Positions 1-64,000 of a DNA stretch of 64,000 nt are shown one piece after another; position 1 is the stretch's first letter; the number at the start of each line of letters is the position of its first letter. The translations under genes were made by a program, and so were the position numbers. The DNA lies in the NCBI GenBank assembly GCA_964019135.1, contig OZ025265.1:22357143-22421142 (forward strand), given 5' to 3'. The DNA comes from Arenicola marina (lineage: Eukaryota > Annelida > Polychaeta > Arenicolidae). The notes below the pieces were generated by a model that was given only the letters and a program-made list of their open reading frames with translations, was not told where the DNA came from and searched no databases.

Positions 1-2590
1 ACATTATATATTTCGAGAAAAGGCCACAGTAGTTCCAACCAGTGACGCGTTTCCGGTCACGTGCTCTTGTTTCTGTGGTTTGTGGGACGGGTATGCGCCA
101 TGTTGGATTTAGAGGTTTCCTTGGGACTGCACCCATCCCGACAAGACTAACGCAAGGCGGCTTCCTATGAAACTGCACCATAAAGCCAACGCCCGATGTG
201 GCCCTAGTATGGTGCAAAGCGGTGTTAACAAGGCTGTTGTTTTGTGAATATCACTGCTTGCCTTTTACATTTTGCTCGTTGTGTTTATTATCGATATTTT
301 CTAGAAACATGGTGTGAGTAGAAAGTAGGAATGTGATTAGGCAGTCAATCTGTAAAGTTAGCCTTGCTACCTGCTAAACAATCATGTCGACAAAAAGAAA
401 ATATGATATCAGTGGATTCAGAAAAGAATGGCTTAATTTGAATTTGGCGTTTTGTCAAAGACTGGTGCTGCGTCCAGCCGTTCAGCCTTGGCAAGTTATG
501 GTTCCTTGTCGATTATCATTCGCGTCAATTCATCGCTGATTTCCTTACAGTACAATGCTCTCCCCTACCGGCCGAGCCATTCAATATAGACCGTCACCTT
601 TGTGGTGGTTAGCAGGTGGCACCACTGTTCCGTATGGTTTCTACAGCATTTGGGCAGCGAAGTGATCAGCCTGATTAGTCTTAATTGTCATGCTGCATTG
701 TGTGTGTTGTATCATAGATTTTTCGATATCCTGTGATCTAAACATGTAATAATAGCTCTAACTGATGACATGCGACTAATTATGCATCACAATGCACCAT
801 AGCGACCAAAGCGATAACTTAATGTGGTTAGAAACAAGACTATGAAAGTGGAGAGTATAGTATGGTGTCCTGTGTCCTGCTTGAGATGAAATGATACTCC
901 AGGAAAAATTACCAAAGGGGATAACTGTCTTGTTAAATCCATGCTAAATATGGATAATATTTTTGACAATTTATGTCTTGATCATGTCGATAAAATACTA
1001 AACAAAGTGATGATAAGATAATAATTTAATAATATTTTTAGCCGGTAATCCAATAATGACAATATTGGACAATTTTTCGGTTCATGTCCTGGTGAAAAAG
1101 GTTGCTCCAGTTTTAGAACTGTGTCTTTTTATGTTAAATTAATCCAACGATTTATGTAACGTATTAATTCATCGATGCAACAGACTATAAATATACGGAG
1201 GTTGATGGACTGCCAATAATATGCAGTGAAGCTTACAACGTTACGACATGCAATGTTTTGTAAATTAATAATTATACCTATATTGTTATCATTGTAAAAA
1301 TGTAAAATTCAAAACAAGTTACTATGAGATATGAGGTACACTTCTGTATCAAGCGAACGTGACGCCGTGTAAATAATTTCTATGGCCTTTGTAAATTTTA
1401 ATTAAGATATGAGCGTATTAACGTTACGGATTAGTAATCAAGTGCAGCTGGGGAATTAATATCCCATTGTAACTTCCAAGTTGTAACCGTCTTCATTTCG
1501 GTGTCGAATTCCGTATACATACAAGCACAATGCCGCCCTCTACTGGCAGAGCCGCCCAAATTCACTAGTGCGTATGATAGATTATTGTACTTGTTGCGTG
1601 TGGGTTTTCCTTGCACCAGATGTCACGATTCATTGTGATTCCGTGTGGTGTCTACGGATTTCGGCAGTTCGTGAAATGATAATCTTGACTTCACACTGTT
1701 ACTACCGGTAGGCCTACGTTTGAAACTCCTTTGAATAGGACTTGGAAATCGTTAGTGACGAATAATAAGCTTCTTTCTCAGAAGATTCGTTCTTCGATTG
1801 CTTTTATACAACATGTGCAGTGGTATGAATCTCTATGTCGGTGTCGGAAAGTTCGAAAAAACAATCTACTCTATGCTGTTATGTGGTTGCTGATCCAATC
1901 TCGCGACAGATTGTGGTTGCTATGGTTTCAAAAGTGTTGTCTGTTGTTTGCTATACAACCACTTGGTAGAGCGATAGATGCACTTTTACTAAAGATCAAG
2001 CTGTTTTTGTATTGGGACATGTATGTCTGGCTCGATTTCTTAGAACTTTTACAACGCACAGACTTCAGAAGCTGTATCTTACTGGTTGTTCAGTTTTTCG
2101 CTTCTTCGCGCAGAATAAATTTATGATTTTGTTGAACGAGGAACTAGTAGGGTGTCTTTTTTATTATATGCTGTTGCCAATATGAAACAGTTTCCATGTG
2201 TAACTGCGCAGGAGCGGATCCAGTATTTAAAAAGGAGGTTTGAGGGCGGCAGAGTTTACCTTAAAAGGTTCCGAAAATTTACGACCGAGGGCGTGGGATT
2301 TAACGAAGGAGCTCGAGCGGCAGTGACGGAAAGGCACGGTTAATGCATAAGTTACAACATTATTACGAATTACACACAAACATTCATAACCAGTCCTGTA
2401 CTATGCAAACATGTATAAGGAGGTGCCCCAAAATCGTACCCACCCCAGTGTCAACGACTGTGTAAAATTCGAGCCCAGGCCTGAGAGACTGGACTTTGGC
2501 AAAATCTACTTATTACGAAAATCGTTAGCATTGCATACCTTATATACAAGAAACTGGCTTGGCACCTGCCTCCTTTGACCTTAGCACGGT
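1..2590. other. Gene-free stretch
   Basis: I find no supportable gene. Open frames are short, start at non-ATG codons, and show no recognisable domain. A 51-codon ORF at about 384-539 (+) begins MSTKRKYDISGFRKEW. It faintly recalls the start of BED/hAT-type zinc-finger proteins, but it is too short and isolated to call. The sequence is AT-rich with no obvious tandem array. Confidence 0.6.
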
Positions 2591-2619
2591 GAACACGGAA
2601 AAGAGGCAATTTTCGGGGT

Positions 2620-2790
2620 CAGACTCGGACTCGGTTCCAGAAATTTGTGACAGCGGGGTAGGGGGGGGGGGGGCAAAAAAAATGTTTCCTCGAAAATCCG
2701 ACTTTAACAGTGCTTGGCTTGCCCCCGGTGCCCCCCCCTCCCCCCCCCCCCCCCCCCCCCCCGGTGGATCCGCCACTGGGGCTGTTCAAG
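2620..2790. repeat. Fragment of a G/C-tract MITE family (hAT-like end)
   Basis: The right end reads GGATCCGCCACTG (2766-2778), a typical hAT-like MITE terminus. Inside are a long poly-G run near 2655-2668 and a long poly-C run near 2727-2762. Related fragments with the same G-run, 'aaaacggcattc' core and C-run layout lie at 22856-23000, 41470-41586, 62620-62660 and 62770-62965. The left terminus is not clear here. Confidence 0.5.
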
Positions 2791-4650
2791 ATGTCCAAGA
2801 TTCGTTTATTTGACCAAGTATGACGTAAATACAAACGAGAAGTGAAACAAATAGTGTCGACTTGGCCGGGAGACTCCAACTAAGACCTTAAAGGTCGCTG
2901 GCGCTAGAGCCACCCAACATTGTGATTTTTAAAGTTATACAGTTACACATAAACAACCAGGTCCAGGTATCAAGTATCGGCGAATGGCTATAAGACCTCA
3001 CTTTCTTGATGATTAGATTGATGCACGGTCTGCACTAAATAATAAGTTCCAACTGCCCCCCAAAGTGCACTCCTGCCGGCGCCAAAATTGCATAATTTAT
3101 GACCCATTCCAGTACCATAATCCACGAAAAAAGACCCCCCATTCCAGCGGCACGTCCCCCAGCCGTGCCATTGAGACGCCTCCATGGCGTTACGTAACTA
3201 ACAACCAATGAACGCCCTCTGTCGAACCACGTGGTCTTTATATATTTACAAGGCTATAAACCGGTTTCGTGTGGCAATGGAACTCCTTGTTGTGACCATG
3301 CGTACTTACTGTTTGACCCTGATCGCATTCTAGGCCACGACGGGCTGTATGAGTACGCATAGAAGTGTAACACATGCGCTTGTTGTGCAGACTCCATTGC
3401 CCCCCTCACTCTGCCTTCGACTCACTCCGCTAGGGCTCCATTACATGTTGAGCTTGCGTAGCGCCACCTAGCGAATGAGATATTGCTGCCCCGCCCCTCC
3501 CCCGTCACCACCGTGGAGCGGAACGGACAGCGCCACAACGGCAGCTACAACACGTGGCATTGAAACAAAATACAACTTAGGCCAAGGAAAAGAAGTTTTC
3601 TGCTTAGGCGCCGTCCGGCGGACAAGTTTTGTTTTCGCCGGTGAAATATCCGCAAGGATTCCTTGGGCTCTTTGTCCCATAATACTACTAGATACACTAC
3701 TACGAAAGCCGGTTCCCTGGCCGTATTCATGGGGATTTGCGTCCCTCGGGATTGGGCTTTTCATTTCAGCGTGAACTGGTAATGAGGAAAATTATTCTTC
3801 GTGAACTGGCAATGGGGGGTATTAGCCGAACGCCGCGATCAAGGATTCTCATTAATCGTGAACTGAGAATGTTCATTGTTATTTTCCTCGTTCGTCGATC
3901 TCCAAATATGAAGCATATAGCTTTATTAAACACCCTGCTGACATCGCAATAGCACCTAACCCCTTTCAGTTCGACAATTACTCTTACTCTACTTGATGGT
4001 CAACGTTACTAAAACACACCGCGATGTTGCGTTCCTTTGAACAGAGTCCACAATAAAAACACTTAACAGCTGCGTCGGCGAGTTTTTTTTTTCTGTACTC
4101 TCAGGGCTACCAGAAACATATACATATATATATATATATAGTGGCCTAGAGGAGCGACATCTTCGGGTAGCCGCCTGTCAGTCTGTTTGTCCTACTCACT
4201 GATATCCATGCTCTATTAAATCAGATAAAGGGACTTCCTGTAGGTAAACGCATACCCCATTCAAAGATAGCCGAGAAAACCAGGTATTTTACCATTTAGG
4301 CCCACACCAGCAGGAAAAAGTAACTTCTGGTGCACCTAATATTTTACTCTGACCTTACACTTAACATGCAATTGGTCTTAATTCCATTACGAATGTGTTA
4401 TTCTCCCCGGGGGTGAAGTACATGCGATGGACCATTGTGTTTTTGTGAGGTGAGGACACTTGGCCCCAGCGTGTCGTTAAGACATGCGTCGCTGTTGAAA
4501 GTCGAAGCTGCATAACGCTCCAGTTGTTTGCTCTTATAGTTTATTGTGTTTCAGTGTGATGAAGAAGCCCGCTTGTGCGACCCCTTAACACTCTCTAAGG
4601 GACACACCATTAGGGGCCCCTGAGGGGGGGGGGGGGTGGGTGGTAGCCAT
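2791..4650. other. Gene-free stretch
   Basis: There is no gene I can support. It holds unique-looking sequence and a short (TA)n run near 4121-4140. Two opposite-strand frames near 3470-3770 overlap each other and match nothing I recognise. Confidence 0.55.
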
Positions 4651-4652
4651 GC

Positions 4653-4856
4653 CGCGTGTCGATTTTAAAAAGAGGGTCCCCATGTCAATTTGAAGATGAG
4701 GTCCATGTTTCGTGTCGATTTTTAAGAAGGTTCATTTCGCATATCGATTTTTAAGAAGTGGTCCATGTCGCATGTCGATTTTAAGAAGACTTCCATGACG
4801 CATGTCGTTTTTTAAAAAGAGGTCTACGTCGCATGTCGATTTTGCAGAAAGAGAAT
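4653..4856 (+). repeat. Degenerate tandem repeat, about 35 bp unit, about 6 copies
   Basis: Units share a core close to CGCATGTCGATTTTAAGAAG followed by a variable 'aggtcc'-like spacer. Copies are diverged, suggesting an old array. Confidence 0.6.
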
Positions 4857-4861
4857 ATGAC

Positions 4862-5041
4862 AATAGCGCGAGTTCGCGGGGCGTTAGGCAATTTTATTGG
4901 CCCTACATCATATAGCAGCCCGCCAATTTTGATTATCGGCCCGAGGCCGCACGGCCGAGGGCGGATAATGAAAATGAAGGGCTGCTACAGCTTGATGAAG
5001 GGCCAATAAAATGCCTAACGCCATGCAAAACTCGCGCTATT
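4862..5041. repeat. Large inverted repeat (arms about 88 bp)
   Basis: The left arm (about 4862-4950) runs from AATAGCGCGAG through GGCGTTAGGC and TTATTGGCCC to CGGCCCGAGGCCG. The right arm (about 4955-5041) is its imperfect reverse complement, ending CTCGCGCTATT. Only a few bases separate the arms, so the single strand would fold into a long hairpin. One arm of the same sequence recurs at 39178-39270 next to the second copy of the neighbouring MITE, so both loci share the composite. Confidence 0.75.
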
Positions 5042-5046
5042 ACTAT

Positions 5047-6422
5047 TATTACGACGAGTTGAATTTGTATTTAAGGTGTTGACTTGTCTCTGCTTCTTTG
5101 GTTTAATTTCCGCATGCAACGACGAAAGTAAAGCATTTTGGGACTGACTGTCCGCAAGTCGCAAGCCTTTCCACATATAGGGCTATAAAGTCTCGTTCGC
5201 TTAGACTTCCGGTTTACTCATTTTGGGGACAAACAAACGAAGCACGTGTATGGAACGAGTTTAGAATCTCTGCGCACACTGGTATCCTGACTATCTGTGG
5301 ACGTAGGTGTGACGTGTATGTTACGCAAAGAGAGAGACTGGGTACCAGACTACCTGCGCAAAAGCCAGGCGCTGAGGGGTGGGTCCATTGCGGAAGGCCC
5401 CTAGCGATATGATTAAGAATATTTAAGAAATATAGCTTCACAAGACGGATAGACGACATATTTTTTATTCGTTTGCGCCATCACAATGACGAATATTTGT
5501 TACGACGGGACAATACGACTGAGAAATTAACGTTTTTTTGCATTTCCTACGAAAACGAGGCATTATGACGTCACACGGATTCCTCCCCGGTTTACAACGT
5601 TGGCGCTACGCTTCAAACAGAAAACTTACAAAAATGAAGATACTTGGTCTTTTTGTGATCCAAAAATGATACGAAAAACATCCAACTGGTCTTATTTTAT
5701 CTTTACCATGTAGTTTAATGACGCATCCGTGTGCTGTTACTCCATGTACTGCACATTTTGACAGCGGTATCGTTAAGTCGATCACTTGCTCTCGCCATTT
5801 TTTGTTACCGCGGAGGCACGCGAACGTCTGTGACGTCACTCGCTGTTTGAGGAACTTGCGAAAGCCCGGGTGCAGGGCTAAATTTTAGAACGTTATTTTT
5901 AGCTTTCGAGTGTTTTGAAGACGGATTTTTTCCTTGCATATTCCCAAAGTTCTGCGCTTCATCGCCTCGAAATATTTTAACGTATATCTCCCATAGCCAT
6001 GTTTAGTGAAATGGTACTCATAGTCTTTAGAATAAACCTGGAAAGAAATTGACTTATAGCTGCCTATACTTCAACATGGAGCACGTGTGTTTGTTTGTCC
6101 CCAAAACTGAAGTCTCGCGGCCCGATCGCGAGAACTGTATAGCCCTATAGTTGGCCAGTTCGCCTTTTTATACCATATTTATCGTTGCCAAGAAAACATG
6201 GGCACGTGCAACTAGGCAACTAGGTATGTAAGCGGGCCATTTAAAGCTATAACTACAATTCTTTTGTGCGTGACGTCATGTTTCATTGTTCTATGCAGTG
6301 TCGCTATGGCAACGATTGTCGATTGCATGAGCAGCAGGGCGGTTCAGGTCAGAATACGGCAGTTTGGCCGCCTTCAGATTTAATGCTATTGGACTAGTTA
6401 ACATGACCACCAACTCGTAATA
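5047..6422 (-). mobile_element. MITE copy 1 (about 405 bp when the nested element is removed)
   Basis: The ends are terminal inverted repeats close to TATTATTACGAGTTG and its complement. The other copy lies at 38769-39173 in the opposite orientation and is about 405 bp. This copy measures 1376 bp because it carries a 966 bp insertion (5180-6145). Subtracting the insertion and a 4 bp duplication gives about 406 bp, matching the intact copy. No coding capacity is seen in the MITE itself. Confidence 0.8.
5180..6145. mobile_element. Nested 966 bp DNA element with TATA target duplication
   Basis: The element starts GGGCTATAAAG and ends TATAGCCC. It is flanked on both sides by TATA (5176-5179 and 6146-6149). 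The empty site is preserved in the second MITE copy near 39040, where the flanks are continuous. Subterminal sequence at about 5215-5250 is inverted near 6075-6115 (the 'ggggacaaacaaac' block), so the termini are long inverted repeats. A 77-codon minus-strand frame (5606-5839) matches no transposase I recognise. It is probably non-autonomous. Confidence 0.8.
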
Positions 6423-6679
6423 ATTGCTTTTACCTCCCTCCTCTGACAAAATAAAATGACACGTCCCTAACCGGGGATATGGGGGGTGGGGGTGTCATAT
6501 TTAAGGTTCGGTGTAACTAAGGGGAGTCAAGGGACTGTCAGTGACTAATGGTCTGATCGGTGGACCAGGTCAGTGGATTGGCGTAACGCGTGGAGTGCAT
6601 AACTCGCAATTCAACTGACAACAAACCGGTGAGCGTTAAACAGATGCCAAGCTGCATGGTTGCTTGGTTTGTTATTCAG

Positions 6680-6918
6680 AACGGTTCAAGCACTTCTGGT
6701 CATATCGCGTCAATGAGTGAAAGAAGGGAGAGTGGAGCCATGTACCCGGGGGTAACCCCCCTACTCTTTACGAAGAAAGACATGGATCTTTTTTTCTGCG
6801 ACCCACACATACCTGGGCACAGCAGGGCTTGAACCACCGACCCACGTGCCGTTAGGTTCTCAGGTGGCCAGAGCACTCGATGCGAGCGCTCTAACCCACT
6901 GAGCTATCGCGCCGGCCC
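6680..6918 (-). mobile_element. tRNA-derived SINE, family 1
   Basis: Read on the minus strand, the head has an A-box-like TAGCTCAGTGGGTTAGAG and a B-box-like GGTTCAAGCCC. The body follows with 'GTAGGGGGGTTACCCCCGGGTACATGGCTCC'-type sequence (abbreviated) and ends near GCGATATGACCAGAAGTG. The same family occurs at 8849-9097 (-), 28870-29105 (+), 35095-35616 (-, duplicated) and, more diverged, 50040-50240 (+). Confidence 0.8.
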
Positions 6919-8380
6919 CCTCAGGCCAAGCTGTGTTTGTTGACAAGATGAGACAGCATCTTTGCGAGCAGAAACAAATTCAGCAGAGCCACGTTTTCGA
7001 TGGACTTGTTGTTAAGATGAGTGATATAACCGTAGACCACCAACCTAGAGCAATTTCACGTGGAGGGTACTACTATATGTAAGGTATATATCCTAAACTG
7101 TGCAAGAGTCACATGTTACAATTAGTCAAGGATTCCAAGGGAAGTCGCTGGAGGACGTCTGTGTCACGTTAACTGAGGTGGGTAAGGAAGTCACGGCCGA
7201 ACCAGAAAGGGTCCAGGAGGGTGGTGGGTGGGTGGGTTGGTGGGGGGGGGGTTATAATCGTAGACTACTAGGGGGGGGGGGGGGCGAGGGGGCGTATATT
7301 TACAGTGAATATACTGTACCAACTTCATCACGTTAAATATTAAGAGCGGTCTGGGGGAACATGTGCCGTTCCGATTATACATTATATATCAAATTCTGTT
7401 ATATGTCTGTCTATAAGTGCATTAACCCGACACCACCTATTGTGTTATAAGCACGATAGGTAGGGGTCACGTTATGATGTTAACTGTCGTTAATTATCGC
7501 GTCATTATTATTTAACATATTAACGATCCCCAATGGAGAGGGAAGAGAACGGAAAAGCAGGGGTCAAGGTGGAGAAGACTGAAGCCTCCGGGACTAGTCC
7601 AAATTCCGTTTTAAAATGTTATACCTTGTGCTGGACGATGGACATATCTTCCTTCATAAATTTGCGTCCAAATGTATCTTTCGACTTGAAATAAGAGAGT
7701 CGACCGTCTTGAAACCCACCCGTTCGCAATTAAGTGTAATTAACCAGGCATGATACATTTTCCGGTGTTTTTTTTTTTCGTTTTCCTGCATTTTTATGAT
7801 TGTCGCACCATTTGAAGAACATTATATAGTGAGCCCATTACGGCACGATGCTCGCTAGAGAGCTGAAACATTTTCAATGAGGGGCCTAGTGAGCGACCGA
7901 ACCGCGTCGCCCTCAGTCCCGTCGCCGTTTGGTTTCGCCGCTCCACGTACCGCGTCCCAGTTGGTGTCAGCACCGAGAGTGCATCCCCTTCCCTTCGCAG
8001 CCACCCTAACCCCGCCCCCCCCCCCCCACCCACCCACACATTTAACGGTCCGACGGGTCTAATTTCTTCCTACTACAATATCTACATGTAACTCAACCAT
8101 AGATAAGTTACTCGACCTTGTACGTTGGTCTATGAATGCACCATTGTATGACACGCCAAAGTGACATTATCGGAGTATGAATAGCATCGGCGATGACATC
8201 TCGACGGGTTATTTAATATTGATCAAATTATGTATAATAGCATACCGTATGCTATTCGCAAGTAATGGGTGCACGTCCTGCCTGCTGATAGCGGTGCTGT
8301 TAGCGCAGCCAGGGGATAACGTCCTTCGTTTGGTATTCATTGTATGGGAGAGATAGGCCTACCTCAGCTGAATTAATTTT
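6919..8380. other. Gene-free stretch with G/C tracts
   Basis: No gene is supportable. It holds G-rich runs near 7210-7290 and a C-run near 8012-8034 (C and CCCA repeats), otherwise unique-looking sequence. ORFs across the runs are low-complexity products such as Gly or Pro strings. Confidence 0.55.
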
Positions 8381-8580
8381 NNNNNNNNNNNNNNNNNNNN
8401 NNNNNNNNNNNNNNNNNNNNNNNNNNNNNNNNNNNNNNNNNNNNNNNNNNNNNNNNNNNNNNNNNNNNNNNNNNNNNNNNNNNNNNNNNNNNNNNNNNNN
8501 NNNNNNNNNNNNNNNNNNNNNNNNNNNNNNNNNNNNNNNNNNNNNNNNNNNNNNNNNNNNNNNNNNNNNNNNNNNNNNNN
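8381..8580. other. Assembly gap (200 N)
   Basis: Exactly 200 undetermined bases. This round length suggests a scaffold gap of arbitrary or estimated size. Any reading frame drawn across it is meaningless. Confidence 0.98.
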
Positions 8581-8740
8581 CGCGAGTTGATACTGATAAC
8601 CCACTCCTTGTACGACCCCATCATGCTGTATATTATTTCCTCACCATTGTTCGGTCACGCACCCCCAACCCCCCACCCCCAACCCCTCTACTAATGAATG
8701 AAATCAAAGGTTGGTTTAAGCAGGATTATTGAACCTCAGC

Positions 8741-9097
8741 AGGTCACATCGCGACAGAAGGAAGAGTCAAGGTGTAGAGAAGCCATGTCTTCTGGAGTAA
8801 CCCCCTAATAGGTTCTTTATCCTGCACAGTCATAGTTGGTTGGATATCCAGGACGCTTTAACCACTTCTGGTCATATCGCGTCAATGGCAGAGGGAAGGG
8901 AAGGGCGGAGCCATGTATCCGGGGTAACCCCCTACTCTTTGTGGGAGAAGGACATGGGATCTTAATCCTGCGACCACACAGACATGACCACAGCGGGGCT
9001 CGAACCACCGATCCACCGATCCACGTGCCGTTAGGCTCTCAGGCGGCCAGAGCGCAGAATGCGAGCGCTCTAACCCACTGAGCTATCGGGTGCGCCC
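8741..9097 (-). mobile_element. SINE family 1 (one full and one partial copy)
   Basis: The full minus-strand copy (about 8849-9097) carries the same tRNA-like head (TAGCTCAGTGGGTTAGAGCG, with GGTTCGAGCCCCG) and a GCGATATGACCAGAAGTGG tail. A partial tail-only copy precedes it at about 8741-8825. Confidence 0.75.
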
Positions 9098-11455
9098 TGC
9101 ACTACCACAGATAATTGCTCATGTGGGATTTGAACCGCGCACCTGCCGCTTGGACTGGCCCAGGAGAGAACAATCGACAATTACATCCTAATGAAAGACC
9201 CCCGGTTCAGAGTCAGCTTGCGTCCCCTCCGCCCAGAATGAAATGAAATGATTGTTGTTTTAAGCCCGTTTTGTACACACGGGGGCCAAATTACGTGGAG
9301 CCCCGTCCTCCTCACTTAAACTCAGCTAAATGTCCATAGTTTCATGGGCTTATGACATAGATCTGAACATGGTGGATACCGAAATCGTGTATCCGTCCAT
9401 TCTGTATATCAATAATATGTTATTGAAACTATCAATGAAACAAAAAGTCATTCGATCCTTGTTGGCAGCGCGTTCGGCTGTTGTCGACAGTACATGTATA
9501 TAAATGCTCTGATAGGCCAACGCAGTTCGAATCCCACAAGGGCAAAGATACATGATTTTGCAGGATAAACATCCCATGTTATTCTTCGCAAAAATGTCAG
9601 ATCTGGTTCCTGTTTGTCTTGAAACATATAACATTTCTTGCAATATGACGCACAAAGACATATTCGACACTGCGCATGTCGCTTTAACGCTTTAACGTAT
9701 TAAAGGATGGCTTTATAACAACAGCTATTATCTTTTGATTTTCGTATGCACATCATTCGCGGCTCAGTGGCATCCGTAAATGGCGATATTGTCGAATGCA
9801 GACTGAATGTCTAAAGATGACGGTCACTGCATCTGTGAAGGACGTTTGTCTCTCGCCCCAACGAGAATCTCGTTTGGCGTCACGCTGCGGCCGGCGGCCA
9901 TTAAACAGAATATATTTCATCCGGGCATTTTCGGCGTTCGGTTGTCAAGGTTATCATGGGTGTGAGATTTGTTGTATTTGGCTGTATTTCTCTAGGTCGA
10001 AGCGTTGGGTGTGTTTACTCGGGCAACGGCACGGCCCGTCAGAGCTCTGACGATAGGCGCCCAGCTGACAACACCTGGACAACACCCACACTACATATCG
10101 GGTGATACCTCCCCCCCCACTCCCGCCTGCCCCCTTCCCCCCCCTGCACCCTGCCCTCCCAGCCCTCCCAAGCCCCCCCCCCCCACCCCCCACACTACGT
10201 CCTCTTATTCCCATCCCTCCTCAACTTCCACCCTCTTCTCCTCCCCTCTTCTCACCCATGCCACGACCGCCGAGGGCATCCGATAGGTAATATACGCTGC
10301 ACGAGAATTAACTTTTTCCTGCTCCGGTACAGAAAGTTAAATAGTGCTCCTATTCCTGAGATAATTAATAAATGTTAGTAAATTTCGTTGAAAGAATAAA
10401 AGTGGCATGAGTGGAGTTTTATATCTCGCGTGAGCGATATTACAATAATTTTGAGGAATTGATATGTTATATAGTGCGACCGTACCGACCTGACTCTATA
10501 TACCCTACACCTGTGACCCTCACCCACACGTTCTCCCTCTCTGCCCCCTCTCGCCCCCCCCCCCTCCCCCCCTCTCCCCCTCGCCCCCTCCCTCCCTCCT
10601 TGCATCACGTGTTTTGTCAATAAAGCCTCACGCCTTCACTTTGGAATGCCGCCCCTATTTACCCAGGTAAATTGCTGATTGCATCCTGGGCGCCTTATCA
10701 TCAGGATCCCGATGTCTGCCATAAAGAGGGTGTGGGTAGGGGATGGGTGGGAGGATGGATAGAGCCTTCCAGATAGCGCCCTGCCCAGCTAGGTGTGGGC
10801 AGTAGATCCAATATAGCAATCACCATCCCTCCCACCCCATCCCCACCCCTTCTCAACCGCCCAACCCCCAGTCCCCAGCCCCCAGCCCCCAGCCTCCAGC
10901 CCCCAGCCCCCAGCCCCCAGCCTCCAGCCCCCAGCCCCCAGCATCCAGTCCCCCCCCCAACACCCTTCCCACTGACCACGACACGCTAATCAACTATTTG
11001 CATTGGACGCCTGCCTGCATCGCCGCTTTCTTCTGGAATGTGTCCAGATCTGTAATCAATGTCAGAGAAGACAACTTGATGAAAAGCGGCGGATGGTTTA
11101 TGCGAGGACGAAGGCACAGTGGCCGCCCCCACCCAAACCTTTGACTGCTTATTACATATTTGTCTCTCTCTCTCTCCGATGGGGAAGATTTACGAGATAT
11201 AGTCGGAGAGATCGCTTTAAGTCGGCCCTCTGGACGTCTCGAACCGTCACTCGAAGGTGAATCGTCAAGCAGCGCGCAGGCTAATTACCGAAAAGAAGAG
11301 AGAGAAATTGTAGACCGAGCCGAATGTGTGACCGACCATAGCTTGTTGACCGGTCAGATATTGACTGACCGATCGCGCTCTGCCTCGGGGCATTGCATTG
11401 AAAGAATAAGTATCAGTGTGACTGGTCAAGGGCATCAGAGATTTGGCGATCTGAT
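9098..11455. other. Gene-free stretch with pyrimidine-rich blocks
   Basis: I see no gene here. Pyrimidine-rich blocks lie at about 10105-10260 and 10515-10605. A 7-bp-type CCCCAGC repeat lies at about 10865-10960. The last few hundred bases may be promoter or 5' UTR of the Ser-rich gene that starts at 11510; no TATA box is obvious. Confidence 0.55.
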
Positions 11456-11509
11456 TTGGTGACCAGGTATTTCAAACAGAATTGCCGTATATTAAAGAGC
11501 CGTCTGAAG

Positions 11510-14500
11510 ATGGCGACCTTGCCCAAGCACGGTCGTTACTCCATCAAGAAGGTGTACAAATCGCAGTACCCCGAGCAGGATAAAGTCTTAAGAAAGACTT
11601 GGGCCACTGAATACCCGGACGTGGATCGGCGCAGTAAGCACGACAGCTACTACAAGTCCAGGGATTCCTGGCTCATCGATAAGATCACATTGTATCCTGA
11701 TTTCTTCGAGAACGGTGTCAACGGGGCGCAATCCGAACCCAACCTTGCCGATCCCTCCTTCGATACCTTCCCTTTCAACCGGAAGAAGGATGCGGTGACG
11801 TCAGCACACGCGGCTCAGACGCTCCCCGCTGCGCATGCGCGAAAACCGACGAAGCGGCGATCATCTTCGGCGTCGTCGTCGTCTTCCGACGATAGCCGAC
11901 GTCATCGTGGGACGTCATCCCAACCCAACATCCGGGCATCTTCCACCTCGCCGGTTAGGATGGAGGCGACAATCATCATGGTGGATTCCAAGCCGGAGTT
12001 TGCCAGCGACGCTCGTTTTGTGACGTCACCACAGGCGAGTGTCAATGGCCCGCCGATCAAACCAACGAGGAAGTCGCACCACCACAAGGCAAAGGGGTCC
12101 GTCTCCACTTCCTCGTCGTCGTCATCATCATCGTCATCCTCTCACGAAAAGAGCACCGTCGCTCACAAAGAGTTGCCTGATTATTACCCGCTTCGCGCCG
12201 CTTCTACTTACGAAGCGCTGAATTCTGCCCCGGCTCTGAGTAGTTCTGTCCAACCGGCGAAGCTTGTCGTCGTGCGGAATCACGGTGCGGGCGACAAAGA
12301 TCGGGGAAAGGACTCCTCATCCTCTTCTGACTCTTCGAATTCGAATCCTGAGAGGATTCTAACCAAGCCTGGAACGAGGCCCGTTCTGGTGGAGATTGTA
12401 GCGCCGTCTAGGATGGAGCACAAGCGGGAGGAATCACCCAAACCGTCGACAAAGAAGGAAAAGCCAGGTGAAAACAAGAAAAAATCTGATTTATTCCCAG
12501 CCGTACATTATCAAGCCCCTTCATCGGATATGGAGCGCAAACCTAAAGCAGACAGGGACCAGGTTGTCAAGGTCACCGTGGTGAAAAGCGACCCCGGTAA
12601 GGTGAAGATCAAGCACGGGGAGACCCCGGAGAGAAGTATGAATGGGGAATATGCGCGTCGAGGTTCCAAGACCTCAAGTTCTTCATCTTCGTCGTCCGAT
12701 GATGAAGCGAAGAAGGTAATCAGGCCATCCACCACGGTCATTGTGGCTAAAGCTCCTAAAACAAAGAAAGAGCTTCACTGGGATCCATCCCCTGTTAATT
12801 ACGAGGTGGTCAAACCACTGAAACCCCGACAAGATTCCACCTCGTCGTCCACATCTGATTCGTCCGCCCGTCAAAGCCAAAAAAAGGTTCACGATGCTCT
12901 GTTCCCATCCAGGGGCGTCATAGTGGCTACCAAACCTGTGAAGGTCAAGGCAAGTCCGGCCAAGGTCGAGTACGTCGTGACGGCGAGCACGCCGCAACGG
13001 GAGGCTGGCAGGAGTAGAAGCGGTTCCTCCTCATCCTCCTCCTCCTCCTCCTCCTCCTCCTCCTCATCGTCTTCATCTGATGAGGAGAAGAAGAAGGCTA
13101 CGGAACCGAGGAAAGATATCATCGTGGTGACCAAGCCACACAAGGAAATATCACATCCAGAAGCGAAGATAATCTTGGTCAAGGAGAAGAAGGATAAACG
13201 GAAGTCGCGAAGTAGGACTTCGTCTTCATCATCTGACGACGATAAGAAGAAAATCAAGGAACAAATGATCGTGACGTCACCGCACGTGAAAACGGAGTAC
13301 GTGATGAAGCAACGCAAGAAGGATCGTTCGTCCTCGTCCTCGTCCTCTGATGAGGGCTCAAGGTCAGTGCCACGTGGCGAAAAGATCATCGTAGTATCGA
13401 GGCCGGGTAATGTGAACGTTGCGCCTGTCAAGGTATATGAGCCTGTAGTGATCAGCACTCCAAGGAAGAAAGATTCTAAGAAGACATCATCGTCGTCATC
13501 TTCTTCGGATGATGAAGCAAAATCGCCGCCTAAGACCACGGTTCTCGTGGCGCCGATGAGACGTGAGAAAGTTGTTAAGGCTGATCATGTTGTCGTCGTC
13601 AAGTCGCCGAGAGAGGAGTCCAAGAAGAGAAGCTCATCATCTTCTTCATCTGACGATGAAAAGAAAACACGACAGACGAAAACAATTGTCGTTTCTGCTA
13701 AGAAGCCTGATAAAGTGAGGCCTGTGTCAGTGCAACACGATTTCGTAGTCGCTACGAAAGCACCGAAAAAAGAAAGCAAATCGAAAAGGTCATCCTCGTC
13801 ATCTTCTTCGTCTGACGATGAAAAGAAAACACGACAGACGAAAACAATTGTCGTTTCTGCAAAGAAGCCAGATAAAGTGAGGCCTGTGTCAGTGCAACAC
13901 GATTTCGTAGTCGCTACGAAAGCACCGAAAAAAGAAAGCAAACCGAAAAGGTCATCCTCGTCATCTTCTTCGTCTGACGATGAAAAGAAAACACGACAGA
14001 CGAAAACAATTGTCGTTTCTGCAAAGAAGCCAGATAAAGTGAGGCCTGTGTCAGTGCAACACGATTTCGTAGTCGCTACGAAAGCACCGAAAAAAGAAAG
14101 CAAACCGAGAAGATCATCTTCATCATATTCTTCATCTGACAATGAAAAGAAAACACGACAGACGAAAACAATTGTTGTTTCTGCAAACAGGCCAGATATC
14201 GTAGTCGCTGCAAAAGCACCGAAGAAGGAATCCAAACGACGAAGTTCATCTTCATCATCTTCGTCATCTGACGATGAAAAGAAAACACGACAGACGAAAA
14301 CAATTGTCGTTTCTGCAAAGAAGCCAGATAAAGTGAGGCCTGTGTCAGTGAAACACGATTTCGTAGTCGCTACGAAAGCACCGAAAAAGGAAAGCAAACC
14401 GAGAAGATCATCTTCATCATCTTCTTCATCAGACGATGAGAAGAAAACACCAAAGACGAAAACAATTGTCGTTTCTGCAAAGAAGCCAGATAAAGTGAGG

Positions 14501-15931
14501 CCTGTGTCAGTGAAACACGATTTCTTAGTATCTACGAAAGCACCGAAAAAAGAAAGCAAACCGAGAAGATCATCTTCATCATCTTCTTCATCAGACGATG
14601 AGAAGAAAACACCAAAGACGAAAACAATTGTTGTTTCTGCAAACAGGCCAGATATCGTAGTCGCTGCAAAAGCACCGAAGAAGGAATCCAAACGACGAAG
14701 TTCATCTTCATCATCTTCATCATCTGACGATGAAAAGAAAACACGACAGACGAAAACAATTGTCGTTTCTGCAAACAGGCCAGATATCGTAGTCGCTGCA
14801 AAAGCACCGAAGAAAGAATCCAAACGAAGAAGTTCATCTTCATCCTCTTCATCATCTGACGATGAAAAGAAAGCCCCGAAGACGAAAACAATTGTCATTG
14901 CCGCTAAAAAGCCAGAGAAAATGAAATCTCTGTCAGTGGAGAGTGACATAGTTGTTGTCACCAAATCGCCCCGAAAGGAAGCCATGCAGAAGAAAGCTTC
15001 ATCATCCTCATCATCGTCGTCATCGGAAGATGATAAGAAGAAGCATACCGTTACCATAGTAACGAAGAGCCCCGACACGCAGAAGACCAAGGCGCAGCTT
15101 TTCGCGTTCAAGAAACCGCAGGAGACGCAACTGATTGAGAGACATCTTTCAATCTCTTCCTCCTCTTCTTCTTCATCGGCCTCGACATTACACGCCGAGC
15201 CAATTAAAGTGATCAAACCGGAGGTTATTATCAAGGTCAAAGATGCCCCTAAGGTCAAGGCTGAAGTCGCAGTGAAGGACAAGAACAAACACGAATCAAA
15301 GACGAAATCCCAGCTTTTCGGGGCCCCTGTCGTGAAGACCAAGTCGCGATATTCTCGCACATCCTCCTCGTCCTCTTCCTCCTCTTCCTCGTCGTCATCC
15401 GACAGCGACCACGTGACCGTCCACTCCACCACCGCCGGCCTAGGTGCCCCTATTATCGTCCCCGTCGCCATCAACAAGGACTTGAGCGCGGCGAGGGATC
15501 CACCCACCAAGCTAAAGCGCCAGAGTGACGTCCACCGCCATAGCGATCCAGACGAAGTCCTCATCATCCCGGGATTCCGCCCGGAAGCTCCGTTCAAGCT
15601 GGAGACCCCTTCCACCATGTCCTCCGTGTCCAGCCGCGCCTCCCACGGCCACGTGGTGGTGGTCGTGCCGGACAACAAGAAGTCCCGGATGTCGAGCAGC
15701 TCCGACAGCAAGCGTCGCGACTCCTCCTCTTCCTCGTCGTCGTCATCGTCGTCCTCCTCGGCCTCCAGCAACTCGACCCTGCGCGGGGGCCCGGTAGAGG
15801 GCGCTGTGGTGGCACAGTCCGAGGCCCATCGCTACTCGGCGGCCCCGGCCTCCCCCGGCAAGAAGAGAGTGCTGGAACAATACTTCGACACAGGTAACAC
15901 GCCACCGGAGATCACGCACTACGTAGTCTAG
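11510..15931 (+). CDS. Ser-rich polyampholyte protein with internal repeats, 1473 aa, single exon
   Basis: The frame is open for 1473 codons. I chose the ATG at 11510 because of its AAGATGG Kozak context; the frame stays open upstream without a better ATG. Residues 1 to about 105 (MATLPKHGRYSIKKVY...) are non-repetitive and Tyr/Lys-rich. The rest alternates Ser runs capped by acidic residues (SSSSSSSDDEKK, strong casein kinase 2-type sites) with basic stretches holding a short hydrophobic strand (TIVVSAKK, IIVVTKP, FVVATKAPKK). About nine in-frame repeats of 54 or 44 codons fill the middle. No signal peptide or membrane segment is visible. The alternating acidic-Ser and Lys/Pro blocks recall nucleolar Nopp140/Treacle-type proteins in composition only. 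A biomineral-matrix or cytoskeletal role is equally possible. Function is unknown; that it is a coding gene is well supported by the intact frame. Confidence 0.8.
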   Translation: MATLPKHGRYSIKKVYKSQYPEQDKVLRKTWATEYPDVDRRSKHDSYYKSRDSWLIDKITLYPDFFENGVNGAQSEPNLADPSFDTFPFNRKKDAVTSAHAAQTLPAAHARKPTKRRSSSASSSSSDDSRRHRGTSSQPNIRASSTSPVRMEATIIMVDSKPEFASDARFVTSPQASVNGPPIKPTRKSHHHKAKGSVSTSSSSSSSSSSSHEKSTVAHKELPDYYPLRAASTYEALNSAPALSSSVQPAKLVVVRNHGAGDKDRGKDSSSSSDSSNSNPERILTKPGTRPVLVEIVAPSRMEHKREESPKPSTKKEKPGENKKKSDLFPAVHYQAPSSDMERKPKADRDQVVKVTVVKSDPGKVKIKHGETPERSMNGEYARRGSKTSSSSSSSSDDEAKKVIRPSTTVIVAKAPKTKKELHWDPSPVNYEVVKPLKPRQDSTSSSTSDSSARQSQKKVHDALFPSRGVIVATKPVKVKASPAKVEYVVTASTPQREAGRSRSGSSSSSSSSSSSSSSSSSSDEEKKKATEPRKDIIVVTKPHKEISHPEAKIILVKEKKDKRKSRSRTSSSSSDDDKKKIKEQMIVTSPHVKTEYVMKQRKKDRSSSSSSSDEGSRSVPRGEKIIVVSRPGNVNVAPVKVYEPVVISTPRKKDSKKTSSSSSSSDDEAKSPPKTTVLVAPMRREKVVKADHVVVVKSPREESKKRSSSSSSSDDEKKTRQTKTIVVSAKKPDKVRPVSVQHDFVVATKAPKKESKSKRSSSSSSSSDDEKKTRQTKTIVVSAKKPDKVRPVSVQHDFVVATKAPKKESKPKRSSSSSSSSDDEKKTRQTKTIVVSAKKPDKVRPVSVQHDFVVATKAPKKESKPRRSSSSYSSSDNEKKTRQTKTIVVSANRPDIVVAAKAPKKESKRRSSSSSSSSSDDEKKTRQTKTIVVSAKKPDKVRPVSVKHDFVVATKAPKKESKPRRSSSSSSSSDDEKKTPKTKTIVVSAKKPDKVRPVSVKHDFLVSTKAPKKESKPRRSSSSSSSSDDEKKTPKTKTIVVSANRPDIVVAAKAPKKESKRRSSSSSSSSSDDEKKTRQTKTIVVSANRPDIVVAAKAPKKESKRRSSSSSSSSSDDEKKAPKTKTIVIAAKKPEKMKSLSVESDIVVVTKSPRKEAMQKKASSSSSSSSSEDDKKKHTVTIVTKSPDTQKTKAQLFAFKKPQETQLIERHLSISSSSSSSSASTLHAEPIKVIKPEVIIKVKDAPKVKAEVAVKDKNKHESKTKSQLFGAPVVKTKSRYSRTSSSSSSSSSSSSSDSDHVTVHSTTAGLGAPIIVPVAINKDLSAARDPPTKLKRQSDVHRHSDPDEVLIIPGFRPEAPFKLETPSTMSSVSSRASHGHVVVVVPDNKKSRMSSSSDSKRRDSSSSSSSSSSSSSASSNSTLRGGPVEGAVVAQSEAHRYSAAPASPGKKRVLEQYFDTGNTPPEITHYVV
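13651..14870 (+). repeat. Coding minisatellite: 162 bp and 132 bp units in frame
   Basis: The TGACGATGAAAAG landmark recurs at 13651, 13813, 13975, 14137, 14269, 14431, 14593, 14725 and 14857. Spacings are 162 or 132 bp, always a multiple of three. The 132 bp form lacks the KPDKVRPVSV segment. Near-identical adjacent units point to recent unequal exchange under selection to keep frame. Confidence 0.9.
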
Positions 15932-18425
15932 TACTCGCATCGCACCAGGGGTCGAATCAATTTGAAATCCTCGCATCCCCGCACCCGCCAAAACAAATAT
16001 GATTCTGTTTTATTTTATTGATTATATACAACATTATTAGTTTTCACAAATTTTGTTCAATCAACGTCGCTTATTATCGATACTAGATATGTTACTCGTA
16101 TATATGCCCATTGGAATTTCCTTCAGATTTCACGCTTGCGCACGTTGCGGTTTGCCAAAACTGAAATGATTTCACTGATGAATCTCATTCCACATTGATA
16201 CAGCATTCAGTCGTCACGCCTCCCGTAGGCATTCTCACGCGTAATTGTCACCTTTTTTTTTTTACATTATTTCCATTCTTTGTTAATACATTTCTTTTCA
16301 TAAAATATATTCCTGTGGTGCGATTCTCCGCATGAATCATCACGCGAAAAATCACAGCTAAATTTTGTGAATTCTAAGCTACTTTAACGTATACCAGTCA
16401 CATCCGGAATGCCTTTCTTGATTAATTAATTAACACATTGATAGATGAATTAATAAACGCCAACCACTTATCCGACGTAGCCACGGGCCCAGGTGCTATT
16501 TATTTCCTATCCTTCAAGTGCCCGTGTGCGATGTTTGTGGCCCCGCTGCCTTAGTTTGTTCACCACCGTCCACCGACCCGGCTTCTAACAGCCGCGAGAA
16601 TCTGGAAGCCTGATACCAAGGCCCTCCACGTGACACGCCCGCAAACATTGTTATCGTATATCTGTCGTGGGCACCGTGTGTGCCGTCCGTCTGCAGTTTT
16701 ATGACAGCAATTCTTCGCACGGAGCAGCGTATTATTTATATTCGGCCCCCCTGTGTATATATATATTTTTTATATCCTACTTATATAACCTCATGCTAAA
16801 AAATATAAAAAAGGTGCCTATCTCGCCTTGTATTGCCGAAATAGATTGTTGTGTCAGGGAAATCATCTGCCCCGCCCCCACCCCCCCCCCTATCTCGATT
16901 CTCACACACGAAGAACCGTTCATTAGGACATACTGCACGGCTTGTATAGGAGTGGCAAATCACGAACTCGCGTAGAATGATCCACTTCAGACAGCTTGTA
17001 CCTGGACACATACCTACCATACGGTGATCTCATCACTTACTCTGCTCATCTATTTGATCACGTGTGTACCTCCACTCGCCGGTCACGATAGATCTATGAG
17101 TTGTTGTGGTCTTCACAAGATGCAGTAATTTTTCCATTATTATATTACATGGATTGCTTTCCGCGTGTGATTGGCATGAATCAATGGATCCTTGTAGCTT
17201 GAGGGTATGTATTCAGTAAAACAGTATGTCATTGGTGAGCAAAAATCATGCTGATGAATCCAGCATATGACATCGTCAGATGGTGACAATGTATTGCACT
17301 GCATGGGTTATTTTGTTTGCATGGAATAGATCACCGTTTAGTTTCTCGCCTGTGCGCATCTCCTATCATGGAGTATAATATCTCTGGAGCCATTAAGACT
17401 CAAAGAAACGGGCACAGGACATTTTTTTGTCGCACCTGTTTTATTGCTCATCACTGGCCACTGGTATCTCAATATGATCCCTTGCCACTGGGGGAGAGTG
17501 CAGTTTTGTCATGTGTATGGACACGCATTAATAATATGTGAAGTTTAGTCTTACATTGTCAGAGTAATCCGTCGAGGTATTTCTGTTCCAATTTGCTTTG
17601 ATTACTGATGTCACGGAGGGCGATACATAATATTATTTACGTCAGCCGCGGCGTGTCCTTCTGTCATGATCCTTCTTTCCTAGTTTCACAATTTGTTTTT
17701 ACATTTCGTTATCAATTCAACATTATAAGACGACGCATGTTGATATTGTAGTGATGCAAACAATTGTCAATCTTAGCATGCGATATTAATTTCGATACAG
17801 GGTTTCAGCGCACCTAATGGCATTCGCAAATATAAACGGATGTTTACTTATACAGCAGTTAACGGCGCAGCGGTCGCTTCGAATTCCTGACTGTGTAATC
17901 GGTTCTTCAGCAATCCGTCTCGCTTATTTCGAATAATGATGGCCTAAAGCGAGAACGGTCGGCCTATTGGCGGACAATCGGGGGTCAAACGCCCAACCAA
18001 ACACTTTGAGCCCCATGTCGGACCCATATTGCTATTTCAATTGATACCAACGGGTCGTGGGTTCGAGTCGTTGCACCTGCACATGGGACAGCCTTTCATC
18101 CAACCGGATTTCATTTTAACGGGAGCCTTTTTCTGACCTATTTAAATGTCATTGGCACGAAAGTGGCATCAAACTAAAAAGAATGTTTAATCATTTTTCC
18201 CAGCTCATGTGGTAAGCGGGCTCAACTACAGATCATGTGTACAAAAGTGGCAAGTGGCAAGTCAAGTCAATATTCATTTATTTCACCAAGTGAATGCATC
18301 ATAGATAGTTCTGAAGAAGACAAGGAACAACGGATTCATTCACAATGTTGGGAGTTAAGACCTGATGATCCATGGTGGCATAAACCATCAATATCAACGT
18401 GTCCTTATTTCTTCCTGCCCTTCAG
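15932..18425. other. Intergenic region between the Ser-rich gene and the AOS-LOX gene
   Basis: It holds the 3' UTR of the upstream gene and then the presumed promoter and 5' non-coding exon of the fusion enzyme gene. Coding exon 1 follows a good acceptor (pyrimidine tract plus CAG at 18423-18425), which implies a non-coding exon somewhere here, but I could not place it. SINE fragments with GGTCGTGGGTTCGAG-type B boxes lie at about 18040-18110 and 18205-18240. Confidence 0.5.
16452..16457 (+). terminator. Candidate polyadenylation signal of the Ser-rich gene
   Basis: AATAAA lies about 520 bp after the stop codon, in AT-rich sequence. It is the first consensus hexamer I see downstream. Confidence 0.4.
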
Positions 18426-18439
18426 CCACACGACAGAGG

Positions 18440-21400
18440 ATGACCACCGTGCTTCAGGATCCCTGGATCAACCACGCCGAGGACATCCTGAAGGCGGAAG
18501 TGGGTCCCGATGAGTACCGGAAGCGGATGGACAAACAGAACAGAGCCTTCGAGGTATGCATGCGAATTAATCATCGTGATTAGTTGGAGACAAAAATGGT
18601 TAAAAAAAGATTGTTTTATCTGACTAATTTTATAAATAGAACTCAGACATGTTTCTTTGTCAGAACGCTTGGGATTTTAGTTACGTCTAGCTACCATTAT
18701 TGTGTAACAAGGAGATATCTGTGAATATCTATCATAGCCATGACATACCAATCAGTTATACATCTCACCGATGAGGCCCATTTGCATCCAGATGTATATC
18801 ATTATGTACAAAAATGATCTAGCATGAAACGCAAGAAATGATATCGTTGCGTTGTATTACGGAATGATTACCATGCCCATTTTGGGATACCGGCCGCCTG
18901 AGTACCGTAGAACCGCCAGTGCGCGCTAAAGCATTTCTATAAACAGCCAAACGGCACATGCACACCGCATAAACACGCAACGGCGGTTCTACGGTAATTC
19001 GGCGGCCGGTTTCTCGTAGGCCTACCACTGCGCACCGCATGAAAAACACGCAACGGCGGTTCTACGGTAGTCTAAGCCTAGCGGTCCAAATGATATGTTA
19101 CAAATTTAATTCCATATTGCAACCATTACTCTCACCCAGGATGGCTTGCGACGCGCGGCTGTCACCAACCAGGTCCCCATCTACTTCATGAAGAACAAAA
19201 TAAAGTCGCTTTTCGAGACGTTCGCCAAGCAGAACCCCGGGGGTCGCGCCACCCACGTGACCGGGGTGGGGGCTCTCGGCCACGCCCTCATCGACAAGAA
19301 CCCCAAGATACCCGACAGCGACTTCTTCGTACCGGGCCGCATGTTCGAGATACGCGCTCGACACGCCAACTTTCCAAGTAAGTCGGCAATGAGGATGATA
19401 ACGGTCCATCTTTTTTTCCATGTTAGAGCCCATGAAAGGTATCTTTGCTGTAAATACGAGGCGTGAGTAATAGGTGAGCTATGCTGAAGACATTCCCCCT
19501 AACATGGAAGAACGATTATGCTGATAATGATGACAATTCTTGGTGGCGACGATGAGGAAGGTGATAATGATACTGATGATCATGGCAGATGTTGTCAATA
19601 CTGTCAATATTGTCAATAATATCATGACTGTCAATAATATCAAGACTGTCAATAATGTCAATAACAACAATGATGTTAATAATATCAATATTGTTAATAA
19701 TTCCATCATTGATCATAATGTCAATAATGCCACCATTGATCATAATGTCAATAATGCCACCATTGATCATAATGTCAATAATGTTGAAGATGTCAATGAT
19801 GGCGCAGTTGATACTGCCGATAATGATTATGATATGTGCCGCATGAGGCAATGAATCGTGTTGTATGTACCACACACGTGGCTATCGGGGCAGTATTACA
19901 CCCGGGGCATGTGTTACTGGGACTGCTTGGATCATGAGCAGTCCTATTATTTGAGGAGATCTAGGAGATATTCCAATATAGCCTGTCTATTCATGCAAAC
20001 AAAGAAAAACAGTTTCACTCGGTAAAATGCATTCATCAGCACGATACTTGAAAAGCGGGAATCCCTCAGTGTAGCTCACATATTACTCACGTTCAGCATT
20101 TACTGTTACACAATCGACATTGTCAACCCAACATGAATTTTAAAGTATAAACCAAGTTTCGCCAGAGTTTAGTCATACATTTCAGATTATTTCGCTACCC
20201 GGGAGGATATTCACGTGGGCCGATTTATCTGTAGGGCGATCTTTGGGCCGAGATAACAGTGGGCCGAAATGCTATGGACTATGTGCGCCTCTTGTGGTTT
20301 GTTGTAAATAAGTGTTCAGATCAATCCCTAGAAACGGTCACGTTTTTATCATTAACACCTACGCAATGACTATCTTGTATGTTCCTTATCTTTGTGGTCA
20401 TATCACGGGTGGTTATTTGTTATCTGTTTGTTATCGGCCCTAGTAAACACCGTGCGGCAGGCGCACTGGCGGTGTAGTTCGGTCTAGTGTGTGGGTCGGT
20501 GGGTGCAGAGACATCCGGACAAGCATGACAAGGTGCGTCGGGATAAGAAGTGATTCGTAGCATGGGCGATAATAGGGCCCGGGGAGGGGGGGTACTTAAT
20601 ACTTTTGCTGTGGGCGGGGGCGTGCCGCGGTAAGCTCCCCCCCGCCTTTTCCACCTCGCTATAATCCGCTCGGTAGGGGCGTTTTACCGCCAAAGTCGGA
20701 AGGGGTATTTTTTCGCGGCAACCCGCTCTATGCACGGAGATTTTTAGACCCCCCGCCCACTCCCGGTCGCAGGTTTTCAAATATCTGCTCTATAGAGGTC
20801 TCTTTTTCTATCGTGAATGTCCGCTGTATAGGGGTATCTTTTACATCACAAATGTCCACGCCCTCAGACATCAAGGGGAACCTGCAGAACCCTTCACCAG
20901 ATGCGTATAACAGTGCCTCCCCCCCCCCGGGTAATAGAGGTTCATTCTTGTGAACGGGGGGAAGCCGCCGTGTGTCGCTAGGGTAGCGTTATCAACTGCA
21001 GACCAACAATTTGAACAGGTTGGGGGTTCGAAACCCGCCTGTGCCTGGGACCGCTGCACCTCCATCTCACTCTCCCGGGAGTTCATTGACACATGTGTAC
21101 ACACATGTGGTCTAAAACACCAATCAATACATCCCCAAAGTCATCAATGTGAACCAAACCTGTATCTCCAAATTACGATGAACCTGAATTAATTTCATTG
21201 GTGTATTTTGCGCCCAGCGTTAGTGTACTTATCCGACCACCAATCTCTGGTCACCGAAAGGCCAAAGGTCTTGTGCTAAAATAACCCTTATTACACAAGT
21301 ACTAAGGCACGAGCGGCAGTAGAGTTTACATAGAAAGATTCCGCAATTCACACCTTGAACTGGATGATGTTCGCGGACATGATGACACACAGATGTTACT

Positions 21401-24400
21401 CAAAAATAGCTACCCCCACCCCTAAAAAACACAAAAAACAACAACACAACTTATCCATACATTTGTGGGAGCCGCCATAGTCACGTGGTACCGTGCGCGA
21501 CTGCAGACTGACAGGTTGCGGGTTCGAATCCCGCCCCCATGCAACGTCCGGGGTAGTTTCATCTCTTCAACTCATTGTCCATTGAATTCCTTCCCAGTTT
21601 AGGCTTCTTGCCGCCAAAAATGGCCTACAACACAATGATCATAATCTGCATCAGTATCCGCACAAATTGTTGTTGCTAATTCAGTTAATACAATGTTTCA
21701 CTCTCGCCGATAGGTCGCGCTGACGACACTGTCGCCGCCTGGCGGTCGCTGTCGCTGAAGTTCTCGGATCACGAGTACGAGAGTCCTCTGGATCTCATCC
21801 TGCAGACCGGACGCTACTCTCCCGTGTTCAACGCCGACTCGGCCTACGACTTCCACAATGCCTTACAGAAAGGTCCCGCGGCCTTCAAGCAGTTCGTCCT
21901 CACATACCCCATCAAGTGAGTGTATACACAGCGCCTTACAGAAAGGTCCCGCGGCCTTCAAGCAGTTCGTCCTCACATACCCCATCAAGTGAGTGTATAC
22001 ACAGCGCCTTACAGAAAGGTCCCGCGGCCTTCAAGCAGTTCGTCCTCACATACCCCATCAAGTGAGTATATACACAGCGCCTTACAGAAAGGTCCCGCGG
22101 CCTTCAAGCAGTTCGTCCTCACATACCCCATCAAGTGAGTATATACACAGCGCCTTACAGAAAGGTCCCGCGGCCTTCAAGCAGTTCGTCCTCACATACC
22201 CCATCAAGTGAGTATATACACAGCGCCTTACAGAAAGGTCCCGCGGCCTTCAAGCAGTTCGTCCTCACATACCCCATCAAGTGAGTATATACACAGCGCC
22301 TTACAGAAAGGTCCCGCGGCCTTCAAGCAGTTCGTCCTCACATACCCCATCAAGTGAGTATATACACAGCGCCTTACAGAAAGGTCTCGCGGCCTTCAAG
22401 CAGTTCGTCCTCACATACCCCATCAAGTGAGTATATACACAGCGCCTTACAGAAAGGTCCCGCGGCCTTTAAGCAGTTCGTCCTCACATACCCCATCAAG
22501 TGAGTATTTATGATAATGCACCGCTTCGTGCGACCTGCACAAATGGGGTATTGGTACAGGTGGGTGTGATGTGGTACACACCTGCGATAAGACTTGCGTG
22601 TACGGATTGTATGAAAAGGTAATCACCACAACAAAGTCACATTAAAAAAACCACCATATCACATAAATGGTTGACAGAAAGGTTGATGATTTAATCATCG
22701 CTGATAAACCGTAATTTTTTGAAATAGAAACAGGCTATTTTGTTCCGGTGTATCACATGCCCTACTCACTAAAAAATATCAGTAAATAATATTGTTTAAC
22801 GATATTATACTAGTAATAATATCGTGAATACTTTCCAATAATACTGGTTCTAAGTAGGGCGGATGCAGGAATTTGAAAATGTGGGAGGGCGGGGGGGGCA
22901 AACTTGTCTCAGACGGCCTAAATTTTACATTGGAAAACGGCATTCGTCCTCAAAAAGCGGGAGGGGGGGGGGGGGTGGTCGGACCCATAGTACCCCCCCT
23001 TAATCTTAATTTTTTTCATACATTAATAACATTTCATCAAATGATTTCATCATCATGGTCGTTTTTTCTCTAACCATTTAAATTATTGCGGATCTGGCTC
23101 TCTCCCTTCCAGTCTGGATTCCACCCTGGAGGGTCTCCGGAAGATGCCTGACTCCTACTACCACCAGTACTACCACAGTCAGATGACGTACGACTTCGAC
23201 GCCAAGGACGGCAAGCGACGCATATCCAGATTCCGGGTAATCCCGACGGACGGACATCCGGAAACGGGACGCCTGTCGGCAGCGGAGCAGAAGGAGTCTT
23301 GGCATAATCTGTAAGTGGAATCGATCCCCTCTGTCATCGCATCTCAACGCAACTTTTGAAGTTAAAGTTGCATGTGGAGTTGTTTCGCTGTTTTTGAATG
23401 CCAAATTTGCGTATAAGAACACAAACCTAAGGCCTTAAGGTTCATAACAGACAATAAACACCTACCATATCGCTCACCAATTATCTGCCAATGAGCAAAA
23501 CATTTCAAATTCATGAATTGTCCGCCACAAAAATGAAAACTTGTGCTGATTTGAAACGTCATAAACGTGTGTACAAAAGTCGTTTACCGGTGCCATCGAC
23601 AGGGGCGCCCAAGCGCTAAATTATATGAGACAATAGAAGCGTCCGGAGCGCCACTTTTTCTTTGGCGGTGGCCGTTGACACTGCTTGTGGTCAAAGGTAA
23701 CATTTCCTGTTTATGTTTATTTTGGTACAGCCGTTGCAACGGTCAGCTCCACATGTAACTTTAAGCCATTGTTGTTTTATTCCCACGAAGGTTAAGTCGA
23801 ATCGCCCCCCCCCCCTCTCTCACCAAATCACAGCAAAACTTTTTAAATGTCCGTTTTGTGCACATTAGGGTTAAAGCTAGGCAAATAGTGGTTTAAAAAA
23901 TACTCTATATTGCTTTACAATGCGGATACAGGCAGAACAGGCAAGGACGGGTAAGATGTCACAACTAATTTTTGTTACAGCTAGATAAAGGAATGAGACA
24001 TGATATAAACCAATAACTTAATTCTTAAATTTCCTGTTGAAACAAGAAACCTTCAGGGACAATAAAAGATTTGGATGAAATATGACAAGATTTGCCGAGA
24101 CCGGGTTTCCAGCCGAGGACCTATTGATGTGCAGTCAAATGTTGTACCACTAGATTTTTAGGCCGGTTGGGGGAGCAGGTGAGGGAGTGGGTGGGGTGAG
24201 GATTAAGACCATCTCGAAACTGCAGACCGGAGTCCTGGGGCAATGGTGGAATTCTGGGGCCGGACGGCCAGATACACAACCTTTCTCCCTGCCCCACCCC
24301 CACCCACACACTGCTTTCTTCGCCTGTGATATATTAATATTTGTTGCTACTTTCAGTTGAAATTCTATCATTTGCAAACATATCTTGGAGGTGATCGAGG

Positions 24401-25910
24401 GTTAATTTTATATGGACAATTAATATCAGTAATGTGTTAATAGCCAAACCTTTTAAAAATAGCTTCATTTTGCGAATCAGTTTTGTTGGGCATTATTCAC
24501 AGGAAAGAAAATATACGCTTTGAGAGTTGGTAAGTATATTTTGGGCATGTAGCTGTATATTTGTCGTCACTCAACAAAAATGATTATTTTATCTGTCGCG
24601 CAGAAAATTTAGCCCTTCATTAGGTGGCATAGTAGTATATGACTAGACGGCTAGTTAGCGAAATTTAGCTAGTAGTGACATATGGTGAAAGTAGTGACTT
24701 TGAGCAAATGAAATGTATCCCTGCATAAGTTTACAATCACATAACGTAAATCCCTTTAAAAGTAATATTATCGTTTAACTTCTGTCATGCATACGCCTAT
24801 GTCAGCAAAGCTGTTTTTAATTCATACATATTTACATTGGTTGCATAATCTAGGACACACTACAATAACACTTAAATAATATCTCTGCGATACCTTATTT
24901 CTTGAAGGTTTTCAAGGTATGTTTCTTGTTCCAAGAATTTATTTTCAAAATCATTAATGTCATGATTTTGAACAGGATCCTGTCCGGGGAAGACAACTCT
25001 CCGATGGCTTACCTCCGTGACGAGTTCCAAGAGAGAGTGCAAGAGAGTGGCGCCACCTATCGGCTGCAGATCCAACTACACGAGTGTCAAAATGGCGACA
25101 GCCACTCGTGGTACAACCCCAGCCTGCCCTGGGATGACGAGGTCACTCCCTGGCTGGACCTGGCCACCATTCGACTTACCACCATTCTACCGGATGACGT
25201 CACCGAGATGACGCGCTTCAATATCGGTCACATGCCGCGAGAGACGCTGGGATATCCCGCTCCATTCAGGTATTGGCCGGGTTAGGGGAGGTGTGTGTGT
25301 GGGGGGGGGGGGGGGGGGGCGGTGCGTTGCGGGAGGCCAGAGTGTGAAATTGGGAGTTAATTCAGGCAGCCTGGTGGTGGAAAAGATGACGCCTCAAATG
25401 AGGTCTAATTGGAGTAATATGATACTGTTGCGCTTGGAGAAAATTCAGTCACATTGGACTAGATTGGCTCAAAATTATCCTTATCTAGTATCGCAGCTAA
25501 GATGCAATGATACATTTATGCCAAGGTACAGTTGCCAAACTGCTAAACTTCATTTTTTTGACAACATAAAGAAATGTAGTAATTTGGGGTCCGTTGCTAT
25601 GGATTTTGGGTGGGGGCGGGCAAACAGTCATTACCCAAGGAATTATTGTAGATATGACATTTATATATATATTGCTAATGAGGCATAGCTTCTACGCAAT
25701 CTTTACCCTTGGCGGCAGCGGTAGATGGACGGCTTGGAGTTCCCTGCACAATACAACATGTGATGATGACCTTTATTTTCAATGTCATCTCCCCCACCCC
25801 CCTCCCTCCGTAGCAACGACGACTACAACATCGTGCCCTACCTGCGAGAGGAGACTTACTGGGCATGCGCAAAGCACCGGAACAAGGACCCGGATAACAC
25901 GCTGCGCGGA
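18440..25910 (+). CDS. Catalase-related (AOS-like) haem domain, exons 1-6, residues 1-375
   Basis: GGRATHVTGVG holds Thr76-His77, matching the Thr66-His67 distal pair of coral AOS; true catalases have Val before the His. The proximal Arg-x-x-x-Tyr motif is LREETY, with Arg360 and haem-ligand Tyr364. The catalase-fold segments FFVPGRMFEIRARHAN, SRFRVIP and RFNIGHMP are in order. At the distal Asn position (coral Asn137) the sequence is DLILQTG, giving Gln148. The haem pocket is otherwise complete, so an active haem enzyme is likely: allene oxide synthase, hydroperoxide lyase or epoxyalcohol synthase. The exact reaction cannot be read from sequence. Confidence 0.88.
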
Positions 25911-28900
25911 GAGTCCGTCGAGTACTTGCTGCACGTGGTCACCGGGAACCAGGCTGCGGCAGGGAACGAGGACCCCAAGTGTGACATCTACGTCTGCCTT
26001 GTCGGTCAGTTTGAGGGATACGGACCCGGGGGGAGGGACTTAATACATTGCTGGGTTTAAGGGGGTTTCATGGTAAAGCGCCCCCCCCCGTTTTTCACCG
26101 CCAAAATCCGCTCGGTGGGGGCGTTTTACCGCCCAAAATCCGCTCGGAAGGGGCATTTTACCGCTAAATTCAGCAAAAAGAGATATTAATCTCATTCACA
26201 AATAGTTCAGTGTTATCCTTACGACTGGAATATTTTTATGCGGGGTAAAATTTCCGTTCGAATATAGTGTAGTGTTTTTCTTTCGACCGTGGTACTTTTT
26301 GTATGTATATGTATAGATCCTGCGTTAGATCCACCTAAATAGCCAACATAAACATTCAATTATCCCTCTATCCATTGCAACGTATACTCCCAGCTCAGTT
26401 GGTAAGCAGGCTTATCTGCACACCAAAAGGTCGTGGGTTCGCACCCTGGCACCTGCATCTGGGGCAAGTGTCATCCAAGCACACGTCCTTGTCATTAGAT
26501 GTTTCTTGGCCCACTTTAGCCTTAATCGCATTGATCAATGATTCCGTTCCAATGACGTAGTATAGTATGTTTACACTGTCGCTGTTGCCCTCTCAGGCAC
26601 GGAGGGACGGACAGCCTATCTGGAGCTGAGTCGACGGGTCAAGACGGACTTCCTCGCCGGCGGCAAGTGCACCTTCCACCTGGTGGACAAGTACATCGGA
26701 GAGTTTCAATGCTGCAAGGTACCCTGCAAAGTGTCCTGTTGACACAGAACTGAACATTGTTTTAAAGTCGCTTTATCGATTAAAAAAATGAACTGAATAT
26801 TTTATATATATTTAAAGAGCCACATTTTGTTTTTGACACTATGGTCCTTGTCTTTTTGTTTGGAAGTATAATTAAACATCTACGCAAATAATTACTAACA
26901 AATCTGCCAGAAATTGAAGAAACACAAGTATAACTTTTCATATTTACAAATGCTTAAGCAGCGACAAGAGCCCAAAAATGATTGGTACCGTATTCCTATT
27001 GTCATGTTGTGTGCTCAAAATGGGAAGTTTGACTGGTTACTATATTAAGTCTTACAGAAATGAAACAAAGGTCATATTTGCAGGTGTTACTGAGCGAAAA
27101 CAGCACAAATCTGACTGATTCTCCTAACCCATATATAGCATTATAGGTATTTAAGGAAATGACTGGTTTCCTTAATCCCTGTATCACATTATAGGTCTTC
27201 AATGACAGAAAAGGGTACATATCTGCCTGGTTCCCCGTACCCCTGTGTCACATAGGAATTCAACAAAAGGAAAGGGCACAAATCTGACTAGTTCCCCGTA
27301 CCCCTGTGTCACATAGGCATTCAACAACAGGAAAGGGCACAAATCTGACTGGTTCCCCGTACCCCTGTGTCACATAGGAATTCAACAAAAGGAAAGGGCA
27401 CAAATCTGACTGGTTCCCCGTACCCCTGGGTCAAATTACAGGTCTTCAAGGAGAGGAAGGGGCACAAGTCGGACTGGTTCCTGGAGTACATGGTGGTAAG
27501 CACGCCATACAATAACCGCTGCCACACCCTGCCCTGCTACCGGTGGTTCACGGACCCCACCCCGCTCATCGTGCTGCGCGATGGCAGGGCCCAGCTATCT
27601 CACAACGAGGATGACTACTACATGAAGAGGCTGAGGCAGTTCGAGGTCACTGCTCGACAGCAGGTGTTTAAGTGGAGGGACCAGGACTTGGACCCAGCCT
27701 TCAAGTGAGTCAAGTGTTACCGCTCGCTGAATGGAAGTCAAAAGGGCAAAATCTGAGATATAATAATTATTGTATATCATATAATTTCACACTCCGAAAG
27801 AAATCCAGAAGTTTACCCGCAGTTTACTTTTTATGCAGGATTACTGTAAACTGATGTTTGCAAGGTCAAGAAAGAAGCCCTCCCAAAAGCACTTATATAT
27901 GATGTGTACCAGGTTTTTGTGAAAGTCTTATGCTGCACTAACCCTGCAAAATTATTGCCAAAGGGTGTGAGTTGTCGTATTCCTAAGTTCTGTTGAAAAC
28001 CGTGGTGCCCTGTCTGTCTCCCAGAGGGTTCCCAGGATACTCTGCGGCCGGAAGTGAGATGGATGACCTCCCTGGGGACATGCGCACTGACGAAATCCGG
28101 ACGTTGCTGGCTGAGTGGAGCAGACACTTGGATGGCAAGAACTCGCGTAAGTCTCGTGGTGAAAGATCTCATATCAAGTCTCGCAGTCGTACAAAACCCT
28201 GTCGTCACAAAGATGGTCAACCTTCGATGATAAACTGATGACAAATATCCATATAAGAAGCCTTGACGACAGTTTTCCAGTCAAGTTTATCGAGAATACT
28301 TCCTTCCCTCCGTATCCCTCTGGACTAGGTGGCGCTAAATGTTTCTGATCTGCATCTGATATAGTTCACAGGTCTACCTACCCAACGTGTGCAAATGTGG
28401 CTTAATTAAAATAATTAATTAATTCACTCAATGGCTACCCACCCCCAAAGATCAATAGGTAAGCGGGCTAAACTGCAGATCAACAAGTCCTTGGTTCGAA
28501 ATTTGGCACCTGAATCTGGGGGAAGTTGCATACACTCGCATGTCATTGTCTCGAGAGGTTTCTCGGCCCCGATGTAGTCGTCTTCATGTACACCAGAGCA
28601 GCCTACAACTGTTATATTCTGGTGTGCGTTGGACACGTGAATACACTTGACAAACTGCCATGCTACATATTGATGTTTTATTAGTGCGTGCGTTCAGCAC
28701 GGCTGCCGACGTAAAAATTGACCAAGACGGCAGAGAGAGAGGTAGTCATGTGATAATCCGACGTAGGGGCAGAGGTCAAGTTAATCATGGTTCTCAACCA
28801 ATTACATTAGAGCACTATACAGCATCATAATGTAACAACAACACACTAATATTTTCATTTCATTTCTGTTGCGCAGCTCAATGGGCTAGAGCGCTCGCAC

Positions 28901-31900
28901 TGAGTGCTCTGGTCACCTGAGAGCCTAACGGGCACGTGGTTTAATGGCTAGCGCCTCGCTGTGGCCATGTCTGTGTGGTCGCAGGATAAAGATCCCATGT
29001 ACTTCTTGGCAAAGAGTAGGGGGTTACCCCGGGGACATGGCTCCACTATCCCTCTTCCTTCTCCCATTTACGCGATATGACCAAAACTGGTTAAAGCGTC
29101 CTGAACATTACAACAATCGTTTCTGTTTGCCACGTTGCAGTGCTGAAGGCGGTGCGGCACTTCTTCAAGATCCGGAAGAGCAAGGTGGGACAGGACTACG
29201 CGGAGGCCGTGGCCGAGAACCTGGAGAACCACGAACAGTACAACACCCTGCAGCACGTCCTGCGGCACTGGAAGGATGACGAGGAGTTCGCCAGACAGGT
29301 GGGTGGGTGGGGCAGGGAAGTGGGGTAGGGAGGGCAGGGAGGGTGGGGCAGGGAGGGTGGGGCAGTGAGGGTGGGACAGGGATGTGGGGCCAGAGCAGTA
29401 CAACACCCTGCAGCACGTCCGGTGGCACTGGAAGGATGACGAGGTGAGGTAGGGTCAGAAGGTGGGGTAAGATGTTGGGGCAGGGCAGGGGGTGGGGCAA
29501 GAAGGGTACGGCAGGGCAGGGAGGTGGGTGGGGCAGCGATGTTGGGGCAGGGTATAGGTGGGGCATGGCAGGGTGGAGGGTGGGGCAGGGCAAGGAGGTG
29601 GGGCAGAAAGGGTGCGGCAGGGCAGAGAGGTGGGTGGGGCAGGAAGGTTGGGGCAGGGTATAGGTGGGGCAGGGCAGGGTGGAGGGTGGGGCAGGGCATA
29701 GAAGGGGGGCAGGGAGGTGGGGCAAGAGGGGGCACGGAGGTGGAGCAACAGAGGGGAAGAAAGTATTCTTGATAAAATTGATTGGAAAACTATTATCAGG
29801 ACTCCTATATGGATGGAGCATATTTTTCATCAGTTTACCATCGAAGGTTGATGACCTTTGTAACATCAGGTTTGGTACAATTGTGCGACTTGACATGCCA
29901 TTATTGGGCGCTTTAGCCGCGTTAGTCCATCACTTTATCTTGATTTGCATATAAATTACCTTTGACTCATACCTATATTGTGATATTTACTACGTTCTGT
30001 TTTTTAGATGCTCAACGGCGTCTTGCCGCTGAAGATCTCGCAGCTGGACGAGATCCCGCGTAACTTCCAAGTCACGGACGCCATGGTGGCTGGGCAGTTG
30101 GAGAGCGGATATACCATGGCCAAGGCGCTGCAGGTAACGGCTTGTCCTTCCTGGGCATTCGCACTTTAACATTATAAAAGTCTAATACAGCTTGTAAAAA
30201 TTGTGATTTTAAATCATCCAAACAAGCAGTTATCGTTTTCTACTCTAGAAATCCACGTCCATGAATAATTGTTCTGTCCACAATTATCTTCTGCGATTGA
30301 TGTTCTTGAATTCTGAATTCTAAAATCTGTATTCTGAATTCTGAAATCTGTGTTCTGAATTCTGAATATTAAATTCTGAATTATCAACCCTGAATCTTGA
30401 ATTTCGAATCCCAAATCCTGAATTCTGAATCTCGAATCCCGAACACTAAATCGTAAATCCTGAATTATAAATCCTGAATCCTCAATTCCGAATCCTCTTT
30501 TCGTCCCCAGGATGGCCGCCTCTTCCTGATATCCTACGAGGAGCTGGAGGAATTCGCCTACTACGACTCCGACGACGGCCTGGCCAGCATGGAGCGCCCG
30601 CCCTCCACCTCCCCCTACAACCCCGCCCCCTCCTCCTCCGGGTCCTCCAGCGACTCCAGCGACGACGAGGACCCCAGTCACGTGGCCGGTTCCACCCACG
30701 ACGTGTCCACGTCATCCTATGACGTCAGCACGGGGACGCCCAAGGCGAAGAAGTCCAAGCGGAAGAAGCCCAAGAAACCGAAGGGCTTAAAGAAGAAGGC
30801 GACCATCAAGCGAGCGCACTCCACCAACAGCCTGAAGAGGAAGAAGAAAAAGGCTGCAGACGCCTCGGGCAACACCAAGTATCTGTGCGCACCCATGGTG
30901 AGGAAAATAATGATTGGTATCTGTGCGCACCCATGGTGAGGAAAATAATGGTTGATATCTGTGCGCATCCATGGTGAGGACAATAATGGTTGATATCTGT
31001 GCGCACCCTTGGTGAGGACAATAATGGTTGATATCTGTGCGCACCCATGGTGAGGACAATAATGGTTGATATCTGTGCGCATCCATGGTGAGGACAATAA
31101 TGGTTGATATCTGTGCGCACCCTTGGTGAGGACAATAATGGTTGATATCTGTGCGCATCCATGGTGAGGACAATAATGGTTGATATCTGTGCGCACCCAT
31201 GGTGAGGAAAATAATTGTTGATATCTGTGCGCACCCATGGTGAGGAAAATAATGGTTGATATCTGTGCGCATCCATGGTGAGGACAATAATTGTTGATAT
31301 CTGTGCGCACCCATGGTGAGGACAATAATGGTTGATCTGGGCGCACCCGTGGTGAGGAAAATAATGATTGGTATCTGTGCGCACCCATGGTGAGGACAAT
31401 AATGGTTGATATCTGTGCGCACCCATGGTGAGGAAAATAATGGTTGATATCTGTGCGCACCCATGGTGAGGACAATAATGGTTGATATCTGTGCGCACCC
31501 ATGGTGAGGAAAATAATGGTTGATATCTGTGCGCATCCATGGTGAGGACAATAATTGTTGATATCTGTGCGCACCCATGGTGAGGACAATAATGGTTGAT
31601 ATCTGTGCGCACCCATGGTGAGGAAAATAATTGTTGATATCTGTGCGCACCCATGGTGAGGAAAATAATGGTTGATATCTGTGCGCATCCATGGTGAGGA
31701 CAATAATTGTTGATATCTGTGCGCACCCATGGTGAGGACAATAATGGTTGATCTGGGCGCACCCGTGGTGAGGAAAATAATGATTGGTATCTGTGCGCAC
31801 CCATGGTGAGGACAATAATGGTTGATATCTGTGCGCACCCATGGTGAGGAAAATAATGGTTGATATCTGTGCGCACCCATGGTGAGGACAATAATGGTTG

Positions 31901-34900
31901 ATATCTGTGCGCACCCATGGTGAGGAAAATAATGGTTGATATCTGTGCGCACCCATGGTGAGGACAATAATGGTTGATATCTGTGCGCACCCGTGGTGAG
32001 GACAATAATGGTTGATATCTGTGCGCATCCATGGTGAGGACAATAATGGTTGATATCTGTGCGCACCCGTGGTGAGGACAATAATGGTTGATATCTGTGC
32101 GCACCCGTGGTGAGGGAAATAATGGTTGATATCTGTGCGCACCCGTGGTGAGGGAAATAATGGTTGATATCTGTGCGCACCCGTGGTGAGGGAAATAATG
32201 GTTGATATCTGTGCGCACCCATGGTGAGGACAATAATTGTTGATATCTGTGCGCACCCATGGTGAGGACAATAATTGTTGATATCTGTGCGCACCCATGG
32301 TGAGGAAAATAATGATTGGTATCTGTGCGCACCCGTGGTGAGGGAAATAATGGTTGATATCTGTGCGCACCCGTGGTGAGGGAAATAATGGTTGATATCT
32401 GTGCGCACCCATGGTGAGGACAATAATTGTTGATATCTGTGCGCACCCATGGTGAGGACAATAATGGTTGATATCTGTGCGCATCCATGGTGAGGACAAT
32501 AATGGTTGATATCTGTGCGCACCCATGGTGAGGACAATAATGGTTGATATCTGCGCGCACCCATGGTGAGGACAATAATTGTTGATATCTGTGCGCACCC
32601 ATGGTGAGGGAAATAATGGTTGATATCTGTGCGCACCCAGGGTGAGGACAATAATGGTTGATATCTGTGCGCACCCATGGTGAGGACAATAATGGTTGAT
32701 ATCTGTGCGCACCCAGGGTGAGGACAATAATGGTTGATATCTGTGCGCACCCATGGTGAGGACAATAATGGTTGATATCTGTGCGCACCCGTGGTGAGGG
32801 AAATAATGATTGGTATCTGTGCGCACCCATGGTGAGGACAATAATGGTTGATATCTGTGCGCACCCATGGTGAGGAAAATAATGGTTGATATCTGTGCGC
32901 ACCCATGGTGAGGAAAATAATGGTTGATATCTGTGCGCACCCATGGTGAGGAAAATAATGATTGGTATCTGTGCGCACCCATGGTGAGGACAATAATGGT
33001 TGATATCTGTGCGCACCCATGGTAAGGACAATAATGGTTGATATCTGTGCGCACCCATGGTGAGGACAATAATGGTTGATATCTGTGCGCACCCATGGTG
33101 AGGACAATAATGGTTGATATCTGTGCGCACCCATGGTGAGGACAATAATGGTTGATATCTGTGCGCACCCAGGGTGAGGACAATAATGGTTGATATCTGT
33201 GCGCACCCATGGTGAGGACAATAATGGTTGATATCTGTGCGCACCCATGGTGAGGACAATAATGGTGGATATCTGTGCGCACCCATGGTGAGGACAATAA
33301 TGGTTGATATCTGTGCGCACCCAGGGTGAGGACAATAATGATTGATATCTGTGCGCACCCATGGTGAGGACAATAATGGTTGATCTGGGCGCACCCATGG
33401 TGAGGACAATAATGGTTGATATCTGTGCGCACTCATGGTGAGGACAATAATGGTTGATATCTGTGCGAACCCATGGTGAGGACAATAATGGTTGATATCT
33501 GTGCGCACCCTTGGTGAGGACAATAATGGTTGATATCTGTGCGCACCCATGGTGAGGACAATAATGGTTGATATCTGTGCGCACCCATGGTGAGGACAAT
33601 AATGGTTGATATCTGTGCGCACCCTTGGTGAGGAAAATAATGATTGGTATCTATGCGCACCCATGGTGAGGAAAATAATGATTGGTATCTATGCGCACCC
33701 TTGGTGAGGAAAATAATGGTTGATATATGTGTGTTCCCATGGCGAGGAAAATACTGATTAATCATCAACTGTAATTAGTATGGATGGTTGGGGCACCCAT
33801 GGTAAGGAAAATAAATTATTTAGGGCTAAGGCTTGAGTTCCATATACACTAAGACGGCCTACAAGACCAGCATTTCATTCCATTTACGTATCAATATTTC
33901 ATATCAATGTTTATATCACCCTGATTCATTGGTTGCAGGTGATGTTGTACCTGCGAGGGGGCACTACGCTGGTTCCCCTCGCCATCCAGCTGACCACCAT
34001 CCCCGGCCACTCCCCTGTCATCTTCACCAAGAACGACGACCACGGCGAGTACTCTGATTGGCTGGTGGCCAAGATGTGGGTTCGCGTGGCGGAAGCAAAC
34101 GTCCATCACCTCGTCGGTCACGTGCTCGGGACGCACCTGATGATGGAACCCGTTGCCCTGGCAACGGCGCGCAACCTGCCTTCGGTTCATCCGATCAGCA
34201 AGCTGCTTATCCCGTACCTGCGCACCATCGTCACGGTCAATACCATCTACCGGAAGTGTGTCTTGCAACCGGAAGATGGCGCTCTGGCGGAAGTGCTGGC
34301 GCTAGGTGCGCATGGCCTTGACCTAATTAGGAGGGAGTTTCACTCGTATGAACGCTTCGCGAGCTTCAGTCTCCCTGATCACTTTGCCGCCAGGGGGACG
34401 CTGGACTCGGAGGTAAGTCAAATTAAAGGGCAAACCGATTGATGAATATAGCCTCTTGTATTCAGTTTATGGCAGAGATGAATATTATCATGTGGTAATT
34501 TCGTGGCTTAATATTGACACGACCCATAAATGCATATTCCTATTGAAACTTCCTGCGAAGTAAAATAGGTAATTAGGCTTTATATGTTCATCACAAGTAA
34601 CCTTAAGAAAAATGACATATTCTATACATCGCAGCGCATGGGAAGTTAACATGGGACCAATCAAATCCTCAGACGTTTTGTCTATATAATTCTATATTTA
34701 GTTTATGACTTTAATTTGAGATACCATTTTCAAATTTATGTTATTTGTAATCAACATTTATCTAAATTGACGTCAGGATGAGTATCATCTACCCAGTGCT
34801 AACCCTCAAAAATAATTCTGGAGGTATACGCACTCTCATCGTAGCCCGTACGTTCACGTATATCCCTTATAATGTAATCAGGCTATACAACCATTAATAC

Positions 34901-37900
34901 TCGCCACTCACCCTCGACCTCGCTCAGGAGCTGCCGGGCTATTACTACCGGGATGACGTCCTCAAGCTCTGGCAAGCCGTCGAGGACTTTGTCACCGAGG
35001 TCGTCTGCATATACTACGAGGATGACAACGATGTGAGTAACTCTTTTGCTAAGAGGGCCTCCCCTCCTAGCTCTATCGATACTTCATGATTGGTGGTATA
35101 TTCAGGGCGCTTTAACCACTTTTGGTCATATCGCGCCAATGGGAGAAGGAATAGAGAATGGAGCCATGTCCCCCGAGGGTAACACCCTACTCTTCGCGAA
35201 GAAGGACATGGGATCTTTATCCTGAGACCACACAGACATGGCCACAGCGGGGCTCGAACCACCGATCCACGTGCCGTTAGGCTCTCAGGCGGCCAGATCA
35301 CTCAAGAGAGTAACTCTTTTGCTAAGAGGGCCTCACGTCCTAGCTCTATCGATACTTCAAAATTGTTTGTATATTCAGGACGCTTTAACCACTTTTGGTC
35401 ATATCGCGCCAATGGAAGAAGGAAGGGAGAATGGAGCCATATCCCCCGGGGATAGCACCCTACTCTTTGCGAAGATGCACATGGGATCTTTATCCTGAGA
35501 CCACACAGATATGGCCACAGCGGGGCTCGAACCACCGATCCACGTGCCGTTAGGCTCTCAGGCGGCCAGAGCACTCAATGCGAGCGCTCTAACCCACTGA
35601 GCTATCGGGGCGGCCCCCGATACTTCATGACGCTCTTGGAATGAAACATTAACAACAAAGCATCCAGAATTCAGGACTTGTAGCCCCGATCCTTTTCTAT
35701 AACCACGTGCCCTAGATTATGCTCTGCTTGGCCAGCTACGCGCGCTTTGAGTTCCACCAATCTATATCATGCGTGATATGATACAGGTGAATTATAACTT
35801 ACAATATTAACCTACCGCTATCACAATGCATCCCGCAACCAGTCTGCATTAAATTCCAGCATGTTAATTTGACATTTATTTTACCGTATTAGTATCCGCA
35901 ACATTTTAATCTCCAACGTGTTTCTTTGCCGGCCGCTAGGTGGAGCAGGACGACGAGCTGGCCAACATGCTGGAGGACCTGGTCCATAACGGCTACCACG
36001 ACCGCCTGGACCTCCCGCGTCGCTTCACCTCCCTCGGGGACCTGGTCAACTTCTGCACTACCGTAATCTTCACCGTGTCCGCCCAGCACTGCGCGCTCAG
36101 CCGCGGCATGGTCGATGTATACGCCTACTGCCTGAACGCGCCTCCCTTCATGATGCGGCCGCCGCCCAGGGCCAAGCGACCCGCCGGGTACACCGAGGAG
36201 GAGATGAAGGGCCTGCTGCCCCAGCCGGACCTGGCTGAGCGCTACCTGGGGGCCGTCCTCCTCCTCACCTGCCAGGGCAAGGACAACAAGGTCAGGCGCG
36301 GCCACGTGGCCGGGGTGTTATTATCGTATATCGTACTTCGGTATTATCGCTCATTATGCAAATATTAAGTGGTGGTAATTTTTGCTACTTCTATCACTAC
36401 TAGTGCTACCAGGACTAATACCCCTACTGTTACTAATGCTATCACTACCACTAATGTTATCACTTATATCATTGCTACGACAATTCCTATCACTGCAACA
36501 ACGACTGTACTGCTACCACTACTACTTTGGCTCTCATTATATACTGCTACCACTACTACTTTGGCTCTCATTATATACAGCTACCACTACTAGTTTGGCT
36601 CTCATTATATACTGTTATCACTACTACTTTGGCTCTCATTATATACAGCTACCACTACTAGTTTGGCTCTCATTATATACTGCTATCACTACTATTTTGG
36701 CTCTCATTATATACTGCTACCACTACTACTTTGGCTCTCATTATATACTGCTACCACTACTACTTTGGCTCTCATTATATACTGCTACCACTACTACTTT
36801 GGCTCTCATTATATACTGCTATCACTACTACTTTGGCTCTCATTATATACTGCTACCACTACTACTTTGGCTCTCATTATATACAGCTACCACTACTACT
36901 TTGGCTCTCATTAAATACTGCTATCACTACTACTTTGGCCCTCATTATATACTGCTACCACTACTACTTTGGCTCTCATTATATACTGCTACCACTACTA
37001 GTTTGGCTCTCATTATATACTGCTACCACTACTACTTTGGCTCTCATTATATACAGCTACCACTACTACTTTGGCTCTCATTATATACTGCTACCACTAC
37101 TAGTTTGGCTCTCATTATATACTGCTACCACTACTACTTTGGCCCTCATTATATACTGCTACCACTACTACTTTGGCTCTCATTATATACTGCTACCACT
37201 ACTACTTTGGCTCTCATTATATACAGCTACCACTACTACTTTGGCTCTCATTATATACTGTTATCACTACTACTTTGGCTCTCATTATATACTGCTACCA
37301 CTACTACTTTGGCTCTCATTATATACAGCTACCACTACTAGTTTGGCTCTCATTATATACTGCTACCACTACTACTTTGGCTCTCATTATATACAGCTAC
37401 CACTACTACTTTGGCTCTCATTATATACTGCTACCACTACTAGTTTGGCTCTCATTATATACTGCTACCACTACTACTTTGGCTCTCATTATATACTGCT
37501 ACCACTACTAGTTTGGCTCTCATTATATACTGCTACCACTACTACTGCTATCACTGATACTACTGCTGCTATCACTACTACCTACTACCTACTACTGCAC
37601 TAACTATATTACTACTGATATCAAGATTATTGCTAGCACTGCTACCACTATTACTACTGCTATCAATATCATTTCTGTCACTATCACTAGTAATGATATT
37701 ATATGATATGCACGTGGTTTAGTTGTTGTTAAATTATTCAACAAATTGACAATTCTGTCGTCCATACATAATATACACGCTGGGTTAAATTATTAGACTA
37801 CGACAGAGAACTAGCTCACTGCATTAACGCCCGTTCTTGATCCCTGACAGTCACGATTTAATGGCCATCTCTCTATATATAGATACCCTGATCGTGTGTT

Positions 37901-38137
37901 TCCATGGTAGCATGTTTCCTTGGTATCTCATGGTAACGATTGCCCTCTGTCTCCTAGGTTACGCTGGGCCAGTACCCGGAGCGGATCTTCACGGATGAGA
38001 CGACGCTGATCGCCATCAAGAATTTCCAGAACCGACTGGCGCAGATATCCGAAGAAATCGGTTATCGCAACTCGACCCTCAGCTGTGCTTACGACTACCT
38101 CTTGCCAGAAAACATCCCTGTCGGCATCGACGTGTGA
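18440..38137 (+). CDS. Allene oxide synthase-lipoxygenase (AOS-LOX) type fusion, 16 coding exons, 1174 aa
   Basis: Exons: 18440-18553, 19140-19377, 21714-21915, 23113-23310, 24976-25269, 25814-26004, 26597-26718, 27442-27704, 28025-28146, 29141-29298, 30008-30133, 30511-30897, 33939-34412, 34928-35032, 35940-36290, 37958-38137. All introns are GT-AG and all joins keep frame (3525 nt with stop). Residues 1 to about 375 are a catalase-related haem domain, about 380-490 a PLAT domain, and the rest a lipoxygenase catalytic domain. In coral AOS-LOX, the known relative, the LOX half forms an 8R-hydroperoxide of arachidonate and the haem half turns it into an allene oxide. Length is about 110 residues over the coral enzyme, mostly one Ser/Lys-rich insertion. 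The ATG has A at -3 and opens the first conserved exon. The fold assignment is sure; the chemistry is not, because several active-site positions differ. Confidence 0.93.
18889..19090. repeat. Short inverted-repeat element (MITE), intron 1
   Basis: ACCGGCCGCCTGAGTACCG at 18889 is inverted near 19012. GGCGGTTCTACGGTA recurs, followed by a GGTAGTCTAAGCCTAGCGG tail. A second copy lies at about 44290-44450 with the same tail order, in the channel gene intron. No TSD is evident. Confidence 0.6.
19520..19860 (+). repeat. Degenerate AATGTCAATAAT repeat region, intron 2
   Basis: Short units built on GTCAATAAT, including three near-identical 27 bp units with CCACCATTGATCATAATG at about 19715-19785. 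It is AT-rich and translates to Asn/Asp/Ile strings; not coding. Confidence 0.7.
20560..20830. repeat. Interspersed GC-rich repeat, copy 1
   Basis: It holds TACTTAATACTTTTGCTG, GGCGTTTTACCGCC and TCCGCTCGGTAGGGGCG. A second copy lies at about 26030-26190 in intron 6, with GGCGTTTTACCGCC repeated twice. The class is unknown. Confidence 0.6.
20950..21115 (+). mobile_element. tRNA-derived SINE, family 2 (tRNA-Cys-like)
   Basis: The head has CAACTGCAGACCAAC, like a tRNA-Cys anticodon loop with GCA, then a B box GGGGTTCGAAACCCG. The tail contains TCTCCCGGGAGTTC. Other family members: 21465-21600, 26385-26560, 28445-28620, 51605-51780 and probably 63940-64000. The heads are not functional tRNA genes, since stems are broken. 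Confidence 0.65.
21465..21600 (+). mobile_element. tRNA-Cys-like SINE, intron 2
   Basis: An A-box-like TAGTCACGTGGTACC, CGACTGCAGACTGAC (anticodon GCA region) and a perfect B box GGTTCGAATCC are in correct order over about 73 nt. A non-tRNA tail with CTCATTGTCCATTGAATTCC follows. It lies just upstream of exon 3. Confidence 0.65.
21860..22507 (+). repeat. 73 bp x 9 array made from the end of exon 3 plus its 5' splice site
   Basis: Units start at 21860, 21933, 22006, 22079, 22152, 22225, 22298, 22371 and 22444, exactly 73 bp apart. The first unit is the true exon 3 end (CCTTACAGAAAGG to CCCATCAA) plus GTGAGT. Each later copy repeats about 56 bp of exon and the donor GTGAGT, with near-zero divergence. 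Use of any later donor would add an in-frame TGA straight after the first ATCAAG, so only the first gives the full protein. Confidence 0.95.
22508..23112. other. Rest of intron 3, with a G-tract MITE
   Basis: It is AT-rich, with a G-run MITE relative (about 22856-23000; AAAACGGCATTC core, two G-runs, a C-run). It ends with a pyrimidine-rich acceptor at 23112. Confidence 0.5.
23311..24975. other. Intron 4 (1665 bp)
   Basis: It is mostly unique AT-rich sequence. A C-run lies near 23803-23815. No tandem array and no second gene seen. Confidence 0.7.
25270..25813. other. Intron 5 (544 bp)
   Basis: A G-run near 25300-25320 follows the donor GTATTG. The rest is unremarkable. Confidence 0.7.
25911..27545 (+). 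CDS. PLAT/C2-like domain, exons 6-8, residues about 380-490
   Basis: The domain runs from GESVEYLLHVVTGNQ through CDIYVCLVGTEGRTAYLEL and DWFLEYMVV to CHTLPCYRWF. This matches the usual LOX PLAT strand order, with the conserved Asp-Trp (464-465). It normally docks the enzyme to membranes, in some cases with Ca2+. It joins the haem domain directly through a short linker, as in coral AOS-LOX. Confidence 0.85.
26030..26190. repeat. Interspersed GC-rich repeat, copy 2 (intron 6)
   Basis: It shares the ACTTAATAC opening and the GGCGTTTTACCGCC and ATCCGCTCGG blocks with 20560-20830. The intron also holds a tRNA-Cys-like SINE at about 26385-26560. Confidence 0.6.
26385..26560 (+). mobile_element. 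tRNA-Cys-like SINE, intron 6
   Basis: A-box-like CAGCTCAGTTGGTAAGCAGG, TATCTGCACACC (anticodon region) and GGTCGTGGGTTCGCACC (B box) are followed by a tail with TTGTCATTAGATGTTTCTTGG. It ends about 35 bp before exon 7. Confidence 0.65.
27084..27441 (+). repeat. About 61 bp x 6 decayed copies of the exon 8 3' splice site and exon start
   Basis: Units begin at 27084, 27147, 27195, 27256, 27317 and 27378; the true exon 8 begins at 27442. Each unit ends in an AG after CCCCTGTGTCACATAG-like sequence, then opens with a copy of the exon start (AGGAAAGGGCACAAATCTGA against exon AGGAAGGGGCACAAGTCGGA). The copies nearest the exon are most alike; the far ones are worn. Confidence 0.88.
28445..28625 (+). 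mobile_element. tRNA-Cys-like SINE, intron 9
   Basis: GGTAAGCGGGCTAAACTGC, then AGATCAACAAGTCC and B-box-like TGGTTCGAAATTT, with a tail holding TCTCGAGAGGTTTCTCGG. The order matches the other family 2 copies. Confidence 0.6.
28870..29105 (+). mobile_element. SINE family 1, intron 9
   Basis: GCAGCTCAATGGGCTAGAGC (A box), the CACCTGAGAGCCTAACGG block, AAAGATCCCATGTACTTC and a GCGATATGACCAAAACTGG tail. It ends about 35 bp before exon 10, so its 3' end may supply part of the branch-point region. Confidence 0.75.
29299..29765 (+). repeat. G-rich array in intron 10 with a stray copy of exon 10 sequence
   Basis: Irregular units on GTGGGGCAGGGCAGG fill the stretch. At about 29397-29446 a copy of the exon 10 segment encoding EQYNTLQHV-HWKDDE is embedded and runs directly into GTGAGGTAG, a plausible donor. 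Both strands carry long frames only because the repeat lacks stops. Confidence 0.85.
30290..30505 (+). repeat. Degenerate TTCTGAA-type short repeats, intron 11
   Basis: Seven- to nine-base units (TTCTGAATT, TCCTGAATC, ATTCTGAAA) run up to the exon 12 acceptor. No coding content. Confidence 0.75.
30511..30897 (+). CDS. Exon 12: LOX segment with a Ser/Asp- and Lys-rich insertion
   Basis: The exon opens with DGRLFLISYEELEEF (residues 677-691), a conserved LOX stretch, and closes with KYLCAPM (799-805), the next conserved block. Between them lie about 105 residues where coral AOS-LOX has about 40 and mammalian LOXs fewer. The insertion has a Pro/Ser part, an acidic Ser part (SSSDSSDDED, CK2-like) and a strongly basic tail (KAKKSKRKKPKKPKG and LKRKKKKAA) resembling a bipartite nuclear localisation signal. 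It sits at a surface loop in LOX structures. The exon ends with CCCATG and donor GTGAGG at 30898, the seed of the 38 bp array that fills the next intron. Confidence 0.85.
30880..33760 (+). repeat. 38 bp x about 75 array seeded by the exon 12 5' splice junction
   Basis: The unit contains ATCTGTGCGCACCCATGGTG followed by AGGACAATAATGGTTGAT or close variants. The first unit is the real junction: exon 12 ends CGCACCCATG and the donor is GTGAGG at 30898. Later copies keep GTGAGG with few changes (GGACAATAAT against GGAAAATAAT; CATCC, CCGTGG, CCAGGG variants). A few units lack 3 bp. As 38 is not a multiple of three and the unit holds a stop (TGA) in the exon frame, only the first donor gives the protein. 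It fills nearly all of the 3041 bp intron 12. Confidence 0.97.
33939..34412 (+). CDS. Exon 13: LOX iron-site helix with His861 and His866
   Basis: SDWLVAKMWVRVAEAN is followed by VHHLVGH, the HxxxxH motif whose His861 and His866 match the first two iron ligands. Next come THLMMEPVALATARNLPSVHP and SKLLIPYLRTIV, all LOX hallmarks. The loop usually reading GGGGH is LGAHG here (927-931), a departure from the family near the substrate channel. Confidence 0.9.
34413..34927. other. Intron 13 (515 bp)
   Basis: AT-rich, with no repeat or second gene seen. Confidence 0.7.
35033..35630 (-). mobile_element. SINE family 1 in intron 14, with 13-bp TSD and 273 bp tandem duplication
   Basis: CGATACTTCATGA flanks the insertion at about 35079 and 35618, a clean target duplication. 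The SINE is inverted, with its A-box end near 35600. A 273 bp unit that begins 2 bp inside the exon 14 donor (GAGTAACTCTTTTGCTAAG) and runs through most of the SINE is present twice: landmarks at 35035/35308 and 35281/35554. Confidence 0.85.
35940..38137 (+). CDS. Exons 15-16: LOX C-terminus with altered iron ligands
   Basis: TVSAQHCALSRG supplies His1048, the third histidine ligand. Four residues on, where LOXs have Asn or His (rarely Ser), this protein has Ser1052. YAYCLNAPPFMMRPPP and RYLGAV are conserved. The last exon ends GYRNSTLSCAYDYLLP, then ENIPVGIDV and stop TGA (38135-38137). The C-terminal residue, whose carboxylate binds iron, is Val1174 instead of the near-universal animal Ile. 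Some fungal Mn-lipoxygenases end in Val, from memory. The frame is certain, so these are genuine substitutions unless the assembly is wrong. Confidence 0.9.
36520..37545 (+). repeat. 34 bp x about 30 array, intron 15
   Basis: Units are close to TACTACTTTGGCTCTCATTA followed by TATACTGCTACCAC, with CAGCTACC, TAGTTTGG and TATCAC variants. Irregular CTA/CAC trinucleotide sequence flanks both sides. It begins about 230 bp after the exon 15 donor and is not exon-derived. Frames through it encode Tyr/Leu/Thr strings and are not genes. Confidence 0.93.
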
Positions 38138-38768
38138 GGGGACCGAGAAGGGGGGGGGGGTAAGCTGACGAAACGAGACAGTGAAGAGGGGGAAGAGGAG
38201 AGTAAGGGGGCGCAAGGGAGGGTAGTGGAGAGAGAGTGATGGAGTTACTATTATGGTATTTGTCGAAACATGAGACGTTCATCTTAATTAATGTTTATAG
38301 ATAGACTGACGCAATAGGTGTGGATATTTATATGTATATATTTCTTGGTCGTGCGATGATATCGTCTGATATGCAGATGGGTAGAATTTTGCTAGAGATT
38401 TTTATTGTTGTTCATTACCACCGCAATTAACTATATATACGCTTGGCACAAATCGTGTTTACAAGAAAAAATCATTAGTTATTTTCCCATGATATTTGAA
38501 TATCGTTTTGTTTCACGTTATTAATGCTTCACATAATGTACTGCAGTATTAGGTCCTGTTCATATGTGGTTAATGACAAGCTTAGAACGATTGCAACCTG
38601 TTGCATTCATGCTATTTAATGCATCCGTTTCATATATATATACATATATATTATATGCTTCCATGTTGTAATCCTTACAGGACTCTGCGAGATCACCGTG
38701 AGGTTTACGTGCTATGCACCAGGATCCTAACTTTGCCATCAATCGCTTTGGCTAGTTTTATTATCAGT
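38138..38768 (+). other. 3' flank of the AOS-LOX gene
   Basis: The 3' UTR starts with a G-run at 38150-38160. No AATAAA appears soon after the stop, so the poly(A) site is not placed. Confidence 0.5.
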
Positions 38769-39173
38769 TATTATTACGAGTTGGTGGGCATGTTAACTAG
38801 TACAATAGCGTTACATCTGAAGGCCTCTAAAATGCCGTATTCTGACCCAAACCGCCCTGCTGCCCATGCAATCGACAATCGTTGCCATGGCGACGCTGCA
38901 TAGAACAATGAAACATGACGTCACGCACAAAAGAATTGTAGTTATAGCTTTAAATAGCCCGCTTCCATGACTAGTTGCCTAGTTGCACATGCTATGTTTC
39001 TTGGCAACATATATATGGCATAAAAAGGCGACTGGCCAACTATATGTGGAAAGGCTTGCGATTTGCGGACAGTCAGTCCCAAAATGCTTTACTTTTGTCG
39101 TTGCATGCGGAAATTAAACCAAAGAAGCAGAGACAAGTCAACGCCTTAAATTTAAATTCAACTCGTAATAATA
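38769..39173 (+). mobile_element. MITE copy 2 (intact, about 405 bp) plus flanking hairpin arm
   Basis: It starts TTATTACGAGTTGGTGGGCA and ends AACTCGTAATAATAG. It is the reverse-orientation match of 5047-6422 without the nested element, so it serves as the empty site for that insertion. Sequence 39178-39270 repeats one arm of the 4862-5041 palindrome. Confidence 0.8.
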
Positions 39174-39270
39174 GTAATAGCGCGAGTTTTGCTTGGCGTT
39201 AGGCATTTTATTGGCCCGACATCAAGCTGTAGCAGCCCGCCAATTTTCATTATCGGCCCGAGGCCGTCAT

Positions 39271-41465
39271 ATTGTACATGTAGTATTCATTGAAGGGCTT
39301 TGAATCAATAATATCAATGCAGATAAAATATAAATGAAAATTTAGTTTGACGCTCTAGTGACTAACAAAACGGTCTTCCAATGTTTTTGTGACGTCATAC
39401 TGCATGTCTAAAATAAGAAATTATTTTTTGCAGCAGCATTCTGGATTTGTTGTTGCTCATGTGACTTTTGTGCAGATCATGTGGAAGCAATTATGACATT
39501 CTAATTCGTGATGAGAGTGTAGTTATATATATATGTATATTGTGTATATAGTTAAAGTTTCCAATTGACACTTGTTAGATTCCCATATATATTTTTACTT
39601 GGACAGGCTCGAATGTGCAAATGGTTTATTTTACTTGTTCATCTGTAATCTGGTAATGAAGATAAAGATTGTATTGCCCTATAGTTTATTTGTGTGTACC
39701 GCTTTCAATAATGAATTAATGAGGTGCTAATTCAAGAGTCGATGTAAGAACCGCAATTTAGGATTTGGGAGAAAACACTTTTGTTGCAGTCTTTTGTTGA
39801 TTGTGTCGTACATATTTGGACTACAGCTTGGTGAATAGGTAACTAATACCAATCGAACACTTAATTAGCTTATCTGCAGTCTGAAGTCGTTTATAGACAT
39901 TAAACGGATAAGCTTAGCGTCAAGTATACATAGGTATACATACAAAGCGGTTTTTTTTTAAATTAAAAAATTCTGTTACTTTTTAGTTTACGTTTGCAGC
40001 TTAATGGATAGTGATGGGAAGGTGTAGGACTTTAGCAACAAAGCCAAGACTTTGGAAATGCTGAACATATTTCCTGAAACTCGTTATCTTAGTACTTAAC
40101 TTAGACAATCGGGAAGCAATTGTTGACGATTCTTGTGAAAGATTAGGGTTATAATTCACTTTCTTATTATTGTTAACCCAGTAACAATTTCGAATCACAT
40201 TCTCAATAGATGTTTGTTTCTGTCATAGAACTGGTTGGTAAATCTAGTTGTTGATTCGTTTATTACAGAATTTTATTCCAATGTATGTTTTTCAATAGGG
40301 TATGATTGTAAATATTAAGAAAATTATTAGCCTATATATCTTAGTTGTATCTGGGATTCTGATCAAAGTCATTGTGATAGACACTGTACAGGTTATGTAG
40401 TTTGTTTTCTGTGTACTTTTTAAAGATGACTTGATCGTTATAACCCGATCGAAAGCCTCCATGTTAAAGAGCGAAAAAAATTGTTTGACTTGTATAGCCA
40501 GTGGACTTATTCCAACAGTGATTAGTGTTTTTAAGGAACTGTAACCCGTTGACGTATTATATTGAGCTTATAGATACAATAAGTGAGCAGAAGATTGATT
40601 CACGGAACTTTATAAAGCTATATCAATTATGTGTATGAGCTCCTCACAAGAAAATTTAGATATACTGAATCATACCCGCCAACAGTAGATATACGATAAT
40701 TATGACGTCACTGAATCACTGCACTATGATCGTGACGTCAGAGACAACAGCCGCTATGGATGTTACGGTTCTGTGTTTTATTTCACACACGTTTGTTTCA
40801 CACGTGTTTTCTCCACAAGTTTATTTTGTATCTACAGCTGATTTATATGTATACTCTCGCGTCGCGTCTTCATACGCATGATGATCAAGCCTGTTTCGTT
40901 CTAATTATGCTAATTGCCATAACAGGATTCAATGAAATCATGTTATGTGTACACGGTGGATACCCAGATGTTTTGGACAAGACAAATAAGTACACGGGAC
41001 AGTGGTTTACCAGCTTACGTAAGGGTAATTGATCATTTAACCATCTATCGGCATAGAGAGCATGGATTGACGCAGTTGAATTAAAGTCTAGGAAATGTCG
41101 TTAAATGAAATAGAAAAAAATGGGCCTAATCTAATAAACTAGGCAAAGGAGGCACTGTGCAAGGGCCAGAGGGAAGATTTTCTAACATTATTGTTTTAAG
41201 ATATTTTTTTATTGATTGTAATGAACAACATTAATGTTCACACAAAAAACGCACTTTTTGCATCTGTCTCTCGTCTGTGGTCAGAAGTTTTCGGTGGACA
41301 TATGCAAGACCGAACACCTTCATCATTTGTATCACACCGGGCACATATGAAATAAAGTTTATTTACTTACACACAATTGAATGACAGCCAGCTTACTGTG
41401 TTATGCTACGATGGTTAGCGACGAGGCTATATTCGTGCTCTCAACATCCTGGCATTTGCGAACGC
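39271..41465. other. Gene-free stretch between convergent genes
   Basis: AT-rich, with no gene seen. AATAAAG at about 41352 is followed by TTTATTTACTTAC, which could be a retroposed 3' end or an unrelated poly(A) site. Confidence 0.55.
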
Positions 41466-41469
41466 AATG

Positions 41470-41586
41470 CAGGGGCGGATCAAGGAATTTGCAAAGGGGA
41501 AAGTTGCTCTCTGAAAACTTGCGACCGGAGTGGGGGGGGGGGGGGGTGCAACCCCCCTACCCCCCCCGCCTCTAGATCCGCTCCTG
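41470..41586. mobile_element. Small MITE with CAGGGGCGGATC termini
   Basis: The left end CAGGGGCGGATC (41470-41481) and right end GATCCGCTCCTG (41575-41586) are inverted. CAATG flanks both sides (5 bp). The inside is a G-run then a C-run. It is the most complete member of the G/C-tract family in the window. Confidence 0.65.
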
Positions 41587-42732
41587 CAATGGGAACGCGG
41601 TCCCGTCTTCTCGCTGACTGACTTCTCGCTTCGTCTCGCGAGATTTCCCCTCGTGACCTGCGCCCTTTTAGTTTTCTCACCTTCTAGAACATACAATTTT
41701 TCAATGAATGAAGAAATTCAAATTGTGCAGATATAAGAACACTCATATTTCACCACTAATCATAACGGTTACGTCACTGGTTACACCATGCGGTAATGTT
41801 AACACTCATCTACTAGCAATGGAATACTTGATAATAAATATCTATTTAACATCCATCAACACATTTGTCCTTTATTTTGAAAAAAAAACACACAAAAAAA
41901 ACACAACCCCTAATAATTTGTTGGCATCAGGGACCGTTGTCAATATAAACTAATATGTAAACATTTCATATACATATGCAAATACAAAATGACCCACATT
42001 TTATGTGCAAGCATATGTAATATGGCCTACATGTTATGCCAACAAGGAAATACATAATAAATAATGATTGACAAGCGATGGCATCACTGGGATGCGCAAG
42101 GCTATAATTTATTCCTTGGTTGAGTGGTGATTGTAATTTTATGCAATTTTTTTTCGGATATCCCTTTTGATGCGCGATGGGAAAAAACAATGGCAGCATG
42201 TATGACAAAAACTTAGAACACAGTTAGCGCAGATGTACGCATATAATACTGACACGATAACGAGCAATTGGTGCATGATCATGGTGTACCGATAACCGAC
42301 AAATTTCGATTATTCTGACAGTGTATGTAAATGGACTGTAAAAAATTTAAAGATGTTTACAAGTATATTAATCACATCAAGTGAGGCCAACACACAAATA
42401 TCAAATAATATACTCCTACTTGGTCGTTGCCCCGGATTAACGGAATTTAGACACAATGTGAAAGACGCCATATACAATCCTATAGTAATCAGTGAGCCTC
42501 GGTAAGGTAATTACATGAATACGAACAATAACCGACAAAGTAAACTATCTTACTCTGCAAGAAATGCTCTTAATGGAAGTTAAAACTTAATTGAATGTCC
42601 ATATACAATTCGATAGTAATATATAAAGCGGGATGCGAGTTTGGGTCGAGTTTTCTGTATTTAGTATAAAGAAAAGAATGAGATTTCACAGCTAGCCTCT
42701 TGCCATGACGGTCACCATGTTTACTTTGAACT
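41587..42732. other. 3' side of the minus-strand channel gene
   Basis: No other gene seen. For the minus-strand gene, candidate AATAAA signals (TTTATT on +) occur near 42108 and near 41870. Neither can be preferred from sequence alone. Confidence 0.4.
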
Positions 42733-42975
42733 TTACATAGAATAATGAGATGGTTTCCCAATAGACATGGACGTCAATGAAGTGTTTTTCCTGTGACTCA
42801 AAGGTGTGAGAATCTCCTTTCTTCTTGTGTACTTAAGATCGCATTTAGACACTGTGACAGCGCCACCGGTGATAGAATCATGATAGTACTGTAATACGTA
42901 CGTCTCAAGCAGCGACAGCAACCCCCCATTCTTAGTCGCATCTCTCCCCGGCTTCATATTTGGTCGTATTTCATT
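42733..42975 (-). CDS. Probable last exon of the channel gene (C-terminal tail)
   Basis: A weak acceptor (ATAATTAG) is followed by an open phase-0 frame NEIRPNMKPGRDATKNGGLL... of 80 codons ending in TAA. Its length and phase fit a terminal exon, but the tail after M4 is longer than usual and nothing in it is diagnostic. The true tail could lie elsewhere in the intron. Confidence 0.4.
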   Translation of the reverse strand, partial: NEIRPNMKPGRDATKNGGLLSLLETYVLQYYHDSITGGAVTVSKCDLKYTRRKEILTPLSHRKNTSLTSMSIGKPSHYSM

Positions 42976-45900
42976 CTAATTATATACGAATGTCTTCCTA
43001 TTAAGATAAGAAAAAACAAGAAACAGAAAAATAGTCAAATACAATATATATAACCGGGATTTCGCGGCGGATGACGCATCATACTAGATGTTATTAGTGA
43101 CATCAGCGCTCCACGTGATGTCACCGCCTCATATGACGTCATTGTCACACATGACGTAACCGACACACATGACGTCACCGCCCCATATGACGTCATCGTC
43201 ACACATGACGTAAACGACACATGACGTAACCACCACACATGACGTCACCGCCAAAGTACATGACGTCACCGCCCTATGTGACGTCACCGCCCCACGAGAC
43301 GTCACCGCCCCACATGACCTCACCGTCACACGCGACGTCGTACGGGATGCAGCATACGTTGGAAAAAGTCACATATGACGTCACACGCGACGTCACAGGT
43401 TACGTCACACGTCGCATGCCGATCGGGCGTTACTCGGAGAGGGACTTTTCCCGCCGTTCATGTTGCGAATGTTTGCGGTGCGCGCGTTCCACGTCACTGT
43501 TAAAGATGCAGTGCGCAGGCGCAAGTGGTTCTTCAAGGTAGTCAATCGGCTGCGCTTTTGTTCAGCTTGCTGTCTCACAGTTTGCTTTGCGAAAAATTAA
43601 AACAGATACCTTTAAAATTTAACATGAAGGCGCAGCATAGCTTCGCCGATCCTATGAGAAAATTCTCATATGTGTATAATATTTTGCATATAAGTGTTAA
43701 TTTTCTTAATTACTATGTCATTACTGTTAATAAAATATTGTTTCGCGATAATCGTGTATCCTTCATTCGTATCTTCGTACATTCTGCGTCATATGTATCG
43801 ATGACGCGTTTAGATACGTATAACAAAATACTTGACCTTTATGCATTGGTCCAGCAATAATGTAACATTGAGGTCATGTTGATCTAAAATGTTGGTCCAT
43901 ATGGACATATGGAGAATTATTATTGATTATTATTATTATTATCGGTACTAATGCACTGCAGTTGGCAGGAATGAAAATATAAAGGATTGAATCAATCAAT
44001 CAATTAGGACGTAGTACTGTTGTCTTACCACATAAACGAGTTCCTTGTTTTTCATTTCTCTGCGTTTCCTGAAAGGCTGTACAGAAGGAAGAGGCTTTAA
44101 TAATTTTGCCATGAAGTTTCACACTGTATATTAATGATTATCATAATATTTAGAAAAACCTATTACGCGCGGCGTAATATATATTACGCTATATGTTATA
44201 GCCGGAAGCTCTTTCTAAAAAAAGAATTCAGCTCTGGTCAAGGATACACTGCAACATATATTTTAAACCGCCATTGCATTGCCTTGCGTAACGATAGATT
44301 GCCATAGAACACCCAGTGCGTGTTCAATGCTAGAGCGTCTCTATAAATAACCAAACGGCGGTCTTCTGAGTCTTGCAACTGCGCACCGCATAGACACGCA
44401 CAGGCGGTTTTACGGTAGTCTAGGTTTGGCGGTTTAAATGATGTCTTGGGTTCGTATCCCAGTGAACAAATTACGTGCGTCTACAGGAGACCCGCTTTAT
44501 TGTAAGCGAGTTAACACCGAAAAATAATATGAGCTGAGTTTGTTTTGGTGTGGCACCAACTGTTTCACTGTGCACGAAAGCGGCAAAATTATACCATCAT
44601 TTCATTTCATCATTACACAAAGAAAACAGAATCCCGATGCAACGTACCTTAACTGAGATCTTAATCCAGAACCACAAGTTGAACAAGATGAACATGGTTC
44701 CGAACAGGATGAGAGCTCCTGGATCTACTCTGGGATGTTGATCCGAGTCCCAGAGGGTCTGAGTCCCGTGCCAGAAGCAGACTCCGGCGAGCAGGATCAT
44801 GGCCATCAGGACATAACGATCCTGAAGGAAACGAAATTCCATGGAGGAATGGCATTTTGTATGTATGCCGAAGATCCTGTATTGTATGGGTTATACTTAC
44901 ATAAGAGATATATATACAAATGCACACCAGGCATGGGGCGATTACATTGTAAATGTTATCGATTACGATTACGATTACTTGGACATTTCCTAATTACGAT
45001 TACGATTACAGGAAATATGAAAGTAATCGATTACATGAAATATGAAAGTAATCGATTACATGAAATATGAAAGTAATCGATTACATGAAATATGAAAGTA
45101 ATCGATTACATGAAATATGAAAGTAATCGATTACATGAAATATGAAAGTAATAGATTACAGGAAATATGAAAGTAATGGATTGCATGAAATATGAAAGTA
45201 ATGGATTACATGAAATATGAAAGTAATGGATTACATGAAATATAAAAGTAATGGATTACATGAAATATGAAAGTTATGGATTACATGAAATATAAAAGTA
45301 AAGGATTACATGAAATATGAAAGTAATCGATTAGGAGTACGATTACATTGAAAGTAATCATGATTACAATCATGATTACTTATTTTAGCTTTTTAATACA
45401 TGAACCCTGCATTAGATCTTGAAGTAATTATTTTTTAACAAACAGTACACATTGGATGAGTGGGGCCACACGTATGGTACAATTTATTTTTACATAACTG
45501 ACACCAGTGAATGAACAATCATTAAACAGATCATTAAACAGATCAAAAGATAAAACTGATCTGTAGTTGTATTTTTGTCATATGTTTTCGCATCTTCTTT
45601 TTCCATTGTGTTTATTCGATTGCCATAAACATGATAAAGAAGGGCAATTAATCTCCGCGATTGACATCCAGGAATTCTTGGAGATTCGCGATTGGCTGTT
45701 GAGAATGTTTGGGGATCATTATCCGTATTCCTACAATTCCTAGTTCAACGCGAAGACCCTTTGCCTATTTACCGCCATCAGTCATAGCAGTAGCAGCATT
45801 CCTCCATATTTGCGATATCACCTTTAAGGTGTTTTTTTTCAAGACCAGTCTTGGACAGACCTTATCTTGAAGATTCGTTATTACTCTCCCTAATTTTGGG

Positions 45901-48900
45901 GGATTCGCGATTCAGAGCGGGGACCCCCCCCCCCTCCTTCCCTCTAAAGCTAGCGATTCTTGAGTTCATCGTTGGATGTCCTCGGGCCAAGTGAACTTGT
46001 TATCTGTCTGATTCTATGTGAAATACATACAGACAGTTTGTTCGCAGTAATATCTCTTACTTGCCACCATACATCCGATGTTTCAAACATAAACATAATA
46101 GCCACCTCACATATAGCAGGATTCATGAAGCACCAGATGAATCCTGGACCAGTAGATCCTACAGATCATCATGCGCTCAGTGTATGGCTCAGTGGTCAAG
46201 GTGCCAGACGTTCGGCAGAGCGCGTTAAGCCTACGCCATAGTCCCTCTGCCCCACGTCAAATTTAACCATCAAACTATGGTTTCGGCTTCGATCGAGATC
46301 TTTATAGGTGTGAAGCGCTTTGAACTTTGAACCCGTGTTATTTTAAAAGATGTTTTCGCTTAGCTCGTCCTTTAGGATTGAGCGACACATCTGAATGTGT
46401 TCATTTTTTATTATGGATCAACCTAAACAACCCTCTAAACCATTCGTGAGCCCATCATCGTTGGCGGTGACGTGGGGCAGAGGTGATGTGAGGAACGAGT
46501 TCCCTCTGCTGGCAGAGTGGGTGCCAGCCGGGGATATATACTAACCAGGTAGGTCAGGTAGGAGACTTTGGGGAGACTCTGGTTGACAACGAACTTGAAG
46601 GCGACTGCCGTCAGGACCAAGGTAAAGGACAGCTGCAGGCGGTTCTCGGGTTTTCTCGGAGTCACCGCGAACGTCACGAAAGCCAAGCAACAAATGAGGA
46701 ACTGAAAAAAAATCATCAAATGCCGTCACAAATCTACACAAGTTATCGCATGTCATCATATGTCATTACCTGTTGTTGCACATAATTACAATGATAGTCA
46801 TTTCAAGTCGTTATATGTTGCCATAAATAGTCACGGTTAATTATGTAATCACATGTCATCAGATGTCATCACATGCGCCGTAAGTCAACTGACACGGGGC
46901 AGAAGGGTCAGGGGGGGGGGGGGCGGTGTAGAAAGCACAAACGAAAAAATTATCACAAACGTGAAAACGACCACAAACTAACAACGCATCTGTCACAAAC
47001 GTGAAAAATCACAAACGTAAAAGTGATTCGCTCACAAACGTAAAAAATGCCGTGATCACAAACATAATTCTTATAAACGTAAAAAAAATTCACTTACATC
47101 ACAAACATAAACACATTTCTGCCACAAACATAGAAATTTAAGGGGAGGAAAGAGAATATCGCTCATATCTATGCGTAAGTGTTGTATGTAGGCAGTACGC
47201 CCCCCCCCCACCCCACCCCCGCCCTGTGTCAATTGATGTACGGCGCATGTGGATGACATCGACGGCGTCGAGATAAAACATATGGGCATAATGTATAATC
47301 AGTTTAACCATAGAACACATAAGATGAGCGCAAATTCTGAAATCTAAAGTTTCGTAATAATCCATAAGAACGTGAAGTCAAATTCAATAGTCAAAAATAA
47401 ATATATCACTGCAATAAAATGATATAAAATGATATTCTGCATTACAGTACTAGATAGCACTTCCGATTTAAGATTTAAAAATTGAATTGAATTGAAGGTT
47501 AACTTGTAAGTAAAAACATCAGAATGAACATACTTACGGCTGATATGTGAAACAATCTTCAGATTGGAATGCTCAGCACGCTGGACGAGCGAACTTTACT
47601 ATTTATAATGGAGGAGGGAGGCTTTTGGTCAAGTAGCCACAGGCGCTCAAACAATAAAATACGCAATGATGATGGATGGGATATAAATTGTCCCGTGGGC
47701 GCAACACTTTATTAAAAATGTAAGGGCAAGACACTAAAAGTTAGAGCAATAAAACAAATAGTACAGGAGAAAGCTTCTGAAGCAACCATGAATATTGATG
47801 ACTTTCGTCTTGACTCGTGATATATTCTACACGGTGGTTATCTTCATTGTGTTGCACAGTACGCCGCCTAGCGATTACAGCTGGCGCTGGCGGCGAAGAA
47901 TGGAAACTCGCACCTGTCGGACCAGACACGGTGGCGCCATCTAGCGACAAAATAAACACTCACCCGGGTAACGCGGTGAAAAAAGGTACTTTTCTTTTTT
48001 ACGCGTGTTTTCTTTACAGCTTTGCATCGGAACTGGCTAATGATGGAGAGGTACTTGCTGCACCATAAGAAGCGGGGAGGCAGCCGACTCAAGATAAGGT
48101 GATCAGTTATTCATGCGCCCTGGGAGGTGATAGACGGCAGCCTGGGGCTAGGATGGCAGCACGGGGGTCCCTCACCGCAAGGAAAGCCTCGATGTGTGGA
48201 CACTATAATAGGGAACTTTATAAACCACGGCGCCTGTCCTGCATGTGTAGGCAATTAATCCTCATGGAGTTACCGAACTTCGGAGCACGGCGACAATTGT
48301 TTATTTGACATAGCAGTCGTCTGGAGTCATAAACAGGCGACTGACAACGGCAAATCGTAGTTTCCACAATTTCCACAATTCCACTTTTTTCAAATAAGAT
48401 ACAATCATCGAAAGCATCACCGGCACCACCATCACTACTGTCCCCACCGCCATCATCAACATGTTCGTCTTTTCCTTCACAACCATCACTACCACCATCA
48501 CCATCACTGCTATCACTACCATCATCACCATCACTGCTATCACCACCATCATCACCATCACTGCTATCACTACCATCATCACCATCACTGCTATCACTAC
48601 CATCATCACCATCACTGCTATCACTACCATCATCACCATCACTGCTATCACCACCATCATCACCATCACTGCTATCACTACCATCATCACCATCACTGCT
48701 ATCACTACCATCATCACCATCACTGCTATCACCACCATCATCACCATCACTGCTATCACCACTATCATCACCATCACTGCTATCACTACCATCATCACCA
48801 TCACTGCTATCACTACCATCATCACCACCACTGTTATCACTACCATCATCAACATCACTGCTATCACTACCATCATCCCCATCACTGCTATCACTACCAT

Positions 48901-51900
48901 CATCCCCATCACTGCTATCACTACCATCATCCCCATCACTGCTATCACTACCATCATCACCATCACGGCTATCACTACCATCATCACCATCACCGCTATC
49001 ACCGCTATCACCATCACCACCGCCATTACTACCATAAGCACCATCATCCTCATTATGATCACTACCTCCACCACCCCCGTATACCACCCCCATACCCCCT
49101 CAATGATTTATTGCCCCCCCCCCCGCGCTTATTCCGCCGCCTCATTACTGCCCCTCCCCCGCCGCCCCCTCCCCCACCAGAACCAGACGGTCATTACATT
49201 AAAACCTCCCCGCCTGGGGACACATTAAGCCCATGTAAGTCCCTCTCCCACCAGACGTGTCCTACAGGTCTGCAGTCTGCTGGCCACGTGGTCGCACGGG
49301 GTCCACAGTCTGATAACGCACGGGATGGCTCCCCGTGATCACACATGAGGCGTGGCGCACTCCGCCCATTACCCTTCACGGCCACATAATACACGATGGA
49401 CTGCTGGGTCCGGTTTATGAGGCATGGATTTCCTATTGGTCAGGGGCGAGGGGGATGGGGAGAGGGGAGTGGGTGGTGGGGAGTGGGTGGCAGGCGGTGG
49501 GTGGTGGGTAGTTAATAACCCATTACGACCCCGCCCAAGAGGCCCGGCTCACTCCCCAAGGACGCTCGCCCACTGACCTTGACCGGTTCAAGGTCCCGTT
49601 GTTGTCTACAGCAGGGGGCCAATATACCTCGCATCCTCCTCTGATCAGCGACACGAGTGGTGGACCTCGTGTCACTGATCAGAGGAGGAGGCGGGGTACA
49701 TTTGCTCTTTAGTTATTTAGCAAACGCATTAGGTTTTATATGCGGCTTGTAGTTGTATATCTGCTGTATTGCGTCGATGGAATGTGACGGATGTTTTTAT
49801 GCTGATGCGACAAAATCGTTGAGGCTATGTTATTGTCTCTCGATATCGTACGGTTATCTGGACACTTATTTTGACACCCGTATTATTTTGAAACATTCTG
49901 ATGAAACTTTTATTTTGACGCTGTCAACGAAATATAATCACTGTGACAATATCAATACGTAATTATTCACGTGACACTACCCCTCAGACAGTGTCAGCGC
50001 ATGAGATTCCGTGCCATATCTGCACCACCATTGCCCAACGCATTGGGAGGTACAGCCCAATGGTCTGGTGGTTAGCCAGATCGTGCCGAGGCCGAGTGCC
50101 GAGGCTCGAACCCTACTGTGCGAATATATAATCAAGTTCGTATAGGACAAAGATACCATGCCATTCATCGCGAAATTGGGGGTATACCCCCGGGATATGG
50201 CTTTACACTACCCTTGATCCTACCCACTCACGCGGTATGAACTTCACAGGATAAACTTCCATTGCCAAACCAACCAGCCAACCAACCATTGCGCCAACCC
50301 AGATATTTAAGGCATTTCCCAGGAGCCACTTTGCCCTACCATTGACCCCACCCCATCACGCGATGTGAAGTTCATAGGATAAACTGTCATTGTCAAACGA
50401 ACGAACGAACCAACCAACCAGCCATTGCGCCATCCCACAGATCTAAGCCCTTTCCCCAGAGACACATCGCGGGATGTCATCTTAATGTCACGACAGATCT
50501 TATCGCAACTCCCGCGTGAGCGTCCTTCTCAGTCTCCAGCCTGCAAACAAGTGCCAAGTCACTGCTATAGGGCCCTACCACACTCCTCCCCCGCACCACG
50601 CTCCCTGCCCCTGCCCCTGCCCCTGCCCCTGCCCCCCTTCACCCTCTCGCTGAGTCTTGCTTCTTGCTGGACGACCCAACACCGGGTAGCAGCTGAAGAT
50701 AAATGTCCCGGCGTCCGTTAGCGCCACCTATTGGGAGACTTATGCAGGAGTACTCAGCCAAAGGTAGCAGCTGAAGAGAGATGTGGCGGCGACCGTTGGC
50801 GCCACCTATTGGGAGACTTATGCAGGAGTACTCAGCCAAGGGTAGCAGCTGAAGAGAGATGTCCCGGCGACCGCTGGCGCCACCTATTGGGAGACTTATG
50901 CAGGAGTACTCAACCAAGGGTAGCAGCTGAAGAGAGATGTGGCGGCGACCGTTGGCGCCACCTATTGGGAGACTTATGCAGGAGTACTCAGCCAAGGGTA
51001 GCAGCTGAAGAGAGATGTGGCGGCGACCGTTGGCGCCACCTATTGGGAGACTTATGCAGGAGTACTCAGCCAAGGGTAGCAGCTGAAGAGAGATGTGGCG
51101 GCGACCGTTGGCGCCACCTATTGGGAGACTTATGCAGGAGTACTCAGCCAAGGGTAGCAGCTGAAGAGAGATGTGGCGGCGACCGTTGGCGCCACCTGTT
51201 GGGAGACTTATGCAGGGGTACTCAGCCAAGGGTAGCAGCTGAAGAGAGATGTGGCGGCGACCGTTGGCGCCATCTATTGGGAGACTTATGCAGGAGTACT
51301 CAGCCAAGGGTAGCAGCTGAAGAGAGATGTGGCGGCGACCGCTGGCGCCACCTATTGGGAGACTTATGCAGGAGTACTCAGCCAAGGGTAGCACCTGAAG
51401 AGAGATGTGGCGGCGACCGCTGGCGCCATCTATGAGGAGAAGTGATATTACGTCTCTCCCTGAAGTGCCGCGCAATGTAAATCATTATATCGGCCACACT
51501 ATCAAAATGTGTCGATTTTCCATGGAACCCGTGGTCTCTGCCAGGCCAGCCATCGTGCCAGGAGTTCGAGGTTCAAGCCGCCGTGTGCAAATAAATGTCG
51601 AAATTCATGCAGGATAAGCCTTCCAGGTAGTAGTCGTTAGTGCATTAGACCACAGATCTATGTTGGGTGGGTTCGAATCTGGAGCATGTCTCACCCTTTC
51701 ATCGTTCATCGTCCCGGGAGGTTTCTTGGTCCAATTTAACCTTTATGTGCACAAAACGGCACAAAACACCAACGTTTCATTTCATGTCATGCGGGATAGA
51801 GATTTCATGGCGTGTGTTCGAAAGGGGTATATGTAATGGCTTCACTGGGTCCTAGATCCTTTCCATTAACGCGAGATGATCTACCAATGTATGCATCGGC

Positions 51901-54900
51901 CACAGACGGGATCGGCCCCAGGACGGGATCGGCCACAGACGGGATCGGCCACAGACGGGATCGGCCAGAGACGGAATCGGTCACAGACGAAATCGGCCAC
52001 AGACGGGATCGGCTACAGACGGGATCGGCCACAGACGGGAGCGGCTACAGAAGGGATCGGCCACAGACGGGATCGGCCACAGACGGGAGCGGCTACAGAA
52101 GGGATCGGCCACAGACGGGATCGGCCACAGACGGGATCGGCCACAGACGGGAGCGGCTACAGACGGGATCGGCCACAGACGGGATCGGCCACAGACGGGA
52201 GCGGCCCCAGACGGGAGCGGCTACAGACGGGATCGGCCACAGACGGGATCGGCCACAGACGGGAGCGGCCCCAGACGGGAGCGGCTACAGACGGGATCGG
52301 CCACAGACGGGATCGGCCACAGACGGGAGCGGCCCCAGACGGGATCGGCCACAGACGGGATCGACCACAGACGGGATCGGCCCCAGACGGGATCGACCAC
52401 AGACGGGATTGGCCCAAGACGGGAGCGGCTACAGACGGGATCGGCTACAGACGGGATCGGCCACAGACGGGAGCGGCTACAGACGGGATCGGCCACAGAC
52501 GGGATCGGCCACAGACGGGAGCGGCCCCAGACGGGAGCGGCTACAGACGGGATCGGCCACAGACGGGATCGGCCACAGACGGGAGCGGCCCCAGACGGGA
52601 TCGGCCACAGACGGGATCGACCACAGACGGGATCGGCCCCAGACGGGATCGACCACAGACGGGATTGGCCCAAGACGGGAGCGGCTACAGACGGGATCGG
52701 CTACAGACGGGATCGACCACAGACGGGATCGGCCCCAGACGGTAGCGGCTACAGACAGGAGCGGCTACAGACGGGATCGGCCACAGACGGGATCGGCCCC
52801 AGACGGGAGCGGCTACAGACGGGATCGGCCACAGACGGGATCGGCCACAGACGGGAGCGGCTACAGACGGGATCGGCCACAGACGGGATCGGCCACAGAC
52901 GGGAGCGGCCCCAGACGGGAGCGGCTACAGACGGGATCGGCCACAGACGGGATCGGCCACAGACGGGAGCGGCCCCAGACGGGATCGGCCACAGACGGGA
53001 TCGACCACAGACGGGATCGGCCCCAGACGGGATCGACCACAGACGGGATTGGCCCAAGACGGGAGCGGCTACAGACGGGATCGGCTACAGACGGGATCGA
53101 CCACAGACGGGATCGGCCCCAGACGGTAGCGGCTACAGACAGGAGCGGCTACAGACGGGATCGGCCACAGACGGGATCGGCCCCAGACGGGAGCGGCTAC
53201 AGACGGGATCGGCCACAGACGGGATCGACCACAGACGGGATCGGCCCCAGACGGGATCGACCACAGACGGGATTGGCCCAAGACGGGAGCGGCTACAGAC
53301 GGGATCGGCTACAGACGGGATCGACCACAGACGGGATCGGCCCCAGACGGTAGCGGCTACAGACAGGAGCGGCTACAGACGGGATCGGCCACAGACGGGA
53401 TCGGCCCCAGACGGGAGCGGCTACAGACGGGATCGGCCACAGACGGGAGCGGCTACAGACGGGATCGGCCACAGACGGGATCGGCCACAGACGGGATCGG
53501 CTACAGACGGGATCGGCTACAGACGGGATCGACCACAGACGGTAGCGGCTACAGACAGGAGCGGCTACAGACGGGATCGGCCACAGACGGGATCGGCCCC
53601 AGACGGGAGCGGTCACAGACGGGATCGGCCACAGACAGGATCGGCCACAGACGGGATCGGCCCCAGACGGGATCGGCCACAGACGGGATCGGCCCCAGAC
53701 GGGAGCGGTCACAGACGGGATCGGCCACAGACGGGATCGGCCCCAGACGGGAGCGGTCACAGACGGGATCGGCCACAGACAGGATCGGCCACAGACGGGA
53801 TCGACCACAGACGGGATCGGCCACAGACGGGATCGGCTACAGACGGGATCGGCCACAGACGGGAGCGGCTACAGACGGGATCGGCCACAGACGGGATCGG
53901 CCACAGACGGGATCGGCTACAGACGGGATCGGCTACAGACGGGATCGACCACAGACGGTAGCGGCTACAGACGGGAGCGGCTACAGACGGGATCGGCCAC
54001 AGACGGGATCGGCCCCAGACGGGAGCGGTCACAGACGGGATCGGCCACAGACAGGATCGGCCACAGACGGGATCGGCCCCAGACGGGATCGGCCACAGAC
54101 GGGATCGGCCCCAGACGGGAGCGGTCACAGACGGGATCGGCCACAGACGGGATCGGCCCCAGACGGGAGCGGTCACAGACGGGAGCGGCTACAGACGGGA
54201 TCGGCCACAGACGGGATCGGCCACAGACGGGAGCGGCCCCAGACGGGATCGGCCACAGACGGGATCGGCCACAGACGGGATCGACCACAGACGGGATCGG
54301 CCCCAGACGGGATCGACCACAGACGGGATCGGCTACAGACGGGATCGACCACAGACGGTAGCGGCTACAGACGGGATCGGCTACAGACGGGATCGGCCAC
54401 AGACGGGATCGGCCACAGACGGGATCGGCCACAGACGGGAGCGGCTACAGACGGGATCGGCCACAGACGGGATCGGCCACAGACGGGAGCGGCCCCAGAC
54501 GGGATCGGCCACAGACGGGATCGGCCACAGACGGGATCGACCACAGACGGGATCGGCCCCAGACGGGATCGACCACAGACGGGATTGGCCCCAGACGGGA
54601 GCGGCTACAGACGGGATCGGCTACAGACGGGATCGACCACAGACGGTAGCGGCTACAGACGGGAGCGGCTACAGACGGGATCGGCCACAGACGGGATCGG
54701 CCCCAGACGGGAGCGGTCACAGACGGGATCGGCCACAGACAGGATCGGCCACAGACGGGATCGACCACAGACGGGATCGGCCACAGACGGGATCGACCAC
54801 AGACGGTAGCGGCTACAGACGGGAGCGGCTACAGACGGGAGCGGCTACAGACGGGATCGGCTACAGACGGGATCGGCCACAGACAGGATCGGCCACAGAC

Positions 54901-57900
54901 GGGATCGACCACAGACGGGATCGGCCACAGACGGGATCGGCCACAGACGGGATCGGCCACAGACGGGATCGACCACAGTGGTCACGCCCCCTAAAGACGA
55001 CACATACCTACACCCTACACGGAACCTGTCTAGACATGGCAAGGGTGAGCTGGCGGACTGTTTCGTTGCAGGACCACGACCAGTGACCAATATGAGAAGC
55101 TGCATTATGGATATTACCAAAGCGACTTTATTAGCCTTTAGTATTACGAACACGTCGAAAAACACTTCCGCCAAACATACCAAATGTAGCTACTAAGGAA
55201 ACAGAACATGCATATATAAAAGCATTGCGTGCGGCGGCGGAGTCAGGCCAACCACGCTTGGGCCTTCAACTGTTGATATGCACTGTACTTGGCCAATCAC
55301 CATGAACAATAATTATATCAATGTTTTCATACACGGTGGGCCTCGACCTGCCACCGCTGAGCCATCTTTTAATAAAATACAGCTAGAGGTAGAATAGAAA
55401 ATTAGTGATCATTCTTCTCCCAGACGTATTGTTCAATGGTCGGGGTGGGGTTATTATTAAGAACGTCATGAACCATACACTTGTCTGGTGACCCATACCA
55501 TGGGTCCGGCAACGTACAAATACTGGACAGTTAATTAGTCCGAGTGGAAATAACGGGCCAGCAACATACACATACTGGACAGCGAATTAGTCCGAGTGGA
55601 AATAGCGGGCCATCAACATACACATACTGGACAGCGAATTAGTCCGAGAGGAAATAACGGGCCAGCAACAAACAAATACTGGACAGCGAATTGGTCCGGG
55701 TGGAAATAGCGGGCCATCAACATACAAATACTGGACAGCGAATTAGTCCGAGAGGAAATAACGGGCCAGCAACAAACAAATACTGGACGGTGCGCCTTAA
55801 ATTCGCCAGAAAATCTCGACATTAATATTCATGACTGTTACGTCACTAGCGCGTCACGCTTCATCAATATTCATTGCTGCCCGGTCAGCACAAATGGCGG
55901 CCGGCGTAGGAGTTGTGCCCGCGTGGGGCCTGATCTTGACATCTGCTGCTGCTGCTGCTGAGAAAATTCGCTCCCACAAAGGAACAACAGGGTTTCACTA
56001 TGTTGCAGATTACTGTTATGCGGCATGCAATAGTAACAAGTACCCAGTAAAGATGTGTCTTAGTGTACACATATTTTGGTTAATGCCCGCCTTGTCAATT
56101 ACGCTGTTAATACGGCCTGGTCCATTCGTCTATCACATGGCACTCTTAAGCAAGTACGCGACAAAATAAAACCATCTTATTTTAGAATGCCGAAGCCCTC
56201 GTCTGCCAAGACCTGTCTGCCGCTGTCGGAGGTGTCGCCCGATAGAACCGCCCTCAATCGCCGCTTCCTCCATGCACCTCTAGCTGGCGGCGTCTGCACT
56301 CGGCGATTCCAACCCGGTCATGCATGCTGTGAATGTGTTGTGAGATTTCGACGTCGGCCACTTTTCACTCACGACACCACTTAGCAAAGAGATGTAGCAA
56401 CGTATTCCATTCCATGAGTATATTTTCTTTTTACAACTCTATATGTCTCTGATATTCCCTATCTGCCTACTCTTTGTCGTGAATCCCACTAGTTCCTCCT
56501 CCGCTCCTCTTGCCCCGCTTCTTTTATAGGTCCCCCCTACACCCCGGGCACCATCAGAATTCCTCCCCGTCCCTCGGGAGTACCCTGGTCACATCCCGCC
56601 ACAGTTAACCTGTGCAGGGCCCGCCCCACACCCCGGGACGCCCTGGCCTCTCCCCTGGCCAGGGCCCGTAAGTTCGAAACACCAGGGCCAAAATATTTCG
56701 CCCTAGAATAGAACATTAGCATGGAGCGGGGCGAATTATTTGGCCCCCGCAGTTCGAACTTACGGGCCCTTGCCCTTGTCATGCCCGGTGTGTGTTCCCG
56801 CTAAAGATATGCCGCCCCCACCCCGCAGATGTTGTGGCGGGTCTCGCTCTCAAGTGGTTGGGGGCCGCTCCACCCCCTTCCTGCGCCCGGGGGACCACCC
56901 TAGTCCCATCCAGTGGTCACTTCCACCCCACTCCGATCCGCGCACTGGGCGACCTGCCTCGCTGGACTTCTATCCCACGGGTTACCAATATTACCAGACA
57001 CGCTAACGCCCCACTACGGTTCCACTACAGTATATAACAGAAATCTTTACCATGCACGCACACTCTTATTACGTATAATGTCTAAAAAATGATTGTCATT
57101 CGTTATTGACCATAGAAACATGCTGGAATAAAAAAACTTGAGAACAAAAATTGTGTTATAAATGTATACCCTAAAAGGAAGGTTGCAACCCCATGCCCCC
57201 CTTAGATCCGCCTGTGCCCCCCTTCCACCCCTAACTGATAAACCTCTCCCACCACCACCAGGGGCAGGTTAGGGGGGTTGCATCCTTCCCCCTAAGGAAC
57301 TTGAACATACACTGTAAAAGTCGGGTTTTCCGTGCAACCCCCCCCCCCCCCACGAGTCGCAAATTCCTACACGGTCCCTGAGTCCTGGCCACTCTGTCTT
57401 GTCAGTAGCCCTATACTATAGTACAGTCAGAATCTGTGGTGGAGAGAATGTTGTCTCTATATTTCATGTGAAAAATATGATTTGATAAGTTTGTAGCAGA
57501 TGTTGCGGTTGCGTATGATCTGAAACCCCTTTCCGCTTGTCAGGGTCAGGGGAAACACCTTGTTGTGTTTAAATAGCGCTGCTGGGCACGCCGATTTAAG
57601 GGTCACAATGAATATTGATGAGGCGAGATGCTGGTGACGTAACAAGCATGAATATTCATGTCGAGGTTTTCTGGCGAATTTAAGGCGCACCATACTGGAC
57701 AGCAAATTAGTCCGACTGGAAATAACGGGCCGGCAACATACAAATACTGGACAGTGAATTAGTCCGACTGGAAATAACGGGCCAGCAACATACACATACT
57801 GGACAGCGAATTAGTCCGGGTGGAAATAGCGGGCCAGCAACATAAGTGCGCGGTTATATGCCCACAAGAAATTAAATTCAACCATTGTTGGTTCCATTTA

Positions 57901-60900
57901 TAATCCAGTATACAGATTGGAAACGTTACCTACCAGTCGGCAATTCATCATGTCATTCCTTACTCTTTAATGAACCCAAAACAGAAATAGCCATGTATTT
58001 TTCGGAATATTTTTTGTCCAGCATGTCTATTTGCTCAGTCGCCTAAGGTTATAATGTCATCCCTTAGTTGTATATATCCTGGGTATGTTCCAGGGTGGGT
58101 GACGTCACCCCCTCTCCCTTCCTTCATTTGATTACTTCACCCGCCCCCCCCCCCCCACTAACACCAACCCCCCACGCCCCACGAGCGGACAACAATGGCG
58201 GAGCATAGAATTGTGCGCGGAATCGTGATTGGTTTAATTCCGAATGCCCAGCAGAGATCGGGATGCCAATTACCTCGCGATGAGATTTATCGGCAAGACA
58301 TTCATAGAATCGCACCCCTGCATTGAACGAATCGCTCTCCGAGCTAGTAATGTCATTGCGTACTAGCGTGGAGCGAGACCACATAATTGGATTTCGAATA
58401 TAGAATTATGGGCGGATGTTGTTTTTTATTGCCAATTGTGTTTTATTTTTTATTACCTATGGCGGCTTTAGGACGTGGATTCGTCTAGTGTCAATTAATG
58501 CGCCGCTTCTGCAGCAACATGCCCCATAGGATTGGCTCAATCCCGTATCCAGACCGTCCTTACGCTGACGGAGAAGATGTTCCAGATGAAGCAAAGGGAT
58601 TAAGATATCCAGATCAAGCAAAAGGATAAATATATCCAGATTAAGCATTCAGAATCCAGACCAGCCTTACCGTGACGGAGAAGACGTTCCAGGGGAAGCA
58701 AACGGATTAAGATATCCAGATCAAGCATTCAGAATCCGGACGAACCTCACCGTGACGGAGAAGAAGTTCTAGATGAAGCAAACGGATTAAACGATCCCGA
58801 TCAAGCATTCAGAATCCAGACCAACCTCACCGTTAAGGAGAAGATGTTCCAGGTGAAGCAAACGGATTAGGAGATCCAGATCAAACATTCAGAATCCAGA
58901 CCAACCTTACCATGACGGAGAAGATGTTCCGGAGGAAGCAAACGGACTAAGAGATCCAGATCAAGCATTCAGAATCCGGACCAACCTCACCGTGAAGGAG
59001 AAGACGTTCCAGATGAAGCAAGCGGATTAGGAGATCCATATCAAACATTCAGCATCCAGACCAGCGCTAGTCTTACCGTGACGGAGAAGATGTTCCAGAT
59101 GAAGTAGGCTGGTCGGCGGCCGGCCCTGCAGCGGACGATGAGTGCTGGCTGTGTCACCGAGGGGTCCGCCTTGTCACGGGGTAAGTCCTGCTTGTCGGAC
59201 TCGATGTACTTGTACAGATACCACTCCTGCTCGTCTATGAAGGATTGCTTGTAGATCTTGTGAATCTCTTCACTATCCTCCACCAGATCCACCTCCGTGG
59301 AGGGCAGGTCCGACATCAGGGAGACCGACAGATCCTGAAGGGGATTTACAAAGGATGATAATGACGACGTAAATGGTATAGTAGTTAGTCCCAGTAATCC
59401 AAGAGGAAACGATGTCGAGGCGGATCCAGGGCGGGGAGGCTGGGTCTTTTGAGGCATAACGCTGTTTTCCACCCGGTATCGTAAAAAAATCGGTTACTAA
59501 CTGGTCATTCCAAGCTTCAACAACTGACGAGCTATCGCAGGAGTTCTATCCTGAATCATGAAGATAAATTTGTCCCTCAAAATCCTTCCAGCTACATTAA
59601 TAATACTACTAAAACTTTATGGCTTACGCATGACTTACGAGTTACAGGGGAACAAATGAGGAATTATTGGCTAAGACAGAAGAGTGACTGACAGTCCTCG
59701 AAGTGGTCAATTAGGCTGTTATTCCGTTTACTAGATGGGCCGCTCACAAAAGTGAGGAACAGCGTAATGATCTCTTGTCGAGAAGACAAAACATTAAATC
59801 ATGTGAAATAATCAGTTCCGAGATCATGATAGTTAGTGTCCTCAGTTATGGGAGTCTGGAAGTAGAAGTGTCCAGTGTCGATTTTTGCAAAATTCTCAGT
59901 GTCGAATGTCCATTTTTCAAATTTCTCAGTGTCGAATGTCGATTTTTCAAAATTGTCAGTGTCGAATTTCCATTTTTCAAAATTGACAGTGTCGAATGTC
60001 AATGTTTCAAAATTGTCAGTGTCCAATGTCGGTGTTTCAAAAGTGTCAATATCGAATGTCGATTTTACAAAAATCTCAGTGTCGTGTCGTGTCGCTTTGT
60101 TTCAAAAATCTGTGTCGATGTTGCTTTTTCGGTCCCTCAGTCTCAGAATCTGGGGGTCAGTAGATTTTTCAAATATGCCTTTCTCGCGTGTCGCCATTTA
60201 CCACTTCCAGACCTCTACTTATTCCCTCCGGTACCATAGCAACGCTAGACGTACAATAAACACCGATTCTTTTCCACAGCAAGACAGCTGACAAGGGCAT
60301 TTTTGATTCAACGTTGACACGGATTCACAAGGCCATGAAAGGACAGGGTTCCGCGGCCGCCACATTAGTACCGCCTTGACTCGGTAGAGGACGCACGCGG
60401 CAGTTGTGTACGTGAGTTGCGAGAGAATTGAGGCTGCAGGGTGGTGTTGCTATGGAGATTGGATTGTGGGGGACACGACTCCTTGACCACAGTAGCAGAC
60501 TTGATTAGGTTTCCAGGTCAGTTCTAGCTCAGACTACACCCTTCATTCAGGCTGGTCATGTAGACACAGAGGTAAAGGATGGTAATGGAGTGACGTTGAC
60601 CAGGGAATGAAGGCCTCCACTGGGACATCCCCTTAAAAACCGAGGTCAAATGGCATACCAACGGCATTTGCATAAGTAGATTTAGCAAAAAGATCATTTG
60701 CATAATGTGTGTGGTTTGCGAGGCATATTTATGCTGTCGAGGTCACGTGGTCTTAAGCCACCGGGCAGCTCACAGGGGGAAGTAGAGGCCCTCTCACGTA
60801 GCCCACTCTGGGATAACGCCGAACTCCGTTCTTAAGGGCATATACATGGGGCCATTACTGACCGTAAGCCACTGGATAAAGCCAAAATCTCCAGACCACT

Positions 60901-61520
60901 TGGGTGGCATCATTACTAGCATGAATATATAAACAGATTTGTTTCCATGCAATATTATACGATCAACCACGAATCGAAATACTATACTCGGCATTTCGTG
61001 TACTGGTATTGTCATAGATCAACTGGAATGCAAGTATTTACTCGTCACTTTTCATTTTATTTGTGAATGTCCATTATGTAAGATTTACGCGTGAACTATT
61101 TCAGAGGTGCAAGGAAGCCATTTATAATGTGAATTTAGAATATAATACATTTAATGAATCAGAACGTTGATTAACAAAATTTGTTGACGTTCCACCGGGC
61201 ACCGTATTATGTTCAATAATTTTATCTTAAGGATAATTATCTATGTTAAGATTACTGCTATTGACATATATTGTACAAGAGGCCGTGCAGAAAAAATGCA
61301 TTCATTTCGCATTTTAGTTTACCTGAACATCGAATGGGAAGTCCCACAGCTCCAGTTTCTCCATGAACGTTCCCTTTACGCGGCGTCTCTCGACGATGAA
61401 AGCTTCGTCCTTCACATTGTGCTCCAAGGTCACCGATGATTTAACCTTGGGGTCCCCGATAGTGTTTTCGATGAATAACTTTGGATTCCAGAAGGGTGTG
61501 AGGTCGAAGTCCTCCGCATC
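42733..61520 (-). CDS. Pentameric ligand-gated ion channel subunit without Cys-loop, 5' end missing
   Basis: Exons read on the minus strand: 61520-61323, 59334-59077, 46701-46546, 44821-44648 and probably 42975-42733. All joins are phase 0 with GT-AG sites. The protein part runs from loop A (FWNPKLFIEN) through KLELWDFPFDVQDLSVSL, pre-M1 GRRPAYFIWNIF, M1 (SVTFLICCLAFVTFAV), M2 (ENRLQLSFTLVLTAVAFKFV), SLPKVSYLTYLDRYV, M3, and M4 (ALILFGTMFILFNLWFWI). The two Cys-loop cysteines are replaced by Glu and Leu, and only about 12 residues separate M3 and M4, as in bacterial channels. Glu at -2' of M2 fits cation selectivity. The signal peptide and first part of the ligand-binding domain are not found up to 64000. 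Ligand unknown. Confidence 0.85.
43085..43420. repeat. CRE-like tandem repeat (TGACGTCA cluster)
   Basis: At least seven exact TGACGTCA palindromes and several TGACGTAA or CGACGTCA variants lie within about 330 bp, in irregular 17-25 bp units such as CACATGACGTCACCGCC. It sits in the presumed last intron, or the 3' flank, of the channel gene. TGACGTCA is the CREB/ATF consensus; binding here is inference. Confidence 0.85.
44290..44450. repeat. Second copy of the 18889-19090 MITE
   Basis: It shares AAATAACCAAACGGCG, GCGCACCGCATAGACACGC and the GGTAGTCTAGGTTTGGCGG tail with the intron 1 copy of the AOS-LOX gene, in the same orientation. Confidence 0.55.
44648..44821 (-). CDS. Channel exon: M3, very short loop, M4
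   Basis: 58 codons: DRYVLMAMILLAGVCFWHGT (M3), TLWDSDQHPRVDPG (loop), ALILFGTMFILFNLWFWI (M4), ISVK. Acceptor CCTTCAG, donor GTACGT. Animal Cys-loop receptors normally have a 70-200 residue cytoplasmic loop here. Confidence 0.87.
45000..45345 (+). repeat. 25 bp x about 13 array containing a perfect palindrome
   Basis: Units read ATGAAATATGAAAGTAATCG then ATTAC. Early units join to form GTAATCGATTAC, a 12 bp perfect palindrome; later units have drifted to GTAATGGATTAC. The flanks repeat ATTACGATTACG. It lies in the intron between the M1-M2 and M3-M4 exons. Confidence 0.9.
46546..46701 (-). CDS. Channel exon: M1-M2 and M2-M3 loop
   Basis: 52 codons after an excellent acceptor (T8CAG). M2 aligned to the bacterial channel GLIC gives Glu -2', Gln 2', Thr 6', Leu 9', Ala 13'. 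NQSLPKVSYLTYL is the M2-M3 loop and start of M3. Donor GTTAGT. Confidence 0.9.
46895..47130 (+). repeat. Irregular CACAAACGTAAAA repeats
   Basis: Short units on CACAAACGT(G/A)AAAA with variable spacers follow a G-run at 46911-46923. Degenerate; no coding content. Confidence 0.65.
48437..49040 (+). repeat. 27 bp x about 20 array (ATC/ACC trinucleotide-based)
   Basis: Units are close to ATCACCATCACTGCTATCAC then TACCATC. As 27 is divisible by three and lacks stops, all frames stay open (Thr/Ile or Asp/Gly/Ser strings). In the 12.4 kb channel intron. Confidence 0.92.
49634..49689. repeat. Perfect-type hairpin, 24 bp stem and 8 nt loop
   Basis: TCCTCCTCTGATCAGCGACA (start of left arm 49634-49657) is inverted in 49666-49689 with one mismatch; the loop is TGGTGGAC. 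It is isolated, with no MITE-like terminus around it. Confidence 0.8.
50040..50240 (+). mobile_element. Diverged SINE family 1 copy
   Basis: TCTGGTGGTTAGCCAGATCG and GAGGCTCGAACCC resemble A and B boxes. The AAAGATACCATGCCATTC, GGGGGTATACCCCCGGGATA and CGCGGTATGAACTTC blocks follow the family 1 body order. Confidence 0.6.
50733..51434 (+). repeat. 78 bp x 9 array
   Basis: GGGAGACTTATGCAGG recurs at 50733 and every 78 bp to 51357. Units contain GGCGCCACCTATT and AGCAGCTGAAGAGAGATG, and copies are nearly identical. The frame-neutral period leaves long open frames on both strands, none with a recognisable domain. Confidence 0.93.
51895..54978 (+). repeat. 16 bp x about 190 satellite with higher-order structure
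   Basis: The basic unit is GGGATCGGCCACAGAC with variants GGCTAC, GGCCCC, GACCAC and GGGAGC. The rare variant GGGATTGGCCCAAGAC sits at 52405, 52661, 53045 and 53269, at distances 256, 384 and 224, all exact multiples of 16. So the array is strictly phase-locked and has expanded in multi-unit blocks. Confidence 0.96.
55503..55788 (+). repeat. About 52 bp array, left part
   Basis: Units hold TACTGGACAGCGAATTAGTC then CGAGTGGAAATAACGGGCC and AGCAACATACA. The array is interrupted at 55788 by a DNA element and resumes at 57692. Confidence 0.9.
55789..57691. mobile_element. 1903 bp DNA transposon with about 90 bp TIRs and 9-bp TSD (Mutator-like)
   Basis: The left end GGTGCGCCTTAAATTCGCC (55789) is inverted at the right end (to 57691). 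Homology of the ends extends about 90 bp with a few mismatches, including an ATTCATG...TTACGTCA stretch. ATACTGGAC flanks both ends (55780-55788 and 57692-57700), and removing the element with one copy restores a normal 52 bp unit. A 9 bp TSD plus long TIRs points to the Mutator superfamily. Internal frames are short and not transposase-like, so it is non-autonomous. A smaller palindrome (56661-56770) lies inside. Confidence 0.85.
56661..56770. repeat. 110 bp palindromic element nested in the Mutator-like transposon
   Basis: AGGGCCCGTAAGTTCGAA at the left is perfectly inverted at the right end, with a second, imperfect inner pair (GGGCCAAAATATTTCGCCC). No clear target duplication, so it may be a foldback MITE or part of the host element. 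Confidence 0.7.
57692..57843 (+). repeat. About 52 bp array, right part
   Basis: About three units, continuing the same phase and orientation as 55503-55788 after removal of the inserted element. Confidence 0.9.
58557..59075 (-). repeat. 80 bp x 6 array made from the channel exon's 5' splice junction
   Basis: Landmarks at 58558, 58665, 58745, 58825, 58905 and 58985 (plus strand CCTTACCGTGACGGAG or CCTCACCGTGA forms) precede the true junction at 59071. On the minus strand each copy repeats the last ~28 bases of the exon at 59077-59334 plus a GTAAGG or GTGAGG donor, then about 45 bp of intron. The 6 bp extra spacing next to the true exon and the 107 bp outer spacing mark the edges. Confidence 0.92.
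59077..59334 (-). CDS. Channel exon: end of ligand-binding domain and start of M1
   Basis: 86 codons. It opens DLSVSLMSDL, holds EQEWYLYKYIES (loop C region) and ends GRRPAYFIWNIFSVT, the pre-M1 motif running into M1. Donor GTAAGA at 59076. Six tandem copies of its last bases plus donor follow in the intron. Confidence 0.88.
59870..60115 (+). repeat. About 30 bp x 8 array, intron before the 59.3 kb exon
   Basis: Units are close to TCAGTGTCGAATGTCGATTT then TTCAAAATTG. Diverged at both ends. Frames through it (Ser/Val/Phe strings) are not genes. Confidence 0.88.
61323..61520 (-). CDS. Channel exon: ligand-binding domain, loop A to FPFDVQ
   Basis: 66 codons, phase 0 at both ends, with acceptor CTGCAG and donor GTAAAC. 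It encodes DAEDFDLTPFWNPKLF..., a charged stretch (VERRRVKGTF), and ends at DFPFDVQ, which continues exactly into DLSVSL of the next exon. The FPFDxQ motif is diagnostic for the superfamily. Confidence 0.88.
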
Positions 61521-62091
61521 CTGCAGAGTCACGGTTTATGGGTGGAGACAAGCGAGAAGAGAGTGAAACTTACATGTATAATATATAATATTGATGCACC
61601 CGCCATATATACAGTGCACTCCGCTTAAATGCAAATTCTATTTGTCAGCAAAGAAGTAGCAATTATCCGAAGTTGGCGATTTGGACTGGTCAGCACGGTC
61701 TACATATCTGTACACGTATTGGGTTTATATACGCCTCAGATATACGTGTATACGCTAAACATTCATTCTAAAACACTGCTCAATAGACGTCGTCCTTTGT
61801 TCGAATTATGTCGACGAGAGACGAAGATTTAATCTGTCAACTGGCTGCTTTTGTGCATAAAATGTTTAAATCCAGGAAAGCTAACTGAATTGTGTTTATA
61901 TTATATTTGTCCTACAGCCTACGCACAATGAGCACACACAACAGAATGTCACCATGTATGCACCTTGCCCGGGGGCCGTTTTCGGCAACTAACTCCTTCA
62001 TTGTCATTCGTTGTCATTGTCACTGCTCATCATGGGACCGATTGTGACTTATTTTGACAGGCCAGACTGAGTGCGAAGTGTAATTAAGTGG

Positions 62092-62126
<35 letters not shown>

Positions 62127-64000
62127 GAGGGAGAAGGATCGAGGACTATATATATATATATATATATACTGTATACGAACTGCGATATATATATGTAGAT
62201 CCATGTATCAAACAATAATATTGATGATGAATAACATTGCGTAATGTGTACATAATGAAAGGAAGATTTAATGGCATCGGACAACTCTCTCGCATAGCTC
62301 TATCGCATGGGCTTGTGATTTATTCTGTGTAAAGTACCCAGACGGATTATTACATTTCCATCATTATCACGCACAGACACACGGTAATCCGTTACATGAC
62401 ATATTGATCATACTCATTACGTATGCACGCAACAACTCCCATGTTTTTATTACGCTGTCCTAGCTCGGGCGAAACTATATGACAGATAGCAGTGGAAGGA
62501 TCGAGGATTTTGTAAACATGGGGGCCACGAATATTTACATATTTGATATGTAGTGATCTGTATGGAATACAAATGATACATTATTTAGTGAAAGGGGGCA
62601 CGTGCTTTTTCATAGCATATTTTCCAGTGGGGTCAAGCCCCCATCCCCTGGATCCGCCACTGGATAGACATCATTTCAATAAAAGACCATACCTGAAAAT
62701 ATTACTGGCAGTTTATTGCGAACGAACAACCATTCCTGTTGCTTTTGTCATATCATTTAAACGCCGGGATGGATCTTAGAATTTGAAAAGGGTGTTTCAC
62801 TGAAAATTTGTGGGACGCACGCCTCAGGTGGCCTGGGTTTTGCATGGAAAAACGGCATTCTTACTCAAAAAGGGTCGGTCATTAAAATGATAACAGTCCT
62901 TAAAACCCTTGCTTGAGGGGGGGGGGGGGGTAGACCTCCATAACCCCCCCCCCGTGAATCTACTACTGAGACGACTTTGTCTCATGAATATTCCACACCT
63001 TCAGAAGATTGTCTTTGTGAAAATAAAGTATACATCACGTAAAAGCTATGCATTCAATGTTCGCGAAATAATCCCTTCATTATAACTTGTGCGTGTTATT
63101 TTTTGGGCTTTTTTGCGATACCATTTTGACATTTTTTTTCCCTGAATAGCCCACAAATTTAGAATAGATTATACTGAACACTTAAGAATAAATAACAATA
63201 ATCCGGTAATCCATCATTCGTGTGGCAATATAATGAGATAGCTCGACTAACTTTTGAACGGAATCATCATTCTGTATAAATAACAAGAGACTGTGTAAAG
63301 TAACATTCTTGGCTTGCTATTTGTACATGCTCACCCCACTGGAAGAAATGCACCTGATGTATAACTTTCCTCGCTATGTACCATATCGTGAGCAAAAACC
63401 AGAAGATGTCTGGACATAACGTGCAATGCACACGGCCCGAATAATGAGGAGAAAAACATTATATGAATAATGATGATAAAACCTGTTTAAGTTGTTAAAC
63501 TAAACTTGCCCCCAGTACGTGGGTTACGATAGAGAGAGACGGATACGAGGATTCCATTTAATCAAAGTCACACGGCATTTGAGCAATGTGGCTTAATGCT
63601 AAAATGCACTTATAATAAGATCAACACTGTCAATGCAAGCACAATCATAATCATTATTATCATCACTATCATCATCCTTTGCTGCTCCCTTCCCCATATT
63701 TCACGGTAACAATGTTCTGTTAGCAAATTACGACCATTTGAACAAAAAAAGATACTCTTGCCCGCAATAGTGTGGTACAGTTATTATGTAATTTCCTATA
63801 TGTTTTTCATATAATTGATTGATCTCCTGTCAGAGGGCGCTCCGCCAACGCGGTAATGAGAGGACTGAGCGACATCTACTGGGAGAATGTTGGATAATTT
63901 ATTTCTAGTGCGACGCGTGGCATTACCTGTCAGTCTCCTTTGCTCAGTTGGCATTCAGACTGAGCCGCAGGTCGCCAGGTCGTGGGTAAGAACCAATATA
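61521..64000. other. 5' side of the channel gene within the window
   Basis: The missing 5' exons of the channel should lie here or beyond 64000, but no ligand-binding-domain exon is visible. It holds two (TA)n runs around 62095-62170 and two G/C-tract MITE fragments (62620-62660, 62770-62965). A SINE family 2-like head lies near 63940-64000 (GCTCAGTTGGCA and GGTCGTGGGT), cut by the window edge. Confidence 0.5.

Follow-up and report, generated by a model that had tools for sequence, protein, structure and literature searches.

Splice junctions of two genes in a 64,000-nucleotide stretch of the Arenicola marina genome (the window) have been multiplied into tandem arrays whose units each hold exon bases, the splice site itself and intron bases. 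We consider it likely that these are minisatellites of the kind called 'mirages' in amphioxus, here in an annelid: a minisatellite-rich genome would duplicate its junctions as well as other sequence, with the exon-adjacent copy kept by splicing. We thus focus here on the structure of the arrays, on how they might be tolerated, and on whether junctions are duplicated more often than the DNA around them.

The larger of the two genes (Table 1) has 16 coding exons that splice into a 1174-aa reading frame without internal stop. Its product aligns with coral AOS-LOX (PDB 3dy5) over residues 9-688 and 797-1172 (E 4.6e-165) and contains PF00305 and PF01477; alignment and Pfam together place a catalase-like AOS domain ahead of PLAT/lipoxygenase, as in the known fusion. 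The second is a putative channel gene, whose exon B matches PF02931 at E 6e-4, under the curated cut-off, and has paralogues on contigs C20 and C8. Rfam (gathering thresholds) and ARAGORN gave no match over the window, and a protein search of 5.8 billion sequences yielded only 3 distant matches among the 8000 candidates scored. These models give 35 splice edges, 31 in AOS-LOX and 4 in the channel gene, in place of the roughly 20 counted in a preliminary description of this DNA.

Table 1. Genes and repeat features of the window (positions within the window)
Feature	Position	Strand	Description
AOS-LOX fusion gene (catalase-like allene oxide synthase + PLAT/lipoxygenase)	18426..38137	+	16 coding exons, GT-AG introns
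Exon 3 donor array (AOS-LOX)	21860..22507	+	73-bp unit x ~9, TRF 99% matches
Exon 8 acceptor array (AOS-LOX)	27210..27481	+	61-bp unit x 4.4 (TRF)
Exon 10 donor (AOS-LOX), two-copy duplication of exon end + donor region	29229..29488	+	local alignment
Exon 12 donor array (AOS-LOX)	30880..33753	+	38-bp unit x 76
Repeat in intron after exon 14 (AOS-LOX)	35035..35578	+	273 bp x 2; not splice-site-spanning
Channel donor array	58608..59104	-	80-bp unit x ~6, TRF 84% matches
Channel gene exon B	59077..59334	-	weak Neur_chan_LBD match
Channel gene exon A	61323..61520	-	open frame, AG/GT flanks; genome paralogues

Four junction arrays are clean, with units of 38-80 bp. First of all, the exon 3 unit consists of 56 nt of exon end, GTGAGT and 11 further intron nt, and 8 additional spanning copies follow locally; of all these, the one that comes first (after 21915) is the predicted functional donor. 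Second, the exon 12 unit joins 18 nt of exon to 20 nt of intron at ATG/GTGAGG, and here too the first copy, after 30897, would serve as donor. A dispersed satellite was considered as the source of these two arrays and dropped, both units being absent elsewhere in the genome: an exact 62-mer of the exon 3 unit occurs 7 times genome-wide and the exon 12 unit (at most 2 mismatches) has 61 matches, every one inside its own array. Third, at exon 8 it is the acceptor that is repeated (intron end, AG, exon start), with 4 spanning local copies that are about 79% identical to the functional edge. This edge is probably the final copy (27441/27442), and degenerate copies continue upstream. Finally, the channel unit begins with about 27 nt of exon end and runs through the donor into the intron, with 6 spanning local copies, of which the one at 59077/59076 is the likely functional donor.

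The preliminary description had listed six such edges, with units of 38-273 bp. Amplification of both donors and an acceptor, on both strands, is borne out by the four clean arrays, and the acceptors and donors of ClC genes elsewhere in the genome likewise show that 5' and 3' exon boundaries are both affected. The exon 10 edge stands in degenerate form: its copies (29229-29320 and 29390-29488) lie about 161 bp apart, the second is degenerate, the donor has 2-3 weak spanning BLAST matches locally, and a G-rich array begins at the donor; this is an old, degenerate copy. With it included, 5 of the 35 window junctions are affected. Exon 14 was dropped as an edge array, since its repeat takes in the intron only from +3 onward, and the second copy, which aligns only from 35035, lacks both exon bases and GT; the 273-bp upper length falls with it.

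How might such arrays be tolerated? The coding exon adjoining each array is intact, and the AOS-LOX frame is maintained with the exon-proximal sites, read-through into introns meeting stops, immediately so after exon 3. Frame and homology thus predict that the exon-proximal copy is the one used in splicing. Among the donors scored, decoys and functional sites are about equal in their U1 pairing, so the choice is probably based on position. In the scheme that we favor, local tandem duplications would arise constantly across the genome through slippage or unequal exchange, and those within exons would be purged. Duplications straddling one splice site would survive, because the spliceosome would join the exon to the closest site (the first donor or the last acceptor copy), and the surplus copies would remain intron. 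The copies would then multiply and homogenize, later to be broken up by drift.

Alternatively, the decoy sites may have been selected for a function, which we regard as very improbable. Extra U1 binding could strengthen exon definition or block premature polyadenylation, for instance, or the copies could serve as a reserve of alternative exon ends. The exon 12 array, with 23 unit variants, keeps GT in 72 of its 73 full-length 38-mers, and just 2 of the 438 cells of its GTGAGG are changed, compared with 94 of 2774 (3.4%) across all columns, as such selection would have it. However, changes within an array are not independent, and counted by variable columns the difference (2 of 6 donor positions versus 18 of 32 others) is not striking. 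Furthermore, just one of 12 listed unit lengths is divisible by three, so that decoy use would mostly alter the frame. It is even harder to credit that the arrays are assembly artefacts, with repeats collapsed or inflated. Assemblies are error-prone at repeats, and one piece fetched for comparison (L073) reaches masked or gap letters; yet the one assembly analyzed is chromosome-scale (867 Mb, 18 large chromosomes), and arrays occur in it at many unrelated loci, with distinct units and internal variants.

The preliminary description also held that the arrays exceed what random minisatellite placement would give. The window alone offers no clear excess. Shuffling its 26 arrays gave a mean of 3.98 edge overlaps against 4 observed (P 0.59), and 4.39 against 3 in AOS-LOX only (P 0.93). 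A null based on source units in AOS-LOX expects 1.39, with P 0.14 for at least 3 and 0.03 for at least 4 if exon 10 is counted; under a looser version P is 0.21, falling to 0.09 when two arrays are omitted. Probes of 60 bp found local copies at 5/35 edges versus 62/657 intron points of the same genes (Fisher P 0.24) and 87/1698 noncoding points of the window (P 0.035), and 40-bp probes at 3/35 edges versus 6.0% (P 0.36). Overall, matched tests within the window range from P 0.09 to 0.36, with 0.03 in one if exon 10 is counted. Inside the exons of the two genes, a local copy was found at 5 of 203 probes, and each of the five was exon sequence belonging to an edge-spanning unit. The automated copy test overlooks the exon 8 acceptor array, the channel donor array and an acceptor at locus L071, which are seen by eye or with longer probes.

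Outside the window, we sampled 48 splice sites chosen without regard to repeats and placed by frame, AG/GT and homology, the L061 donor being uncertain. The automated test found spanning copies at 10 of these edges (8/34 in ClC exons, which were picked by their PF00654 rank, 1/3 in channel paralogues and 1/11 in 10-kb stretches) against 9.7% of nearby intron, a ratio of 2.15 (gene bootstrap 1.14-3.12); a further comparison of edges with nearby intron gave 1.94 (gene bootstrap 1.17-2.70). Of the splice sites sampled, about one in six lies within such an array. In 21 other 10-kb stretches, 50 arrays make up 37.8% of the sequence, and these stretches alone show 1/11 edges versus 166/2553 points (P 0.52). 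A per-edge matched control gave no excess, counting 13 where 16.95 were expected (P 0.9988). Since arrays take up the 250-bp flanks, this control samples the array alone and was set aside; the pooled comparison was adopted after both results were visible. The roughly twofold edge excess over nearby intron is not predicted by pure random placement with tolerance.

Such an excess bears on the proposal that splice junctions themselves seed tandem duplication, be it through the sequence of the splice site, through R-loops or through breaks coupled to transcription at the borders of exons and introns; the preliminary description favored the first and the last of these. We regard this as rather unlikely as the origin of the arrays, and preferential seeding at splice sites as possible but unproven. 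Apart from the ratio of 2.15, a similar excess is seen with copies of at least 95% identity (7/48 versus 6.4%, CI of the difference 0.010 to 0.161) and of at least 90% (7/48 versus 7.0%, CI -0.001 to 0.159). Furthermore, the homologous donor of channel paralogue L057 bears its own 94-bp array, and in a post hoc test 6 of 11 AOS-LOX arrays are no more than 15 bp away from a splice site, versus 2.07 expected (P 0.006). On the other hand, the window probes (P 0.24) and the per-edge test, the latter with the bias noted, count against it, and donors and acceptors are both affected although they have little sequence in common. A GT-rich seed motif was rejected: GTRAG occurs in none of the 13 unit consensi listed from about 22 non-junction arrays (shuffles average 1.98), and AGGT occurs in 3 of the 13, the shuffle level. 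Any extra pull of junctions comes to about twofold on these data, and may be due simply to more frequent duplication of exonic DNA that is rich in GC. We tentatively put forward, as an idea with less than even prospects, that junctions in this annelid lineage are preferred for tandem duplication at about twice the rate of adjacent intron, so that about one site in six sits in its own array. If so, mirages would have arisen independently in annelids and cephalochordates, and would continually supply shifted exon boundaries and new introns.

Under the preferred reading of tolerated boundary minisatellites, the arrays leave rows of decoy splice sites within the intron, and they look common enough in this genome for site choice and intron change to be probed. 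Exon 3, with nine near-identical 73-bp donor copies, and exon 12, with 76 similar donors, are natural experiments in splice-site choice, where strength is about equal and position is the main difference. Whether boundary duplications become introns or shift exon ends was asked for a few genes in the amphioxus globin paper; should roughly one splice site in six prove to lie in an array, many cases of all ages are at hand for testing this. Gene prediction in such genomes, moreover, could mistake decoy copies for exons.

The annelid identity of the host is in keeping with its mitochondrial contig (15,942 bp), in which the protein genes all lie on the + strand in annelid order, with nad6/cob after cox3, atp6 between cob and nad5, nad5 before nad4L/nad4, and nad3 between nad1 and nad2; gene names were assigned from translations and rRNA places from gaps and one tRNA. 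The order and one-strand criteria are those given in excerpts of PMC2639372 and PMC4505326. Several known systems resemble the arrays in part. Human variable internal tandem repeats are likewise minisatellites at exon-intron boundaries and alter introns, with 27 modifications reported, but in the excerpted account they are transcript-supported and confined to primate segmental-duplication genes (PMC2812944). Earthworm metallothionein loci share the annelid host and have intronic minisatellites and fourth-exon copies missing from the transcript, whereas boundary-spanning arrays are not described in the excerpted text (PMC12783039). In the intron-gain model of Rogers, as outlined in part of PMC3087553, a duplicated sequence bearing AG/GT can become an intron. 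The Arenicola arrays, on the other hand, multiply existing splice sites, and no new intron is shown. They differ in the same way from potato RdRp, where an intron was reportedly gained by tandem duplication.

The closest relatives are the amphioxus mirages of Adh3, the globins BflGb6 and BflGb9, troponin C and PGBD5, which, in the passages of PMC3087553 and PMC3902484 drawn on here, have units of 10 to about 160 bp with AG/GT in many copies and reportedly leave splicing undisturbed. The likeness suggested in the preliminary description is upheld: in both animals, tandem units cross exon-intron boundaries, 5' or 3'. The differences are that an Arenicola array reaches 76 copies, that arrays affect roughly a sixth of the splice sites sampled, and that the host is an annelid and not a cephalochordate, which is a matter of the naming taxon and not of structure. 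The literature searched held no annelid case of boundary-spanning arrays.

The two genes of the window contain 35 splice sites, 31 of them in the AOS-LOX gene (allene oxide synthase fused to PLAT/lipoxygenase) and the rest in the channel-like gene, rather than the approximately twenty exon edges of the preliminary description. The AOS-LOX protein has PLAT and lipoxygenase domains and is closest, among solved structures, to 3dy5, a coral AOS-LOX fusion (E 4.6e-165). Its residues between 688 and 797 are Lys/Ser-rich and unaligned to 3dy5, and its predicted last residue (38135-38137) is Val; lipoxygenases usually end in a C-terminal Ile. The channel-like gene has paralogues on contigs C20 and C8. 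The edges were surveyed by BLAST, using 60-bp probes over the 31 AOS-LOX sites and then all 35, and by unit listings. Of the six edges proposed to lie in arrays, those of AOS-LOX exons 3, 8 and 12 and of the channel exon do so fully, with local copies that span exon bases, splice site and intron, and GT is kept in 72 of 73 full-length exon 12 units. Exon 10 carries a degenerate old duplicate of the exon end and donor, with 2–3 weak spanning BLAST matches, but exon 14 was rejected as an edge array, its 273-bp repeat starting at intron +3 and the second copy having neither exon bases nor GT. Elsewhere in the genome, a 99-bp x 19 array (L020:930-3272) likewise begins at an exon donor with almost no exon sequence, resembling AOS-LOX exon 14.

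Gene models, boundary arrays of the window and duplicated edges outside it
Feature	Position or extent	Strand	Remarks
AOS-LOX, 16 coding exons	18426-38137	+	spliced ORF 1174 aa, intact
Channel-like gene exon	61520-61323	-	same gene as 59334-59077
Channel-like gene exon	59334-59077	-	weak Neur_chan_LBD, E 6e-4, under cut-off
AOS-LOX exon 3 donor array	73-bp unit, 8 extra full spanning copies	+	BLAST, unit listing
AOS-LOX exon 8 acceptor array	61-bp unit, 4 extra spanning copies	+	BLAST; ~79% identity to functional edge
AOS-LOX exon 12 donor array	38-bp unit, 76 copies	+	unit listing
Channel donor array	80-bp unit, 6 extra spanning copies	-	BLAST, unit listing
Duplicated edges outside window	L065 acceptor, L066 donor, L069 acceptor + donor, L070 acceptor		automated 40-bp probe
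Duplicated edges outside window	L071 donor, L072 acceptor, L073 donor, L057 donor, L009 acceptor		automated 40-bp probe

Conservation differs between arrays, with exon 3 near-identical (99% matches) and the channel array degenerate (84%), as expected for events differing in age. An exon 3 62-mer is present at 7 genomic sites and the 38-mer of exon 12 at 61 (≤2 mismatches), in each case entirely within its own array; both units thus arose in place. Across the exon interiors of both genes, 5 of 203 probes have a local copy, all belonging to edge-spanning units.

The window alone gives no clear sign of an excess over chance. Four edge overlaps are observed where shuffling its 26 arrays yields a mean of 3.98 (P 0.59), and three within AOS-LOX where 4.39 are expected (P 0.93). 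When source units are placed in the collapsed AOS-LOX gene, 1.39 are expected, with P(≥3) 0.14 and, counting exon 10, P(≥4) 0.03; looser placement gives P 0.21, and P 0.09 with two arrays omitted. With 60-bp probes, spanning copies occur at 5/35 edges versus 62/657 AOS-LOX intron points (Fisher P 0.24) and versus 87/1698 window noncoding points (P 0.035). Six of 11 AOS-LOX arrays lie ≤15 bp from a splice site, where 2.07 are expected (P 0.006), in a test picked post hoc. The window is not unusually minisatellite-rich for this genome: minisatellites take up 22% of it, whereas 50 of them occupy 37.8% of the bases in 10-kb stretches sampled at 21 arbitrary places (three contig starts, fifteen positions at 5.0 Mb and three at 30.0 Mb).

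Outside the window, 48 splice edges were collected blind to repeats: 11 from 10-kb stretches, with exons found by codon bias and kept only where an edge could be placed; 3 homologous donors in channel paralogues; and 34 from 17 ClC exons (rows 2-16, 18 and 20 among 29 PF00654 matches, row 1, in stretch L009, being counted among the 11 and rows 17, 19 and 21-29 left out). An automated 40-bp probe detects spanning copies at 10 of them. Single ClC exons in L069 and L071 have arrays on both acceptor and donor sides, the additional L071 acceptor array being visible by eye only. Among the paralogous donors homologous to the window's channel array, L057 has its own 94-bp array, and L058 and L059 are single-copy. 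Pooled intron rates were taken from points 20–250 bp from edges, with a duplicated position weighted 1/(copy number + 1). Duplicated edges amount to 20.8% versus 9.7% of intron outside the window (binomial P 0.015), 3/35 versus 6.0% within it (P 0.36) and 15.7% (13/83) versus 8.1% overall (P 0.016). Bootstrapping over 21 gene groups, 8 of which have at least one duplicated edge, gives an edge/intron ratio of 1.94 (1.17–2.70), and 2.15 (1.14–3.12) without the window. Copies of ≥90% identity occur at 9/83 edges versus 6.0% of intron (difference CI 0.000 to 0.121) and of ≥95% at 9/83 versus 4.8% (0.018 to 0.129); slower decay of conserved copies is therefore not the whole cause. A per-edge matched control shows no excess (13 observed, 16.95 expected, P 0.9988), and is biased in that truncated flanks full of arrays let it see only array; the pooled comparison was chosen after this result was known. 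The 83-edge sample is small, its edges called by frame, AG/GT and homology, with several ClC exons from one gene and L074/L075 looking like recent copies of each other. The proposal that edges are hit more often than chance would give is thus not borne out by the window, and is only modestly supported by the independent sample.

Most probably, tandem duplications often arise locally in this genome, and those within exons would be purged, while duplication over a single splice site would be tolerated, because splicing would use the site closest to the exon and leave the extra copies in the intron; arrays could then grow in place and homogenise. The twofold excess may reflect real seeding, or merely more duplication in GC-rich exonic DNA, seen only at edges. 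The preliminary description proposed splice-site sequence or transcription-linked breakage as the seed; the splice-motif version is not favoured, because GTRAG is absent from all 13 listed non-junction units and acceptors are duplicated as well as donors. Donors only were scored, by their base pairing to the 5' end of U1. The score is -5.2 for each of the nine exon 3 donors; at exon 12, 75 donors fall between -8.5 and -9.5 and the 76th is at -4.2; the channel's putative functional donor scores -8.2 and five copies -8.5 to -8.8, the sixth being degenerate or cut off. Decoys thus about equal functional donors in strength, and read-through beyond the exon 3 donor meets an immediate stop, so that correct site choice probably rests on position.

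Other repeats were noted in the window and elsewhere. Sequence 23362-23765 (~400 bp, AOS-LOX intron after exon 4) recurs at 98–99% identity in at least 39 other places on many chromosomes, a lower bound from 40 of 1634 candidates scored, and is a young dispersed repeat. A ~1.9-kb element (55789-57691), whose 62-nt terminal inverted repeats are 92% complementary, is flanked by two blocks of one 52-bp minisatellite (55509-55788 and 57692-57844), as if a transposon had split an array. A 16-bp unit x 193 (51895-54978) leaves frames open up to 693 aa, apparently a spurious ORF of minisatellite origin. One open frame of 1509 aa (11402-15931), rich in Ser/Asp/Lys, contains a tandem array (13633-14896) of 162- and 132-bp units, both lengths being divisible by three; unlike the window's boundary arrays, these are in-frame coding units. 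In L021 (C3:30000001-30010000), a cluster of tRNA genes recurs in tandem at ~1.33-kb intervals, with 23 tRNA matches in the 10 kb.

The window (C20:22357143-22421142) belongs to an assembly of 867,369,267 bp in 762 contigs, 18 of which, 33–77 Mb each, total ~840 Mb and leave ~28 Mb to the remaining contigs. The final contig, of 15,942 bp, is the mitochondrion. Its genes, named from translations, run in the order cox1, cox2, atp8, cox3, nad6, cob, atp6, nad5, nad4L, nad4, rRNAs, nad1, nad3, nad2, with every protein gene on one strand. Passages of PMC2639372 place annelid nad6/cob after cox3 and describe three further positions that seem confined to annelids and their relatives: atp6 between cob and nad5, an exchange of nad5 with nad4L/nad4, and nad3 flanked by nad1 and nad2. 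This mitochondrion agrees with every position described there, which makes the source an annelid sensu lato, not amphioxus.

Among the matches listed in the open-licence literature, there is neither an annelid boundary-spanning array nor a genome-wide count of such arrays, and mirage-type arrays (minisatellites across exon-intron boundaries) are apparently new for the phylum and very common there. Excerpts of related reports describe intronic minisatellites and unused exon copies at earthworm metallothionein loci (PMC12783039) and repeats at human exon-intron boundaries (PMC2812944). For amphioxus, excerpts of PMC3087553 describe mirages in two globins, citing Adh3 and other loci, at both boundaries, with length instability and RT-PCR suggestive of normal splicing, and present an intron-gain model; PMC3902484, also in excerpt, adds PGBD5 and cites TnC. 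The suggested likeness to amphioxus mirages holds: the boundary arrays are real, and of a kind already known.
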